DNA of 53,242 nucleotides from assembly GCF_028464065.1 (NCBI RefSeq), contig NZ_CP116809.1, forward strand, positions 1-53,242. The letters run 5' to 3'. The notes beneath the pieces are model-generated. The model did no database searches and had not been told where the DNA came from. It saw nothing but the letters and a program-made list of their open reading frames with translations. Below, in pieces: positions 1 to 53,242 of this stretch. The stretch comes from Saprospira sp. CCB-QB6 (GTDB lineage Bacteria > Bacteroidota > Bacteroidia > Chitinophagales > Saprospiraceae). Numbering within the stretch: the first letter of the stretch is position 1; every line of letters begins with the position of its first letter. Both the position numbers and the translations under genes were made by a program.

Positions 1-93
1 AAAAGTTGGAATTTTTTGCAGAATTGAAACAAATTGTTTTAAATTTGTGTAGGAAATGGCAACTCATCTTGCTCACCAATCAAAACAATCGCT

Positions 94-1005
94 ATGCTTG
101 AAAAAAATCTCAGCCTTTTGCGCCACAATATTGCTGTGGTCTGGAGAAACCCCAGAAGCCTGCTTGTCTATCCACGACAAATGAGCAGAAAAGCCAAATT
201 TCAATGGGTCGTTTTAGGAAGTTTGGCCTTTTTACTTTCTCAAAGAGAATTGTCTTTTCAGTTATCTTTGTCGGTACCCGAAGTATTGGAAACTGGTCAA
301 GCCGAATTGGCCCCAAAAGCTCGCCCACAACTTGCTGCTGTTCATACGGTTGCGGGACCTTGGTGGGAACAGATTAAAGAAAAATCTAAGGACATTAGAG
401 ATAAACTCAATTTAGCTAATGCCGCAACTGCTGTAGGTGCCGCTTTGAGCACAGAACAGCAAGCCGAGGCCGCCAAATATTCTAATTTGGGCTTTGTGCT
501 CAACCCAACCTTACCCAAACGCTTGGGCGTATCAGCTGAAGTCGTTGCTTTTAAGACAAAAAAGTGTACCGATTACGTAAAAAAATACGCCAAAATTGCT
601 GTAGAAGAAATGGAGCTTTACGGTATACCTGCAAGTATTACTTTGGCTCAAGGTTTACTGGAAAGCAATGCTGGCGATAGCCGATTGGCCAAAAATGAAA
701 ACAATCATTTTGGGATAAAATGCAAGAAAAAATGTTTGGGCTGCCGCTGTGCTAACTATACCGATGACGATAAATATGATATGTTCCGAATTTTTGAATC
801 GCCTTGGTACAGCTTTAGAGAACATAGCAAATTACTACAAGGTAAACGTTATAAGCACTTGTTAAAGCTAGAAGTTACAGATTATAAAAACTGGAGCCGT
901 GGCTTGCAATCCGCAGGTTATGCAACGAATCCAAAGTATGGAGCTACGCTAATAGAAATTATAGAAAAACTGAACCTACAACGTTTTGACAAGGCTCCAA
1001 ATTAG
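94..1005 (+). CDS. Exported GH73-type glucosaminidase
   Basis: Predicted peptidoglycan hydrolase that cleaves between GlcNAc and MurNAc. The glucosaminidase (FlgJ C-terminal-like, GH73) domain fills about residues 150-300; the segment SITLAQGLLESNAGDSRLA carries the likely catalytic Glu, followed by NHFGIKC and, later, SAGYATNPKYG, both typical of the family. A hydrophobic stretch near residues 35-50 (FQWVVLGSLAFLLS) suggests a signal anchor. A second ATG at 181 would put this stretch near the N terminus and is a realistic alternative start. A cysteine-rich insert (CKKKCLGCRC) inside the domain is unusual. The protein has no LysM or SH3 cell-wall binding domain. A strong terminator follows. 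Family call is confident; physiological role (cell separation, wall turnover) is inference. Confidence 0.85.
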   Translation: MLEKNLSLLRHNIAVVWRNPRSLLVYPRQMSRKAKFQWVVLGSLAFLLSQRELSFQLSLSVPEVLETGQAELAPKARPQLAAVHTVAGPWWEQIKEKSKDIRDKLNLANAATAVGAALSTEQQAEAAKYSNLGFVLNPTLPKRLGVSAEVVAFKTKKCTDYVKKYAKIAVEEMELYGIPASITLAQGLLESNAGDSRLAKNENNHFGIKCKKKCLGCRCANYTDDDKYDMFRIFESPWYSFREHSKLLQGKRYKHLLKLEVTDYKNWSRGLQSAGYATNPKYGATLIEIIEKLNLQRFDKAPN

Positions 1006-1034
1006 AGCTGCTGATTGTTAATTTTTCAAGCCCA

Positions 1035-1065
1035 AAGGCCCTAGACCTCGTCTAGGGCCTTTTTT
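1035..1065 (+). terminator. Rho-independent terminator after the glucosaminidase gene
   Basis: A perfect 12-bp stem (AAGGCCCTAGAC at 1035-1046, GTCTAGGGCCTT at 1050-1061) with a 3-nt loop is followed by a T run. It starts about 30 bp after the stop codon. Confidence 0.9.
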
Positions 1066-1094
1066 AATTGCTGATTTTCAGCGTTTTAGAATTG

Positions 1095-1150
1095 ATAAAG
1101 AAATCTTTAATTAAAGATTTAACGAAATAAAGAAATAACGGAATCTTTAT
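1095..1150. repeat. Octamer array 1 (7 words)
   Basis: Seven contiguous 8-bp words: ATAAAGAA, ATCTTTAA, TTAAAGAT, TTAACGAA, ATAAAGAA, ATAACGGA, ATCTTTAT. All fit WTAAMGRW or its reverse complement. The last word supplies the stop codon of the recombinase gene on the minus strand (TTA at 1147-1149). This is the only array with no GC-rich hairpin element directly beside it. Confidence 0.85.
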
Positions 1151-1848
1151 TTATTTGGTCCATCTTTTTTTCGCCAACCTTTGTTTTTGAGCCAGCGATT
1201 GAGGTTGGAGGGCGTCGTTTTATAGCGATCGGCAATATAGCGTTGACTGCTGCCCTGGGCCAAAAGTGCTTGTATTTCGGGCCAAAAAGGATCGAGTTTA
1301 GAGCGGCCAGGGCCTTTGGGTCGGCCCAAAGGCAGGCCCTTGGCTTTGCGTGCGGCCAGGGCTTCTTTGGTCCGCTGGGCGATGAGGTCGCGCTCAATTT
1401 CGGCAGCCATAGAAAAGACCAGGGCCATAATTTTACTCTGCAAACTTTCGTCAAGTTGCCAGCCCCCTTTGACCGCATAAATTCGAATTCCTTTTTTGAG
1501 TGCCAATTGCAAGACCTCCATAATTTCCAACATCGAGCGGCCAATCCGAGAGAGCTCATTGACGATGATCGTATCGCCTTGGCCCAATTCTTCAATAATT
1601 TGGCCCAACCAGCGCTCCCGCCAATTTTTTCGGCCCGATACTTTTTCGGCAATAAAAAAGACCTTGCCCAAATTTTTATCATTGGCCAAAAAGAGAATCT
1701 CGGCCTTGTTTTTCTCTAAATTTTGTTCTTTTGTAGACACCCGCAGATAGGCCAAAGCCTTTGCCCCTTTTTGCTGCTTAAATTTTTGCCAAACGGCCTG
1801 ATTTTCTGCCATAATGCTGCTTTTGTCCCAAAATTCGCTAAAAACCAT
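1147..1848 (-). CDS. Serine recombinase (resolvase/invertase family)
   Basis: Small serine recombinase of 233 aa. The catalytic domain spans about residues 28-165: YLRVSTKEQ holds the nucleophile Ser38, and NELSRIGRS holds the conserved arginines (101, 104). A long helix region (AEIERDLIAQRTKEALAARKAKG) leads to the GRPKG hinge. The C-terminal part (about 185-226) looks like a helix-turn-helix (SSQRYIADRYKTTPSNLNRW). Such enzymes resolve cointegrates or invert DNA segments. No transposase or phage gene adjoins it. It lies between an isolated octamer array, which overlaps its 3' end, and the first composite element. An internal ATG at residue 13 is an alternative start. Confidence 0.88.
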   Translation of the reverse strand: MVFSEFWDKSSIMAENQAVWQKFKQQKGAKALAYLRVSTKEQNLEKNKAEILFLANDKNLGKVFFIAEKVSGRKNWRERWLGQIIEELGQGDTIIVNELSRIGRSMLEIMEVLQLALKKGIRIYAVKGGWQLDESLQSKIMALVFSMAAEIERDLIAQRTKEALAARKAKGLPLGRPKGPGRSKLDPFWPEIQALLAQGSSQRYIADRYKTTPSNLNRWLKNKGWRKKDGPNK

Positions 1849-1955
1849 TAAAGCCTTAGTTTTTAGACAACTTTTATTGTTAATTTATCCGTGAATTATT
1901 TTGCAATTTTTATTATAAAATAATGGAGGGTTTTTAATGAATTTTTTAGGGTTAG

Positions 1956-2480
1956 AGGCCCGCGGCCAGCTTTGCTGGCCGCCGCTATGCTGCCTGGCTC
2001 GCTGTTACTTGCTTCGCTGCGTCGGCTCCCGTTGGTCGGGTCGCTCGGCCCTGCAGCGCTTTCAGCGCTTTGGTCTGGCCTACGGCCACCAGTCCGCAGC
2101 GCTGGGCCGCTCATCTTTTGTACAAACTTTTGCCTTATTTGCTTCGGCCTAAAAACTAAATACCTGATTTATAGCGCCTAGTAGCAATAAAGAAATCTTT
2201 AATTAAAGATTTAACGAATTAAAGAAATAACGGAATCTTTATTGGCCCAATTTTGCAGCTAGCGGCTAGTTCATGAGGGGGGTAGCCCTCGTTTATAAAT
2301 CATCGCGAAGCGATAGCATTTTGCTGTGGGTTTCAACCCACAGTATCGGCTGAGGGATGGTAGGGGGTGGCCGCAGGCCAGACCGAGCTTTTTGAGCAAA
2401 GCGAAAAAAGCGCAGGGCCGAGCAGACCTGCGAGCCCCGTAGCATAGAGCGACCCGACCAAAGGGAGGGGAAGCCCCAAA
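1956..2480. repeat. Composite element 1: two inverted GC-rich arms around octamer array 2
   Basis: This gene-free spacer is one structured unit. A plus-oriented GC-rich arm covers about 1956-2119, with hairpins GGCCAGC/GCTGGCC, AGCGCT/AGCGCT and GGCC/GGCC. An AT-rich spacer contains TGTACA. The octamer array is at 2187-2242, then a second spacer carries CAATTTTGCAGCTAG. A minus-oriented arm covers about 2273-2480; it adds hairpin modules GAGGG/CCCTC, ATCGC/GCGAT and CTGTGGG/CCCACAG and ends in GGAAGCCCC 14 bp before the next start codon. The same order recurs at 5928, 11246 and 51302. No ORF in it resembles a protein. Bases 1849-1955 show nothing I can name. Confidence 0.8.
2187..2242. repeat. 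Octamer array 2 (7 words)
   Basis: Words: ATAAAGAA, ATCTTTAA, TTAAAGAT, TTAACGAA, TTAAAGAA, ATAACGGA, ATCTTTAT. The order matches array 1 except for one base in word five. It forms the core of composite element 1. Confidence 0.85.
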
Positions 2481-2493
2481 ACATCTAAAAACT

Positions 2494-3552
2494 ATGAAAA
2501 CAAATCTTTTTGTCCTTAGTATATTGCTTTTTTTTGCTGCCTGTAGAGGGCCAAAACCCCAAAACCAAAAGGAAGCCACAGCTTTAGCCCTAGCGCAATT
2601 GGATTCCGGCCGCATAGATTGCTTTGCCCCTCATTTTGACTCGCTCAAGCAGCGCTGGACCTTTTGTGAGGGCTCGGCTTTGGCCTATTGGGCCGATCAT
2701 TTTTATTTGGTTTCGGATAAGTCCTTGCCGCCTAATTTGGGTAGTCCTTTGTTCAAAATGGGGGCTCCATTAACTGGAAAAGCCCAGTATTTTCCCGCCA
2801 ATTATTTGGCCGAAGTGGAAAAATTGGAAGCTCTGGCCGTTGGGCCAAAAGGACTTTGGGCCATGACCGCTTTTGATCGCTTGAAAGCTGATGATTGGGC
2901 AGGCTATAACCAACTTTGGTTTTGGAAAAATGGCGAAAAACAGCCCTTTTTGGTGGGCGCAGAAACACAAGAAAAGAGTGGGCAACAGGGCAGCTTGGCC
3001 CTGCAAAAGGCGATTAAAGACTATTTGGGACAGCCTTATTATAAACTAGAAGGCCTAGCGGAAGGGCCTGATCAACAGCTGTTTTTGGGCCTACGTGCGC
3101 TAGGCAAAAGCTATGAAGAATTTGATTATCAGCTGCGGATTTTATGTTTGGAATACGATTATAATGCAGCAGGCATGCCTGTTTTGGACCTCAATATGGA
3201 GGAGCTAGCACTTAACTTGCCTACTTGGGCAAAGGACTTGCCTTTGGGCCTTTCTTCCTTAGAGTATCGAGCAGAGGAACAAAGCTTTTATTTGGCAACA
3301 AGCATGGAAGTCGAGGGCGAAGCTTTGAGCAGCTATGTTTGGCGTTTTCCTTACCAAAAAGGACAAAAGAAGGCGGATTTAGCGGTTTTGCAAGGGACCG
3401 AAAAACAACCTTTTAAGGTTCCACATAAGGCAGAAGGCCTTTGTTTTGGGCCAAAAGGCGAGCTTTACCTCCTTTTTGATGATGATCGGGAGTTGCTCTG
3501 GGGGCGGCAGCCGCATCAGTTAGATTATTATCGCTTGCGCTTAGATAAATAG
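2494..3552 (+). CDS. Lipoprotein, probable beta-propeller-like hypothetical protein
   Basis: The N terminus is a lipoprotein signal peptide (MKTNLFVLSILLFFAAC, lipobox FAAC), so the mature protein should be anchored by Cys17 in the envelope. Two segments resemble repeats of SdiA-regulated or esterase-like-phytase propellers: LEGLAEGPDQQLFLGLR near 188-204 and AEGLCFGPKGELYLLFDD near 313-330. That resemblance comes from reading the motifs and is not firm; enzymatic function is unknown. The start codon lies 14 bp after the end of a minus-oriented hairpin element. It is convergent with the KilA-N gene, 7 bp apart, with no terminator visible between them. Confidence 0.7.
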   Translation: MKTNLFVLSILLFFAACRGPKPQNQKEATALALAQLDSGRIDCFAPHFDSLKQRWTFCEGSALAYWADHFYLVSDKSLPPNLGSPLFKMGAPLTGKAQYFPANYLAEVEKLEALAVGPKGLWAMTAFDRLKADDWAGYNQLWFWKNGEKQPFLVGAETQEKSGQQGSLALQKAIKDYLGQPYYKLEGLAEGPDQQLFLGLRALGKSYEEFDYQLRILCLEYDYNAAGMPVLDLNMEELALNLPTWAKDLPLGLSSLEYRAEEQSFYLATSMEVEGEALSSYVWRFPYQKGQKKADLAVLQGTEKQPFKVPHKAEGLCFGPKGELYLLFDDDRELLWGRQPHQLDYYRLRLDK

Positions 3553-3559
3553 TTGGGAA

Positions 3560-4405
3560 TTAGTTGCCTAAGCGTTTGGGATCCTCCATTTTGGGCAAGG
3601 ATCTAGAGGTCAAAAGAGATTGCATTTGTTTGATAGCCGCTTGATTGAGAATATCGGCTCGTTCATCTTGGCTCAATTGCATCCGAATCAATTCCGCATT
3701 GACGGCTTCTAAGTTAGCGAGGACCAATAGTTGTTCGGTGCTTGCATAATCTCTAATATTGCCTTTTAAATCGGGGTTTTGTTGCCGCCAAAACTTAGCC
3801 GTTAGGCCAAAAACGGCCACATTTAGAATATCGGCTTCTCCAGCATAGATAAATCCTTGTCCACTCACTCTAGGTGGAATCAATTCTTCTTTGATGGCAT
3901 CGGTATGCACCGTATAATTGACTTTGGTCAGCATACGCTTGAGGTTCCAGCCTAAGGCCTCTTGTTTTTGGGCCTCATCAAGCTGTTTAAGGCGCTGAAA
4001 CTCCTTGAAAACATAGAGTTTAAAGGTAGGGCTGAGGTAAGAGAGAAACTCAAAAGCAATATCCTGATGCGCATAGGTCCCACCATAACGCCCTTTTTTA
4101 GAGCGAATGCCAAGAGCGCCCGTTTTCTCAATCCATTCGGTCAAGCTTAGCGTAAAGGTTGGATCGCCAGTCTGATTTTTAATGTTCTCAAATTCGAGTA
4201 CATTAAAATTGGGGTTGTGTAGGCTTTCCCAGGCACCCAAAAAGCTAATACTGCTTCTATTACGCAACCAGTTGAGGATCAACTGCCCTGTTTTGGGGTT
4301 GAATTTGCGTGCAATATCGGTTAGTGAGATAAAATCTTCTTGTTGCTCACTATATAATCGAATTTCGGTGCCTTGTACTTGGAGGATTCCCTGTTTCTTT
4401 GCCAT
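3560..4405 (-). CDS. KilA-N domain protein
   Basis: Residues about 12-120 read as a KilA-N DNA-binding domain: ISLTDIARKF, LILNWLRNRSSISFLGAWE, then a GRYGGTYAHQDIAFEFLSYLSP segment of the kind found in phage and bacterial KilA-N proteins. The C-terminal part (about 140-281) is helical and unassigned. KilA-N proteins are common in phages and mobile DNA but also occur singly in Bacteroidota chromosomes. The ATG at 4405 is preferred over the one at 4453, because the longer form would run through the terminator of the upstream pyrEF gene. Function is unknown. Confidence 0.75.
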   Translation of the reverse strand: MAKKQGILQVQGTEIRLYSEQQEDFISLTDIARKFNPKTGQLILNWLRNRSSISFLGAWESLHNPNFNVLEFENIKNQTGDPTFTLSLTEWIEKTGALGIRSKKGRYGGTYAHQDIAFEFLSYLSPTFKLYVFKEFQRLKQLDEAQKQEALGWNLKRMLTKVNYTVHTDAIKEELIPPRVSGQGFIYAGEADILNVAVFGLTAKFWRQQNPDLKGNIRDYASTEQLLVLANLEAVNAELIRMQLSQDERADILNQAAIKQMQSLLTSRSLPKMEDPKRLGN

Positions 4406-4412
4406 CTCTATA

Positions 4413-4449
4413 AAACTAAAAAGCAGCATGGGCAACTCCCATACTGCTT
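4413..4449 (-). terminator. Terminator of pyrEF
   Basis: A 12-bp stem with one G-T pair (4421-4432 and 4438-4449, loop of 5) reads on the minus strand as AAGCAGTATGGG / CCCATGCTGCTT followed by T-rich sequence. It lies between pyrEF and the KilA-N gene. Confidence 0.8.
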
Positions 4450-4485
4450 GCATAATAAGTATTTTCTTTCACTTTTTTGCTTGTT

Positions 4486-5889
4486 TTACAAGCGCTTCAA
4501 ATAGGCTTCCCAACCTACTTTTCGGTATTCGGCGGCCTTTTGGGCGGGCTGTTCATCTTGGTAAATTCCTCGGCCCACAATCATCAAATCAATGCCTCTT
4601 TTTTCAAAGGCTTCTGTAGGATGATTGTATTGCTGGCCCAAGTTATCGCTGCCACCGCCTAGCTTAATGCCTGGAGTAAACATCAAAAGTCCTGCATCTC
4701 TTGGCCGTTTGTTTTGGCTGACCACGCCCACAACCACTTCTTGCTGATCTTGGGCAATGGCCAAGGCTTTTTTCATGTACTCTCTACTAGTTAAGGTATC
4801 TACAGTTGACATTTGAGCGACCACAATCAAGCCTACATTTTTCTGCAGCGCAATTTGTTTTAAGGCTTCTACACTAGAGGCGCCAGCCACCACATGCACG
4901 GTAATCAGATCAGCCCAATCGGCAATGCAGTAAGGGGCAGCCTTAAATTGTTGTTGAACAATATGCCCAATATCGGCAAATTTGCGGTCCTCAAACAAGA
5001 GAAAGTTATGGCGCTTGGCCAAAGCTTGTAATTCAACAACCAGCTCTTGGTCAAAGTCTTCAATGCTGTCCATATGCGTTTTCAAAACCGCAATATATGG
5101 TCCCACTTCTTGGGCCAATTGCAGCAATTTGGCTTTGGTCCCCACATCCGCAGAGCAACAAAGGTTGGTTTGTTTTTGCTCCATGATGTCGATGAGACGC
5201 TTGGTCACCCCATTTTGCGTATTCACTTTGATGGTCGAGTAGTTGAGGCGGGGAACGGCCTTGCGCTGTAAGCGCAATTGCTCATAACCAATCTGGTTAT
5301 TTTGCACAAAGGCCAAGGTCAGATTATACATCTGCTCATCAATGCGATCATGTCGATACAAAATGTCCAAAATCTCGGCAATGGTATAGACCGACAAAGC
5401 CTGATAACCTTGTTTTTCCAAGGTCGATACGCCCCCTTGCATACGGTCCACAATCGAAATGACATAATCCACTTCTAAGCCTTCGGCCTCAATGACTTCC
5501 AAGGTCTCTATCATCGAGATGCCACTACTAATGACGTCATCAATAACAACGGCTTTTTGGCCCTCTTCAAAGACGCCTTCGACCATTTTTTTAGTCCCAT
5601 GTTTTTTCACTTCCTTGCGCTTGACGATCATCGGTTTGTTGTGCATCATCGACAAGGCCGAGCTGAGCGAAAGGGCCGCATAAGGCACCCCACACAAATG
5701 GTCAAATTCCAAATCTTTGATCAATTCCCAAAGTTGCTCGCTAATTTCCTTAAGCAGTTTGGGGTAGGCCACCACCCGTCTAAAATCTAAATAAAAAGGC
5801 GAGGACAAGCCGCTCTTTAGCGTAAACTGCCCAAATTGCAATACGCCCAATTCTTCCAATTTCAGTAAAAGCGCTTCTTTCTTTTGCAT
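4486..5889 (-). CDS. pyrEF: Bifunctional UMP synthase (PyrE-PyrF fusion)
   Basis: Catalyses the last two steps of UMP synthesis: orotate plus PRPP to OMP, then decarboxylation to UMP. Residues 1-210 are orotate phosphoribosyltransferase, with the PRPP loop VVIDDVISSG (Asp117/Asp118). Residues about 230-467 are OMP decarboxylase, with the LKTHMD lysine/aspartate (270, 274) and FEDRKFADIG, giving the Asp-Lys-Asp triad at 301, 303 and 306. Domain order and wording (TPGIKL, GGDNLGQQYN, VGRGI near the end) resemble animal UMPS closely; most bacteria encode two separate enzymes. An inverted hairpin element lies upstream of the start, whose leader reads CCCCAAAAAAACATTAAAA. pyrD lies 600 bp upstream on the same strand. 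Confidence 0.95.
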   Translation of the reverse strand: MQKKEALLLKLEELGVLQFGQFTLKSGLSSPFYLDFRRVVAYPKLLKEISEQLWELIKDLEFDHLCGVPYAALSLSSALSMMHNKPMIVKRKEVKKHGTKKMVEGVFEEGQKAVVIDDVISSGISMIETLEVIEAEGLEVDYVISIVDRMQGGVSTLEKQGYQALSVYTIAEILDILYRHDRIDEQMYNLTLAFVQNNQIGYEQLRLQRKAVPRLNYSTIKVNTQNGVTKRLIDIMEQKQTNLCCSADVGTKAKLLQLAQEVGPYIAVLKTHMDSIEDFDQELVVELQALAKRHNFLLFEDRKFADIGHIVQQQFKAAPYCIADWADLITVHVVAGASSVEALKQIALQKNVGLIVVAQMSTVDTLTSREYMKKALAIAQDQQEVVVGVVSQNKRPRDAGLLMFTPGIKLGGGSDNLGQQYNHPTEAFEKRGIDLMIVGRGIYQDEQPAQKAAEYRKVGWEAYLKRL

Positions 5890-5927
5890 AGTTTTATTAG
5901 TTGTGATGATGTTGTTTTAATGTTTTT

Positions 5928-6446
5928 TTGGGGCCTCCGCAGCAAAGCTGCGGCGCTACGTTTCAGGGCTCGCTATTCGCTCGGCCCTTCGGCGGCAAAG
6001 CCGCCTCGGTCTGGCCTGACGGCCACCCTTGCACATCGCTAGGCCGCTCATCTTTTGTACAAACTTTTGGCTTATATTGTTGGCCTAAAACCCTAATTCA
6101 CTGATTTACAGCCATTAATCTCAATAAAGAAATCTTTATTTAAAGATTTAACGAAATGAAGATTCCGTTAAATAAAGAATTAAAGAAATAACGGAATCTT
6201 TATTCCTTGCATGCTCCAATTTTGCAGCTAGAGGCGAGTTCATGAGGGGGGGTAGCCCTCATTTTTAAATCATCGCGAAGCGATACCTTTTTGCTGTGGG
6301 TTTTAACCCACAGTATCGGCTGAGGGATGGTAGCGGGTGGCCGAAGGCCAGACCAAGCTTTTGAGCGTAGCGAAAAAGCGCAGGGCCGAGCAGACCTGCG
6401 AGCCCCCGCACAGCCCGACCCGCCCGCAGGGCGGGGCAGCCCCAAA
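5928..6446. repeat. Composite element 2: two inverted GC-rich arms around octamer array 3
   Basis: Fills the spacer between pyrD and pyrEF. The plus-oriented arm (about 5928-6055) has hairpins CCGCAGC/GCTGCGG, GGCGGC/GCCGCC and GGCC/GGCC and continues with GCTCATCTTTTGTACAAAC, as in composite 1. The array is at 6124-6203. The minus-oriented arm (about 6240-6446) is preceded by CAATTTTGCAGCTAG and has the GAGGG, ATCGC and CTGTGGG hairpin modules. No gene is present. Confidence 0.8.
6124..6203. repeat. Octamer array 3 (10 words, the longest)
   Basis: Words: ATAAAGAA, ATCTTTAT, TTAAAGAT, TTAACGAA, ATGAAGAT, TCCGTTAA, ATAAAGAA, TTAAAGAA, ATAACGGA, ATCTTTAT. Only the fifth departs from the consensus, by one base. 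Confidence 0.85.
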
Positions 6447-6448
6447 CC

Positions 6449-6487
6449 CTAAAAAAAAAGACCTTCCAGCCAACAGGCAGAACGTCT
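6449..6487 (-). terminator. Probable terminator of pyrD
   Basis: On the minus strand the sequence right after the pyrD stop codon can form an imperfect hairpin (AAGAC/GTCTT with an inner GCC/GGC) followed by nine T residues. Confidence 0.6.
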
Positions 6488-7423
6488 TTAAATAGGAGCG
6501 GCGGTCTTCAATTTCCCTCGAAAATCTTCTATCGATTGATAACCCTTGGCTTGCATAATGGCCGTTAGTTCGGCGCTGATTTGCGCAAAACAACGAGGAC
6601 CAGTTTTCATCAGATGCGTGCCAATTTGTACGGCCTTGGCCCCACATAAAATATGCTCAAAGGCATCTTGGCCCGATTTGATGCCACCCACGGCCACCAC
6701 CGAAATATCTGGCCGCAAGAGCAAATAAAACTGTCGGACATTGGCCAGGGCGGTGGCCTTGATATAATCGCCGCCCAAACCGCCAAAGCCATCTTTGGGG
6801 CGAATTAAGGTCTCTTCTTTTTCCCAATCAATGACCAAGCCATTGCCAATGCTATTGATGCAGCTCACAAAAGACAAGGGAAATTGATTGAGAATTTGGG
6901 CCATTTGCTCAAAATGCAGCAGGTCGAAATAGGGCGGTAATTTGACCCCCAAAGGCTTGTTGTTTTGGGCAAAAACAGCCGCTAATACTTTTTCGGTTTG
7001 CTCAAAATCGTAAGCCGTTTGGGGTTTGCCTGGCAAATTTGGACAAGACAAATTCAGCTCTATGGCCGCAATATTTTCCTCCTCTTGCATGGCCGCAATC
7101 ATCTTGAGATTATCGGCCAAACTCATACCCGAAACCGAAACGATATAAGGCTTTTGAAAACTGGCCAATTCCTTAGCTGCCGCCAAATAATAAGCATGGC
7201 CCTTATTGGGCAAGCCCATAGAGTTGATGCTGCCCCAAGGCGTATCTACATAGCGAGGAGCGGGATTTCCCGATCTGGGCGCTAGGGTGGCGCTTTTGGA
7301 CAAAATAGCTCCCGCCGCAGACTGTCCAAGGGCTTGCAACTCTTCTAAGCTGCTGCAGGCTGGACCAGAAGCATTGTATATACAGTTGGCTAATTTAATG
7401 TTCGCTATTTTTGTTTTCAGCAT
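6488..7423 (-). CDS. pyrD: Dihydroorotate dehydrogenase, class 1A
   Basis: FMN enzyme oxidising dihydroorotate to orotate in the cytosol. Length (311 aa) and signatures fit the fumarate-dependent class 1A: SKSAT with Lys43, GNPAPRY, SINSMGLPN, and LNLSCPNLPGK with the active-site Cys127. The class 2 membrane enzyme would carry an N-terminal extension and a catalytic Ser instead. No pyrK partner is visible, which also argues against class 1B. It precedes pyrEF on the same strand but is separated by a terminator and composite element 2, so cotranscription is uncertain. Confidence 0.93.
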   Translation of the reverse strand: MLKTKIANIKLANCIYNASGPACSSLEELQALGQSAAGAILSKSATLAPRSGNPAPRYVDTPWGSINSMGLPNKGHAYYLAAAKELASFQKPYIVSVSGMSLADNLKMIAAMQEEENIAAIELNLSCPNLPGKPQTAYDFEQTEKVLAAVFAQNNKPLGVKLPPYFDLLHFEQMAQILNQFPLSFVSCINSIGNGLVIDWEKEETLIRPKDGFGGLGGDYIKATALANVRQFYLLLRPDISVVAVGGIKSGQDAFEHILCGAKAVQIGTHLMKTGPRCFAQISAELTAIMQAKGYQSIEDFRGKLKTAAPI

Positions 7424-7468
7424 TTTTTTTAAATTAAAAAATTGAATAACTCAAATCAATATTTAATT

Positions 7469-7972
7469 ATGAAGATTTTATTTTTATTTCTGGCTGTTTT
7501 GCTAGCAAATACTGCTTTTGCGCAAATTCAACCTTCTGAATCGAATGATCTAGATGGACCTAAATACAGAATTGTAACTGAGGCAGAACGAGAAGCTTTG
7601 GCCCAGAAAGGCTTGCATGTTGTCACCACCACAGATGAAGGATTACCCGATGATTGGGTTGAAGTATCTATCGAAGAACGAGAAGCTTTGGCTAGCAAAG
7701 GATTTCAAGTCATTACTACTACAGATGATGGACTACCCGACGACTGGGAGTTTGCCGATGAAGCCACTATCGCTAAACTAGTTGAAGCGGGTTATTGGAA
7801 AGAAAATGCGTCTACTAAAACAGGCGCTTGGGCAGATGGACAAGCGGGTTCTATGGAATCAGCAGGAGAGTATACGCTTATCCGCAGCAAAAGTGACCCT
7901 AAGCAATATGCCATTGTTTGTCAGAAAAATGATGGTATTTTAGAGATCTGCTGCATTAGAAAATTGTTCTAA
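7469..7972 (+). CDS. Small secreted protein with an internal duplication
   Basis: 167 aa with a clear signal peptide (MKILFLFLAVLLANTAFAQ). The mature part begins with two near-identical blocks of about 38 residues: EAEREALAQKGLHVVTTTDEG then LPDDW, and IEEREALASKGFQVITTTDDG then LPDDW. A third, diverged start (ATIAKLVEAGYWKE) follows. The C terminus (YTLIRSKSDPKQYAIVCQKN) is a separate segment. I do not recognise the family. The ATG at 7469 is chosen because it begins the signal peptide; a TTG-initiated extension upstream is unlikely. It is divergent from pyrD and convergent with guaA. Confidence 0.72.
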   Translation: MKILFLFLAVLLANTAFAQIQPSESNDLDGPKYRIVTEAEREALAQKGLHVVTTTDEGLPDDWVEVSIEEREALASKGFQVITTTDDGLPDDWEFADEATIAKLVEAGYWKENASTKTGAWADGQAGSMESAGEYTLIRSKSDPKQYAIVCQKNDGILEICCIRKLF

Positions 7973-7985
7973 TCGATATTAAAAT

Positions 7986-8010
7986 AAAGGGCTGTATATA
8001 CAGCCCTTTT
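7986..8010. terminator. Bidirectional terminator between the small secreted gene and guaA
   Basis: AAAGGGCTGTA (7986-7996) and TACAGCCCTTT (7999-8009) form a perfect 11-bp palindrome, with T on one side and A on the other. It can serve both convergent genes. Confidence 0.88.
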
Positions 8011-8014
8011 CTAT

Positions 8015-9547
8015 TTATTCCCACTCAATTGTTGCTGGTGGTTTAGAGGTAATATCATAAACAATGCGGTTCACCTGCTCCACCTCATTGACAATGCGGT
8101 TAGAGATTTTGGCCAAAAGGGGAAGTGGTAATCTGGACCAATCGGCTGTCATGCCATCTACACTAGAGACCGCTCTTAGGCCTAAAGTATAATGATAGGT
8201 TCTTTCGTCGCCCATAACGCCTACGGTTCGGATGCCTGTGAGTACGGCAAAGTATTGCCAAACCTCTTCTTCTAAATCAGCGGCTTCAATTTCGCTTCGG
8301 AAGATATAATCGGCCTCTCTCAAAATGACCAATTTAGGTTCAGTTACTTCTCCAATTACTCGAATGGCTAAACCTGGTCCAGGAAAAGGTTGTCTATTGA
8401 CCAAATAGCTGGGCAAGCCCAAAGCTGCCCCAACGGTCCGCACCTCATCCTTAAAAAGCAGGCGAAGTGGCTCAATCAGCTCTTTAAAATCGACGACATC
8501 AGGTAAGCCGCCCACATTATGGTGAGATTTAATCACGGCGGCATGTCCCGCCCCGCTTTCAATCACATCGGGATAAATCGTTCCTTGGACCAAAAAGTCT
8601 ACTTCGCCGATTTTCTTGGCCTCATCTTCAAACACTCGGATAAAGGTCTCGCCAATGCGCTTGCGCTTTTCTTCTGGATCGCTAACCCCAGCTAATTGAT
8701 TTAAAAAGCGCTCTTTAGCATCTACACAGATGAGCTGCAAATCGAGCTCTTGGCGAAACAGTTGCTCCACCTGCTCCGCCTCATTTTTACGCAGCAAGCC
8801 ATTATCTACAAAAATGCAGGTCAACTGTTTGCCTACTGCTTTATGGACCAACATGGCCGCTACCGAAGAATCTACGCCTCCAGACAAAGCGCAAAGTACT
8901 TTCTTATCGCCAATCTTCGCTCGAATTTCGGCCAAACTGGCCTCAATAAAGTTATCCGTTTGCCAATCGCCTTTTAGGTCCGCCACTTCATAGAGGAAGT
9001 TATGGAGCATTTGCTGACCAAAAGCCGTATGCATGACCTCTGGATGATATTGGAAGCCATAAATTTGCTTTTCTTTTTGGGCAAAAGCCGCCACGGGACA
9101 ATGATCGGTGCTCGCAATGGCTTCAAAGCCCGCTGGCAGTTCGCTGACTTGATAAGTGTGGCTCATCCAACAATCAGATTGAGCGGGAACCGATTTGAAA
9201 ATAGCTGTTGGCTGCACTTGCAGCTCTTTTTTTCCATATTCTCTAGCCAAGGCTGGCGCTACTTTTCCTCCCGACAAATGGACCAAGAGCTGTGCCCCAT
9301 AACAAATGCCTAAAATGGGTAAACCCAAATCTAAAATAGCGGGATCCATAGAGGGCGCTCCCTCTGCATAAACGACTGCGGGACCACCAGAAAGCACAAT
9401 GGCTTTAGCGCCTTTGGCCTTGACCTCTTCGGCAGTAATTTGGCCCGAAACGACTTCGGAATACACTGAGGCCTCTCTTAATCTTCGGGCAATGAGTTGA
9501 TTGTATTGGGCCCCAAAATCAAGGACCAGAACGACTTCTTTTTGCAT
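8015..9547 (-). CDS. guaA: GMP synthase (glutamine-hydrolysing)
   Basis: Converts XMP to GMP. The class I glutamine amidotransferase domain (about 1-190) has its triad in GICYGAQ (Cys82) and YHPE (His168, Glu170). The ATP pyrophosphatase domain begins at the P-loop LSGGVDSS (222-228), and the C-terminal dimerisation domain includes [12 protein letters not shown] and ends in the family-typical IEWE. At 510 aa it is full length. guaB lies 10 bp upstream, so the two probably form a guaBA operon making GMP from IMP. Confidence 0.97.
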
Positions 9548-9557
9548 AGTTTTATCT

Positions 9558-11096
<1,539 letters not shown>

Positions 11097-11245
11097 CTAG
11101 AAAAAGGGGGGCTTTTCGGCCCTAAGCGTTTAACTAATTGTTAATTCAATTTGAGCCCTTAGGCTAGTCTAGTGAATTATCCCTAGTTTTGCAGCTCATT
11201 AAGGACTGAATTCAAAATCAACCCTTGATTATCAGTTTTTTATGT

Positions 11246-11728
11246 TTTTGGGGCTGCCCCGCCCTGTGGGCGGGTCGGGCTGTTTCAGGGCTCGCAGGTC
11301 TGCTCGGCCCTTCGCAAAAAATGCTGCGCATTTTTGCTCGGTCTGGCCCTGCGGGCCACCCTTGTCCATCCCTCAGCCGATACTGTGGGTTAACACCCAC
11401 AGCAATCTGGTATCGCTTTGCGATGCCTTATAAATGAGGGTTAAAACCCTCATAAATTGATCTCTTTGGGCGGATGGAAATGAGGACTGTTGGACCCATT
11501 GACGGAATAAAGATTCCGTTAAATAAAGAATTAAAGATTTAAAGAAATAACGGAATCTTTAATGCTTGGAGGCCGAAGCAGAATGCCCAAAGTAAACCCA
11601 AAAGAGGAGCAGCCTAGCGATGTGCAGCAGTGGCCGTCAGGCCAGACCCAGGCGGCGCAGCCGCCGCAGGGCCGAGCGAACAGCGAGCTGCGGAACGTAG
11701 CGCCTGCCGCAGGCAGGAGGCCCCAAAA
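11246..11728. repeat. Composite element 3: two inverted GC-rich arms around octamer array 4
   Basis: Sits between the divergent guaB and purM genes. The plus arm (about 11246-11453) has GCCCCGCC/GGGCGGG, an A/T-armed hairpin (GCAAAAA/TTTTTGC), GGCCC/GGGCC, then CTGTGGG/CCCACAG, ATCGC/GCGAT and GAGGG/CCCTC modules, the mirror of the minus arms of composites 1 and 2. The array is at 11499-11562. The minus arm (about 11609-11728) has GGCGGC/GCCGCC-type and CCTGCC/GGCAGG hairpins and ends GGAGGCCCC. No gene; 11025-11245 shows nothing I can name. Confidence 0.8.
11499..11562. repeat. Octamer array 4 (8 words)
   Basis: Words: TTGACGGA, ATAAAGAT, TCCGTTAA, ATAAAGAA, TTAAAGAT, TTAAAGAA, ATAACGGA, ATCTTTAA. 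The first departs from consensus by one base. Confidence 0.85.
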
Positions 11729-11781
11729 AAGACAAAAAGTTCTTCCAAAGCCAGATTTTTGAATCATTAAGAAAAAGCAAC

Positions 11782-12861
11782 ATGCAAAAGAAAGCGGCTA
11801 GCGGAATGGATATCAATTTGGGCAATTCCTGTTCTCAGGATGCCTATGCTTGGGCCAAAAAGACCTTTGTGCAAAGAGCAGGAAAGGCGGGGGCTTTGGC
11901 GCCCAATTTAGAAGGTGGATTTTCGAATTTGCTCTTATTTGGCCAAGAGCGAATTGGTATTGCTTCGGATGGCATCGGGACCAAAATTGAGTTGGCCGAA
12001 AGAAGCAAAAAATACGATACTCTGGGTTTTGATTTATTAGCCATGGTGGCCGATGATTTGGCCACAGCGGGCTTTGAACCCACCAACTTATCCAATATTA
12101 TTGATGTAGATCATTTGGACCAAGCAATCATCAACGAGTTGATGAAAGGCTTGTCGGAGGCCTGTGCATTTACGGGCGTGAGCATCACGGGAGGCGAAAT
12201 TGCCGAATTGGGCAATCGCATTTCGGGTTATGGCGAGGGGATGCACTTCAATTGGTGTTCTACGGCCATTGGGCATTTGCCCACGCAATTGGCACAGCCC
12301 ATCGATGGCAGTCAGATAGAAGAGGGACAAGTTGTTGTGGCGGTGAAGAGCCAGGGCTTTAGAAGCAATGGCTTTTCGCTCATTAGGCGAATCATGGAAA
12401 AAAACTTTGGCCCAGATTGGCAGGATGCGCCCTATGATGATACTTGCAGTTGGGGCGAAAAACTCTTAACGCCCTCGCTGATTTGCGCGCCACTCATCAA
12501 CAAATGGTTAAGCCATGATATTTTGCCCAGCGGCTTGGTCCATATTACGGGCGGCGGCATAGCCGACAACTTCAGGCGCTTGCTTAAGCGAAAAAATAAG
12601 GGAGCTCGTCTAGAAAACCTCTTTGCGCCCTTGCCAATGATGAAAAAAGTCATGAGTTTAGGGGAAATTACCTTAGAAGACGCCTACTTATACTGGAACA
12701 TGGGAAATGCCTTTTTAGCCGTTTTGCCAGCCGAGCAGTTAGATGCTGCTTTAGCTTTGGCCCAAGATACTCCTTATCAGCTAGTTCGAGCGGGAGAAAT
12801 TACGGCTACACCCAATATTCAGATTGTCTTGGAGGAAAAAACATTGAACTACAATTTCTAA
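11782..12861 (+). CDS. purM: Phosphoribosylformylglycinamidine cyclo-ligase (AIR synthase)
   Basis: Closes the imidazole ring of AIR from FGAM and ATP. Family features in order: ASDGIGTKIELA near 75, DLLAMVADDLATAGFEP near 95-111, SITGGEIAELG near 148-158, and VHITGGGIADNFRRLL near 253-268. At 359 aa it is slightly longer than the usual 330-350. An ATG nine codons in (11806, MDINLGNSC) is possible. It is the first gene of the plus-strand purine series and ends in its own terminator, so it may be transcribed separately from purL. Confidence 0.95.
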   Translation: MQKKAASGMDINLGNSCSQDAYAWAKKTFVQRAGKAGALAPNLEGGFSNLLLFGQERIGIASDGIGTKIELAERSKKYDTLGFDLLAMVADDLATAGFEPTNLSNIIDVDHLDQAIINELMKGLSEACAFTGVSITGGEIAELGNRISGYGEGMHFNWCSTAIGHLPTQLAQPIDGSQIEEGQVVVAVKSQGFRSNGFSLIRRIMEKNFGPDWQDAPYDDTCSWGEKLLTPSLICAPLINKWLSHDILPSGLVHITGGGIADNFRRLLKRKNKGARLENLFAPLPMMKKVMSLGEITLEDAYLYWNMGNAFLAVLPAEQLDAALALAQDTPYQLVRAGEITATPNIQIVLEEKTLNYNF

Positions 12862-12870
12862 GCATAGAAA

Positions 12871-12897
12871 AGACTGCCCAAATTGGGCAGTCTTTTT
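12871..12897 (+). terminator. Terminator between purM and purL
   Basis: AGACTGCCC and GGGCAGTCT (9-bp perfect stem, loop AAATT) are followed by seven T residues. It lies 9 bp after the purM stop and overlaps a TTG-initiated extension of the purL frame, which supports the later purL start. Confidence 0.9.
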
Positions 12898-12921
12898 TTG
12901 TTGGACCACATATCTAATTTA

Positions 12922-15900
12922 ATGACCAACTATCCACATATATTCCGTTATCTACGTCCCAATTTAGCCGATTGGCAGGGCCAGAAGATTGTGCAAGCTG
13001 CAGAGCTACATTTGGGCCTCAAAACGGGTGAAATTCGTTTAACTCAGCTCTTTTCTTTGGCCGAAGAGGCCCAAGAAGAGCAGCTCTTGGCCTTTGCAGA
13101 GGCTTGTATTCAAGATCCTTTGACGGACCAAATTGAAATCAATCAATTAAATTGGCCCAAAGGTTTTGCCTCGGCGGTAGCTATTGCCCAATTACCTGGA
13201 GTTACAGATGATGAGGGCCGCTCGGCCCAAATGGCTTGGGCCGATTTCTTCAATTTGCCTTTTGAGCCAGAAGAACAGCGCATTTTTAGCCAAACCATCT
13301 ACCTCATAGAAAAGGATTTGACGGCTGAAGAGCTCAAGGCCTTGGCCCAGCGCCTTTTGGGCAACCCACTAATTCATCATTTTAGCTATTTCAAGGCCCA
13401 AGAAGGCGGTTTTGACCGCCCTTTTTATGTTCCCAAAGTGCAAATACAAGCCAATAAAGAGCGCCAACTGATTGATTTGGACCCTTTGAGCGACGAAGAA
13501 CTGCTGCGGCTATCTAAAGAAATGGTTTTGGCCCTCAATTTAGCCGAAATGCAAGCCATTAGAGACTATTATGGCAGCGAGGCGGTCCAAGCATTTAGAG
13601 CGACCAAAGGCTTGCCCGCTCAACCAACCGACTGCGAGCTAGAAGTGCTGGCCCAAACTTGGTCCGAGCACTGCAAACACAAGGAATTTAATGCCTTGAT
13701 TCACTATAAAAACCTAGAAACAGGCGAAGAAAAAGAGATTCATTCGCTCTTTAAGACCTTTATCAAAGGTGCTACCGATAATGTGGCTGCTTCTTTGGCC
13801 GAAAAAGGCAATGATTGGCTGGTCAAGGTGTTTTCTGATAATGCTGGAGTGGTTAAAGCTACGGATAAACATCTCTTTGTCTGGAAAGTAGAAACGCATA
13901 ACTCGCCTTCTGCACTTGATCCTTATGGTGGAGCAATTACAGGCATTTTAGGGAACAATCGCGACCCACTAGGAACGGGAGTGGGTGGCGCTCAACTGCT
14001 GTTTAATACTAATGTCCTTTGTTTTGGCCCACCCAACTACAACAAAGCACTACTCAAGGGCCAATTGCATCCCCGCCAAATTATGGAAGGGGTCGTTTCA
14101 GGTATCGAAGATGGTGGAAATAAGTCTGGCGTGCCTACAGTCAACGGCTCAATTGTCTTTGATGAGCGCTATAGCGGCAAACCTTTGGTCTACTGTGGTA
14201 CTGCGGGCATTATGCCTTACGATTATTTGGGCAAAAATAGCTGGGAAAAACCAATTGATGCTAATGATCGCATCATTATGGCCGGCGGTAGAGTGGGCAA
14301 AGATGGCATTCATGGCGCTACTTTCTCTTCTATTGAAATTGATGAGCATTCACCTATGTCAGCAGTCCAAATTGGTAGCCCTATCACCCAAAAAATGCTT
14401 TACGATTTTATGCGAGTGGCCACCGCTCAAGGACTCATTAAATGTAGTACGGATAATGGCGCAGGGGGACTCTCTTCTTCGGTGGGCGAACTGGCCGAAA
14501 TTAGCGGCGGGGCTTTGGTCCAATTGGAAAAGGTGCCACTAAAATATGCAGGTCTTCGCCCTTGGGAAATCTTTGTCTCTGAGTCGCAAGAACGCATGAC
14601 TTTAGTCGTGGAAACAGAAAAATGGCCTTCCCTAAAAGCGCTCGCGCTACAATATGAAGTGGAGCTCTCCGATATTGGCTATTTCACCAATGATGGCTAT
14701 TTAGATATTCGCTACGAAGAGGAACAAATTGCCTTATTGAGTATGCAGTTTTTGCATGAAGGCGTTCCCCAAAAAGAAATGTGGGCCGAATGGGAAAAAC
14801 CAGAACTTCAAGAGCCAGCGCTTCCCGAAAACTTAGATTATAATCAACTGCTCTTAGACCTGATGAGCAGCCTAAATATCTGCTCTAGAGAAAGTATTAT
14901 CCGCCAATACGACCATGAGGTCAAAGGAAAAACTATTCTCAAGCCACTAATGGGCGCCAAAGGTAAAGCCCCTCAAGATGCAGCCGTTCTTCGCTTTGAT
15001 TTCTCTGATTATCAAGGGGTAGCCGTATCTAATGGTATTATTCCCCGCTATGGCGATATTGATGCCTACCAAATGTCGGCCAGCGCCTTTGATGAGGCGA
15101 TCCGCCAAATTATTTCGGTGGGTGGCCGCCTACCCAATATGACAGAAAACGATGATATTTTCTGGTCCATTAACGATAATTTTTGTGTGCCCGATTCGGA
15201 GTTTCATCCCGAACATAATCCAGATGGCAAACTCAAACTCGCCAAATTGGTGCAGATGTGCCAAGCCCTTTATGATATGGCCAGCTTTTTCGATATCCCC
15301 CTCACTTCAGGTAAGGACAGTATGAAAAACGACTTTAAGGCAGAGGGCCAAAAGATTTCGGTCCCGCCCACTATTCTCTACTCTTTTACGGCCAAAATGA
15401 AGGATGTTCGCCAAACCATTAGTGCAGAATTTAAAATGCCTGGCGACTTGATTTATCAATTGGGCACTACTTATAATGAATTGGGCGCCTCTGAGTTTTA
15501 TCAGCTATTTGGCGAGTTAGGCGCTAATGTTCCTAAGGTCCGAAAAGAAGCCGCCAAAGCCCTTTATATCAAGGTTATGCAGGCTAATGAAGCTGGTTTG
15601 ATCGCCTCTAGCCACGATTTATCCGATGGCGGCTTAGCCGTTGCCTTGGCCGAGTCTTGTTTCGGTGGCGATTTGGGCGCCAATATCCAACTGGAGCAAT
15701 TAGGCGATTTGACGGCTGCACAATTGCTGTTTTCTGAGTCAAATTCTCGCTTTTTAGTCTCTATCGCCCCCGAAAATCAAGCTGCTTTTGAAGAAATTAT
15801 GGGCGATTCTGCCTTTTTCTTGGGCCAAGTAAGCGACGACCAACAGTTGAGTATCCAACTCGGCCAAGAGGAGCTGATCCAATTGAACATCGAGCAATTG

Positions 15901-15933
15901 GAAACCGCTTGGTCGCAAACGCTTTCTCTCTAA
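12922..15933 (+). CDS. purL: FGAM synthase, synthetase subunit of large-PurL type lacking the glutaminase domain
   Basis: ATP-dependent amidation of FGAR to FGAM. The 1003-aa chain has the N-terminal PurS-like and linker region of large PurL (about 1-230), the TWSEHCKHKEF motif near residue 246, the NSPSALDPYGGAITG and GTGVGGAQ segments, and a second AIR-synthase-like half (SGKDSMKND near 800, SHDLSDGGLAVALAESC near 895). Large PurL of about 1290 aa normally ends in a glutamine amidotransferase domain. Here that part is a separate gene, purQ, 32 bp downstream. The start at 12922 (MTNYPHIFRYL) is preferred over a TTG at 12883 inside a terminator. Confidence 0.94.
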   Translation: MTNYPHIFRYLRPNLADWQGQKIVQAAELHLGLKTGEIRLTQLFSLAEEAQEEQLLAFAEACIQDPLTDQIEINQLNWPKGFASAVAIAQLPGVTDDEGRSAQMAWADFFNLPFEPEEQRIFSQTIYLIEKDLTAEELKALAQRLLGNPLIHHFSYFKAQEGGFDRPFYVPKVQIQANKERQLIDLDPLSDEELLRLSKEMVLALNLAEMQAIRDYYGSEAVQAFRATKGLPAQPTDCELEVLAQTWSEHCKHKEFNALIHYKNLETGEEKEIHSLFKTFIKGATDNVAASLAEKGNDWLVKVFSDNAGVVKATDKHLFVWKVETHNSPSALDPYGGAITGILGNNRDPLGTGVGGAQLLFNTNVLCFGPPNYNKALLKGQLHPRQIMEGVVSGIEDGGNKSGVPTVNGSIVFDERYSGKPLVYCGTAGIMPYDYLGKNSWEKPIDANDRIIMAGGRVGKDGIHGATFSSIEIDEHSPMSAVQIGSPITQKMLYDFMRVATAQGLIKCSTDNGAGGLSSSVGELAEISGGALVQLEKVPLKYAGLRPWEIFVSESQERMTLVVETEKWPSLKALALQYEVELSDIGYFTNDGYLDIRYEEEQIALLSMQFLHEGVPQKEMWAEWEKPELQEPALPENLDYNQLLLDLMSSLNICSRESIIRQYDHEVKGKTILKPLMGAKGKAPQDAAVLRFDFSDYQGVAVSNGIIPRYGDIDAYQMSASAFDEAIRQIISVGGRLPNMTENDDIFWSINDNFCVPDSEFHPEHNPDGKLKLAKLVQMCQALYDMASFFDIPLTSGKDSMKNDFKAEGQKISVPPTILYSFTAKMKDVRQTISAEFKMPGDLIYQLGTTYNELGASEFYQLFGELGANVPKVRKEAAKALYIKVMQANEAGLIASSHDLSDGGLAVALAESCFGGDLGANIQLEQLGDLTAAQLLFSESNSRFLVSIAPENQAAFEEIMGDSAFFLGQVSDDQQLSIQLGQEELIQLNIEQLETAWSQTLSL

Positions 15934-15965
15934 TTTCTGGACCTTCCTTTACTAAATAACTTACC

Positions 15966-16781
15966 ATGGTACAAGTTCTTGTGCTTACTGGCTTTGGGAT
16001 TAACTGCGAAGAAGAAACCGCCGCCGCCTACCAAATGGCAGGCGCCCAAGCCCATATCCACCACTTTAATGAGGTCCTTTTAGAGGGCCACGATATTCAC
16101 CAATATCAATTGATTCACTTCCCTGGCGGCTTTTCTTTCGGAGATGATCTGGCCTCTGGCAAAGTGATGGCCAATAAAATCCGATATAAGAAGCTCCCCA
16201 ATGGCAATAGCCTGCTCGATGAGCTCAAAATTTTCCTCAATAATGGCCATTTTATTATGGGCATTTGCAATGGCTTCCAAATGTTGGTGCGCCTGGGCCT
16301 TTTGCCCAATACCCGCCTCAGTTTTGTCCAACAATCTAGCCTTTTGCCCAATCTTTCTAGCCAATATGAGGACCGCTGGGTTTACTGTAAGGTGAATCCC
16401 GACTCCGAAAGCCCCTTCCTAAAAGGCATCGATATTATCCCGCTGCCGGTCCGCCACGGAGAAGGCCGCCTCCTTTTTGGCGATGACACACTCAAGCAGA
16501 TTGTCCGCACAAAATCACTCAATTGCCTCAGCTATTGCCTAGAAAATGGCGACTTAGCCACTGAATATCCCGCTAATCCCAACGGCTCAGAGCTTTCTTG
16601 CGCCGGACTTTGCGATCCCACCGGCCAGGTTTTCGGCCTGATGCCCCATCCAGAAGCTTTTTTAAGCCTCTATAATCACCCGAATTGGCCCAAAATGAAA
16701 CGCCAAAATCCTCAACTTTCTGAGGAGGGCTGGGGCCTGAAATTTTTCAAAAATATTGTGCAACATATTCAAGCGAATTAA
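15966..16781 (+). CDS. purQ: FGAM synthase, glutaminase subunit
   Basis: Class I glutamine amidotransferase that supplies ammonia to PurL. GICNGFQ holds nucleophile Cys101, and MPHPEAF holds His228 and Glu230. At 271 aa it is longer than the roughly 225-aa PurQ of the Bacillus type and similar in size to the glutaminase domain of large PurL, in keeping with a split large enzyme. It follows purL by 32 bp, so it is probably cotranscribed and translated with it. A plus-oriented hairpin element starts 2 bp after its stop codon. Confidence 0.94.
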   Translation: MVQVLVLTGFGINCEEETAAAYQMAGAQAHIHHFNEVLLEGHDIHQYQLIHFPGGFSFGDDLASGKVMANKIRYKKLPNGNSLLDELKIFLNNGHFIMGICNGFQMLVRLGLLPNTRLSFVQQSSLLPNLSSQYEDRWVYCKVNPDSESPFLKGIDIIPLPVRHGEGRLLFGDDTLKQIVRTKSLNCLSYCLENGDLATEYPANPNGSELSCAGLCDPTGQVFGLMPHPEAFLSLYNHPNWPKMKRQNPQLSEEGWGLKFFKNIVQHIQAN

Positions 16782-16783
16782 GA

Positions 16784-16922
16784 TTTGGGGCCTCCGCAGC
16801 AAAGCTGCGGCGCTACGTTTCAGGGCTCGCTATTCGCTCGGCCCTTCGCCAGCTTTGCTGGCTCGGTCTGGCCTGACGGCCACCCTTGCACATCGCTAGG
16901 CCTGCGGGCGCTTTGCGCCCTG
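16784..16922 (+). repeat. GC-rich hairpin element between purQ and purH
   Basis: Plus orientation, immediately after the purQ stop. Hairpins in order: CCGCAGC/GCTGCGG, GCCAGC/GCTGGC, GGCC/GGCC and a terminal GGGCGC/GCGCCC. The invariant parts (CAGGGCTCGC, GCTCGGCCCTTC, CGGTCTGGCC, CATCGCTAGGCC) lie between them. Confidence 0.8.
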
Positions 16923-16978
16923 CTATACTCAATAATGGACCACTAATTATTCTCTCACTTTTCTCTCAATTGCTTCTT

Positions 16979-18580
16979 ATGCAGCTTCGCAAAATTAAAA
17001 GAGCTCTTCTTTCTGTTTCCGATAAATCGAATTTGATTCCCTTGGCTCAAGGCCTTCACGATTTAGGCGTTGAACTGATTTCTACGGGCGGCACAGGCCG
17101 AGCCCTGCAAGAGGCCAAAATTCCCTATACCGATATTCAAGCTGTTACGGGAAATCCAGAAGCTTTTGGTGGCCGAATGAAAACGATTTCTTTCCAAATT
17201 GGATCGGCCCTTTTGTTCGATCGAGAACGCGATGCCCAAGAGGCCCAAAACCTAAATATTGAGGGAATTGATTTGGTGGTTTGCAATCTCTACCCCTTCC
17301 AAAAGGTCCAAGAAGCTGGCGCCGATTTCCCCACCCTAATTGAAAATATTGACATTGGTGGTCCCACCATGATTAGAGCCGCCGCCAAAAACTTTAAGGA
17401 TGTGGCCGTTTTGGTCCAATCTAGCGATTATGAAGGCTTTTTGGCCGAACTCCAAAGCCAAAATGGCCAAACAAGCCTAGCCCTCCGCCAACAATTGATG
17501 GCCAAAGCTTTCAATCATACGGCCGATTATGATGCCCGCATTGCTATGCGCATGGATGAAGAATTGGGCAAAAAGAGCCTCCGCCTAAGCTTTAAACAAG
17601 GCCGCTCTTTGCGCTATGGCGAAAATAGCCACCAAGCCGCCGAGTTTTACCGAGAAAATAGTTCAGCCCTCAGTTTGGCCGATATCCGCATTTTGCATGG
17701 CAAAGCCCTTTCTTATAATAATCTTTTGGATGTACAAGGCGCAGTAGATGCCGTTCAGGGATTAGGTGGACAAGCGGTGGCTGTGGTCAAACATAGCAAT
17801 CCTTGCGGCCTGGCCAAAAGTATGGACCAAAGAACAGCCCTAGAAGCTGCTTGGTCTGGCGATCCCATTTCTGCTTTTGGCTCTATCATCGCTTTTAATC
17901 AAGCTTTGGAGCTCAAAACTGCCGAGTTTTTTCAATTAGATGCCGAGGACCGCAGCCAACGCAAATTTGTAGAGGTAGTTATCGCCCCAAAAATTACGGC
18001 TGAAGCGCTAGAATACTTACAGCAACACAAAAACCTAAGGGTTTTAGAGCTTGATATTGCTCGCCTTGAAAAGGCCATAGATTATCGTTATCTCTCAGGC
18101 AGTTTATTGGTCCAAGAAGCGGACCTTGCCCTATACAACCAACAAGAATCGGTCACGGCCCGCCCATTCCCCAGTGATGAAGCGGCCAAAGGCTTAGTTG
18201 AATTTGGTTTGCAGGCCATTAAGAGCATAAAATCTAATGCGATTGTGCTGGTCCAAGCGGTCAATCAGCAGCAATACCGAATTTTGGGCATGGGAGCAGG
18301 ACAACCCAACCGCCTCGTCGCCACTAAACTAGCCATTGAAAAGGCCAAAGAAAACTTACAAAGAGAAGGCGTTCAAGATGTAGCCAGCGTTTTGGGCCAA
18401 TGCTACCTAGTTTCCGATGCCTTTTTCCCTTTTGCCGATAATGTAGAACTAGCCGCCCAAGCAGGCATCCGCTATATTTTGCAGCCTGGCGGCTCTATTC
18501 GAGATAAATCGGTAATTGCCGCCTGCGATCAGGCCGATATCGCCATGTTATTTACTGGATTGCGTCATTTTAAGCATTAA
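16979..18580 (+). CDS. purH: Bifunctional AICAR formyltransferase / IMP cyclohydrolase
   Basis: Catalyses the last two steps to IMP. The N-terminal MGS-like cyclohydrolase domain spans about 1-200 (RALLSVSDKS, ELISTGGT, RMKTISFQIG corresponding to the usual R-V-K-T-L-H region, GGPTMIRAAAKN). The AICAR transformylase domain spans about 200-533, with RYGENSHQ and the catalytic VVKHSNPCG. Usual length is about 510-535. The start at 16979 (MQLRKIKRALLSVSD) is chosen because upstream codons run into the hairpin element. Confidence 0.96.
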   Translation: MQLRKIKRALLSVSDKSNLIPLAQGLHDLGVELISTGGTGRALQEAKIPYTDIQAVTGNPEAFGGRMKTISFQIGSALLFDRERDAQEAQNLNIEGIDLVVCNLYPFQKVQEAGADFPTLIENIDIGGPTMIRAAAKNFKDVAVLVQSSDYEGFLAELQSQNGQTSLALRQQLMAKAFNHTADYDARIAMRMDEELGKKSLRLSFKQGRSLRYGENSHQAAEFYRENSSALSLADIRILHGKALSYNNLLDVQGAVDAVQGLGGQAVAVVKHSNPCGLAKSMDQRTALEAAWSGDPISAFGSIIAFNQALELKTAEFFQLDAEDRSQRKFVEVVIAPKITAEALEYLQQHKNLRVLELDIARLEKAIDYRYLSGSLLVQEADLALYNQQESVTARPFPSDEAAKGLVEFGLQAIKSIKSNAIVLVQAVNQQQYRILGMGAGQPNRLVATKLAIEKAKENLQREGVQDVASVLGQCYLVSDAFFPFADNVELAAQAGIRYILQPGGSIRDKSVIAACDQADIAMLFTGLRHFKH

Positions 18581-18599
18581 ATGGTCCATTTGCGTTTGG

Positions 18600-18738
18600 A
18601 AGCGGGCGCAGCCCGCTGGCCTAGCGATGTGAAGGGGTGGCCCCTAGGGCCAGACCGAGGCGGCTTTGCCGCCGAAGGGCCGAGCGAATAGCGAGCCCCA
18701 CAACGTAGCGCCGCAGCTTCGCTGCGGAGGCCCCAAAA
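18600..18738 (-). repeat. GC-rich hairpin element between purH and purC
   Basis: Minus orientation. Hairpins read on the plus strand: AGCGGGC/GCCCGCT, GGCC/GGCC, GCGGC/GCCGC and CCGCAGC/GCTGCGG. It ends in GGAGGCCCC about 20 bp before the purC start. Confidence 0.8.
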
Positions 18739-18756
18739 AACAAAACAGTCATCAAT

Positions 18757-19692
18757 ATGCAGCAAATAAAAAAACTGAGCATCAGCGGATTGCCGCTTTT
18801 GCATTCGGGAAAAGTTCGGGATAGTTTTGGGGTGGATGAGCAGCGGCGTTTGATTGCTTTGAGTGATCGAATTTCTGCTTTTAATCTAAAAATCAAAACG
18901 CCAATTCCAGAAAAAGGAGCCATACTGAATAGTCTTGCCAACTTTTGGATGCAAAAAACGCAGCAGATTATTCCCAATCATTTTTTGGCCCAAATTGACC
19001 CCAATTTGACCTTGGTCAAAGAGGCCAAAAGCTTCAAAATTGAGTTGGTCGTCCGCGCCTATTTGACGGGCTCCATTTGGCGGGCTTATGCGGAGGGCAA
19101 ACGCCTATTTTCGGGCCTAGAATTGCCCGATGGATTGCGCAAAAACCAGGCTTTTGAGCAGCCGATTTTGACCCCCACCGCCAAAACGGAAGATGATGAG
19201 GAAATGAGTCCAACCGAAATTATTGCGGCAGGTTTGGCTACTGCTGAGGAATGGGATTATTTGGCCGAAAAAGCCTTAGCGCTTTTTGCTTTTGGGCAAC
19301 AATATTTGGCTCCCAAAGGCATTTTGTTGGTCGATACCAAATATGAATTTGGCAAAATTGGCGATCAAATCATTTTGATTGATGAAATCCACACCCCAGA
19401 TTCTTCTCGATTTTGGCGACAGGCCGATTATGAAAAAGATCCCCTGATAGTGGAGCAGCTCGATAAGGAATTTTTGCGGCAATGGATGTTAGCCAATAAA
19501 ATTGAGGGCCAATTGCCTCAAGAACTGCCCGAATCGGTCGCCCAAGAAACTAGTCGCCGCTATCGTGAAATTTACGAGCGTATTCTAGGCGAAAAATGGT
19601 TGACCTCAAGCGAAGAACCGGCCCAAAGAATGGCCAAAAACCTATTAAAAGCTGGCTTAGTTGAGCAGCTTCCCACCGTAGAATTAAAATAA
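18757..19692 (+). CDS. purC: SAICAR synthetase
   Basis: Joins CAIR and aspartate with ATP to give SAICAR. Motifs: HSGKVRDSF near 16-24, LSDRISAFN near 35-43, VVRAYLTGSIWRAY near 97-110, TKYEFG near 196, and IDEIHTPDSSRFW near 207-219. At 311 aa it belongs to the longer form seen in Bacteroidota and yeast, against about 237 aa in E. coli. It is followed by purB after only 3 bp, so the two probably form one transcription unit. Its upstream spacer is entirely a minus-oriented hairpin element. Confidence 0.96.
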   Translation: MQQIKKLSISGLPLLHSGKVRDSFGVDEQRRLIALSDRISAFNLKIKTPIPEKGAILNSLANFWMQKTQQIIPNHFLAQIDPNLTLVKEAKSFKIELVVRAYLTGSIWRAYAEGKRLFSGLELPDGLRKNQAFEQPILTPTAKTEDDEEMSPTEIIAAGLATAEEWDYLAEKALALFAFGQQYLAPKGILLVDTKYEFGKIGDQIILIDEIHTPDSSRFWRQADYEKDPLIVEQLDKEFLRQWMLANKIEGQLPQELPESVAQETSRRYREIYERILGEKWLTSSEEPAQRMAKNLLKAGLVEQLPTVELK

Positions 19693-19695
19693 GCT

Positions 19696-21060
19696 ATGAA
19701 TCATAAAGCGATCTCTCCTTTAGATGGGCGCTATGCCCGAAAATTGCCTCTACATGGCGAATATTTTTCTGAATTTGCCCTGATGTATAATCGCTGCAAA
19801 CTAGAATTACGCTATGCTTTGGCCCTAGATAAATTGGGCATTTTTCCTGCCCTTTCTGCCGAGGAACGGCAACGACTAGAAGCACTAATCGAGCATTTTT
19901 CAGAAGAAGATTATCAGGCCATCAAAACCATTGAGCAAAAAACAATGCATGATGTCAAGGCTTGCGAAATCTTCTTGCGAGAGAAAACCCAGATCAGTCA
20001 GGACCAACTTTTTCATTTTGCCCTGACTTCTGAGGATGCCAATAATATGGCCTATAATTATATGCTTAAAGGCTATTTGGAAGAGGTTCAATTGCCTCAA
20101 ATTGAGCAACTTTTGCACAAGCTCATGCAATTGGCCGAAGATTGGAAAAGCATCCCTTTTCCCACAAAAACCCATGGACAAAAAGCTTCGCCTTCTACGG
20201 TGGGCAAAGAGTTGGCGGTTTATATCAATCGCATCGCTCGGGTTTATGAAAAGCTGAAAAATCATCGCTTTTATGCCAAATTGAGCGGGGCAGTGGGCAA
20301 TTATTCGGCCATGTTGGCCGCTTTTCCAGAGGTAGATTGGCTAGATTTTGCCCAAAATTTCTTGGCCCAAGAAGGCTTTGAATTGAACTTGGCCACCACT
20401 CAAATTGAGGATCATGATAGCTGGGCCGAGTACTTCGATCTCAGTCGCCGCCTCAACAATATCGTCATGGACTTAGATGTCGATTGCTGGCTCTATATTT
20501 CTTATGAGCTTTTTTATGAGCGCAGCAAGGCCGGCGAGGTCGGCTCTTCGACCATGCCACATAAGGTTAACCCCATCAATTTCGAAAATAGCGAGGGTAA
20601 TATGATGCTCTCTAATGGTCTATTGACGGTGCTTTCCGATAAACTTTGCCGCTCCAGAATGCAGCGCGATCTTTCCGATTCGACCGTGGAGCGCAATATG
20701 GGCGTGGCCTTGGCCCATGCCTATATGGCCATCGGCGAGACCTTGAGAGGACTGAATAAATTGGCCGTAAATGAGGCCCAATGCGCAGCCGTTTTGGACC
20801 AAAGTCCGGAGCTTTTGGCCGAGCCCATCCAAACCATTCTCAAAATTGCTGGTGTAGAAGATCCTTATAACCTCCTCAAAGCGGCTTCTCGAGGTAAAAA
20901 ACCCACCCTAGACAGCCTTTTTGCCTTGGTGGACGGACTCGATATTTCCGAAGAAATCAAAAACCGCTGCAAGGCGCTGCGTCCAGATACTTATGTAGGC
21001 GATGCCATTCGCATTTGTGAGCTCGTTTTGGAACAAACGCAGGCGCTTTTGAAGCAGTAG
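19696..21060 (+). CDS. purB: Adenylosuccinate lyase
   Basis: Cleaves SAICAR to AICAR and adenylosuccinate to AMP, releasing fumarate. The 454-aa protein has the fumarase/aspartase superfamily signature SSTMPHKVNPINFENSEGN near residue 283, the catalytic-site TKTHGQKASPSTVGKE near 156-171, and FALTSEDANNMAYN near 107-120. Its E. coli-like length and wording (SPLDGRY at the N terminus) are typical of the group that includes E. coli PurB. Tightly coupled to purC upstream; a hairpin element begins right after its stop. Confidence 0.96.
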   Translation: MNHKAISPLDGRYARKLPLHGEYFSEFALMYNRCKLELRYALALDKLGIFPALSAEERQRLEALIEHFSEEDYQAIKTIEQKTMHDVKACEIFLREKTQISQDQLFHFALTSEDANNMAYNYMLKGYLEEVQLPQIEQLLHKLMQLAEDWKSIPFPTKTHGQKASPSTVGKELAVYINRIARVYEKLKNHRFYAKLSGAVGNYSAMLAAFPEVDWLDFAQNFLAQEGFELNLATTQIEDHDSWAEYFDLSRRLNNIVMDLDVDCWLYISYELFYERSKAGEVGSSTMPHKVNPINFENSEGNMMLSNGLLTVLSDKLCRSRMQRDLSDSTVERNMGVALAHAYMAIGETLRGLNKLAVNEAQCAAVLDQSPELLAEPIQTILKIAGVEDPYNLLKAASRGKKPTLDSLFALVDGLDISEEIKNRCKALRPDTYVGDAIRICELVLEQTQALLKQ

Positions 21061-21062
21061 GA

Positions 21063-21195
21063 TTTGGGGCTGCCCCTCGCTTCGCTCGGGTCGGGCCATT
21101 CCGCAGCTCGCTGTTCGCTCGGCCCTTCAGGCTTTTTCGCTTCGCTACAAAAGCCTTTGGTCTGCCGCCTTCGGCGGCCCTGCTACAGCCCCTCA
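21063..21195 (+). repeat. Diverged GC-rich hairpin element after purB
   Basis: Plus orientation. The first hairpin is CCC/GGG around TCGCTTCGCTC, the middle hairpin has A/T-rich arms (AGGCTTTT/AAAAGCCT), and the last is GCCGCC/GGCGGC where most copies have GGCC/GGCC. The constant parts CGCAGCTCGCTGTTCGCTCG and GCCCTT are kept. Confidence 0.72.
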
Positions 21196-21198
21196 GCC

Positions 21199-21354
21199 AG
21201 ATTTAATCGCGCTGCTTTGGCCATAGTTTGCTATGAATTTTCTGCTAGGCTAGCTATTTTTTAAGGGCATAGCCTTCGCTATAGCCGAGAAAAATAGGGC
21301 CGACTAGCGGGAAATTGCTGCAAACTATAAAAGTGAGTGCGTTTAAATCTGGCT
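21199..21354. ncRNA. Long imperfect hairpin in the purB-purD spacer
   Basis: Nested complementary segments: CCAGATTTAA (21199-21208) with TTAAATCTGG (21345-21354), ATAGTTTGC (21225-21233) with GCAAACTAT (21322-21330), CTATTTTT (21256-21263) with AAAAATAG (21292-21299), and a terminal GGCATAGC/GCTATAGCC pairing. The whole folds as one interrupted stem about 155 nt long. A GGGCGC/GCGCCC hairpin follows near 21365. Whether it is transcribed as an independent RNA, acts as an operon leader or is a decayed mobile element cannot be told from sequence. Confidence 0.45.
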
Positions 21355-21438
21355 ATTGCCTGCGGGCGCTTCGCGCCCTGAGCGCCCAAAATTAGCCAAT
21401 TTCATTCTCCAAAAGACGTTGATAAATACTCTTAATCT

Positions 21439-22704
21439 ATGCGTATTGCCATTTTAGGAAGTGGGGGCAGAGAACATGCCCTAAGCTGGAAATTTGCTCA
21501 GGAATTGGGCGAAGAAAATGTTTTTTGCTGGCCCGGAAATGCGGGCATTCCCAATTCAGCAGCTATTGATATTCAAGATTTTGAAGCTTTAGCCCAATAT
21601 AGCCAAGCTCAGCAAATCGATTATATTTTTGTGGGGCCAGAACAGCCCCTAACCGATGGCATTGTCGATTATTTTCGAGCAAATACCAATATTCAAATTA
21701 TTGGGCCAACTCAGGCGGCGGCCCAGCTGGAAGCCTCAAAGATTTTTGCCAAAAACTTCATGCAAAAGTATGGGGTCAGCACCGCCAAGTTTAAGGCTTT
21801 TTCGGGCCAAGAATTGGCTGAGGCCAAAGCATTTTCCGCCCAATATTCGGGCAATTTGGTCCTAAAATTTGATGGTCTAGCAGGCGGCAAAGGCGTTTTT
21901 GTCTGCAGCAATATGGCCGAACTGGAAAATGCCTTAGAAGAGCTCATTAAAAAATATGGTCCCAGCGCTCGCTTTTTATTAGAAGAAAAAATCATTGGCG
22001 ACGAGATTTCCATTTTGGGCTTTACCGATGGCAAAAACTGCAAGTTGTTTCCCCCAGCACAGGACCACAAACAGCTATTGGATGGCGATTTGGGGCCAAA
22101 TACGGGAGGAATGGGCGTAATTTCTCCTGTTCCCGCTTGTCATGAGGATATTTTGGCCCAAATTCAAGAAGAAATTATTGCCCCCACCATAGCTGGCCTC
22201 GCTGCTGAAAACCTAGACTACAAAGGCATTATTTATTTTGGCGTCATGCTTTCAGAAGAGGGGCCCAAGCTCTTAGAATACAATGTTCGTTTTGGGGATC
22301 CAGAAACAGAGGTGCTTTTGCCACAGCTCAAAACGCCACTTTTGCCCTTAGTTCAAGCTTGTTTATCGGGTGAATTGGCTCAGGCGGAGATGGAATTTTG
22401 GCCAGGCTACTTTGTAGATGTGGTCCAAGTTGCGCCAGGTTACCCTGGCGCTTATCCCAAAGGGATGCCCCTGCTTTGTCAGGGCCAAATGCCTGAAGAT
22501 GTCCTTGTTTTTTATGCTGGCGTAAGTCGAGTAGATGGACAACTTTGCAGCAGTGGTGGAAGAGTATTAAACATGTTGGCCCAAGCGCCTACTTTGGCCG
22601 AGGCCCAAGAAAAAGCCTATGCGGCTTGTCAGCAACTGAGCTTTGAGGGGGCTTTTTACCGTAAAGATATTGGCCAGAGAGTCTATAAAGTATTAAAAGC
22701 CTAA
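21439..22704 (+). CDS. purD: Phosphoribosylamine-glycine ligase (GAR synthetase)
   Basis: Second step of purine synthesis, an ATP-grasp enzyme joining phosphoribosylamine and glycine. The N terminus ILGSGGREHALSWK is diagnostic. The ATP-grasp part includes LVLKFDGLAGGKGVFVC near 138-154, FLLEEKIIGDEIS near 177-189, QDHKQLLDGDLGPNTGGMG near 209-227 and YNVRFGDPETEVLLPQL near 279-295. At 421 aa it is full length. It is separated from purN by a minus-oriented hairpin element that fills the spacer. Confidence 0.96.
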   Translation: MRIAILGSGGREHALSWKFAQELGEENVFCWPGNAGIPNSAAIDIQDFEALAQYSQAQQIDYIFVGPEQPLTDGIVDYFRANTNIQIIGPTQAAAQLEASKIFAKNFMQKYGVSTAKFKAFSGQELAEAKAFSAQYSGNLVLKFDGLAGGKGVFVCSNMAELENALEELIKKYGPSARFLLEEKIIGDEISILGFTDGKNCKLFPPAQDHKQLLDGDLGPNTGGMGVISPVPACHEDILAQIQEEIIAPTIAGLAAENLDYKGIIYFGVMLSEEGPKLLEYNVRFGDPETEVLLPQLKTPLLPLVQACLSGELAQAEMEFWPGYFVDVVQVAPGYPGAYPKGMPLLCQGQMPEDVLVFYAGVSRVDGQLCSSGGRVLNMLAQAPTLAEAQEKAYAACQQLSFEGAFYRKDIGQRVYKVLKA

Positions 22705-22721
22705 AACACAGCCAAGCCCTC

Positions 22722-22843
22722 ATGGCCCAGCGCTGCGCAGCAGTGGCCGTCAGGCCAGACCGAGCCAGCGAAGCTGGCGAAGGGCCGAGCGAACAGCGAG
22801 CTGCGAAGCATAGCGCCGCAGCTTTGCTGCGGAGGCCCCAAAA
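22722..22843 (-). repeat. GC-rich hairpin element between purD and purN
   Basis: Minus orientation. Hairpins on the plus strand: GGCC/GGCC, GCCAGC/GCTGGC and CCGCAGC/GCTGCGG. The leader after it reads CCCCAAAACATCAAAAA and runs straight into the purN start. Confidence 0.82.
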
Positions 22844-22854
22844 CATCAAAAAAA

Positions 22855-23439
22855 ATGAAAAAAATAGCCCTATTTGCCTCTGGACGGGGGTCCAATTTGA
22901 TGAACATTTTGGAGAGCATGCAAAATGGATGCTTAGCGAATCTGGCCGAGGCCGTTTTGGTCTTTTCCAACCAGTCTCAGGCGCCTGTTTTGGCCAAAGC
23001 GGAGGCTTTGGGTTTGGCGGTACATTGCATTCCAAGTCGAGGCAAAAAGCGCCTTGACTTTGATGCTGAAGTCTTGGATTTATTAGAAAAATATCGGCCC
23101 GACTACATTGTTTTAGCGGGTTATATGCGGGTATTGTCGGCTCCTTTTGTAGCAGCCTATGCGGGAAGAATCGTTAATATTCATCCTGCTGACACCCAAG
23201 TTCATCAGGGATTAGGGGCCTATCAATGGGCTTTTGAGCAGGGATTGAAAGAAACAAAAATCACCGTGCATTTGGTCGATCAGGGCTTAGATACAGGTCC
23301 AATAATCGCTCAGGCTCCAGTAAATTTGGCGGGTGTCAAAGATTTGGCGGAGGTAGAGCGGAGAGGTTTGGCGGTAGAGCATCAGCTTTATCCTCAGGCC
23401 TTGTATCAACTTTTTAGCAGCAGCAAAAACAAGCAATAA
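22855..23439 (+). CDS. purN: Phosphoribosylglycinamide formyltransferase
   Basis: Formyl-tetrahydrofolate-dependent conversion of GAR to FGAR. The N terminus IALFASGRGSNLMNIL binds the phosphate. YIVLAGYMRVLSAPFV and VNIHP carry the catalytic Asn and His, and DQGLDTGPIIAQ carries the catalytic Asp. After NIHP the segment ADTQVHQGLGAYQWAFEQG replaces the usual SLLPxFxGxHAHxxAL loop, an odd variant. At 194 aa it is of normal length. It is followed by purF after 2 bp, so the two are probably cotranslated. Confidence 0.92.
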   Translation: MKKIALFASGRGSNLMNILESMQNGCLANLAEAVLVFSNQSQAPVLAKAEALGLAVHCIPSRGKKRLDFDAEVLDLLEKYRPDYIVLAGYMRVLSAPFVAAYAGRIVNIHPADTQVHQGLGAYQWAFEQGLKETKITVHLVDQGLDTGPIIAQAPVNLAGVKDLAEVERRGLAVEHQLYPQALYQLFSSSKNKQ

Positions 23440-23441
23440 AT

Positions 23442-24875
23442 ATGTGTGGAATTGTCGGTTTTTATGGAAAGCCCAACATTGTCTATGACTTGATGTTGGG
23501 TTTGAGTGCTTTGCAGCATCGGGGACAAGATGCGGCGGGCATTATTACCTTTGAAAAAAGCTTTCATATAAAAAAGGGACTGGGTTTAGTCAATGATGTT
23601 TTTGCGCAGCGGCATGCCGATCGTTTGCGGGGAAATATTGGTTTGGGGCATGTGCGTTACACCACCCATGGCAGCAATGAACTCATTAACGCCCAGCCCA
23701 TTGCGGCCAACTATCCTTTTGGGATTGCGATGGTGCACAACGGCAATGTGAGCAACTTTGAAGAAGTGCATAATCGCTTGTATAAGGAGTATCATATTTT
23801 GCCAGCGACCAGCAATGATCTAGAGCTTTTGCTCTATACTTTTAGCTCGGAATTGAATAAAAAAGACTTGGCCCAAATTGGTCCAGCTGATATATTTGAT
23901 GCGGTTAGTGAAACCCAAAAAAAGGTACATGGGGCTTATTCGGTCATTGCGGCCATTGCCAATCATGGACTTTTGGCCTTTTGCGACCCCAATGGGATTC
24001 GGCCCTTGGTTTTGGGCCAAAAAGAAGGGCCTGATGGGCAGCCTGTTTATGGTTTTGCTTCGGAAAGCGTTTGTTTTGATCATTTGGGCTATACCCCCAT
24101 TCGAGAATTGAAAGCGGGAGAAATCGTTTTTATTGATGAGAATCGCCAATTGCATAGCAGTTTGGGCCATAAAACGGCCGATAAATTCTGTGTATTTGAG
24201 TTTATCTACTTTGCCCGAGAAGATAGCGAGTTACAAGGCAAATTAGTAGCAGGTCAAAGAGTAAAAATGGGTAGAATGTTGGCCCAAAAAGTTCGAGAAA
24301 TGGGCCTAGAAGCCGATATGGTTATAGATGTACCTAGTTCGGGCTATTTTGCCGCTTCGGGCCTTGCAGAAGCCTTAGACATCCCCTACAAAAGGGGGCT
24401 AGTTAAAAGCAATTATATTGGCCGCAGTTTTATTTCGCCTTCACAGGTAGAGCGGGAAGCCTTGGTCAAACGCAAACTTAATCCCATTGCACGGACAATC
24501 AAGGGCAAAAAGCTATTGGTGGTCGATGATTCTATTGTTCGAGGAACCACCTCAAAACGGATTGTCCAAATTTTGCGAGAAGCTGGGGCCGAAAAAGTCT
24601 ATTTTGTTTCAGCGGCGCCGGCTATCAAGCACCCTTGTATTTATGGCATTGATATGTCGGTTAGTACAGAGCTTTTGGCAGTGGGCCGCAGCGATCAAGA
24701 AATCTGTGATTACATTGGAGCTGATGCCTTGATTTATCAAAAATTAGAGGACCTAAAAGCTATTTTTGAGCATAACGGTTTTTGCATGGCTTGCCTCGAT
24801 GGAGCCTATCCCACTCCGGCCGCAAAAGAGGCTTTGGCCCAAATTGAGGCCGAGCGCTTGGCGATAAAGAAATAA
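23442..24875 (+). CDS. purF: Amidophosphoribosyltransferase
   Basis: First committed step: glutamine plus PRPP to phosphoribosylamine. The N-terminal nucleophile Cys2 (MCGIVGFYG) starts the glutaminase domain, with no propeptide. The phosphoribosyltransferase domain has the PRPP loop VVDDSIVRGTTS near 360-372. Cys250, Cys399, Cys448 and Cys451 (FCVF, HPCIYG, FCMAC) match the spacing of the iron-sulfur ligands of the Bacillus-type enzyme. The last three codons and the stop lie inside octamer array 5, so the C terminus IKK is encoded by the repeat. Confidence 0.96.
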   Translation: MCGIVGFYGKPNIVYDLMLGLSALQHRGQDAAGIITFEKSFHIKKGLGLVNDVFAQRHADRLRGNIGLGHVRYTTHGSNELINAQPIAANYPFGIAMVHNGNVSNFEEVHNRLYKEYHILPATSNDLELLLYTFSSELNKKDLAQIGPADIFDAVSETQKKVHGAYSVIAAIANHGLLAFCDPNGIRPLVLGQKEGPDGQPVYGFASESVCFDHLGYTPIRELKAGEIVFIDENRQLHSSLGHKTADKFCVFEFIYFAREDSELQGKLVAGQRVKMGRMLAQKVREMGLEADMVIDVPSSGYFAASGLAEALDIPYKRGLVKSNYIGRSFISPSQVEREALVKRKLNPIARTIKGKKLLVVDDSIVRGTTSKRIVQILREAGAEKVYFVSAAPAIKHPCIYGIDMSVSTELLAVGRSDQEICDYIGADALIYQKLEDLKAIFEHNGFCMACLDGAYPTPAAKEALAQIEAERLAIKK

Positions 24876-24927
24876 AGATTCCGTTATTTCTTTATTTCGT
24901 TAAATCTTTAATTAAAGACTTCTTTAT
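24864..24927. repeat. Octamer array 5 (8 words), overlapping the purF 3' end
   Basis: Words: ATAAAGAA, ATAAAGAT, TCCGTTAT, TTCTTTAT, TTCGTTAA, ATCTTTAA, TTAAAGAC, TTCTTTAT. The TAA of the second word is the purF stop. Word seven departs from consensus by one base. Confidence 0.85.
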
Positions 24928-24984
24928 TAAGCTAAGCACTTACCTATCAATCAGTTAGCATAAAAGTCTATTTTATTATTTGGA

Positions 24985-25118
24985 TTTGGGGCCCGCGGCC
25001 AGCTAGCCAAAGGCTAGCTCGGCCGCCGCTATGCTCCGCAGCTCGCTGTTCGCTCGGCCCTTCGGCGGCAAAGCCGCCTCGGTCTGGCCTTCGGCCACTG
25101 CTGCGCAGCGCTGGGCCA
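24985..25118 (+). repeat. GC-rich hairpin element after purF
   Basis: Plus orientation. Hairpins: GGCCAGCTAGCC/GGCTAGCTCGGCC (long, one interruption), GGCGGC/GCCGCC, GGCC/GGCC, and GCTGCGCAGC near the end. It lies downstream of array 5, the reverse of the order in the composite elements. Confidence 0.78.
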
Positions 25119-25154
25119 AATGGACGTCTAAGAGGGTGGCAAAAAATCTAATAG

Positions 25155-25191
25155 AAAAGGGGAGCGCCTAAAAAATTAGGGCTCCCCTTTT
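25155..25191. terminator. Bidirectional terminator downstream of purF
   Basis: AAAAGGGGAGCGCCTAA pairs with TTAGGGCTCCCCTTTT around a loop of four A residues, with T and A tracts on the two sides. It can end purF transcription and that of the convergent gene at 25306. Bases 25192-25305 show nothing else I can name. Confidence 0.8.
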
Positions 25192-25305
25192 GCTCTATTT
25201 TCTGGCTTTTTTTTCCTCTTTTCCTGAGGCTAAAAAGCGACCCAATAATTCCTTTTTCCTGCCTTAAAATTTAAAGGGAAAAAGTTGAGGGACTAATAAA
25301 GTCCT

Positions 25306-26298
25306 TTACCAATTTAATTTAAAATTTTGGGCAATTGGATAATTTTGCAAAAACTCCTCTTTGGCCTCTGGGCCTTTAGCGGCCTTATAGACTTGCCAGA
25401 AACTTTGCCAGAAGCTTTCTTTTTGGGCCACATAATCTTTGTGGGTTCGGGCAAAGGCATCAAGGCTAAAGATATCGGCTTTTTGCATGCTTAAGCGATA
25501 AATGTAAAGATAAGCCAAATCGGACCAATAGCCTTTGGGATAACCTAAGCGATAAGTTTCAAAATCGCGAATATTACTACTATTGGCAATCTTGATAAAA
25601 TCCTCGGCGGCCTGTTCATTTTCGATGGCCTTATTTTTAGGGAAACGTTCTTCAAAATTGCCATAACTGCTCCAGCCATAGAGTTGAGTATAGCTATCGA
25701 GTAGAGCCATTTGGAAAAGGCTATCTTCTTTGGGAGAAACAGTATCTAGGCTAGCTTGATGTTTTCTAAAATAGCGCTCATAAGTTCTAAAATCATTACT
25801 CATTTGGGCCAAAATCCAAGCCCGTTGATTTCGGGCCTGTTCAATATGTTCTCGATGAGATTGAGAAGGAAATTTAAAGTTTTCGAGTAATTGTTGATAA
25901 GCCGCATAACTATTTTCTTTTTCTGCTTGGGCTTGGGCTTTTTGGAGCAACTGAAGTTGGAGACCTTCGATTTGCAAATGGCTCAACTTATTTTTTTGCA
26001 GCTTTCTGATGCTTTTATCATCTAAAGTATTGTATCGCCTTTCGGCAGATTTGGCATATTGAAATGCTTGGCCAAGATCAAAAAACTCAGCGTATTTTGG
26101 ATTGGCAAAAATGCGGGCCAATTGGTACTCTGCTTCTACGCCAATATAAGCTTTGGGATCGAGAATGCGGGCTTCAAAAAGGGTAATGGCTTCTTCTACT
26201 TCTCCTTTTTTGAGGGCTTTATAGGCTGCTTTGAATTGGGCAAAAAGAGGGCTGGCACTCAGGAAAAGGGCCAAGCCAATAGCTAATCTAATTTTCAT
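25306..26298 (-). CDS. Exported helical-repeat (TPR-like) hypothetical protein
   Basis: 330 aa with a signal peptide (MKIRLAIGLALFLSASPLFAQ). The start at 26298 is taken because it begins that peptide. The rest is almost wholly helical: KAAYKALKKGEVEEAITLFEARI near 22-44 reads as a tetratricopeptide-type helix pair, and several similar pairs seem to follow (for example ANSSNIRDFETYRLGYPKGYW). No enzymatic motif is visible. Likely a periplasmic or outer-membrane-associated adaptor; function unknown. Octamer array 6 lies 45 bp upstream of the start. Confidence 0.72.
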   Translation of the reverse strand: MKIRLAIGLALFLSASPLFAQFKAAYKALKKGEVEEAITLFEARILDPKAYIGVEAEYQLARIFANPKYAEFFDLGQAFQYAKSAERRYNTLDDKSIRKLQKNKLSHLQIEGLQLQLLQKAQAQAEKENSYAAYQQLLENFKFPSQSHREHIEQARNQRAWILAQMSNDFRTYERYFRKHQASLDTVSPKEDSLFQMALLDSYTQLYGWSSYGNFEERFPKNKAIENEQAAEDFIKIANSSNIRDFETYRLGYPKGYWSDLAYLYIYRLSMQKADIFSLDAFARTHKDYVAQKESFWQSFWQVYKAAKGPEAKEEFLQNYPIAQNFKLNW

Positions 26299-26342
26299 AA
26301 ATTTATAATTATCAGCAATTAAAATTTGTATATAATATAGTT

Positions 26343-26398
26343 TCAAAGATTACGTTATTTCTTTAATTCGTTAATTAACGGAATCTTTATTTCTTTAT
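26343..26398. repeat. Octamer array 6 (7 words)
   Basis: Words: TCAAAGAT, TACGTTAT, TTCTTTAA, TTCGTTAA, TTAACGGA, ATCTTTAT, TTCTTTAT. The first two depart from consensus by one base each. Directly followed by a minus-oriented hairpin element, like the right half of a composite unit. Confidence 0.82.
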
Positions 26399-26403
26399 TC
26401 AAG

Positions 26404-26566
26404 GCGAGTGGGCGGCTTTGCCGCCTTGGCCCTTTGGGCCAAAATGGCCTAGCGATGTGGAAGGGTGGCCAAAGGCCAGACCGAGGCGGCTTTGCCGCCG
26501 AAGGGCCGAGCGAATAGCGAGCCCTGTAACGTAGCGCCGCAGCGAAGCTGCGGAGGCCCCCAAAAA
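26404..26566 (-). repeat. GC-rich hairpin element beside octamer array 6
   Basis: Minus orientation. Hairpins on the plus strand: GGCGGC/GCCGCC, GGCC/GGCC (twice), a second GGCGGC/GCCGCC and CCGCAGC/GCTGCGG. Together with array 6 it looks like half of a composite element. Confidence 0.8.
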
Positions 26567-26580
26567 ATAGTTTTTTAGTA

Positions 26581-26621
26581 GATAAAAGAAATGCCCTAGT
26601 CCAGTAAAAGGATTAGGGCAT
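26581..26621 (-). terminator. Terminator of the 43-aa membrane protein gene
   Basis: On the minus strand ATGCCCTAATCC and GGACTAGGGCAT (26610-26621 and 26591-26602) form a 12-bp stem with one G-T pair, then TTCTTTTATC. Confidence 0.82.
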
Positions 26622-26642
26622 TGCTAAAAAGGGGCCTAAAAA

Positions 26643-26774
26643 TTAGTTAGGCATTGGGAGAGAGTCGCCGTTCATGCTATAAACATAAGCCCATAGCGAG
26701 ATGAAAAGGATAAGAAAAAGGGCGAGTCCGAGGAGGAACTTCTCTGTTCCCCATACTTTTTGATGGTTGCTCAT
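26643..26774 (-). CDS. Small single-span membrane protein
   Basis: 43 aa (MSNHQKVWGTEKFLLGLALF and onward) with one hydrophobic helix at about residues 13-32 and a short C-terminal tail ending SLPMPN. Support for a real gene: the single clean transmembrane segment and a strong terminator 22 bp after the stop on the same strand. An upstream ATG would add 17 residues unlike the rest and is less likely. Family not recognised. Confidence 0.6.
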   Translation of the reverse strand: MSNHQKVWGTEKFLLGLALFLILFISLWAYVYSMNGDSLPMPN

Positions 26775-26875
26775 TGTGGTTATATTTTCAATAGTCAAAA
26801 ATCTATAGATTGAAGTGAGGGGCAAATTAAAGAAATAAGTCTAAAGAAGGCTTATAGAATGGGGCAAAATTTACA

Positions 26876-27832
26876 TTATTGCATGGCTTTTATTTTCTGG
26901 AAAATGCTTTTGAAGGCGCCTTTTCGGATAAGTTGGCCGAGTTCTTTCCAGCGTAAGCGTTTAAAATAAAGCTTCATTTTTTCGGCTATGGCTTGATGTT
27001 GTTTTGGGGCCTTTTGGAGTTCTACTTTAGTTAGGCTGAGGGGAGTTTTAAGCATATTTTGGCCTAAGCGGATGGCATCGCAATGGGCGCCGCTGCCATC
27101 TAGTCCAATATTTTTGACCAATGCTCGGTATGGGTGGAGAGCCAAGCCATTTTGGAGAAAAATGCTGGCGTGCCAATGGCAGGCCCAGGTATTGAGTTCG
27201 CCAGATAGGTTTTGTTGCAATTGTTTATAAAAGCTCTCTTTTTGGCCTCCATTAAAGCTAAAAGGGTCGTAATTTTTATTGATTTGAGCGAGTATATTGG
27301 CGGTATCATCTCGATAATGTTTCCAGGCGCGTTGCCAGCTAGCCCAGCCCCAGCAGCTATTGACATTATAAAAAAAGCTAGGGCCTAAATCTTCTTCTTG
27401 TAGTTTGAGTGGGTAGATAAATCCACTAATGTGCATGACTTCCTCTACATCTTGATACAAATCAAGTGCTTGATTCATATAGCGCAGAAAATATGGGCTA
27501 GCCACAATATCATTTTCTAGGATAATGGCTCTTCCGTGTTTTTCCATTACTTCGGTTACCCCAGCTACAATATTTTTGCGCAGTCCCCAATTTTCTTCTC
27601 GCTCAATAATTTCTAGTTGTTTGGCCCAAGTTTGTTCTCGGATCAGCTGCCGAACAGCGGCAATGTCGGCCAAATCGTTGGGACTAGCATCAGCCTTTGG
27701 CCCATCCGAATAAATATAAATAGGGCTTTGGCTTGCCTCCTCATTTTCGGCTAAGGCGGCTAATGTTTGCGCCAAATGATCGGGTCTTTGGTAGACAAAA
27801 AGGACAACTGGGGCAAAAGTCGATAAAGACAT
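26876..27832 (-). CDS. Glycosyltransferase (GT-A fold, GNT-I-like)
   Basis: 318 aa. The N terminus APVVLFVYQRPDHLAQTLAAL and the SPIYIYSDGP strand match nucleotide-sugar binding GT-A enzymes. NWGLRKNIVAGVTEVMEKHG and AIILENDIVASPYFLRYMN match the region around the DxD-like metal motif (here END, near residues 110-112). SCWGWASWQRAW near 170-181 resembles the acceptor-side signature of this family in polysaccharide clusters. No other polysaccharide gene is nearby, so donor and acceptor are unknown. A shorter frame on the same strand inside it is a shadow. Confidence 0.75.
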   Translation of the reverse strand: MSLSTFAPVVLFVYQRPDHLAQTLAALAENEEASQSPIYIYSDGPKADASPNDLADIAAVRQLIREQTWAKQLEIIEREENWGLRKNIVAGVTEVMEKHGRAIILENDIVASPYFLRYMNQALDLYQDVEEVMHISGFIYPLKLQEEDLGPSFFYNVNSCWGWASWQRAWKHYRDDTANILAQINKNYDPFSFNGGQKESFYKQLQQNLSGELNTWACHWHASIFLQNGLALHPYRALVKNIGLDGSGAHCDAIRLGQNMLKTPLSLTKVELQKAPKQHQAIAEKMKLYFKRLRWKELGQLIRKGAFKSIFQKIKAMQ

Positions 27833-27922
27833 AAGTTTATGATTGTTTATAAAGGCAAATATATGTAGAAGCGCTGTATCTTAAAGGCCCCTATATCAGA
27901 ACATACATAATTTATTATCCTA

Positions 27923-28822
27923 ATGAAAAGAATAAGCTTTTTGGCCTTTTTGGTCTTGCAACTATATAGTACTATAAGTTGGAGCCAAAAAACAGCTTTT
28001 GCCGTAGAATTAGCCGCCTTTGAGAAACAAGTGGATCTTAGTTATTTTAGCCCCATTCAAGCCGTTTATGAGCTCTATGATGTAAACGACTTTTACCGCT
28101 ATCAGATTCCAGCCAAAAGTAAAGCAGAAGCCGAAACCTTATTAGCCGAAGTACGCGCAGGCAAATTTCCCTATGCTAGAATCATTGACTTTAAGGCTAG
28201 AGAAGAAGCTTGCAAAAACTCTTGTGGATTTTGGGCCCCAAAATATACTGGGCGAAATAATGATAATGACGAGCAAGAAGAAGCTTGGGCCAACACTCCA
28301 AATAACAACCCTCCCAATCAACTTTTGGCCTCCAAAAAGACCAATAAAACAGCCTTAGCTCCACCTCAAAACCGCAGTTTAGGTGGACTAGCCGCCCCAG
28401 AAGAGAGCTTGAGCTCTGCCATCTTTTTTGATTTTAATAGCAGCGAAATTCCCAGTCGAGAAAGTTATAAGATCAATTACCTAAGCGAATTGATGAAGTC
28501 AAACCCAGAGTATACTTTGGTCCTAAATGGCCATTCTGATGCCATTGGTGAGGAAGACAAAAACCTCAATCTCTCTAAAGAACGACTCGAAAAAGTAATG
28601 CTCAGCCTATTTATGAAAGGCGTAGAAGGCGAGCGCATGCGCATTCGTCCCCAAGGCGAACTAGAACCCATTGCCATCAATGAATACCCCAACGGAAGCG
28701 ATAGCCCAGAAGGCCGCCGCTATAATCGACGTGTTCAACTCCAATTACTAAATGATAAAGGCGAAGAATTACCCCTTTTAGCCCCAATTGAAATCCCTGA
28801 ACAGCTCCAAATTGGAGAATAA
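27923..28822 (+). CDS. OmpA-family envelope protein
   Basis: 299 aa. An N-terminal hydrophobic stretch (ISFLAFLVLQLYSTISWSQ) looks like a signal peptide. The C-terminal third (about 175-285) is an OmpA-like peptidoglycan-binding domain: AIFFDFNSSEI, YTLVLNGHSDAIGEEDKN, LSKERLEKVML and GRRYNRRVQLQ keep the order and the conserved D and R residues that bind meso-diaminopimelate. The middle part is Asn/Pro-rich and probably a linker. It may tether the outer membrane to the wall. It ends at a bidirectional terminator shared with tryptophan dioxygenase. Confidence 0.85.
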   Translation: MKRISFLAFLVLQLYSTISWSQKTAFAVELAAFEKQVDLSYFSPIQAVYELYDVNDFYRYQIPAKSKAEAETLLAEVRAGKFPYARIIDFKAREEACKNSCGFWAPKYTGRNNDNDEQEEAWANTPNNNPPNQLLASKKTNKTALAPPQNRSLGGLAAPEESLSSAIFFDFNSSEIPSRESYKINYLSELMKSNPEYTLVLNGHSDAIGEEDKNLNLSKERLEKVMLSLFMKGVEGERMRIRPQGELEPIAINEYPNGSDSPEGRRYNRRVQLQLLNDKGEELPLLAPIEIPEQLQIGE

Positions 28823-28843
28823 TGGACAAAAAATATTAAAAAA

Positions 28844-28873
28844 AAGGGCCTTTCGATTGATCGAAAGGCCCTT
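28844..28873. terminator. Bidirectional terminator between the OmpA-like gene and tryptophan dioxygenase
   Basis: AAGGGCCTTTCGA and TCGAAAGGCCCTT make a perfect 13-bp stem around TTGA, preceded by a run of A on the plus strand. Confidence 0.9.
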
Positions 28874-28887
28874 GCTATTTACGCTAA

Positions 28888-29946
28888 TTAAAGTCTAAAC
28901 GATAAATCTTTAATCAGTTTTTGATCCAATTCAGGTAACAAATGTCTTGGAATTAAATAGGTGGCTAAGCCCGCCAAATCACCAAAAATATGGTGTTTGT
29001 TCAAGGCGCCCTCCAAATATCCAGCTCCTGAAGATCCCCCAGTTCCCGCTCGCATACCAATCATACGACGCACCATAATCATGTGGCGATAACGGAAAGT
29101 TGACATCAATTCATCCAATTCTAGCAATTTATTTAAGAGCTGAAATGGCTGCTGCAACAAAGGATATTCACGGTACAAATAGATAAATAAGGCCGAGCGA
29201 CAGGCTTTTTCACTCAATCGAACTGGGCGATTTTCTGAAGCAAAGAAGAGCTCATCAAAGGCTTTCATGCTAATTTCTGAACGCTCAGAGCCCTTCAAAC
29301 CAGCCAAATATACCCCTCTATAATGCGCCCAAAATGGATGCAGTTCTGAATTCCCCCCCTCTTTTTCCTCAAAATTTTGCCAATAATCCAATTGCCAAAA
29401 AGGCATCCGAGCCAACCAATTATCCAATAATTCAAACAAAGACAAACTATTTTCTGCCGCTTTTATGGCCTCAATATGCTCTTCTCTTAACTGCTTTTCA
29501 TAGTATTTTTTGGCATGTCGATGATCCATTTTTAAGCCCAAACGAGTCTCAATTAAACGAAATTGAAAGCTCTGAAAACCCGAAGCAGGAGTCAATAAAT
29601 CTCTAAAATCTAAGAAATCCATAGGCGTCATGGTCTCCATAACCCGAACCTGAGCCACCAATAATTTCCAAATTTCTACCACCCGATTCAACCGATGTGT
29701 AACCACCTGCAACCCCTTAGAATTGTCATTGATGTACTGCTCATCAAAAATTTTTAAGATAGACCCTAACTCATGCTGAACCTGCTTAAACCAAAGCTCA
29801 TAAGCCTGATGAACAATGATAAATAACATCTCATCATGCGCATCTACCCCCTGCGCCTCACTTTCCAATTGCTGAGCCGACAAAATTTTATCTAAGCCCA
29901 AATAGTCGTTGTAATACTGCTCTTTTCCAGTATAAGAGTTTTTCAT
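28888..29946 (-). CDS. kynA: Tryptophan 2,3-dioxygenase
   Basis: Heme enzyme that opens the indole ring of L-tryptophan to N-formylkynurenine. The 352-aa form starting at 29946 (MKNSYTGKEQYYNDYLGLDK) begins like other family members; the 25 codons upstream do not fit. HDEMLFIIVHQAYELWFKQ near 37-55 is the substrate pocket and FRYRHMIMVRRMIGMRAGTGG followed by SSG near 290 the heme-ligand and C-terminal signature. Further kynurenine genes are not in the window. It stands alone, with a composite half-element (hairpin element plus array 7) upstream. Confidence 0.95.
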   Translation of the reverse strand: MKNSYTGKEQYYNDYLGLDKILSAQQLESEAQGVDAHDEMLFIIVHQAYELWFKQVQHELGSILKIFDEQYINDNSKGLQVVTHRLNRVVEIWKLLVAQVRVMETMTPMDFLDFRDLLTPASGFQSFQFRLIETRLGLKMDHRHAKKYYEKQLREEHIEAIKAAENSLSLFELLDNWLARMPFWQLDYWQNFEEKEGGNSELHPFWAHYRGVYLAGLKGSERSEISMKAFDELFFASENRPVRLSEKACRSALFIYLYREYPLLQQPFQLLNKLLELDELMSTFRYRHMIMVRRMIGMRAGTGGSSGAGYLEGALNKHHIFGDLAGLATYLIPRHLLPELDQKLIKDLSFRL

Positions 29947-30105
29947 AGTAGCTGTTTTTATGCGACTTTTCACCGCGTTTCTTGCAACTTTAGGCAATTT
30001 TAAGCAGCTCTCCAATTCCAAATCAAAATTCTAACTCAAGAATAATATTTCGGCTTTTGATCATACGTTTCTCTAATTTTTAGCCTTTTTATTATACGTT
30101 TTTTT

Positions 30106-30223
30106 AGGGGCCTCCGCAGCACAGCTGCGGCGCTACGTTTCAGGGCTCGCAAGACGCTCGGCCCTTCGGCGGACTAGCCGCCTCGGTCTGGCGCTCCGCG
30201 CCACCCCTGCACATCGCTAGGCC
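30106..30223 (+). repeat. GC-rich hairpin element upstream of the partition genes
   Basis: Plus orientation. Hairpins: CCGCAGC/GCTGCGG, GGCGG/CCGCC (loop ACTAG) and GGCGC/GCGCC, the last replacing the common GGCC/GGCC with both arms changed together. Octamer array 7 follows 52 bp later, as in the left half of a composite unit. Confidence 0.8.
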
Positions 30224-30275
30224 AAAACCCAAGCTCGGCCAAAAACAAAATCCCCATTTTATAGGCTTTTGCGCC

Positions 30276-30331
30276 ATAAAGATTTAAAGAAATAAAGAAT
30301 TCTTTATTTCTTTAAATCTTTATTTCTTTAT
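30276..30331. repeat. Octamer array 7 (7 words), containing a perfect 48-bp palindrome
   Basis: Words: ATAAAGAT, TTAAAGAA, ATAAAGAA, TTCTTTAT, TTCTTTAA, ATCTTTAT, TTCTTTAT. Words four to six are the exact reverse complement of words one to three, so 30276-30323 is a perfect palindrome without a loop. This is the only array without a CG-containing word. Confidence 0.88.
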
Positions 30332-30413
30332 TGGAATTTCAAGCCCAAATCCTTAGCTTTAAGCCTAGATCACTGCCCTTTTTGGGCCATTTTTTTGCCT
30401 CAAAATCTATCGT

Positions 30414-31052
30414 ATGCCCGTCAAAATAGGGGTCGTCTCTCAAAAAGGAGGCGTCGGAAAAAGTACGCTCTGCCGCCTGCTCGCCAGAGAATATGCCGCC
30501 AACGATTGGGAAGTTAAAATCGCCGATATGGATGTTTCCCAATCCACGTCCTTTAACTGGAATAGCCGCCGATTACAACAAAATATACTGCCCGCTATCT
30601 CTGTAGAACAGTTTGCAGAGGTCAAAAGAGCCATCAAAATTAGCCAAAATCACGACCTCATTATCTTTGATGGCGCCCCCAGCTCTAACCGCCTTACCCT
30701 AGAAATTGCCCAAACTTCTGACCTTATTTTGCTCCCCACTGGTACCGCTCTAGACGATCTAGAACCGACCATCAAACTGGCCCACGAACTCAAAAAACGC
30801 AAGATCCCACGCCAAAAAATTGCCCTGGTCCTCTCCAGAATCGGTACCTCTAAAGCCGAAATCGAAGAGGCCAAAGACTATATTTCAATCACTGGATACC
30901 CACTTATCGAAGGCTATTTAGAAGAAAAAACCGCCTACCGAAGAGCTAGCGATTTGGGCCAAGCCCTAACCGAAACCCCCTACCCTAGCCTCAATGAAAA
31001 GGCCGATATTTTGGTCCAAAATATTATCAATTACCTAGCTAAAATCAGCTAG
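30414..31052 (+). CDS. ParA/ParF-type partition ATPase
   Basis: 212 aa. The deviant Walker A KGGVGKST at 11-18 is typical of ParA ATPases. The switch strands ADMDVSQST near 38-46 and LIIFDGAPSS near 82-91 follow. It lacks the N-terminal helix-turn-helix of larger ParA proteins, which places it with the small type Ib (ParF-like) partition ATPases of plasmids. The ParG-like gene downstream supports this. Expected role: ATP-driven segregation of the replicon together with the centromere-binding partner. The 277-bp gap to the next gene is longer than in known parFG operons. Confidence 0.85.
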   Translation: MPVKIGVVSQKGGVGKSTLCRLLAREYAANDWEVKIADMDVSQSTSFNWNSRRLQQNILPAISVEQFAEVKRAIKISQNHDLIIFDGAPSSNRLTLEIAQTSDLILLPTGTALDDLEPTIKLAHELKKRKIPRQKIALVLSRIGTSKAEIEEAKDYISITGYPLIEGYLEEKTAYRRASDLGQALTETPYPSLNEKADILVQNIINYLAKIS

Positions 31053-31329
31053 TTCCCCCCCCAAAAACAGCCCCTTTTCTTGGGCATTTTTAGCCTAAAA
31101 CGACCTAAATTCAATCCCAAAAACGACTCATTGACGTCTTTTTGTTTAAAAAATAACGCTCTACTCCCCCTTTTATTCTCGACGTTTTTTAACAAGTCTC
31201 CTAAACTTTTATCTATTTTTTTAATGTCTAAAAAGGTTGATAACTGTTTATTTACATTAAAAACCCATAGAGTTACTTACCTTTCGTAAATAATTTTACA
31301 TCCATTTTTTTAGATATAATTATGTGATT

Positions 31330-31560
31330 ATGGCCAAAATACCCGCTCCCAAAAAGCTAAAAAGTAGCAAAGGACAGCCTCCAAAAGAAGAAAATAGTAG
31401 CAAAAATCTCGAAAAAAGACCAAAAATTGAACGAGTTGCCCTCAATTTTTCAGTCGATGCCGACTTCAGAAAAGCGCTAAAATCTGCCGCCCTAGAAGAG
31501 GAAATTTCTATGGTAGAGTTATTAAAAAAAATGTTCGATTTTTATCAAAATCGAGACTAA
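31330..31560 (+). CDS. ParG-like ribbon-helix-helix partition protein
   Basis: 76 aa (start at 31330; a GTG two codons upstream is possible). A basic, low-complexity N-terminal tail of about 35 residues precedes a ribbon-helix-helix domain (IERVALNFSVDADFRKALKS and onward). Size and layout are those of plasmid ParG centromere-binding repressors, whose flexible tail stimulates the ATPase partner and whose domain starts KIKRVNVNF. It follows the ParF-like gene and ends at a strong terminator. The assignment rests on architecture and motif resemblance. Confidence 0.72.
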   Translation: MAKIPAPKKLKSSKGQPPKEENSSKNLEKRPKIERVALNFSVDADFRKALKSAALEEEISMVELLKKMFDFYQNRD

Positions 31561-31588
31561 TAAAATAGCCGCTTTTTTGCCTTTTTTT

Positions 31589-31622
31589 AAGCCGTCGTTT
31601 TCTTAAAAACGACGGCTTTTTT
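31589..31622 (+). terminator. Terminator after the ParG-like gene
   Basis: AAGCCGTCGTTTT and AAAACGACGGCTT (13-bp stem, loop CTTA) followed by T residues. Confidence 0.9.
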
Positions 31623-31688
31623 GTCTTTTTTCTAAAAAATTTGTCGTCGTTTTTAAAAATTGTCGCCCTAAATTAGACTATACACGAC

Positions 31689-31790
31689 TACGAAAAAAGC
31701 TTTTTTATGGCCTATAAATCCTATTTAGACTAGGTTTTATTTGTAATTCAGACACCTACTAAACATCTATACGAAAAAAATGCTTTTTAT
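31689..31790. repeat. Two A/T dyad repeats, candidate centromere or control sites
   Basis: TACGAAAAAAGCTTTTTTAT at 31689-31708 and a one-base-longer variant (TACGAAAAAAATGCTTTTTAT split by ATGC) at 31770-31790, 81 bp apart. Each is an A-tract/T-tract dyad preceded by TACG. They are possible binding sites for the ParG-like protein; this is inference from position only. Confidence 0.45.
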
Positions 31791-31946
31791 AAATTAGTTT
31801 AGTCACTTTTTTGTTCTTAATGGTCAAAAAATCGACTAAAAAGCCTTTCAAAAATTTATTTTTCGTGTATAAGTTTTAAGTGACTAGAAATTGCGTCAGA
31901 ATGGCAAAAAAAATTTTAATTTTTTAAACCAACAACAACAATTTTC

Positions 31947-32043
31947 AAACAACAACAAAATCCACGACAGTTTAGCGCCAGCCCCGCTCTCGGGCGTACG
32001 CGCGCGAGGCCAAGAGTTAAGCTATACCCTTTTGTTGTTGTTT
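31947..32043. repeat. 14-bp inverted repeats enclosing a GC-rich island
   Basis: AAACAACAACAAAA (31947-31960) and its exact reverse complement (32030-32043) flank 69 bp that include GCGCCAGCCCCGC and CGTACGCGCGCG, very GC-rich inside an AT-rich origin. Additional CAACAACAACAA lies just outside on the left. The form suggests a recombination, transfer-origin or initiator site. Confidence 0.6.
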
Positions 32044-32118
32044 ATTTTAACAACAATACTTTTCTATATTTTCCGACCCCGTAACTAATTGATTGTCATT
32101 TGATTACAAAGGTTAACA

Positions 32119-32233
32119 ACGACGGATTTGGGGTGTTAGAACGACGGATTTGGGGTGTTTTTGGTTTTTAACGACGACGGATTTGGGGTGTCGAACGACA
32201 ATTTTGGGGTGAAAAACGACGGATTTGGGGTGT
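32119..32233 (+). repeat. Five iterons of the replication origin
   Basis: ACGACGGATTTGGGGTGT occurs exactly at 32119, 32141, 32174 and 32216. A variant (ACGACAATTTTGGGGTGA) is at 32195. Start-to-start distances are 22, 33, 21 and 21 bp, close to whole helical turns, so all lie on one face of the DNA. They end about 125 bp before the Rep start codon and are the expected binding sites of that initiator. Confidence 0.9.
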
Positions 32234-32289
32234 TTTTATTCCTTCAAATTGCAGTTTTTTTTCGCCGCTGCGTTGATAATGCCGTTTTT

Positions 32290-32298
32290 TGTGGATAA
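32290..32298 (-). promoter_or_regulatory. DnaA box
   Basis: TGTGGATAA is the exact reverse complement of the consensus TTATCCACA. A second copy with one mismatch (TGTGGAAAA) lies at 32312-32320. Both sit between the iterons and rep. Confidence 0.82.
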
Positions 32299-32359
32299 AT
32301 TAGCCCAAAATTGTGGAAAACTGCCTCAAACGCCCATTTTATGCCAATAACTTAAAAGT

Positions 32360-33730
32360 ATGGAACAAAAAAACAAAAGACAGGTTGCTTCAACAGTTAG
32401 AGAAGCAAACGAATTGATCGAAGCTAGCTACCGGTTTTCTGTCTGGGAGGATCGGATTTTTTTGCTCACCCTTTCGCAAATCCAAGCAGAGGATGACGAC
32501 TTCAAAATTTACAAAATCTACGTCAAGGATTTGGCCCGAGAATATGGCTTGGCGACTAAAAGTGTTTACGAAAATATCCGAGAGGCTGTTTCTTCCTTGC
32601 AGCGCAAAACCATCAGCATCCCTTTTCGCTTCGATGAGGGGCCTGGAAAATTGACGACCAGCTTTTTCACCTCCTTCGGCGAATTGGACCAATCTGACTT
32701 TAGCCACATCCTGGTGGAGCTGCACCCCAAGCTCAAGCCCTACCTGCTGCAGCTCAAAGAGCGCTTCACTCAGTACAACATTTCCTTCCTAGTCCGCATG
32801 CAGAGCCACTACTCCAAGCGGATCTACAAACTTCTCAAACAGTACCACCCCTTGAGTCGACGAAGAATTAGCGTTCAGCAACTCAAGCAAATTTTGCAAA
32901 TCGAGCCAGAGGAGTACAAGCGCTACTTCGACTTCAAGCGCCGAGTGATTCTCAAAGCTCAAGAAGATTTGGCCGAGTACACCGACCTGAAGTTTGAGTT
33001 TGAGGAGGAGCGCAAGGGCCGAAAGGTTCAAGCTATTTTGTTCACTATTTTTACCAACGAAAAAAACGAAATTGAAAGCGCGCCAGCACCCAAGAGCAAA
33101 ACCCCAAAAAAACTCCAAGCGGCTCCAAGCCAAAACAAGCTTTCGCCAGCGGCCCAAAAACTTTTTGATCAGGTGGAGCACTGGGGACTCTCTCGGCAGG
33201 ATTTTGAAAAATACCTAGAGCAGAAAACCCAAGAGGAATTCCAAACCTGCATCGACCTGACCCTGCAAAACGAAAAAGTCAAAAACCGAGTGGCTTACTT
33301 GGTGAGTTTACTTAAAAAAGAAAATTTAAAGGCCGTCAAAAAGTTAGAAGAAAATGGACAGCCTCCAGTGCTCAAAAATTCTTTCCATCAGGAATTCAAA
33401 AAGTTGGAAAAGGAGCATCAGCTGGAAGTGAGTCAATGCCGAGCCCATTACCACCAACTGGCCCAAGAGGAGATTTTGCGGCAGTTGCAAGATGGCCCCA
33501 GCATCGAGCGCTTCATCAGCCAGTTTCGGGCGCAAAACTCTTGGATGCCGCTCAACCTGCAGGCTTTTCGGCGAGAGTTTGAGGAAAGTCGAATGTTTCA
33601 GGGCCGAGTTTACAACCTCTTCCGCCAAGTTTTGCCCCAATTGCCCGAATTGGAGCAAAAGCGGGATTTGCAGATCAAAAAGCTGGAAAAAGATTTCTGG
33701 GCATTAGTCAAGAAGCTGAGGAACGCCTAA
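32360..33730 (+). CDS. Plasmid replication initiator (Rep_3 / RepB family)
   Basis: 456 aa. Residues about 8-230 read as the two winged-helix domains of Rep_3 initiators: ANELIEASYRFSVWEDRIFLLTLSQI at the start, LAREYGLATKSVYENIREAVSSLQRKTISI, then SHYSKRIYKLLKQYHPL and ISVQQLKQILQIEPEEYKRYFDFKRRVILKAQEDL. The remaining 225 residues are Lys/Gln/Glu-rich helices, an extension beyond the usual 250-350 aa that is probably an accessory domain. It should bind the upstream iterons and open the origin. Its codons are more GC-rich than the flanking origin. Confidence 0.88.
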   Translation: MEQKNKRQVASTVREANELIEASYRFSVWEDRIFLLTLSQIQAEDDDFKIYKIYVKDLAREYGLATKSVYENIREAVSSLQRKTISIPFRFDEGPGKLTTSFFTSFGELDQSDFSHILVELHPKLKPYLLQLKERFTQYNISFLVRMQSHYSKRIYKLLKQYHPLSRRRISVQQLKQILQIEPEEYKRYFDFKRRVILKAQEDLAEYTDLKFEFEEERKGRKVQAILFTIFTNEKNEIESAPAPKSKTPKKLQAAPSQNKLSPAAQKLFDQVEHWGLSRQDFEKYLEQKTQEEFQTCIDLTLQNEKVKNRVAYLVSLLKKENLKAVKKLEENGQPPVLKNSFHQEFKKLEKEHQLEVSQCRAHYHQLAQEEILRQLQDGPSIERFISQFRAQNSWMPLNLQAFRREFEESRMFQGRVYNLFRQVLPQLPELEQKRDLQIKKLEKDFWALVKKLRNA

Positions 33731-33753
33731 GAGGCCCCTAGCTGCCCGTCTAA

Positions 33754-34252
33754 GCGCTTTAAATCTCGTTTTGATGTATTGGGTTGTTAGGGGTGGAGAT
33801 CGTCGATTAGGAGCTAAATGAGCGCCTTTTAGCAAAATGGGGACTGTGCGAGGCGGATTGCTGAAGTTCAGGCTTGGAGCTCCGCATGGAAGCATTTTGC
33901 TTCTGCAAGTTTGGATGATAAAGCTAGTTTGCCGTTTAAGGCCCTTTTTGGGCGATTTGAGCGCTTTAAATCTCGTTTTGGTGCATTGGGTTGTCAGGGG
34001 TGGAGATCGTCGCTTAGAAGCCAAATGAGCGCCTTTTAGCAAAATGGGGACTGTGCGAGGCGGATTGCTGAAGTTCAGGCTTGGAGCTCCGCATGGAAGC
34101 ATTTTGCTTCTGCAAGTTTGGATGATAAAGCTAGTTTGTCGTTTAAGGCCCTTTTTGGGCGATTTGAGCGCTTTAAATCTCGTTTTGGTGTATTGGGTTG
34201 TCAGGGGTGGAGATCGTCGCTTAGAAGGCAAATGAGCGCCTTTTAGTAAAAT
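33754..34252. repeat. 207-bp tandem direct repeat (2.4 copies)
   Basis: Copies start at 33754, 33961 and 34168, each beginning GCGCTTTAAATCTCGTTTTG. The first two are complete and differ at only a few bases; the third stops after about 85 bp. It begins 24 bp after the rep stop codon. Because 207 is a multiple of three, frames stay open across copies on both strands, which produces ORF-like artefacts of up to 175 codons. Confidence 0.92.
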
Positions 34253-34273
34253 CTTGGTCCAGACTTCTGCGTT

Positions 34274-34419
34274 TGGAGGCGAGCGCAGCGAGCCGGCTTA
34301 GGGATGGGCAGCAGTGGCCGCAGGCCAGACCGAGCCAGCAGAGCTGGCGAAGGGCCGAGCGAATAGCGAGCTGCGAGACAGCCCGACCCGAGGCCCAAGG
34401 GGCCGAAGGGGAAGCTCCT
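34274..34419 (-). repeat. GC-rich hairpin element after the tandem repeat
   Basis: Minus orientation. Hairpins on the plus strand: GGCC/GGCC, GCCAGC/GCTGGC and GGCC/GGGCC, with the constant parts AGGGCCGAGCG and GCGAGCTGCG. Octamer array 8 follows about 95 bp later. Confidence 0.75.
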
Positions 34420-34515
34420 AAATAGTGTTAGATTTGTTCCTGTAAATTAATTAGGGATCTAAAATTTGGATCGACTTTTTAGCGCTTTAAAAAGCTTAAT
34501 TAACTGATTATCAGT

Positions 34516-34571
34516 ATAAAGATTTCTTTATTTAACGGAATCTTTATTTCGTTAAATCTTTAATTAAAGAT
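34516..34571. repeat. Octamer array 8 (7 words)
   Basis: Words: ATAAAGAT, TTCTTTAT, TTAACGGA, ATCTTTAT, TTCGTTAA, ATCTTTAA, TTAAAGAT. All fit the consensus. It lies 23 bp beyond the 3' end of the HPt gene. Confidence 0.86.
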
Positions 34572-34594
34572 TTTGTTGTATATACGAAAATGGC

Positions 34595-34942
34595 TTATTT
34601 AGGCCAATTTAGCGCTTCTTTTTCTATGGCTTTAAGCTCCTTTAAAAAGCTATGAAAACTATCTTGGAAAAGGCTCATTTTGGGTTGTTCGAGTTGGGTA
34701 AATGCTTCTAAATCTTGGGCCGTTTGGTAGCTATCTTGGCAGCCAAACAGATGCAAATTGCTTTTGAGTTGATGGAGTAGGCGGGTTAATTTTGGCCAAT
34801 TATTGTTGGTTTGGGCTGTTGCAAGTTGAGTTTGCATCTGGGTTAACTCTTGGGCAAAATCTTGGAGAAAGGGGCGCCATTGTTCTTCTTGGGGGCCGAC
34901 TAATTGTTGGAGGCGTTGGAGTTTTATTTTTGGGGAATTCAT
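34595..34942 (-). CDS. Histidine-phosphotransfer (HPt) domain protein
   Basis: 115 aa, all helical. LLHQLKSNLHLFG near 55-67 matches the HPt signature with the phosphorylatable His57 (usual form HxLKGxxxxxG). A single HPt domain passes phosphate between response regulators and hybrid kinases. Its start overlaps the stop of the NtrC-like gene by 4 bp (ATGA), so the two are translationally coupled and probably work together. No histidine kinase gene is in the window. Confidence 0.75.
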   Translation of the reverse strand: MNSPKIKLQRLQQLVGPQEEQWRPFLQDFAQELTQMQTQLATAQTNNNWPKLTRLLHQLKSNLHLFGCQDSYQTAQDLEAFTQLEQPKMSLFQDSFHSFLKELKAIEKEALNWPK

Positions 34943-36231
34943 TTTTTTGGAGACAGTTCTTCTTGTTCTAAAATGCGGTAAATTGTTGATTTTCCGATGC
35001 CTAGGGCTTGGGCGGCTTTAACAACATGATTTTTTTGGACATAGAGCTGATGCATAATAATTTGTCGTTGGTATTCCTGCATGCTGCTTCCTTCTTTAAT
35101 CCATTGTTGGACCTCTTGTTTAAAATCGTCTTCTTGCCAAAGGTCTTTGCCTTTGAGCAGGCGATCTGTGCAAAGTAGGGCCGAGCGTTCGATCAGTTGT
35201 TTCAGTTCGCGTAGGTTTTCGCTAAAGTACCAATTTTTCAAGCGGTTTTGTGCTGATTTGTGTAGGCCCTTGACTTGCAGGCCTTGTTCTTCGCAAAATT
35301 GTTTGAGGAGTTGTTGGCTGAGGTTAATCAATTCGCCTTTTCCGCGTTCGGCCAAAGAGGGAACCTTGAGGCGGCGTTCTTTGAGTTGTTGGAGTAAACT
35401 ACTTGAAAACTGTTTATTTTCTTGCCAATAATCAAGATCTTTGCTGCTGCTCAAATACAACTTTTGGTTGAGAAAGACGGGGCTATCACCTTGAGGCAAA
35501 ATATATTTCCCCTCTCGTAAAAACTTGGCCAGCTGTTCTTGTAAATCAAAGGGCAGCAACTCGATATGCTGAATGAGCAAAGCGCCAAAACTGCGATTAG
35601 AAAGCACCCCAAAATGTCGTTCTTGGCCCTTTTTTTTGCCTTGGCCAAAAAGCAGTCGTTCCAAATCTTCAGTTTTATGATCTAGCAAATTGAAGCGTTG
35701 AAAAGGCATTTGGGCAAAGGGCGAAAGGCCGTGCATGGCTCCCGCCAACCAGCTTTTTCCACTACCTGCGGCACCTTGTAAAAAGATAAAATCTTTATTT
35801 TGGGCCAATAATTTGGCCCGTTTAAAAAGGCGAATCATCAGTTTACTTTGCCCCAAAAGGCCCAATTCTGCAAATTCTGCAATCAATTGTTCTTCCTCCA
35901 AATCAAGTTGTTGATATTGCTTTTGCCAACCCTTCAAAAGTGGGACTAATTGCTTCAAAAAGAAGGGGAAAGGGGCATTGAGCAAGACAATTTGCCGAGC
36001 TTGCAAATCTTGATAATCGGCCCAGCTGATCTCTGGAGCCCAACAAAAAAGCTGTCCAAGTTGCCGAACCTGGCTAGCTGTTAAATCGGCCAAAGCGGAA
36101 AAGGGAAGAATGGAAGCCGCTAATTTTTCTTCGCCCAATTCCCAGTCCTCCAAAGACGCCAAAGCGGCCAATAGTTCTTGCTTTTGCTGTTTGGGCCAGG
36201 CCCATAATCCCAATCGTAAAGGCGCTTTCAT
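34939..36231 (-). CDS. Degenerate NtrC-like transcriptional regulator
   Basis: 430 aa. The N-terminal part (about 1-105) looks like a receiver fold without the phospho-acceptor Asp. The AAA+ domain (about 125-340) keeps Walker A (GAAGSGKS, 153-160). The Walker B residues Asp-Glu are Gln-His (GALLIQHIELLP, 221-222), and the GAFTGA loop that contacts sigma-54 is replaced by GQGKKKGQER. The C-terminal Fis-type helix-turn-helix (VVKAAQALGIGKSTIYRIL) is intact. It therefore probably binds DNA but cannot drive sigma-54 open-complex formation. Coupled to the HPt gene. Confidence 0.8.
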   Translation of the reverse strand: MKAPLRLGLWAWPKQQKQELLAALASLEDWELGEEKLAASILPFSALADLTASQVRQLGQLFCWAPEISWADYQDLQARQIVLLNAPFPFFLKQLVPLLKGWQKQYQQLDLEEEQLIAEFAELGLLGQSKLMIRLFKRAKLLAQNKDFIFLQGAAGSGKSWLAGAMHGLSPFAQMPFQRFNLLDHKTEDLERLLFGQGKKKGQERHFGVLSNRSFGALLIQHIELLPFDLQEQLAKFLREGKYILPQGDSPVFLNQKLYLSSSKDLDYWQENKQFSSSLLQQLKERRLKVPSLAERGKGELINLSQQLLKQFCEEQGLQVKGLHKSAQNRLKNWYFSENLRELKQLIERSALLCTDRLLKGKDLWQEDDFKQEVQQWIKEGSSMQEYQRQIIMHQLYVQKNHVVKAAQALGIGKSTIYRILEQEELSPKK

Positions 36232-36265
36232 CTGATAAAATTGAAGAATAAGAGGATGTTTGTTT

Positions 36266-36427
36266 TTTGGGGCCGCCCGCCTTTGGCGGGCGGTTACTCC
36301 CTTTGGTCGTCGAACTGCAGCCTAAAGGCCTTGTTGTCGTTCCGCAGCTCGCTATTCGCTCGGCCCTTCGGCCTGCGGCCTCGGTCTGGCCTAAGGGCCA
36401 CTGCTGCACATCGCTAGGCCGAGGGCC
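36266..36427 (+). repeat. GC-rich hairpin element with the GTCGTCGAACTGC module
   Basis: Plus orientation, between the divergent NtrC-like and TetR genes. Hairpins: CCCGCC/GGCGGG, GGCC/GGCC around TGC, and GGCC/GGGCC. The insert GGTTACTCCCTTTGGTCGTC, AACTGC is shared, in reverse, with the element at 49657. Confidence 0.75.
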
Positions 36428-36499
36428 GTTTCCAAGCTTTCGACAAAAGTTGGGGCTTTTTTGTAATTTTGGAGGACGCTCGATCTCCTTTGGGCCAAA

Positions 36500-37096
36500 A
36501 TGAAAATAAAACCTATGCCTAGTTTAGAAAAAGAAAGCAAAAAATCTCAAATCTATCGAGCCGCCGCTCAACTCTTTAAAGAAAAAGGTTACCAAGCTGC
36601 TTCCATGCGCGATTTAGCCGAGCGGGTAGAGCTGCGAGCCTCTAGTCTTTACAATCACATTGGGTCCAAAGAAGAGATTTTGCAGCAAATTTGTTTTGAA
36701 CATGCCCAAGATTTTCTCAAAGCTATGCAAGAGGTGGAAGAACTTCCCATCAGTCAGGGCCAAAAAATTGAGCGTTTACTGCGCTTACATATTCGCAAGG
36801 CGCTCAAGGATGTGAGTAGCCTAACGGTCTTCAATGATGAATGGAAACACCTTAGCAGCCCCCATCTCGAAAAGTTTAGACGGCTGCGCAAAGATTATGA
36901 AAATCGCTTTAGGGCCATTATTGAGCAAGCCGTAGCCGCTGGAGAATTACCCCAGCTAGACACAGAACTTTTGCTTTATGCTTTGCTCAATGCGATTCAT
37001 TGGCTGCCAAATTGGAATCATCGCAATAGTACACTTACTGCCAGCGAATTAGAAGAACAAGTATTACGCATCCTACTCAAAGGAATCCAAAAATAA
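36500..37096 (+). CDS. TetR-family regulator, probable repressor of the paa genes
   Basis: 198 aa. The N-terminal helix-turn-helix spans about 16-62 (IYRAAAQLFKEKGYQAASMR, DLAERVELRASSLYNHIGSK). The C-terminal ligand domain (about 75-198) resembles those of acyl-CoA-responsive TetR proteins. It is first in a same-strand series of phenylacetate genes. Two copies of a 16-bp palindrome, one 44 bp before the E1 gene and one before paaA, fit as its operators. By analogy with PaaR, phenylacetyl-CoA would be the inducer; that is inference. A GCC/GGC mini-hairpin and nine T residues near 37099-37119 may be its terminator. Confidence 0.85.
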   Translation: MKIKPMPSLEKESKKSQIYRAAAQLFKEKGYQAASMRDLAERVELRASSLYNHIGSKEEILQQICFEHAQDFLKAMQEVEELPISQGQKIERLLRLHIRKALKDVSSLTVFNDEWKHLSSPHLEKFRRLRKDYENRFRAIIEQAVAAGELPQLDTELLLYALLNAIHWLPNWNHRNSTLTASELEEQVLRILLKGIQK

Positions 37097-37136
37097 ATGC
37101 CCTACGGCCTTTTTTTTTGAAGCCAAATTTATAGAA

Positions 37137-37152
37137 ACGAACATTTGTTCGT
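37137..37152. promoter_or_regulatory. Operator palindrome upstream of the 2-oxoacid dehydrogenase gene
   Basis: ACGAACATTTGTTCGT is a perfect inverted repeat with 7-bp arms. It matches the site at 40557-40572 at 13 of 16 positions. Probable TetR operator. Confidence 0.75.
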
Positions 37153-37195
37153 ATTATTTAGCTCGCCCAATTCAATCAAGAGAAACAAACTACTT

Positions 37196-39274
37196 ATGGA
37201 AAGCAATATCAGCACTCAAATCGATAAGGCAACTTTGCGCCAATCTTTCTTTTTGGCTAGCCAGGCTAGAGCAATGGCCACCCTTTACGAAGAGAATTTT
37301 AAGTTGGTCGCTAAGTATGTGCATGCTACTTCTAGAGGGCATGAAGTTTTGCAAGTGGCCTTAGGTAGCCAATTGCTTCCTCAAGATTTTGTGGCCCCTT
37401 ATTATCGAGATGATGCACTTTTGCTAGCTATCGGTATGCAGCCCTATGATTTAATGTTGCAACTGCTCGCCAAGCGAAATGATCCCTTTTCTGGCGGCCG
37501 AACTTATTATTCGCATCCCAGCTTAAGGGATGAAGATAAACCCAAAATCCCTCATCAATCTTCTGCTACAGGTATGCAGGCTATTCCCACTACTGGGGTG
37601 GCTATGGGAATCCAGTACAAAGAAAAAATGGGCCTTTATACCGAAGATTTTCAGGGCCAATTGCCGATTGCAGTTTGTTCTTTGGGCGATGCCTCGGTAA
37701 CAGAAGGCGAGGTGGCGGAGGCTTTCCAAATGGCCGCCCTTAAGCAGTTTCCCATTTTGTATGTGGTTCAAGATAATGGCTGGGATATTTCTGCCAATGC
37801 AGAAGAAACCCGTGCCCAAAATGCCTTTGAATATATTCAAGGTTTCCACGGCATCGAGGCCCGCCAAATTCAAGGCAATAACTTTCTAGAGAGCTATCTT
37901 GAGATTCAAGATATTCTGCGCATTATGCGCAAAGAACGTCGCCCCTTTTTGTTGCACGCTTCGGTGCCTTTGCTCAATCACCACACTTCTGGGGTGCGCA
38001 TGGAGTGGTACCGAGATGATCTCGAAGAACAGCGCAAATTAGATCCTACCCCCATTTTTATCCGCCAAATGCTGGCCGAAGGCTTTAGCCAAAGCGATAT
38101 TGAGGATATTGAACAGGCCGCCAAAGAAAAGGTGCAAGCCGATTTCGAGCGCGCTTTAGCCCAAGAGGATCCTCAAGCAGAAGATATTTTTAAGCATGTT
38201 TATGCCCCCACACCTGTTACCAGCGAACAAGGCGAACGCCGACCCGCTAATGGAGAGGAAAAAGTGATGGTCGATTCAGCACTTTTTGCCGTTCAAGAAC
38301 TGATGGAGGATCATCCTGAATGTTTGCTTTATGGCCAAGATGTGGGCGGCCGCTTAGGCGGGGTGTTCCGCGAAGCGGCTACTCTAGCCCAAAAGTTTGG
38401 CGATGACCGAGTTTTTAATACGCCCATCCAAGAGGCCTTTATTATTGGAAGCACGGTGGGGATGGCCGCTACTGGCCTTCGCCCCATCGTAGAGGTCCAA
38501 TTTGCCGATTATATCTGGCCAGGCCTCAATCAATTGTTTACCGAATTAAGCCGATCGTATTATCTCTCTAACGGAAAATGGCCCGCAAGCATGATTCTCC
38601 GCGTGCCTATCGGCGCTTATGGAAGTGGTGGCCCTTATCACTCTTCTAGCGTAGAATCGGTCTTGACCAATATCAAGGGAATTAAAATCGCTTATCCTAG
38701 CAATGGCGCCGATCTAAAAGGCTTGATGAAGTCAGCTTATCTAGATCCCAACCCCGTCGTTATTTTTGAACATAAAGGGCTGTATTGGTCTAAGGTGCCT
38801 GGCACCGCCGCCGCCCGAACCATTATGCCCGATCGCGATTATGCTTTGCCTTTTGGCCAAGCCAATATGGTCCTAGAAGCCACCGAAGAGAAAAAGGCGG
38901 AAGGCCCTGTAGCTTTGGTCGTTTCTTACGGTATGGGCGTGCATTGGGCCCTTAACGCAGCCAAAGCTTTCCCTGGCCAAGTTTCCATTCTGGATCTCCG
39001 CACTTTGGCCCCTCTAGATACCGAAATGATTTATGCCCAGCTCAAAAAACATCACCGCTGTCTAGTCCTCACCGAGGAGCCTGTAAATTGCACTTTTGCC
39101 CAAAGTATCGCCGCCCGAATCCAAGAAAATTGCTTTGAGTCGCTCGATGCTCCAGTCCAAACTTTAGGCGCAGAAGATTTACCCGCTATTCCTTTGCACG
39201 AAAATCTAGAAAAAGCCATGCTCCCTTCTAGCCAGAAGGTCCAAACTGCTTTAGAAAAGTTGCTGAAGTACTAG
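37196..39274 (+). CDS. 2-oxoacid dehydrogenase E1, fused alpha and beta subunits
   Basis: 692 aa from the ATG at 37196; the longer frame would start inside the operator. The alpha part (about 1-335) holds the thiamine diphosphate motif GDASVTEG (164-171) with QDNGW (192-196). The beta part (about 365-692) holds LLYGQDVGGRLGGVF, NTPIQEAFIIGSTVGMAATG and VEVQFADYIWPGLNQ. The family decarboxylates branched-chain or aryl 2-oxoacids for transfer to an E2. Such fusions are common in Bacteroidota. Placement between paired operators of the paa series suggests that a substrate such as phenylpyruvate is fed in as phenylacetyl-CoA. E2 and E3 are not in the window. Confidence 0.88.
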   Translation: MESNISTQIDKATLRQSFFLASQARAMATLYEENFKLVAKYVHATSRGHEVLQVALGSQLLPQDFVAPYYRDDALLLAIGMQPYDLMLQLLAKRNDPFSGGRTYYSHPSLRDEDKPKIPHQSSATGMQAIPTTGVAMGIQYKEKMGLYTEDFQGQLPIAVCSLGDASVTEGEVAEAFQMAALKQFPILYVVQDNGWDISANAEETRAQNAFEYIQGFHGIEARQIQGNNFLESYLEIQDILRIMRKERRPFLLHASVPLLNHHTSGVRMEWYRDDLEEQRKLDPTPIFIRQMLAEGFSQSDIEDIEQAAKEKVQADFERALAQEDPQAEDIFKHVYAPTPVTSEQGERRPANGEEKVMVDSALFAVQELMEDHPECLLYGQDVGGRLGGVFREAATLAQKFGDDRVFNTPIQEAFIIGSTVGMAATGLRPIVEVQFADYIWPGLNQLFTELSRSYYLSNGKWPASMILRVPIGAYGSGGPYHSSSVESVLTNIKGIKIAYPSNGADLKGLMKSAYLDPNPVVIFEHKGLYWSKVPGTAAARTIMPDRDYALPFGQANMVLEATEEKKAEGPVALVVSYGMGVHWALNAAKAFPGQVSILDLRTLAPLDTEMIYAQLKKHHRCLVLTEEPVNCTFAQSIAARIQENCFESLDAPVQTLGAEDLPAIPLHENLEKAMLPSSQKVQTALEKLLKY

Positions 39275-39275
39275 T

Positions 39276-39395
39276 AGGGGCCTCCGCAGCAAGCTGCGGC
39301 GCTACGTTACAGGGCTCGCAGGTCTGCTCGGCCCTGCAGCCGCCAAAGGCGGCTTTGGGCTGGCGCTTTGCGCCACCCTTTCACATCGCTAGGCC
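39276..39395 (+). repeat. GC-rich hairpin element between the E1 gene and paaE
   Basis: Plus orientation, starting at the E1 stop codon. Hairpins: CCGCAGC/GCTGCGG, GCCGCC/GGCGGC and GGCGC/GCGCC. Confidence 0.82.
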
Positions 39396-39477
39396 GCTCC
39401 ACCAAATAGCTAAAGGTTTGGCCTTTTTCTTCGGCTGCCTAACCACTGAGATTGAATTTAAAAAACACTGACTATAT

Positions 39478-40548
39478 ATGACCGAATTATATCCACTCCA
39501 ATTGTCGGATGTTCGCCAAGAAACAGAGGATTGCCGCTCTTTGGCCTTTGCCATCCCCCAAAACCTCCAAGAGAAGTTTAAGTTTGTTCAGGGCCAATAC
39601 CTGACCCTGCAAACCAAAATCAATGGAGAAGATGTTCGCCGTAGTTACTCGATTTGTTCTAGCCCCTTGGACCAAGAGCTTCGGGTGGCCGTCAAATTAT
39701 TGCCCGGCGGTAAGTTCTCTACTTTTGCCAATGAGGTGCTAAAGGTGGGCGATGAACTCTTGGCTATGCCGCCTATGGGAAATTTCTATACGGATTTAGA
39801 TCCCCAACAAAGTAAACACTATTTCTGTGTGGCTGCAGGTAGCGGCATCACGCCTATGATGTCGATTATCAAAACGACCCTAGAAACAGAGCCGAATAGC
39901 CAGATTACCTTGCTTTATGGCAATAAAAATACCCGCAATATTATTTTTCATGAGCAACTAGAAGGGCTGAAAAATAAGTACTTAGAGCGCTTTACGATCA
40001 TTTATATTCTCAGCCGTGAAAAACTAGATGAGGATATCCTTTTTGGCCGCATCGATGCCCAAAAGTTTGAGGCGATTAGCCAAACTTTAGTCGATCTCAA
40101 CACAGTTGACGAATGTTTCCTTTGTGGACCAGAAGCAATGATTCTCGCTCTTAAAGAGGGCTTGGCCCAAAAAGGACTAAACAAGAAAAATATTCATTTC
40201 GAACTCTTTGGAACCAACCAAAAAGGACAGAAAAAACCAGAAATCAAAGAAGAAAATCAAGGCAAGGCCGCTAAAGTAGAGGTCCGCGTAGATGGCCGCA
40301 GCTTTGTTTTTGATTTGCCCTTTGGCCAAGATAATTTATTAGATGCCTCGATGAAAGAAGGTGCTGACCTCCCCTTTGCTTGTAAAGGCGGCGTTTGCTG
40401 TACTTGTAAGGCCCGACTCAAAAAAGGGGAAGTGGAGATGATGGTCAATTATGCTCTAGAACCCGAAGAGGTAGCCGATGGACTGATTCTCAGCTGCCAA
40501 GCTTACCCCAAATCAGAAGAAATCATGCTCGATTTTGACGATATTTAA
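39478..40548 (+). CDS. paaE: Phenylacetyl-CoA epoxidase reductase subunit
   Basis: 356 aa. Residues 1-235 form an FAD/NAD(P)H reductase of the ferredoxin-NADP reductase type (RRSYSICSSP near 59-68, AAGSGITPMMSIIKTTL near 119-135, CGPEAMI near 219). Residues about 265-356 form a plant-type 2Fe-2S ferredoxin, with cysteines in CKGGVCCTC and ILSCQAYP. It passes electrons from NADPH to the di-iron centre of PaaA. In E. coli paaE follows paaABCD; here it lies upstream of paaA and is separated from it by the second operator. Confidence 0.93.
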   Translation: MTELYPLQLSDVRQETEDCRSLAFAIPQNLQEKFKFVQGQYLTLQTKINGEDVRRSYSICSSPLDQELRVAVKLLPGGKFSTFANEVLKVGDELLAMPPMGNFYTDLDPQQSKHYFCVAAGSGITPMMSIIKTTLETEPNSQITLLYGNKNTRNIIFHEQLEGLKNKYLERFTIIYILSREKLDEDILFGRIDAQKFEAISQTLVDLNTVDECFLCGPEAMILALKEGLAQKGLNKKNIHFELFGTNQKGQKKPEIKEENQGKAAKVEVRVDGRSFVFDLPFGQDNLLDASMKEGADLPFACKGGVCCTCKARLKKGEVEMMVNYALEPEEVADGLILSCQAYPKSEEIMLDFDDI

Positions 40549-40555
40549 GTAAGCG

Positions 40556-40573
40556 TACGAACAAGCGTTCGTA
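40556..40573. promoter_or_regulatory. Operator palindrome upstream of paaA
   Basis: TACGAAC and GTTCGTA form a perfect 7-bp inverted repeat around AAGC. The inner 16 bp align with the site at 37137. It lies 67 bp before paaA and shows that the epoxidase genes have their own TetR-controlled promoter. Confidence 0.75.
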
Positions 40574-40639
40574 TTTTTCCTTATATTAAAGAATCAAGCC
40601 TTAAGTCTATTTTGACTAAGATGATAAAATAGAATACTT

Positions 40640-41602
40640 ATGACTAAGTCTATCAATATTGCAAAATTAGAAGAGCGTTTTCAAGCTAAGGTAGATGCCG
40701 AGCAGAAAATCGAGCCTAAAGATTGGATGCCAGAGGCTTACCGCAAAACGCTAATTCGCCAGATTTCTCAGCATGCACACTCTGAAGTAGTGGGGATGCT
40801 TCCAGAAGGAAACTGGATTTTGAGAGCACCCAGCCTTCGCCGCAAAGTGGCCCTTTTGGCCAAAGTACAAGATGAGGCCGGCCACGGTCTTTACCTTTAT
40901 AGCGCTGCCGAAACCTTGGGCATCGACAGAGATGAGCTCTATGCGCAGTTGCTTTCGGGCAAAGCCAAATATTCCAGCATCTTTAATTATCCCACTCAAA
41001 CTTGGGCCGATATCGGAACAGTGGGCTGGTTGGTCGATGGCGCAGCCATTATGAACCAAGTGATGCTAACCCGCACCTCTTATGGTCCTTATGCCCGCGC
41101 TATGGTGCGCATTTGTAAGGAAGAGAGTTTTCATCAGCGCCAAGGCTATGAAATTCTTTTGGCCCTTAGTCAAGGTACCGAAGAGCAGCGCCAAATGCTA
41201 CAAGATGCAGTAAATCGCTGGTGGTGGCCCTCTTTGATGATGTTTGGACCAAGTGATGCCGCTTCTACGCATTCGGCCCAATCTATGGCCTGGAAAATCA
41301 AGCGAAAATCAAATGACCAACTCCGCCAAGAGTTTGTCGATGCAACGGTCCGCCAAGCCGAATACTTGGGCGTGACTTTGCCCGATCCAGACCTCAAATG
41401 GAATGAAGAAAGAGGACATTACGATTTTGGCGAAATCAATTGGGATGAATTCTGGGCCGTGGTTAAAGGCCGAGGACGTTGCAATAAAAACCGCCTGAAA
41501 ACAAGACGCAAAGCGCATGAAAATGGCGCTTGGGTTAGAGAAGCCGCTATGGCTCATGCCGAGAAGCGAGCCGCCCGCCAAAAGGAAGAGGGCATCGCCT
41601 AA
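40640..41602 (+). CDS. paaA: Phenylacetyl-CoA epoxidase, catalytic subunit
   Basis: Di-iron oxygenase subunit that forms the 1,2-epoxide of phenylacetyl-CoA. [17 protein letters not shown] near 79-95 and [15 protein letters not shown] near 157-171 supply the two EXXH metal-binding motifs. [13 protein letters not shown] near 194-206 is also typical of PaaA. At 320 aa it is full length (E. coli 309). It forms the core of the epoxidase complex with PaaC, aided by PaaB, PaaD and PaaE. Followed by a hairpin element, then paaB. Confidence 0.96.
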
Positions 41603-41610
41603 AACGGAAT

Positions 41611-41746
41611 TGGCCTAGCGATGTGAAAGGGTGGCGCAAAGCGCCAGCCCAAAGCCGCCTTTGGCGGCTGCAGGGCCGAGCAGACCTGCGAGCCCTGTAA
41701 CGTAGCGCCGACGACCGGAGGGAGACGGAGGCCCCAAAACATTAAA
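41611..41746 (-). repeat. GC-rich hairpin element between paaA and paaB
   Basis: Minus orientation. Hairpins on the plus strand: GGCGC/GCGCC and GCCGCC/GGCGGC. The third hairpin is replaced by a CGACGACCGGAGGGAG segment like the module at 36290 and 49720. The leader CCCCAAAACATTAAAAA follows, just before paaB. Confidence 0.8.
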
Positions 41747-41757
41747 AATAACAAGCA

Positions 41758-42042
41758 ATGGATAAGAAATCATGGCCTCTATGGGAGGTGTTTATCAGAA
41801 GTAAATCGGGTTTGCAGCACAAACATGTGGGCAGCCTGCATGCCGTAGATGCGCAAATGGCCCTAGAAAATGCTAGAGATGTATATACGCGCAGAAATGA
41901 AGGTTTGAGCATTTGGGTGATCCCTTCTAGCCAAATTGTGGCCTCTGAACCCGAAGACGAGTATATCTTCGAGGCGGCCAAATCTAAGGTGTATCGCCAC
42001 CCCACTTTCTATGATATTCCCGATGAAGTGGGCCATATGTAG
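41758..42042 (+). CDS. paaB: Phenylacetyl-CoA epoxidase subunit PaaB
   Basis: 94 aa, the usual size. WPLWEVFIRSKSGLQHKHVG near 6-25 and HAVDAQMALENARDVYTRRNEG near 28-49 are the family signature, ending in SIWVIPSSQIV and YRHPTFYDIPDEV. PaaB bridges PaaAC heterodimers in the epoxidase complex. It is followed closely by paaC (33 bp), so the two should be on one transcript. Confidence 0.95.
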   Translation: MDKKSWPLWEVFIRSKSGLQHKHVGSLHAVDAQMALENARDVYTRRNEGLSIWVIPSSQIVASEPEDEYIFEAAKSKVYRHPTFYDIPDEVGHM

Positions 42043-42075
42043 CCCTATTTGCTCAGACCAAAAAAACTGAATCTT

Positions 42076-42834
42076 ATGGATCAAGCTGCCGCCTTACTGG
42101 ACTATGTCCTCCGATTGGCAGATACCAATCTCGTTTTGGGCCAACGCCTAGCAGAATGTTGCGGACATGCCCCAGAACTAGAGTTAGATATTGCATTAAC
42201 CAATATTTCTTTGGACCTAATGGGCCAAGCCAGATCACTTTATCAATATGCCGCAGAGCTGAAGGGCGAGGGCTGCACTGAAGATGATTTAGCTTATTTG
42301 CGGACCGAAAGAGAGTTTCGCAATCCCCTCTTGGTGGAGTACCCCAATGAGGATTTTGCCTATACCATTTTGCGCCAATTTCTCTTCGATGCCTATAATC
42401 AACTCTTTTATCAGGCCCTACAAAATAGCAGCGATGCCCGCCTAGCAGAAATCGCCCGCAAGTCGATTAAAGAAATTCGCTATCACCTTCGCTTTAGCGC
42501 CGAATGGTGCATCCGCCTAGGCGATGGCACCGAATTGAGCCGCCAAAAAATGCAAACGGCCCTAGATGACCTTTGGGATTATACCGCCGAGCTTTGCACG
42601 CCCAATGCTACCGATCAGACGCTTTTGTCTAGCGGCATTGCCGTAGATCTCGAACAGCTTAAAGCGCCTTATTTTGAGCGAGTAGAAGAAATTTTGACCA
42701 AAGCTACCCTCGAAAAACCCGATTATGAACCCTTCCAACAAGGGGGCAAAGAGGGCAGCCATACCGAATTTTTAGGCCACCTTTTGGCCGAATTGCAGGT
42801 ACTTCAAAGAACCTATCCAGGAGCAGAATGGTAA
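42076..42834 (+). CDS. paaC: Phenylacetyl-CoA epoxidase structural subunit
   Basis: 252 aa starting at 42076 (MDQAAALLDYVLRLADTNLV). The frame extends nine codons upstream, but the family begins here. The chain is a ferritin-like helical fold related to PaaA that lacks a full set of metal ligands: LVLGQRLAECCGHAPELELDI near 19-39 and LTNISLDLMGQARSLYQYAAEL near 40-61. PaaC stabilises PaaA and helps to bind the CoA substrate. It ends in a plus-oriented hairpin element. Confidence 0.93.
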   Translation: MDQAAALLDYVLRLADTNLVLGQRLAECCGHAPELELDIALTNISLDLMGQARSLYQYAAELKGEGCTEDDLAYLRTEREFRNPLLVEYPNEDFAYTILRQFLFDAYNQLFYQALQNSSDARLAEIARKSIKEIRYHLRFSAEWCIRLGDGTELSRQKMQTALDDLWDYTAELCTPNATDQTLLSSGIAVDLEQLKAPYFERVEEILTKATLEKPDYEPFQQGGKEGSHTEFLGHLLAELQVLQRTYPGAEW

Positions 42835-42836
42835 TG

Positions 42837-42965
42837 TTTTGGGGCTTCCCCGCCTGCAGGCGGGTCGGGCTGTGCCGCAGCTCGCTGTTCGCTCGGCCCT
42901 TCGCCGCTTTCAGCGGCTCGGTCTGGCCCTACGGGCCACTGCTATCCATCCCTAAGCCAGGCCCG
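42837..42965 (+). repeat. GC-rich hairpin element between paaC and paaD
   Basis: Plus orientation, 2 bp after the paaC stop. Hairpins: CCCGCC/GGCGGG, GCCGC/GCGGC and GGCCC/GGGCC. Octamer array 9 follows 12 bp later, as in the left half of a composite. Confidence 0.82.
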
Positions 42966-42976
42966 TGCTTAGCCTA

Positions 42977-43040
42977 TTAAAGAAATAACGGAATCTTTAT
43001 TTCTTTAATCCGTTAATTCTTTATTTAAAGAAATCTTTAT
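42977..43040. repeat. Octamer array 9 (8 words), just upstream of paaD
   Basis: Words: TTAAAGAA, ATAACGGA, ATCTTTAT, TTCTTTAA, TCCGTTAA, TTCTTTAT, TTAAAGAA, ATCTTTAT. All fit the consensus. It ends 6 bp before the paaD start codon, so it occupies the ribosome-binding region. Confidence 0.87.
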
Positions 43041-43046
43041 CCAATT

Positions 43047-43538
43047 ATGGCGGTACAAATCGCAGCAGTAGAAGGCTATTTGGCCCAGGTCAAAGATCCC
43101 GAAATTCCGGTCCTATCGGTTTTGGATATGGGGGTGGTTCGGGCCATTCGTCCCTTTGAAGAAGAGGGGGTAGAAATCGACTTGACGCCGACTTATTCGG
43201 GCTGTCCCGCTATGAGTACCATTTCATTTGATATTATAGCGGAACTAGAGGCCCAAGGCATTCATCCCGTAAAAATCAATATGGTGCTTAGTCCAGCTTG
43301 GACCACCGACTGGCTCACGGAAGAGGGCCGGAAAAAACTGCGGGCTTATGGCATTGCTCCTCCCGAGGGGCAGGCGGGCCGGATTGATGCACTTTTTGGG
43401 GAAGCTCCACAACCCGCTTGCCCCCGTTGCGATTCTAGAAATACGAAGCAGTTGAGCCAATTTGGTTCTACGGCTTGCAAGGCCTTGTATCAATGCCAAG
43501 ATTGCAAAGAGCCTTTTGACTACTTTAAATGTCATTAA
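43047..43538 (+). CDS. paaD: Phenylacetate pathway iron-sulfur assembly-like protein PaaD
   Basis: 163 aa. The N-terminal half (about 5-100) is a MIP18/DUF59 domain with the LDMGVVRAI and TPTYSGCPAMSTI segments. The C-terminal part has a zinc-ribbon-like pattern of four cysteines (CPRC, CQDC) ending in FDYFKCH. PaaD is needed for an active epoxidase, probably in metal-centre maturation. It follows octamer array 9 directly and precedes paaG by 9 bp. Confidence 0.93.
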   Translation: MAVQIAAVEGYLAQVKDPEIPVLSVLDMGVVRAIRPFEEEGVEIDLTPTYSGCPAMSTISFDIIAELEAQGIHPVKINMVLSPAWTTDWLTEEGRKKLRAYGIAPPEGQAGRIDALFGEAPQPACPRCDSRNTKQLSQFGSTACKALYQCQDCKEPFDYFKCH

Positions 43539-43547
43539 AAAGTAAAT

Positions 43548-44333
43548 ATGTCTGACTTACTACTAAAAAAACAAGAAGGGGCCATTTTAGAGCTGTCGCT
43601 CAATCGTCCCAAACAATATAATAGTTTCAATCGCCCGATGGCTTTGGCCCTTATTGCCGCTTTAGAAGAAGCTGCTGCGGACCAAAGTATTCGGGTGATT
43701 GTGTTAACGGCCCAGGGCAAAGGCTTTTGCGCTGGCCAAGATCTCAATGAAGTTACCGACCCCAATAATGGGATTAACTTTGAGGCCATTTTAGAAGAGC
43801 ACTACAATCCCATTATTCGTCTAATTCGCCGTACCGAAAAGCCTGTGATTGCCGCTTTGCAAGGAGTGGCTGCTGGCGCTGGGGCCAATATTGCTTTGGC
43901 TTGTGATTTTGTAGTTTGTAGCGAAAAGGCCAGCTTTACCCAAGCCTTTAGCAAAATTGGTTTGGTACCCGATAGCGGCGGAAGCTACATTTTACCTCGT
44001 TTGGTGGGCTGGCAAAGAGCCAATGCTATGCTTATGCTCAGCGAGAAGTTTACTGCTCAAGAAGCTTTGGAACTAGGGATGATTTATAAAGTAGTGGCCG
44101 CAGAAGAATTAACAACAGCTACTCAACAATTGGCGGAGCGCTTGGCCAATATGCCCGGCCAAGCTTTGGGTTGGACCAAACGTCTGCTGAATGCTTCTAT
44201 TACAAATACTTTAGAAGAACAACTCGAACTAGAATCAGACCTACAAATTAAAGCAGGCTATTCGGCTGACTTTAAGGAAGGGGTGGCCGCTTTTTTAGAA
44301 AAACGTGCCCCAAAATTTAATCAAGACAAATAA
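43548..44333 (+). CDS. paaG: 1,2-epoxyphenylacetyl-CoA isomerase
   Basis: Crotonase-fold enzyme turning the epoxide into oxepin-CoA. 261 aa. AQGKGFCAGQDLNEV near 55-69 and the oxyanion-hole segment GVAAGAGANIALACDFVV near 105-122 are typical. IGLVPDSGGSYILPRLVG near 140-157 carries the Asp found in PaaG in place of the second Glu of ordinary hydratases. Its last codons run close to paaH, whose chosen start is 10 bp after the paaG stop. Confidence 0.9.
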   Translation: MSDLLLKKQEGAILELSLNRPKQYNSFNRPMALALIAALEEAAADQSIRVIVLTAQGKGFCAGQDLNEVTDPNNGINFEAILEEHYNPIIRLIRRTEKPVIAALQGVAAGAGANIALACDFVVCSEKASFTQAFSKIGLVPDSGGSYILPRLVGWQRANAMLMLSEKFTAQEALELGMIYKVVAAEELTTATQQLAERLANMPGQALGWTKRLLNASITNTLEEQLELESDLQIKAGYSADFKEGVAAFLEKRAPKFNQDK

Positions 44334-44343
44334 AGTGATTTCC

Positions 44344-45501
44344 ATGAAAGTTGCTGTTATCGGAGCAGGAGCTATGGGCAGCGGCATTGCTCAAATTGCC
44401 GCCACCCAAGGCCATTCCGTATACTTATATGACAAGTTTCCGCAGGCGCTAGAAAAGGCCCTCGGAAAGCTAAAGAAAATTCTCAATCGCTTAGTTGAAA
44501 AAGGGCGTTTGGGCCAAGAAGAGGCCGAAGCCATTTATGGCCGAATTGAGCCCATCTCTGAACTTGAAAAATTGGCCGATTCGGGCCTAGTGATTGAGGC
44601 CATTGTTGAAAATCTGGAGATTAAAAAGGCCGTTTTTCAAGAGCTAGAAAGTCTAGTGGCCAAGGATTGTATTTTGGCCTCTAATACCTCATCACTCTCT
44701 ATTGCTTCTATTGCGGCAGCTTGCCAGCAATCGGAGCGCGTATTGGGCATCCACTTTTTCAATCCAGCTCCCTTGATGAAGCTGGTCGAAATTATTCCAG
44801 CGGTCCAAACCGCTGATGTAGTGACCCAAAAAGCCAAAGCAATCATTGATGGCTGGGGCAAATTGACCGTATTGGCCAAGGATACTCCCGGCTTTATTGT
44901 CAATCGTGTGGCCCGCCCATTTTATGGCGAAGCCCTTCGCATTTTAGAAGAAGGCATTGCTGATGTAGCGACTATTGATTGGGCCATGAAGGAGTTGGGA
45001 GGCTTTAGAATGGGGCCTTTTACTCTTATGGATTATATCGGGAATGATATCAATTATACCGTGACCGAAACCGTTTTCAAAGCTTTTTATTACGATCCTC
45101 GCTATAAGCCCGCTTTTACACAAAAGCGCTTGGCTGAGGCTGGATTCTTGGGCCGAAAAACGGGCCGTGGCTATTATAGTTATGCAGAAGGCGCAACAGC
45201 CCCTGCTCCACAAAAAGAGGAGCTTTTGGGCCAACAGATTTTGCATCGCATTCTGGTCATGTTAATCAATGAAGCAGCTGATGCCCTCTTTTGGCAGGTA
45301 GCTAGCGCTAAGGATATTGATTTGGCCATGACTAAGGGGGTTAATTATCCCAAAGGATTATTGGCTTGGGCCAATGAATTGGGCGCAGCTCATTGTGTAG
45401 AGCAACTCGATGCCCTTTATGATACTTACCGAGAAGATCGTTATCGCTGTTCGCCTTTATTGAGAAGAATGGCTCAAGAAAATACCTCTTTCGATGTCTA
45501 A
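44344..45501 (+). CDS. paaH: 3-hydroxyadipyl-CoA dehydrogenase
   Basis: 385 aa, NAD-dependent beta-oxidation step giving 3-oxoadipyl-CoA. The Rossmann motif GAGAMGSGIAQIAATQGH starts at residue 7. LGIHFFNPAPLMKLVEII holds the catalytic His, and PGFIVNRVARPFYGEALRI precedes the 3-hydroxyacyl-CoA dehydrogenase C-terminal domain, followed by a second such domain. An in-frame extension to 44305 would overlap paaG and is not used. The 3' end overlaps paaI by 8 bp. Confidence 0.92.
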   Translation: MKVAVIGAGAMGSGIAQIAATQGHSVYLYDKFPQALEKALGKLKKILNRLVEKGRLGQEEAEAIYGRIEPISELEKLADSGLVIEAIVENLEIKKAVFQELESLVAKDCILASNTSSLSIASIAAACQQSERVLGIHFFNPAPLMKLVEIIPAVQTADVVTQKAKAIIDGWGKLTVLAKDTPGFIVNRVARPFYGEALRILEEGIADVATIDWAMKELGGFRMGPFTLMDYIGNDINYTVTETVFKAFYYDPRYKPAFTQKRLAEAGFLGRKTGRGYYSYAEGATAPAPQKEELLGQQILHRILVMLINEAADALFWQVASAKDIDLAMTKGVNYPKGLLAWANELGAAHCVEQLDALYDTYREDRYRCSPLLRRMAQENTSFDV

Positions 45502-45928
45502 AGAAAAAGCAGAATGGATCGTGGGCGAACAGATGTTGGCCAAAGATGCCTTTAGCCAATGGCTAGGCATTCAGGTGGATGAAATTCGCCCGGGCTTTGC
45601 CGAGCTAAGCATGCGGGTTCGTCCCGAAATGACAAATGGTTTTGGCATTGCGCATGGTGGCATTTGCTATTCTTTGGCCGATACAGCCTTGGCTTTTGCG
45701 GCCAATGCACATGGTCCAAAAAGCCGCTCGATCAATACCTCTATTGTGCATACTTTGGCGGTAGCTGAGGGCGAAAAATTATTAGCGAGGGCCGAAGAAG
45801 AATATTTGCACCCCAAATTGGCCCATTATAAGGTCCATATTTATAACGGAAAAGGCGAACAAGTGGCCATTTTCCAAGGCTCGGTTTATCGCTCTTCTAA
45901 AAGCTGGACCCCAGAGGAGCTGGCCTAG
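45494..45928 (+). CDS. paaI: Hydroxyphenylacetyl-CoA thioesterase
   Basis: 144 aa hot-dog fold thioesterase. The PaaI signature NGFGIAHGGICYSLADTALA near 50-69 contains the catalytic HGG segment and Asp. The enzyme rescues CoA by hydrolysing dead-end phenylacetyl-CoA derivatives. It overlaps paaH by 8 bp, which indicates translational coupling. A minus-oriented hairpin element begins right after its stop. Confidence 0.92.
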   Translation: MSKEKAEWIVGEQMLAKDAFSQWLGIQVDEIRPGFAELSMRVRPEMTNGFGIAHGGICYSLADTALAFAANAHGPKSRSINTSIVHTLAVAEGEKLLARAEEEYLHPKLAHYKVHIYNGKGEQVAIFQGSVYRSSKSWTPEELA

Positions 45929-45934
45929 CCGAGA

Positions 45935-46073
45935 CAGGCGGCGAAGCCGCCGCAGGCTTAGGGATGGATAGCAGTGGCCGTTAGGCCAGACCCAGCAGGC
46001 GAAGCCTGCGCAGGGCCGAGCGAGCAGCGAGCTGCGGCACAGCCCGACCCGCCTGAAAGGCGGGGAAGCCCCC
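45935..46073 (-). repeat. GC-rich hairpin element between paaI and the thiolase gene
   Basis: Minus orientation. Hairpins on the plus strand: GGCGGC/GCCGCC, GGCC/GGCC, GCAGGC/GCCTGC and CCCGCC/GGCGGG. Confidence 0.82.
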
Positions 46074-46114
46074 TATTTTAAATGCGTTCTAAGAGAACAA
46101 CAAGCAACAACAAT

Positions 46115-47332
46115 ATGTCTAAAGCAAGTTTTTTGGTGGATGGTGTACGCACGGCCATCGGTAATTTTGGCGGGACTTTATCGCCTGTTCGGACCGATGA
46201 TTTGGCGGCCCATGTGATTAAGGAATTGGTGGCCCGCCATCCCAATATTCCGCAAGATAGTTATGATGATGTGATTTTGGGCTGTGCCAATCAGGCCGGA
46301 GAAGACAACCGAAATGTGGCCCGTATGGCGCTTTTGTTGGCGGGTTTGCCTTATTCGGTGCCTGGCGAAACGGTGAATCGACTTTGTGCTTCGGGCATGT
46401 CGGCTGCTATTCATGCGCATCGGGCCATTATGGCGGGCGATGGGGAGCTGTTTTTGGCTGGAGGCGTGGAGCATATGACCCGCGGTCCTTGGGTCATTTC
46501 TAAGGTCTCTAAACCTTTTGGCCGAGATGCGCAGATGCATGATTCTAGCTTCGGTTGGCGCTTTGTCAATCCCAAAATGAAGGAAATTTATGGAGTGGAT
46601 GGCATGGGCGTAACTGCCGAGAACTTGGTGGATTTGCACCAAATTTCAAGAGCTGATCAAGATCTTTTTGCCTATCGCTCTCAAATGAAGGCGGCTGCGG
46701 CTCAAGAAAAAGGCATTTTGGCCGAAGAAATTGTGCCGATTGCCATCAAACGACGCAAACAAGAGGACCTTATTTTTGATCAAGATGAGTTCATCAAACC
46801 CAATTCTAGTCTAGAAGTTTTGGGCAAGTTGCGGGCTGCTTTTCGCAAGGAAGGCGGTAGCGTGACGGCGGGCAATTCTTCTGGCCTCAATGATGGCGCA
46901 GCGGTTAATCTTATCGCTTCGGCAGCAGCGGTGGAGCGCTACCAATTGCAGCCTTTGGCCCAAATTATTAGCTCGGCTGTGGTGGGCGTAGAGCCTCGAA
47001 TTATGGGAATCGGTCCCGTAGAAGCTAGCCGAAAAGCCTTGGCCAAAGCTGGACTCAGCCTCGATCAAATGGATGTGATTGAGCTCAATGAGGCCTTTGC
47101 TGCCCAAAGTTTGGCTTGCACCCGCAGCCTCGGTCTAGCCGATGACGATCCTCGCATCAATCCCAATGGCGGTGCGATTGCCATTGGCCACCCCTTGGGG
47201 GTAACGGGCGCCCGCATTTTGTTGGCGGCCGCTCGAGAGTTGCAGCGCAAAGGTGGAAAATACGCTTTGGTAACGATGTGTATTGGCGTGGGCCAAGGCT
47301 ATGCAACCATCATCAAAAATGTAAATGTCTAA
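46115..47332 (+). CDS. paaJ: 3-oxoadipyl-CoA / acetyl-CoA thiolase
   Basis: 405 aa from the ATG at 46115 ([20 protein letters not shown]). Last step of the pathway: 3-oxoadipyl-CoA to succinyl-CoA and acetyl-CoA. [10 protein letters not shown] holds the nucleophilic Cys, NEAFAAQSL the first conserved His-region motif, [17 protein letters not shown] the catalytic His, and TMCIGVGQG the second Cys. The family also includes acetoacetyl-CoA thiolases. The role in phenylacetate breakdown rests on the genes around it. Confidence 0.9.
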
Positions 47333-47336
47333 ACAG

Positions 47337-47460
47337 TTTTGGGGCCTCCGCTGCGGCTTCGCCTTGCGGCGCTACGTTTCGCAGCTCGCTATTCGCTCGG
47401 CCCTTCGCCAGCTTCGCTGGCTTGGTCTGGCCTTCGGCCACTGCTGCACATCGCTAGGCC
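47337..47460 (+). repeat. GC-rich hairpin element between paaJ and paaZ
   Basis: Plus orientation, 4 bp after the thiolase stop. Hairpins: CCGC/GCGG (with a long loop), GCCAGC/GCTGGC and GGCC/GGCC. Octamer array 10 follows about 65 bp later. Confidence 0.82.
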
Positions 47461-47524
47461 AAATAACAGTCTTGCGTTTTGGTCCTAAAATTTACAACTG
47501 GCTGATAAGTAGCTATTTGGACCA

Positions 47525-47588
47525 ATAAAGATTTCTTTAATTAAAGAAATAAAGAATTAACGGATTAAAGATTTAAAGAAATAAAGAA
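47525..47588. repeat. Octamer array 10 (8 words), abutting the paaZ start codon
   Basis: Words: ATAAAGAT, TTCTTTAA, TTAAAGAA, ATAAAGAA, TTAACGGA, TTAAAGAT, TTAAAGAA, ATAAAGAA. The array ends one base before the ATG at 47590, so the purine-rich last words (AAAGAAATAAAGAAG) form the translation start region. Confidence 0.88.
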
Positions 47589-47589
47589 G

Positions 47590-49656
47590 ATGTCAACAAC
47601 TCCCAATATTCCCAACTTTGCTTTGGGGCAGTGGCAGCCGCATGAAGGCGATGGCATTGCACAATACAATGCCATTACGGGCCAATTGATCAGCACCGTA
47701 GGCAGCCAAGGTTTAGATTATGCGGCTATGGCCCAATACGCCAGAGAAGTCGGTAACCGCAATTTGCGCAAAATGACTTTTCACCAAAGAGGTAGAATGC
47801 TCAAGAAATTGGCTTTACACCTTTACGGAATGCGCAAAAAATATTATCCACTGAGTTACCAAACTGGGGCCACCAAAGTCGATAGCTGGATTGATATTGA
47901 TGGGGGAATTGGGACGCTCTTCGCTTATGCTTCTTTGCGTAAAAAATTTCAAGACCAACCCTATTTTGTAGATGGCGAAACGGCTCCTTTGTCTAAAGAA
48001 GGGACCTTTGTGGGCCAACATATTATGGTCCCTCGTCGCGGGGTGGCCATTCATATCAATGCCTTTAATTTTCCCATTTGGGGAATGCTAGAAAAATTGG
48101 CGGTCAATCTTTTGGCGGGTATGCCGGCTATTGTCAAACCTGCTGAACAAACTTCTTATTTGACCCAAGCCATGGTGCAAGATATTGTGGCTTCAGGCAT
48201 TTTGCCCGAGGGCGCTTTGCAGTTGGTTTGTGGTTCTGGTGTTGGCATTTTGGATTCGGTGACTTCTCAAGATGTAGTGACCTTTACGGGCTCGGCTAGT
48301 ACGGGCCGTATGCTCAAAAGCTTGCCCCAGATTGTAGAGCAGGCCGTTCCCTTTAATATGGAAGCCGACTCTTTGAATTGCTCTGTTTTGGGCCTAAATG
48401 CCTTGCCTGGCACGCCCGAATTTGATCTATTTATCAAAGAGGTGCGCAAAGAGATGACCGTAAAAGCAGGGCAAAAATGTACGGCTATTCGCCGCATTTT
48501 GGTCCCTCGCCAGCAAATGGATGCGGTCCAAGAGGCTTTGAGCCAACAATTGGCCAAAACTGTAGTGGGCGACCCTCAGCTAGAGGGAGTGCGTATGGGC
48601 GCCTTGGCTAGCAAAGAACAGGTTGCTGAAGTGCGCAAGCAAGTTGGCCTTTTGTCAGAAGAAAACGAATTAGTTTTTGGTCAAATGACCGATTTTGAAG
48701 TCATGGGCGCTTCTGCCGAAACAGGGGCATTTTTGGCGCCTATGCTCATGCGTTGTGCAGATGGTTTCAAAGCAACTCGAGTACATGAACTAGAAGCTTT
48801 TGGTCCAGCCAGCACTTTGATTCCTTATGATAATACAGAAGAAGCTGCGGCCTTGGCTCGAATGGGAAAAGGTTCTTTAGTAGCCTCTATTGTTACTGCA
48901 GACGACCAAGAAGCCAGAGAATTTGTCATGGAGGCGGCTAGCCATCATGGTCGAATTTTGATCCTCAACCGCGATTCGGCTAAAGAAAGTACTGGACATG
49001 GTTCGCCCATGCCTTTATTGAGCCATGGTGGTCCTGGACGAGCAGGAGGTGGAGAAGAAATGGGGGGAATGCGTGGTGTTAAGCATTATTTACAGCGGAC
49101 CGCCTTGCAGGGGAGTCCAACCACTCTTTCTAATGTCACGCAGACCTATCAATATGGCGGTCGCTATATTGAGGACCAAGTTCATCCTTTCCGCAAGCAT
49201 TTTGAAGAATTGCAGGTTGGCGAAACTTGGATCACGCATAAACATACCGTTAGCGAGACCGATATTACCAATTTTGCCAATGTGAGCGGCGACAACTTTT
49301 ATGCGCATATGGATGCCACCTCTTTGGAGGGGACCATTTTTGAGCAGCGAGTGGCACATGGTTATTTTGTCTTGGCCAAGGCCGCTGGTTTATTTGTCGA
49401 GCCCAGAAAAGGGCCCGTTTTGCTCAACTATGGCTTAGAAGAATGCCGCTTTGTCAAGCCTGTTTATCCAGGAATGACGATTGGCGTGCGCTTGACGGTT
49501 AAGGAAAAAGTGGCCCAAGAAAAGCGGGAGCCAGAAGATATTGCCAAGGGAATCGTCAAGTTTTTGGTAGATGTCTATGATGAAACTGGCGAAAGTGTGG
49601 CCATTGCCACCATTTTGACTATGGTGAAGATGTTGGACCAAAACGGAATTGACTAA
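47590..49656 (+). CDS. paaZ: Oxepin-CoA hydrolase / semialdehyde dehydrogenase fusion
   Basis: 688 aa. Residues about 1-520 are an aldehyde dehydrogenase ([26 protein letters not shown], catalytic Cys297 in [10 protein letters not shown]). Residues about 540-688 are a MaoC-type hot-dog hydratase ([22 protein letters not shown]). Together they open the oxepin ring and oxidise the semialdehyde to 3-oxo-5,6-dehydrosuberyl-CoA. Length and order equal E. coli PaaZ (681 aa). Octamer array 10 provides the sequence right in front of the start codon. Confidence 0.95.
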
Positions 49657-49752
49657 ATTTGGGCGTAGAGGCGGGCCGAAGGCCCGCCTGGCCACAACAA
49701 GCTCTTTAGGGCGCAGTTCGACGACCGAAGGGAGTAACGCCCCAAAAACATT
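49657..49752 (-). repeat. Short variant hairpin element between paaZ and paaF
   Basis: Minus orientation, about 95 bp. It has one strong hairpin (GGCGGGCC/GGCCCGCC) and the module CAGTTCGACGACCGAAGGGA, GTAAC shared in reverse with 36290. It lacks the central constant hairpin. The leader CCCCAAAAACATTAAAA follows. Confidence 0.72.
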
Positions 49753-49778
49753 AAAATATAGTATAAAAACGAGATAGC

Positions 49779-50552
49779 ATGGAAGATAAGACGCAGTTAG
49801 GAAAAGTAGAATTGACGGTAGAGAAAGGCGTGGCAAAAATTAGTTTTTACCATCCGGCGCATAACTCTTTGCCTGGGAAATTGCTGGCCAAATTGGCCAA
49901 TACGATCACGGAAGTATCGGCTATGGAGGCTGTAAAAGTGATTGTTTTGCAGAGTGAGGGCAATCGCACATTTTGTGCGGGAGCTAGTTTTGACGAATTG
50001 ATTTCAATTAAGGATTTGGAGACGGGAAAGGCCTTTTTTATGGGTTTTGCCAATGTCATCAATGCTTGCCGCAAATCTTCAAAATTGATTATTGGCCGAG
50101 TGCAGGGTAAAGCTGTAGGCGGTGGAGTTGGTTTGGCTTCTGCCTGTGATTATTGTTTTGCCACCCAATACGCCTCCGTAAAATTGAGCGAATTGGCCAT
50201 TGGTATTGGTCCTTTTGTAGTGGGGCCAGCGGTAGAGCGCAAAGTGGGTCTATCGGCCTTTTCGCAAATGGCCATCAATGCCACACAATGGTATTCAGCA
50301 GAATGGGCCAGAGAAAAAGGACTTTTTACCGAAGTATTTGAGAGCGCGGAATTGATGGATGAGGCTATCTTGAAATTGAGCTTCAACTTGTCAAATTCTA
50401 GTCCTGAGGCCATGCAAGAGCTCAAAGGAATTTGCTGGAAAGGCACCGAAAACTGGGATGAGCTTTTGGCAGAACGAGCGGCCATTAGTGGGCGTTTGGT
50501 CCTTTCTGATTTTACTGTAAATGCCATCAATGACTTTAAGGCCAAGGCCTAA
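49779..50552 (+). CDS. paaF: Enoyl-CoA hydratase family protein, probable 2,3-dehydroadipyl-CoA hydratase
   Basis: 257-aa crotonase-fold protein. SEGNRTFCAGASFDEL near 54-69 and the oxyanion-hole segment VQGKAVGGGVGLASACDYC near 108-126 are clear. The first catalytic Glu of ordinary hydratases (GGGCELA) is Gly here (GGGVGLA). The second is present (SELAIGIG). Some hydratases of branched intermediates share this pattern. In a cluster with paaG and paaH it most likely fills the PaaF role, but another substrate is possible. Confidence 0.75.
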   Translation: MEDKTQLGKVELTVEKGVAKISFYHPAHNSLPGKLLAKLANTITEVSAMEAVKVIVLQSEGNRTFCAGASFDELISIKDLETGKAFFMGFANVINACRKSSKLIIGRVQGKAVGGGVGLASACDYCFATQYASVKLSELAIGIGPFVVGPAVERKVGLSAFSQMAINATQWYSAEWAREKGLFTEVFESAELMDEAILKLSFNLSNSSPEAMQELKGICWKGTENWDELLAERAAISGRLVLSDFTVNAINDFKAKA

Positions 50553-50567
50553 GCAAAAGCGAAAAAA

Positions 50568-51170
50568 ATGTTTTACGAGTTTAGAGGATACCGCCCTGTG
50601 GTGCATGAAACGGCTTTTGTGCATCCTCAGGCTAATGTAACGGGCAATGTGTTCATCGGAGCGCATTGTTATATTGGGCCAGGGGCTGTTTTGCGGGGAG
50701 ATTGGGGCGAAATTCGCTTAGAAGAAGGCTGCAATATTCAGGAAAACTGTGTGGTCCATATGTTCCCAGGCCGCTCAGCTTACTTTGGAGCTGGGGCGCA
50801 TGTGGGACATGGAGCCATTATTCATGGGGCGCATTTGGAAGAAAATACCATGGTCGGTATGAATGCGGTTTTGATGGATGATGTTCGCCTAGGGGCCCAT
50901 AGTATTGTGGGTGCTTTGAGTTTCTTAAAAGGCGAAATGAAGATTCCGCCTCGTTCTTTGGTGGTCGGAAATCCCGCCAGAATTGTCAAAGAGCTAAGTG
51001 ATGAAATGATTGCTTGGAAGCGAAAAGGAACGGGACTTTACCAGCAATTGCCTAAAGATTGCCATGAGAGTTTAAAAGTTTGCGAGCCTTTAAGGCAAGC
51101 AGAAGAAGGGCGGCTGGGTCGTCAAGCTTTTGCCGAATTTGAAAGCCTGAAGCGAACAAAGCGAAAATAA
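50568..51170 (+). CDS. paaY: Hexapeptide-repeat protein PaaY
   Basis: 200 aa. Left-handed beta-helix of gamma-carbonic-anhydrase type: ANVTGNVFIGAHCYIGPGAV, LRGDWGEIRLEEGCNIQENC, VVHMFPG, GAHVGHGAIIHGAHL with the likely metal-binding histidines, then LGAHSIVGALSF. PaaY of other bacteria is a thioesterase that cleaves a ring-hydroxylated CoA by-product of the pathway. It follows paaF by 15 bp and ends the paa series at a terminator. Confidence 0.88.
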   Translation: MFYEFRGYRPVVHETAFVHPQANVTGNVFIGAHCYIGPGAVLRGDWGEIRLEEGCNIQENCVVHMFPGRSAYFGAGAHVGHGAIIHGAHLEENTMVGMNAVLMDDVRLGAHSIVGALSFLKGEMKIPPRSLVVGNPARIVKELSDEMIAWKRKGTGLYQQLPKDCHESLKVCEPLRQAEEGRLGRQAFAEFESLKRTKRK

Positions 51171-51173
51171 ATG

Positions 51174-51203
51174 AAAAGCCCCTGCAATTATAGGGGCTTT
51201 TTT
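51174..51203 (+). terminator. Terminator of the paa series
   Basis: AAAAGCCCCT and AGGGGCTTTT (10-bp stem, loop of 8) followed by T residues, 3 bp after the paaY stop. Confidence 0.9.
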
Positions 51204-51301
51204 ATGGCTAATATTTATTGGTCCCTCAACTTTTTCCTTTTAATAAAAAGGAGTGGAGAAGTCATTAAAGTTGCTTTTGAAGAAAAGACTAAGGATAATA
51301 A

Positions 51302-51730
51302 TTTGGGGCCCGCGGCCAGCTTTGCTGGCCGCCGCTATGCTACGGGGCTCGCAGGTCTGCTCGGCCCTGCGCCGCCTTTGGCGGCTGGGTCTGGCCTTCG
51401 GCCACCCCTCCGCAGCGCTGGGCCGCTCATCTTTACTAGCAGCTTTTGGTCCAATCGCTTCGGCACTAAAATCAATTGTTTGATTAACAGGAATTAGTGC
51501 CTATAAAGAAATCTTTAATTAAATAATTAACGAAATAAAGATTTAAAGAAATAACGGAATCTTTATTGCCTACATGGACCAATTTTGCATCTAGAGGCGG
51601 TGAAGCCGCCTAGCTGAGGGATGGACAGCAGTGGCCGAAGGCCAGACCAAGCCAGCGAAGCTGGCGAAGGGCCGAGCGAATAGCGAGCTGCGAAACAGCC
51701 CGACCCGCCCGAAGGGCGGGGCAGCCCCAA
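51302..51730. repeat. Composite element 4: two inverted GC-rich arms around octamer array 11
   Basis: The plus arm (about 51302-51432) has GGCCAGC/GCTGGCC, GCCGCC/GGCGGC and GGCC/GGCC hairpins and continues with GCTCATCTTT, as in composites 1 and 2. The array is at 51502-51565, then CAATTTTGCATCTAG. The minus arm (about 51592-51730) has GGCGG/CCGCC, GGCC/GGCC, GCCAGC/GCTGGC and CCCGCC/GGCGGG. This copy is the shortest and lacks the CTGTGGG module. Bases 51204-51301 show nothing I can name. Confidence 0.8.
51502..51565. repeat. Octamer array 11 (8 words)
   Basis: Words: ATAAAGAA, ATCTTTAA, TTAAATAA, TTAACGAA, ATAAAGAT, TTAAAGAA, ATAACGGA, ATCTTTAT. The third departs from the consensus. Confidence 0.85.
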
Positions 51731-51763
51731 AAAAAAAAAGCCCTTCCCGAAAAGGAAGAGCTT
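51729..51763 (-). terminator. Terminator of the MarC-family gene
   Basis: On the minus strand AAGCTCTTCC and GGAAGGGCTT form a near-perfect 10-bp stem (loop of 6), followed by about ten T residues that merge into the end of composite element 4. Confidence 0.82.
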
Positions 51764-51789
51764 TAGAAAATTAAAATTGTTATTTTATC

Positions 51790-52446
51790 TTAATTAGGGA
51801 CAGCCACTGCCAAAGAGGGGAAAATGCTGGCCAAAATGGGGCGTAACCCGCTGAGGAAAAATTCTACGGCGATCACCATCACGATTAGGCCCATTAGGCG
51901 GAGCATAATTTTATTCCCCGTTTCGCCTAGCCATTTTGAGATCGTAGAAGAAGTATATAAAATAGCGTAAGTAATGCCCAGAATGAGGGCCATACTGCCA
52001 ATAAGAATAAATTTTTGGACCAGATTATCGGCATCTTGCATCAAGATAATCGAGTTAGTGATCGCGCCAGGTCCGCAAATGAGTGGAATTGCCAAGGGCG
52101 TAATTGAAATATCAGTAACATAAGATTTTACCTCTTCTTCACGGACCTTAATGCGGCCCAAGCGGGCTTGCAGCATATCAGAGCCCATTTGGAAAAAGAT
52201 GATACCGCCCACAATGCGGAAAGCATTGGCTGAAATGCCAAAGAAAGAAAACAAAAGCTGCCCAGAAAGCGCAAAGGCCAACATGGTAAAAAAGGCGGCT
52301 ATAACGGCTTTTTTTGCGGTGGCTCGTTGTTGTTGTTTTGTCAACTCGCTCGTCATGGTCATAAAGACGGGCATAGTGCTTAGGGGGTTGACAATAGAAA
52401 AGTAAGAAGTAAACGCCAAGAGGCCAAAAGCCAAGTTTTCGCTCAT
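51790..52446 (-). CDS. MarC-family integral membrane protein
   Basis: 218 aa with about six hydrophobic segments, for example FGLLAFTSYFSIVNPLSTMP near 7-26, AVIAAFFTMLAFALSGQLLFSFFG near 48-71 and IMLRLMGLIVMVIAVEFFLSGL near 179-200. The motifs FRIVGGIIFFQMGSDML and SITPLAIPLICGPGAI are typical of the family (UPF0056). Transport substrate is unknown. It is divergent from the Lrp-type gene, with 213 bp between them that should hold both promoters. Confidence 0.88.
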   Translation of the reverse strand: MSENLAFGLLAFTSYFSIVNPLSTMPVFMTMTSELTKQQQRATAKKAVIAAFFTMLAFALSGQLLFSFFGISANAFRIVGGIIFFQMGSDMLQARLGRIKVREEEVKSYVTDISITPLAIPLICGPGAITNSIILMQDADNLVQKFILIGSMALILGITYAILYTSSTISKWLGETGNKIMLRLMGLIVMVIAVEFFLSGLRPILASIFPSLAVAVPN

Positions 52447-52659
52447 TGTAGTTGTTTTTTATTGCGAAGGAGTTGGATTTGTTTTGCAGGGCAAATCTAG
52501 AGCAGTGGACTAGATTTTTAGCGTTTTTTTCTGAAAAAAATCTATTTTTAGAAAATAGAACTATAAAAGATGCTTTTGGCAGTAAATATTTTCTTTTTGA
52601 CCTTTAAAAAGGCCCTGCCAAAGTAATTTTCCCCTTATTTAAACAAAAGATTAAGCCGC

Positions 52660-53121
52660 ATGAAATTGGACCCCACTGATTTGAAGATTTTGCAACTTTT
52701 GCAAGCGGATGCCAAGTTAAGCATCAAAGAAATTTCGGCCGATTTGGGCCTGAGCAGCACGCCTGTCTACGAGCGCATTAAGCGCTTAGAAAAGCGAGGA
52801 TACATTAAAGGTTATGTAGCCTTGGTGAATCGAAAAAAAGTAGAAATGGGCCTGATGGCCTTTTTATCCGTTTCGCTTAAAGAGCATTCACAAACGGCCC
52901 TCTTAAAATTTGAGCAAGAGATTATCAAATTCCCTAAAGTGATGGAATGCTATCATATTGCGGGACAATATGACTTTATCCTCAAGATTGTCGTTCGCGA
53001 TATGCAAGATTATCACGACTTCACTTTTAATCGTTTGGCTGCTATGGATAATATTGGGCATGTGCAGACCGATTTTGTGATGAATGACATCAAATACTCT
53101 ACTGAAATTCCTTTAGATTAA
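52660..53121 (+). CDS. Lrp/AsnC-family transcriptional regulator
   Basis: 153 aa. The N-terminal winged helix-turn-helix spans about 3-62 (LDPTDLKILQLLQADAKLSI, KEISADLGLSSTPVYERIKR). The C-terminal RAM/AsnC ligand domain spans about 68-150 (VMECYHIAGQYDFILKIVVRD). These proteins assemble as octamers and respond to amino acids. Target genes are not evident; the divergent marC gene is one candidate. Confidence 0.92.
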   Translation: MKLDPTDLKILQLLQADAKLSIKEISADLGLSSTPVYERIKRLEKRGYIKGYVALVNRKKVEMGLMAFLSVSLKEHSQTALLKFEQEIIKFPKVMECYHIAGQYDFILKIVVRDMQDYHDFTFNRLAAMDNIGHVQTDFVMNDIKYSTEIPLD

Positions 53122-53211
53122 AACAATATGTTTTAAAAAGGGCTGGTAAATTTTTTCAAGCAGCAATAACTTGCTAAAAACTAGCGCTATAAATCGCTTT
53201 TAGCTCCTTTT

Positions 53212-53242
53212 TGGGGCAGCAAACAGCAGAGCAGTGGCGGCA
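53212..53242. repeat. Possible start of another GC-rich hairpin element at the window edge
   Basis: TTTTTGGGGCAGC followed by GCAGTGGCGGCA resembles the boundary of the GC-rich family but is cut by the end of the window. Bases 53122-53211 show nothing else I can name. Confidence 0.3.

Follow-up and report, generated by a model that had tools for sequence, protein, structure and literature searches.

What are the eleven arrays of contiguous 8-bp words scattered over this DNA of the marine bacterium Saprospira, and which protein might read them? The stretch analyzed here in full (53,242 bp, referred to below as the window) is a plasmid and makes up all of contig C2 in a two-contig genome. A scan of the sequence found all eleven arrays where an earlier note had placed them, save that the last one starts at 51503 and not at 51502. 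With gene names transferred from annotated sister plasmids, the arrays, to which no strand is assigned, are the following:

1095–1150: array 1, 7 words; convergent genes on either side; shares 4 bp with the end of the resolvase gene; 10 words in the three other plasmids
2187–2242: array 2, 7 words; between the divergent resolvase gene and the gene at 2494
6124–6203: array 3, 10 words; lies upstream of the minus-strand gene pyrF; one end of the inversion in the DSM 2844 scaffold
11499–11562: array 4, 8 words, which WH and Lewin share; flanked by guaB and, in divergent orientation, the first purine-block gene
24864–24927: array 5, 8 words; has its first 12 bp in common with the end of purF; other end of the inversion in the DSM 2844 scaffold
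26343–26398: array 6, 7 words, of which words 1 and 2 are imperfect; lies upstream of a minus-strand gene annotated as hypothetical in the sister plasmids
30276–30331: array 7, 7 words in each of the four plasmids; lies 82 bp ahead of parA and is presumed to serve as operator and centromere
34516–34571: array 8, 7 words; between rep and the convergent Hpt gene; 8 words in the three relatives
42977–43040: array 9, 8 words; stops 6 bp short of the paaD start codon; has a two-word inversion when compared with the three relatives
47525–47588: array 10, 8 words; stops 1 bp short of the paaZ start codon
51503–51566: array 11, 8 words, the third imperfect; between convergent genes; 5 words in WH, 10 in Lewin and 11 in DSM 2844

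A recount gave the totals of the earlier note, i.e. 85 words, 79 of which match WTAAMGRW or its reverse complement exactly; the mixed orientation (50 forward and 35 reverse words) and the strict 8-bp register were borne out as well. The window contains 13 runs of 2–8 exact words, whereas Markov shuffling (20 windows for each order, the orders being 1, 2, 3 and 5) gave mean values of 0–0.05 runs of at least two words per window and no run longer than two. Moreover, the dinucleotide TpA is absent from word boundaries, both in the window (0/74, with about 10 expected; zero was reached in none of 10,000 shuffles) and in three plasmids (0/238, with about 33 expected). The claim that the arrays are not simple copies of one sequence holds for only some of them. 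When all 55 pairs of arrays were compared for word order, each pair being tested singly against 200 word shuffles and the results left uncorrected for multiple testing, about seven arrays proved to share one ordered master: arrays 1095, 2187, 6124, 51503 and, reversed, 24864 derive from it by words dropped or added, and arrays 11499 and 34516 (the latter reversed) fit it partly. Arrays 30276, 26343, 47525 and 42977 fit the master less or not at all.

The arrays lie in varied settings, four between convergent genes (1095, 24864, 34516 and 51503), three between divergent genes and four between tandem genes. The plasmid is chromid-like and should be hard to lose, because it carries the only purH of the genome. 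On the chromosome (contig C1), the array model found no array, the best match having an E-value of 0.13 as compared with 1.5e-9 on C2; an element spread over the chromosome was therefore rejected, since this search places the arrays on the plasmid only.

Three related plasmids (WH, Lewin and DSM 2844) likewise contain 11 arrays each, with 5–11 words per array across the plasmids. Word number differs at 7 of the 11 orthologous arrays in the four plasmids, a comparison in which array 34516 was taken from 34500 (two leading non-words), adding one false word-indel event each time. The changes consist of whole words gained, lost or inverted with the register kept, as illustrated by the two words inverted at 42977. 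In DSM 2844, an 18.4-kb inversion has both ends inside arrays (6124 and 24864), which consequently have no simple orthologue there and were left out of the comparison; DSM 2844 is a scaffold, so that this inversion could be a misassembly. Aligned array words diverge by 3–4% between strains and the 60-bp flanks by 12–14%, the array figure being somewhat lowered by an alignment that favors matching words. The suggestion made earlier, that a stepwise addition or recombination process acts on 8-bp units, agrees with these whole-word gains, losses and inversions as far as recombination is concerned; we read the changes as the outcome of recombination among repeated binding sites, with selection preserving the register, and not as the product of a dedicated word-adding machine.

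Genes and repeats that bear on the function of the arrays are the following:

30414–31052, plus strand: parA, 212-aa ParA/ParF-like Walker ATPase (QKGGVGKST from residue 10; Pfam AAA_31/CbiA)
31330–31560, plus strand: 76-aa ParB/ParG-like ribbon-helix-helix (RHH) protein, putative centromere-binding protein; the ATG at 31330 is the start annotated in the sister plasmids
32118–32233, plus strand: direct repeats of 21–22 bp, separate from the arrays and probably the iterons of Rep
32360–33730, plus strand: rep, Rep3-type replication initiator (Pfam Rep3_N/Rep3_C)

ParA matches ParF (4dzz) along its length with an E-value of 1.4e-5, and scores 102 bits against NF041546, under the cut-off of 180. 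As in type Ib partition systems, it is small, has a Walker motif and lacks an extra N-terminal DNA-binding domain, a small RHH protein is encoded beside it, and direct and inverted repeats lie next to the operon (array 30276–30331 and the arrays of relatives). The best profile match of the RHH family is ParG (1p94), with an E-value of 0.0058, and the window protein matches RHH_10 with an E-value of 0.006, below the Pfam cut-off; a search of the PDB with this protein alone returned nothing meaningful. An HMM of the family singles it out as the sole match among the 641 frames of the window and, at E < 0.1, in the genome. The AlphaFold model of the monomer, built from an alignment of 44 family members, displays two helices and no strand (pLDDT 79.5, pTM 0.44). 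Foldseek matches to this model have weak E-values (best 0.29) although, among the best 50 of 72, those that we recognize are RHH proteins.

Among 298 Saprospiraceae genomes, 13 have array matches and 16 a strong RHH match; nine have both (chance P 2e-10), and the four other genomes with array matches have weak ones only (best E-values 4e-5 to 5e-4). Outside the genus, five of nine genomes with array matches also have a strong RHH match (P 5e-6), each time on the same contig and within about 3.5 kb. Upstream of related parA genes, period 8 is the best period in 72 of 86 regions and exceeds a z of 3 in 64, other periods with z > 3 being 6, 7, 9, 10, 11 and 12 (in 13, 1, 1, 12, 20 and 21 regions, respectively). 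An RHH gene, as picked by HMM, adjoins parA in 86 of 88 loci, a stricter pattern keeping 27 of the 88; eight plasmid loci were taken around ParA or RHH matches, and L042 was dropped, no ParA being annotated beside its match. Recombinase or integrase genes are present in some of the relatives' loci, e.g. L037 and L040.

The letters of the words vary with the RHH strand. Where Q replaces N at one RHH position, 7/7 loci have CATG words (observed/expected 2.5–7.3), with TAAMG/TAGCG at 0.2–1.2 times expectation. With N strands, TAAMG/TAGCG words are at least as frequent as expected in 63 of 74 loci, often modestly so, and at least 1.5-fold in excess in 45, many of the cyanobacterial rows in this comparison being near copies. 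Exceptions are L106, an N-strand locus that reaches the CATG range of the Q class, and the 11 N-strand loci below expectation for TAAMG/TAGCG (nine alphaproteobacterial loci, L083, and L091 marginally); loci L060–L063 have no convincing period-8 array upstream of parA. Strand changes are few on the ParA tree (three for Q, at least two of them forced). As judged from sequence, word letters thus tend to change when the RHH protein changes, across related gene pairs. Beyond the N and Q classes, the flanks of FATR-class loci have a best period of 14 bp in two cases out of eight and of 7 bp in one, and an IncI-gamma/K1 par locus, which encodes an RHH relative with a FATRV strand, has flanks whose best period is 11, not 8.

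A search of the open-access literature returned no description of the Saprospira arrays, and the WHT announcement, searched by term, mentions neither repeat, partition nor purine. The kind of element is nevertheless already known, contrary to the earlier statement that no described bacterial element is built this way: it is the phased-repeat parS of ParA–RHH systems. According to PMC9499535, pSM19035, whose ParA is delta and whose RHH ParB is omega, has six sites of 7–10 contiguous, non-palindromic 7-bp repeats in mixed orientation, each repeat being bound by one dimer; four contiguous repeats are needed, and the sites overlap the promoters of copS, delta and omega. The Saprospira plasmid resembles it in having several sites made of contiguous short repeats of mixed orientation, and its 5–11 words per array exceed the minimum of four. 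It differs in the words (8-bp WTAAMGRW instead of 7-bp WATCACW heptads), in the number of sites (eleven) and in that arrays also lie between convergent and between metabolic genes. According to the description of pESBL (IncI, type Ib; PMC7602700), its parS is made of 8-bp units, direct and inverted, near parAB; in EMSA, complexes were as many as octamers, with one ParB each, and single-octamer binding seems weak, and the par locus stabilises mini-F. By that description, the Saprospira arrays share the 8-bp unit near parAB, whereas the pESBL consensus, GATAACAA, has different letters and its two arrays flank parAB. In the ParF–ParG–parH system of TP228, where ParF is the ParA relative of solved structure and ParG (76 aa) the best RHH-family match, ParG coats an array of direct and inverted repeats, parH (PMC7308502, PMC5016525). 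Unlike the Saprospira arrays, parH consists of degenerate tetramer boxes with AT-rich spacers. Box and spacer reportedly sum to 8 bp. What sets the Saprospira case apart is that eleven sites are spread over a chromid-like plasmid, that some abut metabolic start codons and that they undergo word-level rearrangement.

Altogether, the arrays are very probably the parS sites, acting both as centromere and as operator, that belong to a type Ib ParA–RHH partition system encoded at 30414–31560. We take them to be partition sites read by the RHH protein because they occur only on the replicon that encodes it, one of them just upstream of parA; because of the period of 8, the RHH–parA adjacency and the change of words with the RHH strand; because RHH protein and arrays co-occur among Saprospiraceae and the protein has a ParG-like profile and fold; and because words diverge less than flanks and are more numerous than the pSM19035 minimum. 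The evidence supports the earlier idea of arrays of protein-binding half-sites, each 8-bp word, whichever way it points, probably being bound by a single RHH dimer. On an unbroken array, neighboring words would hold adjacent dimers, and nucleoid-bound ParA, upon meeting coated arrays, would move or tether the plasmid; the array upstream of parA would let the RHH protein control its own operon. We infer one-dimer-per-word binding, partition, gene control and the clustering of the eleven sites. Several points count against partition: eleven dispersed sites exceed the needs of a centromere, the RHH_10 match is below cut-off, the word–strand pairing has exceptions and strand changes on the ParA tree are few, 4/13 genomes have array matches without an RHH match, and periods 11 and 12 also have z > 3 at about 20 loci each.

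Could the arrays mainly be operators of a plasmid-wide regulon, with the RHH protein as repressor of the purine, pyrimidine and phenylacetate genes and with one or two arrays only in charge of partition? The arrays that end just before paaZ and paaD, and those placed ahead of pyrF, guaB and the purine block, argue for this reading, as does the regulation of par and copy-control genes by RHH partition proteins through the same repeats (PMC9499535). The four arrays between convergent genes, where no promoter is expected, make a promoter-only operator reading insufficient; furthermore, many of the period-8 arrays of relatives are located at the par operon (65/119, a count that includes N runs in L047 and L098 and low-complexity stretches, in loci of at most about 20–37 kb that cover most plasmids only in part). 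We consider a mainly regulatory role possible but doubtful. That an enzyme adds, removes or inverts 8-bp units, protein binding being secondary, is improbable: the variable word numbers, the inversion at 42977, the DSM 2844 inversion (if real), the serine resolvase gene at 1147–1848 between arrays 1 and 2 and the recombinase or integrase genes of some relatives would fit such word assembly, but homologous recombination or slippage between repeats would account for these changes too, provided that products lose function when out of register, and the RHH gene is a nearly constant neighbor of parA.

Plasmids that rely on an initiator use directly repeated sites, and one array lies about 0.8 kb after rep, so that iterons or handcuffing sites of the initiator had to be considered as well. 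This reading is rejected as very unlikely because Rep has repeats of its own, 21–22 bp long and just upstream of the Rep3 gene; the arrays, with their 8-bp units, do not have the direct repeats of about 20 bp found at Rep3 origins, their words follow the RHH strand, and a ParA–RHH plasmid of Tunicatimonas whose initiator is RepL nonetheless carries a period-8 array, albeit a short and weak one (z 3.1), in front of parA. AT-rich or simple-repeat DNA arisen by chance, which the AT-rich words and the commonness of short-unit repeats might suggest, has practically no probability left and is refuted by the shuffles, the conservation in four plasmids and the lack of a match on the chromosome.

Coming back to partition by the RHH protein, the eleven arrays might form a plasmid-wide network, an extension that we regard as rather unlikely: one RHH protein would gather them into a single partition body and also report the state of the plasmid to the purine, pyrimidine and phenylacetate genes, the arrays would double as in-register recombination points that reshuffle the replicon, and the RHH strand would set the letters and length of the unit (8 bp for N/Q, 11 bp for FATR). 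Pairs of RHH protein and phased array that apparently change together form a natural series across Bacteroidota, Cyanobacteriota, Pseudomonadota, Acidobacteriota, Chloroflexota and others; on this series one could test the way in which RHH dimers recognize and count their sites, as well as the design of plasmid centromeres that are compatible with one another. The Saprospira plasmids are an extreme case, with eleven centromere-like sites on a small chromid-like replicon, and make it testable why a partition system should retain several sites. Where the small RHH gene of a par locus bears only a hypothetical annotation, such arrays are also a predicted marker of that locus. Finally, a left flank close to CTGATTNNNAGC precedes several arrays and might be part of the element, with 26 matches (at most one mismatch) as compared with 17 expected, a number equaled or exceeded in 4 of 100 shuffles.

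The window contains eleven contiguous arrays of 8-bp words, sited where the earlier note had placed them except that the last begins at 51503 rather than 51502; its tally of 85 words, 79 of which match WTAAMGRW or the reverse complement exactly, was also reproduced. Fifty words are in forward and 35 in reverse orientation. When three plasmids are pooled, TAAAGA is the commonest oriented word core (194 of 271), followed by TAACGG (47), TAACGA (19) and a few variants. Runs of at least two words are virtually absent from shuffled DNA (mean 0–0.05 runs per shuffled window, longest run 2; 20 windows for each of Markov orders 1, 2, 3 and 5). The step TpA is missing from the word junctions, both in the window (0/74, about 10 expected) and in the three plasmids, whose orthologous arrays are not independent (0/238, about 33 expected from letter frequencies); for either set, zero was reached in 0 of 10,000 shuffles. 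One reason for this avoidance would be a structural demand where neighbouring dimers of an array-binding protein meet.

The proposal that the arrays are not simple copies of one sequence holds only in part: for about seven of them, word-level alignment suggests a common ordered master (55 array pairs tested; p between 0.04 and 0.005, the latter being the lowest value that 200 shuffles allow), whereas others fit it less well or not at all. Eleven arrays are likewise present in each of the Saprospira sister plasmids WH and Lewin and in a 56.6-kb scaffold taken as DSM 2844. Between the window, WH and Lewin, array length varies at seven of the eleven places (1095, 2187, 6124, 24864, 26343, 34516 and 51503) and is constant at four (11499, 30276, 42977 and 47525), with lengths spanning 5–11 words and the register kept throughout. 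In arrays aligned word to word, WH departs from the window at 25 of 624 bp and Lewin at 22 of 680 bp; the 60-bp array flanks are 12.1% and 13.7% divergent, respectively. Word-indel events number 10 in WH and 8 in Lewin, one per comparison being an array-caller artefact at 34500, and at 42977 the window has an adjacent word pair inverted with respect to WH, Lewin and the DSM 2844 scaffold. Given the shared master and these word-level strain differences, many arrays are copies that have been altered mostly by whole words. Such changes would follow if recombination between repeats were frequent and only in-register products survived. The DSM 2844 scaffold carries block 6501–24928 in inverted orientation, and both junctions lie at arrays resembling 6124/24864 hybrids, which may also reflect a scaffold misjoin at inverted repeats.

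By DNA similarity, the window is a Saprospira plasmid: its par–rep region matches just two plasmid records, S. grandis WH (NZ_CP110855; 53,161 b) and S. grandis Lewin (NC_016936; 54,948 b). It constitutes the entire contig C2 (53,242 b) of a two-contig genome of 4.24 Mb; the best match of the array model has E = 0.13 on the other contig, C1, versus 1.5e-9 on C2. According to gene names borrowed from the annotated sister plasmids, it carries a Rep3 initiator, ParA, a small ribbon-helix-helix (RHH) gene, a serine resolvase and a KilA-N gene, together with genes for purine, pyrimidine and GMP synthesis and phenylacetate genes. The plasmid is chromid-like, because it holds, among the de novo purine genes at 11782–24875, the genome's sole PF01808 (purH family) match; it may be indispensable in a medium without purines. 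Note that in the Lewin plasmid extra short genes with orotidine-phosphate decarboxylase family and KilA-N annotations adjoin pyrF (NC_016936, 52768–53512), pointing to duplication, whether real or introduced by assembly.

The candidate reader of the arrays is encoded next to parA, one array lying 82 bp upstream of the latter:

30414–31052 (+), parA
31330–31560 (+), RHH gene, presumed partner of parA in a type Ib partition pair

The 76-residue product has an RHH core and a tail rich in lysine and proline, and is the sole match of the family HMM among the 641 window reading frames and, below E = 0.1, in the whole genome. The best solved relative of the family profile is ParG of TP228 (1p94; E 0.0058, collinear over profile positions 29–74). 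The AlphaFold model predicts both RHH helices, and its recognised Foldseek neighbours are RHH proteins (ParG, CopG, ORF56, Arc and others), with weak E-values. In 298 Saprospiraceae genomes, the array model hits 13 (E 0.001 or better). RHH matches at that cut-off occur in 21 genomes, in 16 of them strong ones (E below 1e-15), and nine of these 16 are also array genomes (P 2e-10). When the genus itself is set aside, five of nine array genomes have a strong RHH match (P 5e-6), always on the same contig and within about 3.5 kb. Two draft genomes of the same genus have neither an array nor an RHH match.

ParA relatives (the best 80 of 154 genome loci and seven plasmid loci) were collected; with the window they make 88 loci, in 86 of which an RHH gene adjoins parA (missing in L085 and L114). 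A search for any repeat unit of 6–12 bp on either strand covered 300 bp of DNA upstream of parA in the 86 of 87 loci that were long enough, with the window left out and the three S. grandis plasmids represented only via L043 and L044. The best period was 8 bp in 72 loci, 11 in six, 7 in three, 6 and 12 in two each and 9 in one. With z-scores from single-base shuffles and many near-identical Nostoc rows, z exceeded 3 for period 8 in 64 loci and for periods 6, 7, 9, 10, 11 and 12 in 13, 1, 1, 12, 20 and 21. In a whole-locus scan, whose counts include some N runs and low-complexity DNA, 65 of 119 period-8 arrays fell within the span from 400 bp ahead of parA to 700 bp past its end; the shares for periods 6, 7, 9 and 10 were 9/84, 3/25, 1/18 and 1/12.

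The words vary by clade and track the strand of the RHH protein. All seven loci with Q at the strand position that is N in most (six LQ, one FQ) have CATG words (observed/expected 2.5–7.3), the observed/expected value for TAAMG/TAGCG words being 0.2–1.2. In N-strand loci, TAAMG/TAGCG reaches expectation in 63 of 74 and is at least 1.5-fold in 45 and at least 2-fold in 24; CATG exceeds 2 in L106, L039 and L100. The 11 N-strand loci below TAAMG/TAGCG expectation are nine alphaproteobacterial ones, L083 and L091 (marginal). Of three A-strand loci, L110 (2.9) and L119 (3.0) lean to CATG and L122 does not. The Q class requires three changes on the ParA tree, at least two of them forced by well-supported branches; the strand–word match thus represents a handful of events, not 86. 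In the FATR-strand class (L122 and L157–L159), the best period is 11 bp in five of eight flanking stretches (one with z only 2.9), 14 bp in two, 7 bp in one and 8 bp in none; the flanks of L119 (ATR strand) gave no clear repeat unit in the period test. L157, L158 and L159 are enterobacterial plasmid par loci whose RHH protein has a FATRV strand and a long tail; their units, e.g. ATCTTGCTGCA, have a best period of 11 bp (14 bp in two stretches), not 8 bp.

Centromeres made of phased short repeats and read by RHH proteins are already known, an octamer version included. In pSM19035, one dimer occupies each 7-bp repeat, a lone repeat is bound weakly and stimulation of the ParA ATPase requires four or more contiguous repeats (PMC9499535); in pESBL, the count of ParB complexes equals that of octamers (PMC7602700). 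By analogy with both, we infer as the most likely mechanism that each 8-bp word holds one RHH dimer, an array forming an unbroken dimer row. Arrays so coated would engage nucleoid-bound ParA for partition and the array before parA would allow autoregulation; repression of paaD, paaZ, pyrF, guaB and the purine block by the arrays beside them is possible. Saprospira shares phased short repeats with pSM19035 and pESBL but differs in spreading eleven arrays over a chromid-like plasmid. Judged by searches of an open-access library, this case, the whole-word evolution of the arrays and a multi-phylum ParA–RHH family with matched strands and words are apparently new.

The window also holds other repeats. 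Many intergenic reading frames, probably spurious, have peptides in common, e.g. SLFARPFGG and RRYVTGLAGLLGP, pointing to a GC-rich repeat family scattered over the intergenic DNA of the plasmid, sometimes directly beside arrays:

2293–2484, 5928–6445, 11225–11767, 21064–21264, 26399–26563, shared-peptide intergenic frames
34243–34398, 36267–36503, 41615–41773, 47325–47528, 51171–51730, further such frames
33753–34252, tandem repeat just after rep (207-bp unit, 2.4 copies, 96% matches)
1071, 2164, 6101, 34504, 47502, starts of a motif near CTGATTNNNAGC

The last motif starts 12–24 bp before several arrays and is only mildly above chance over the whole window.
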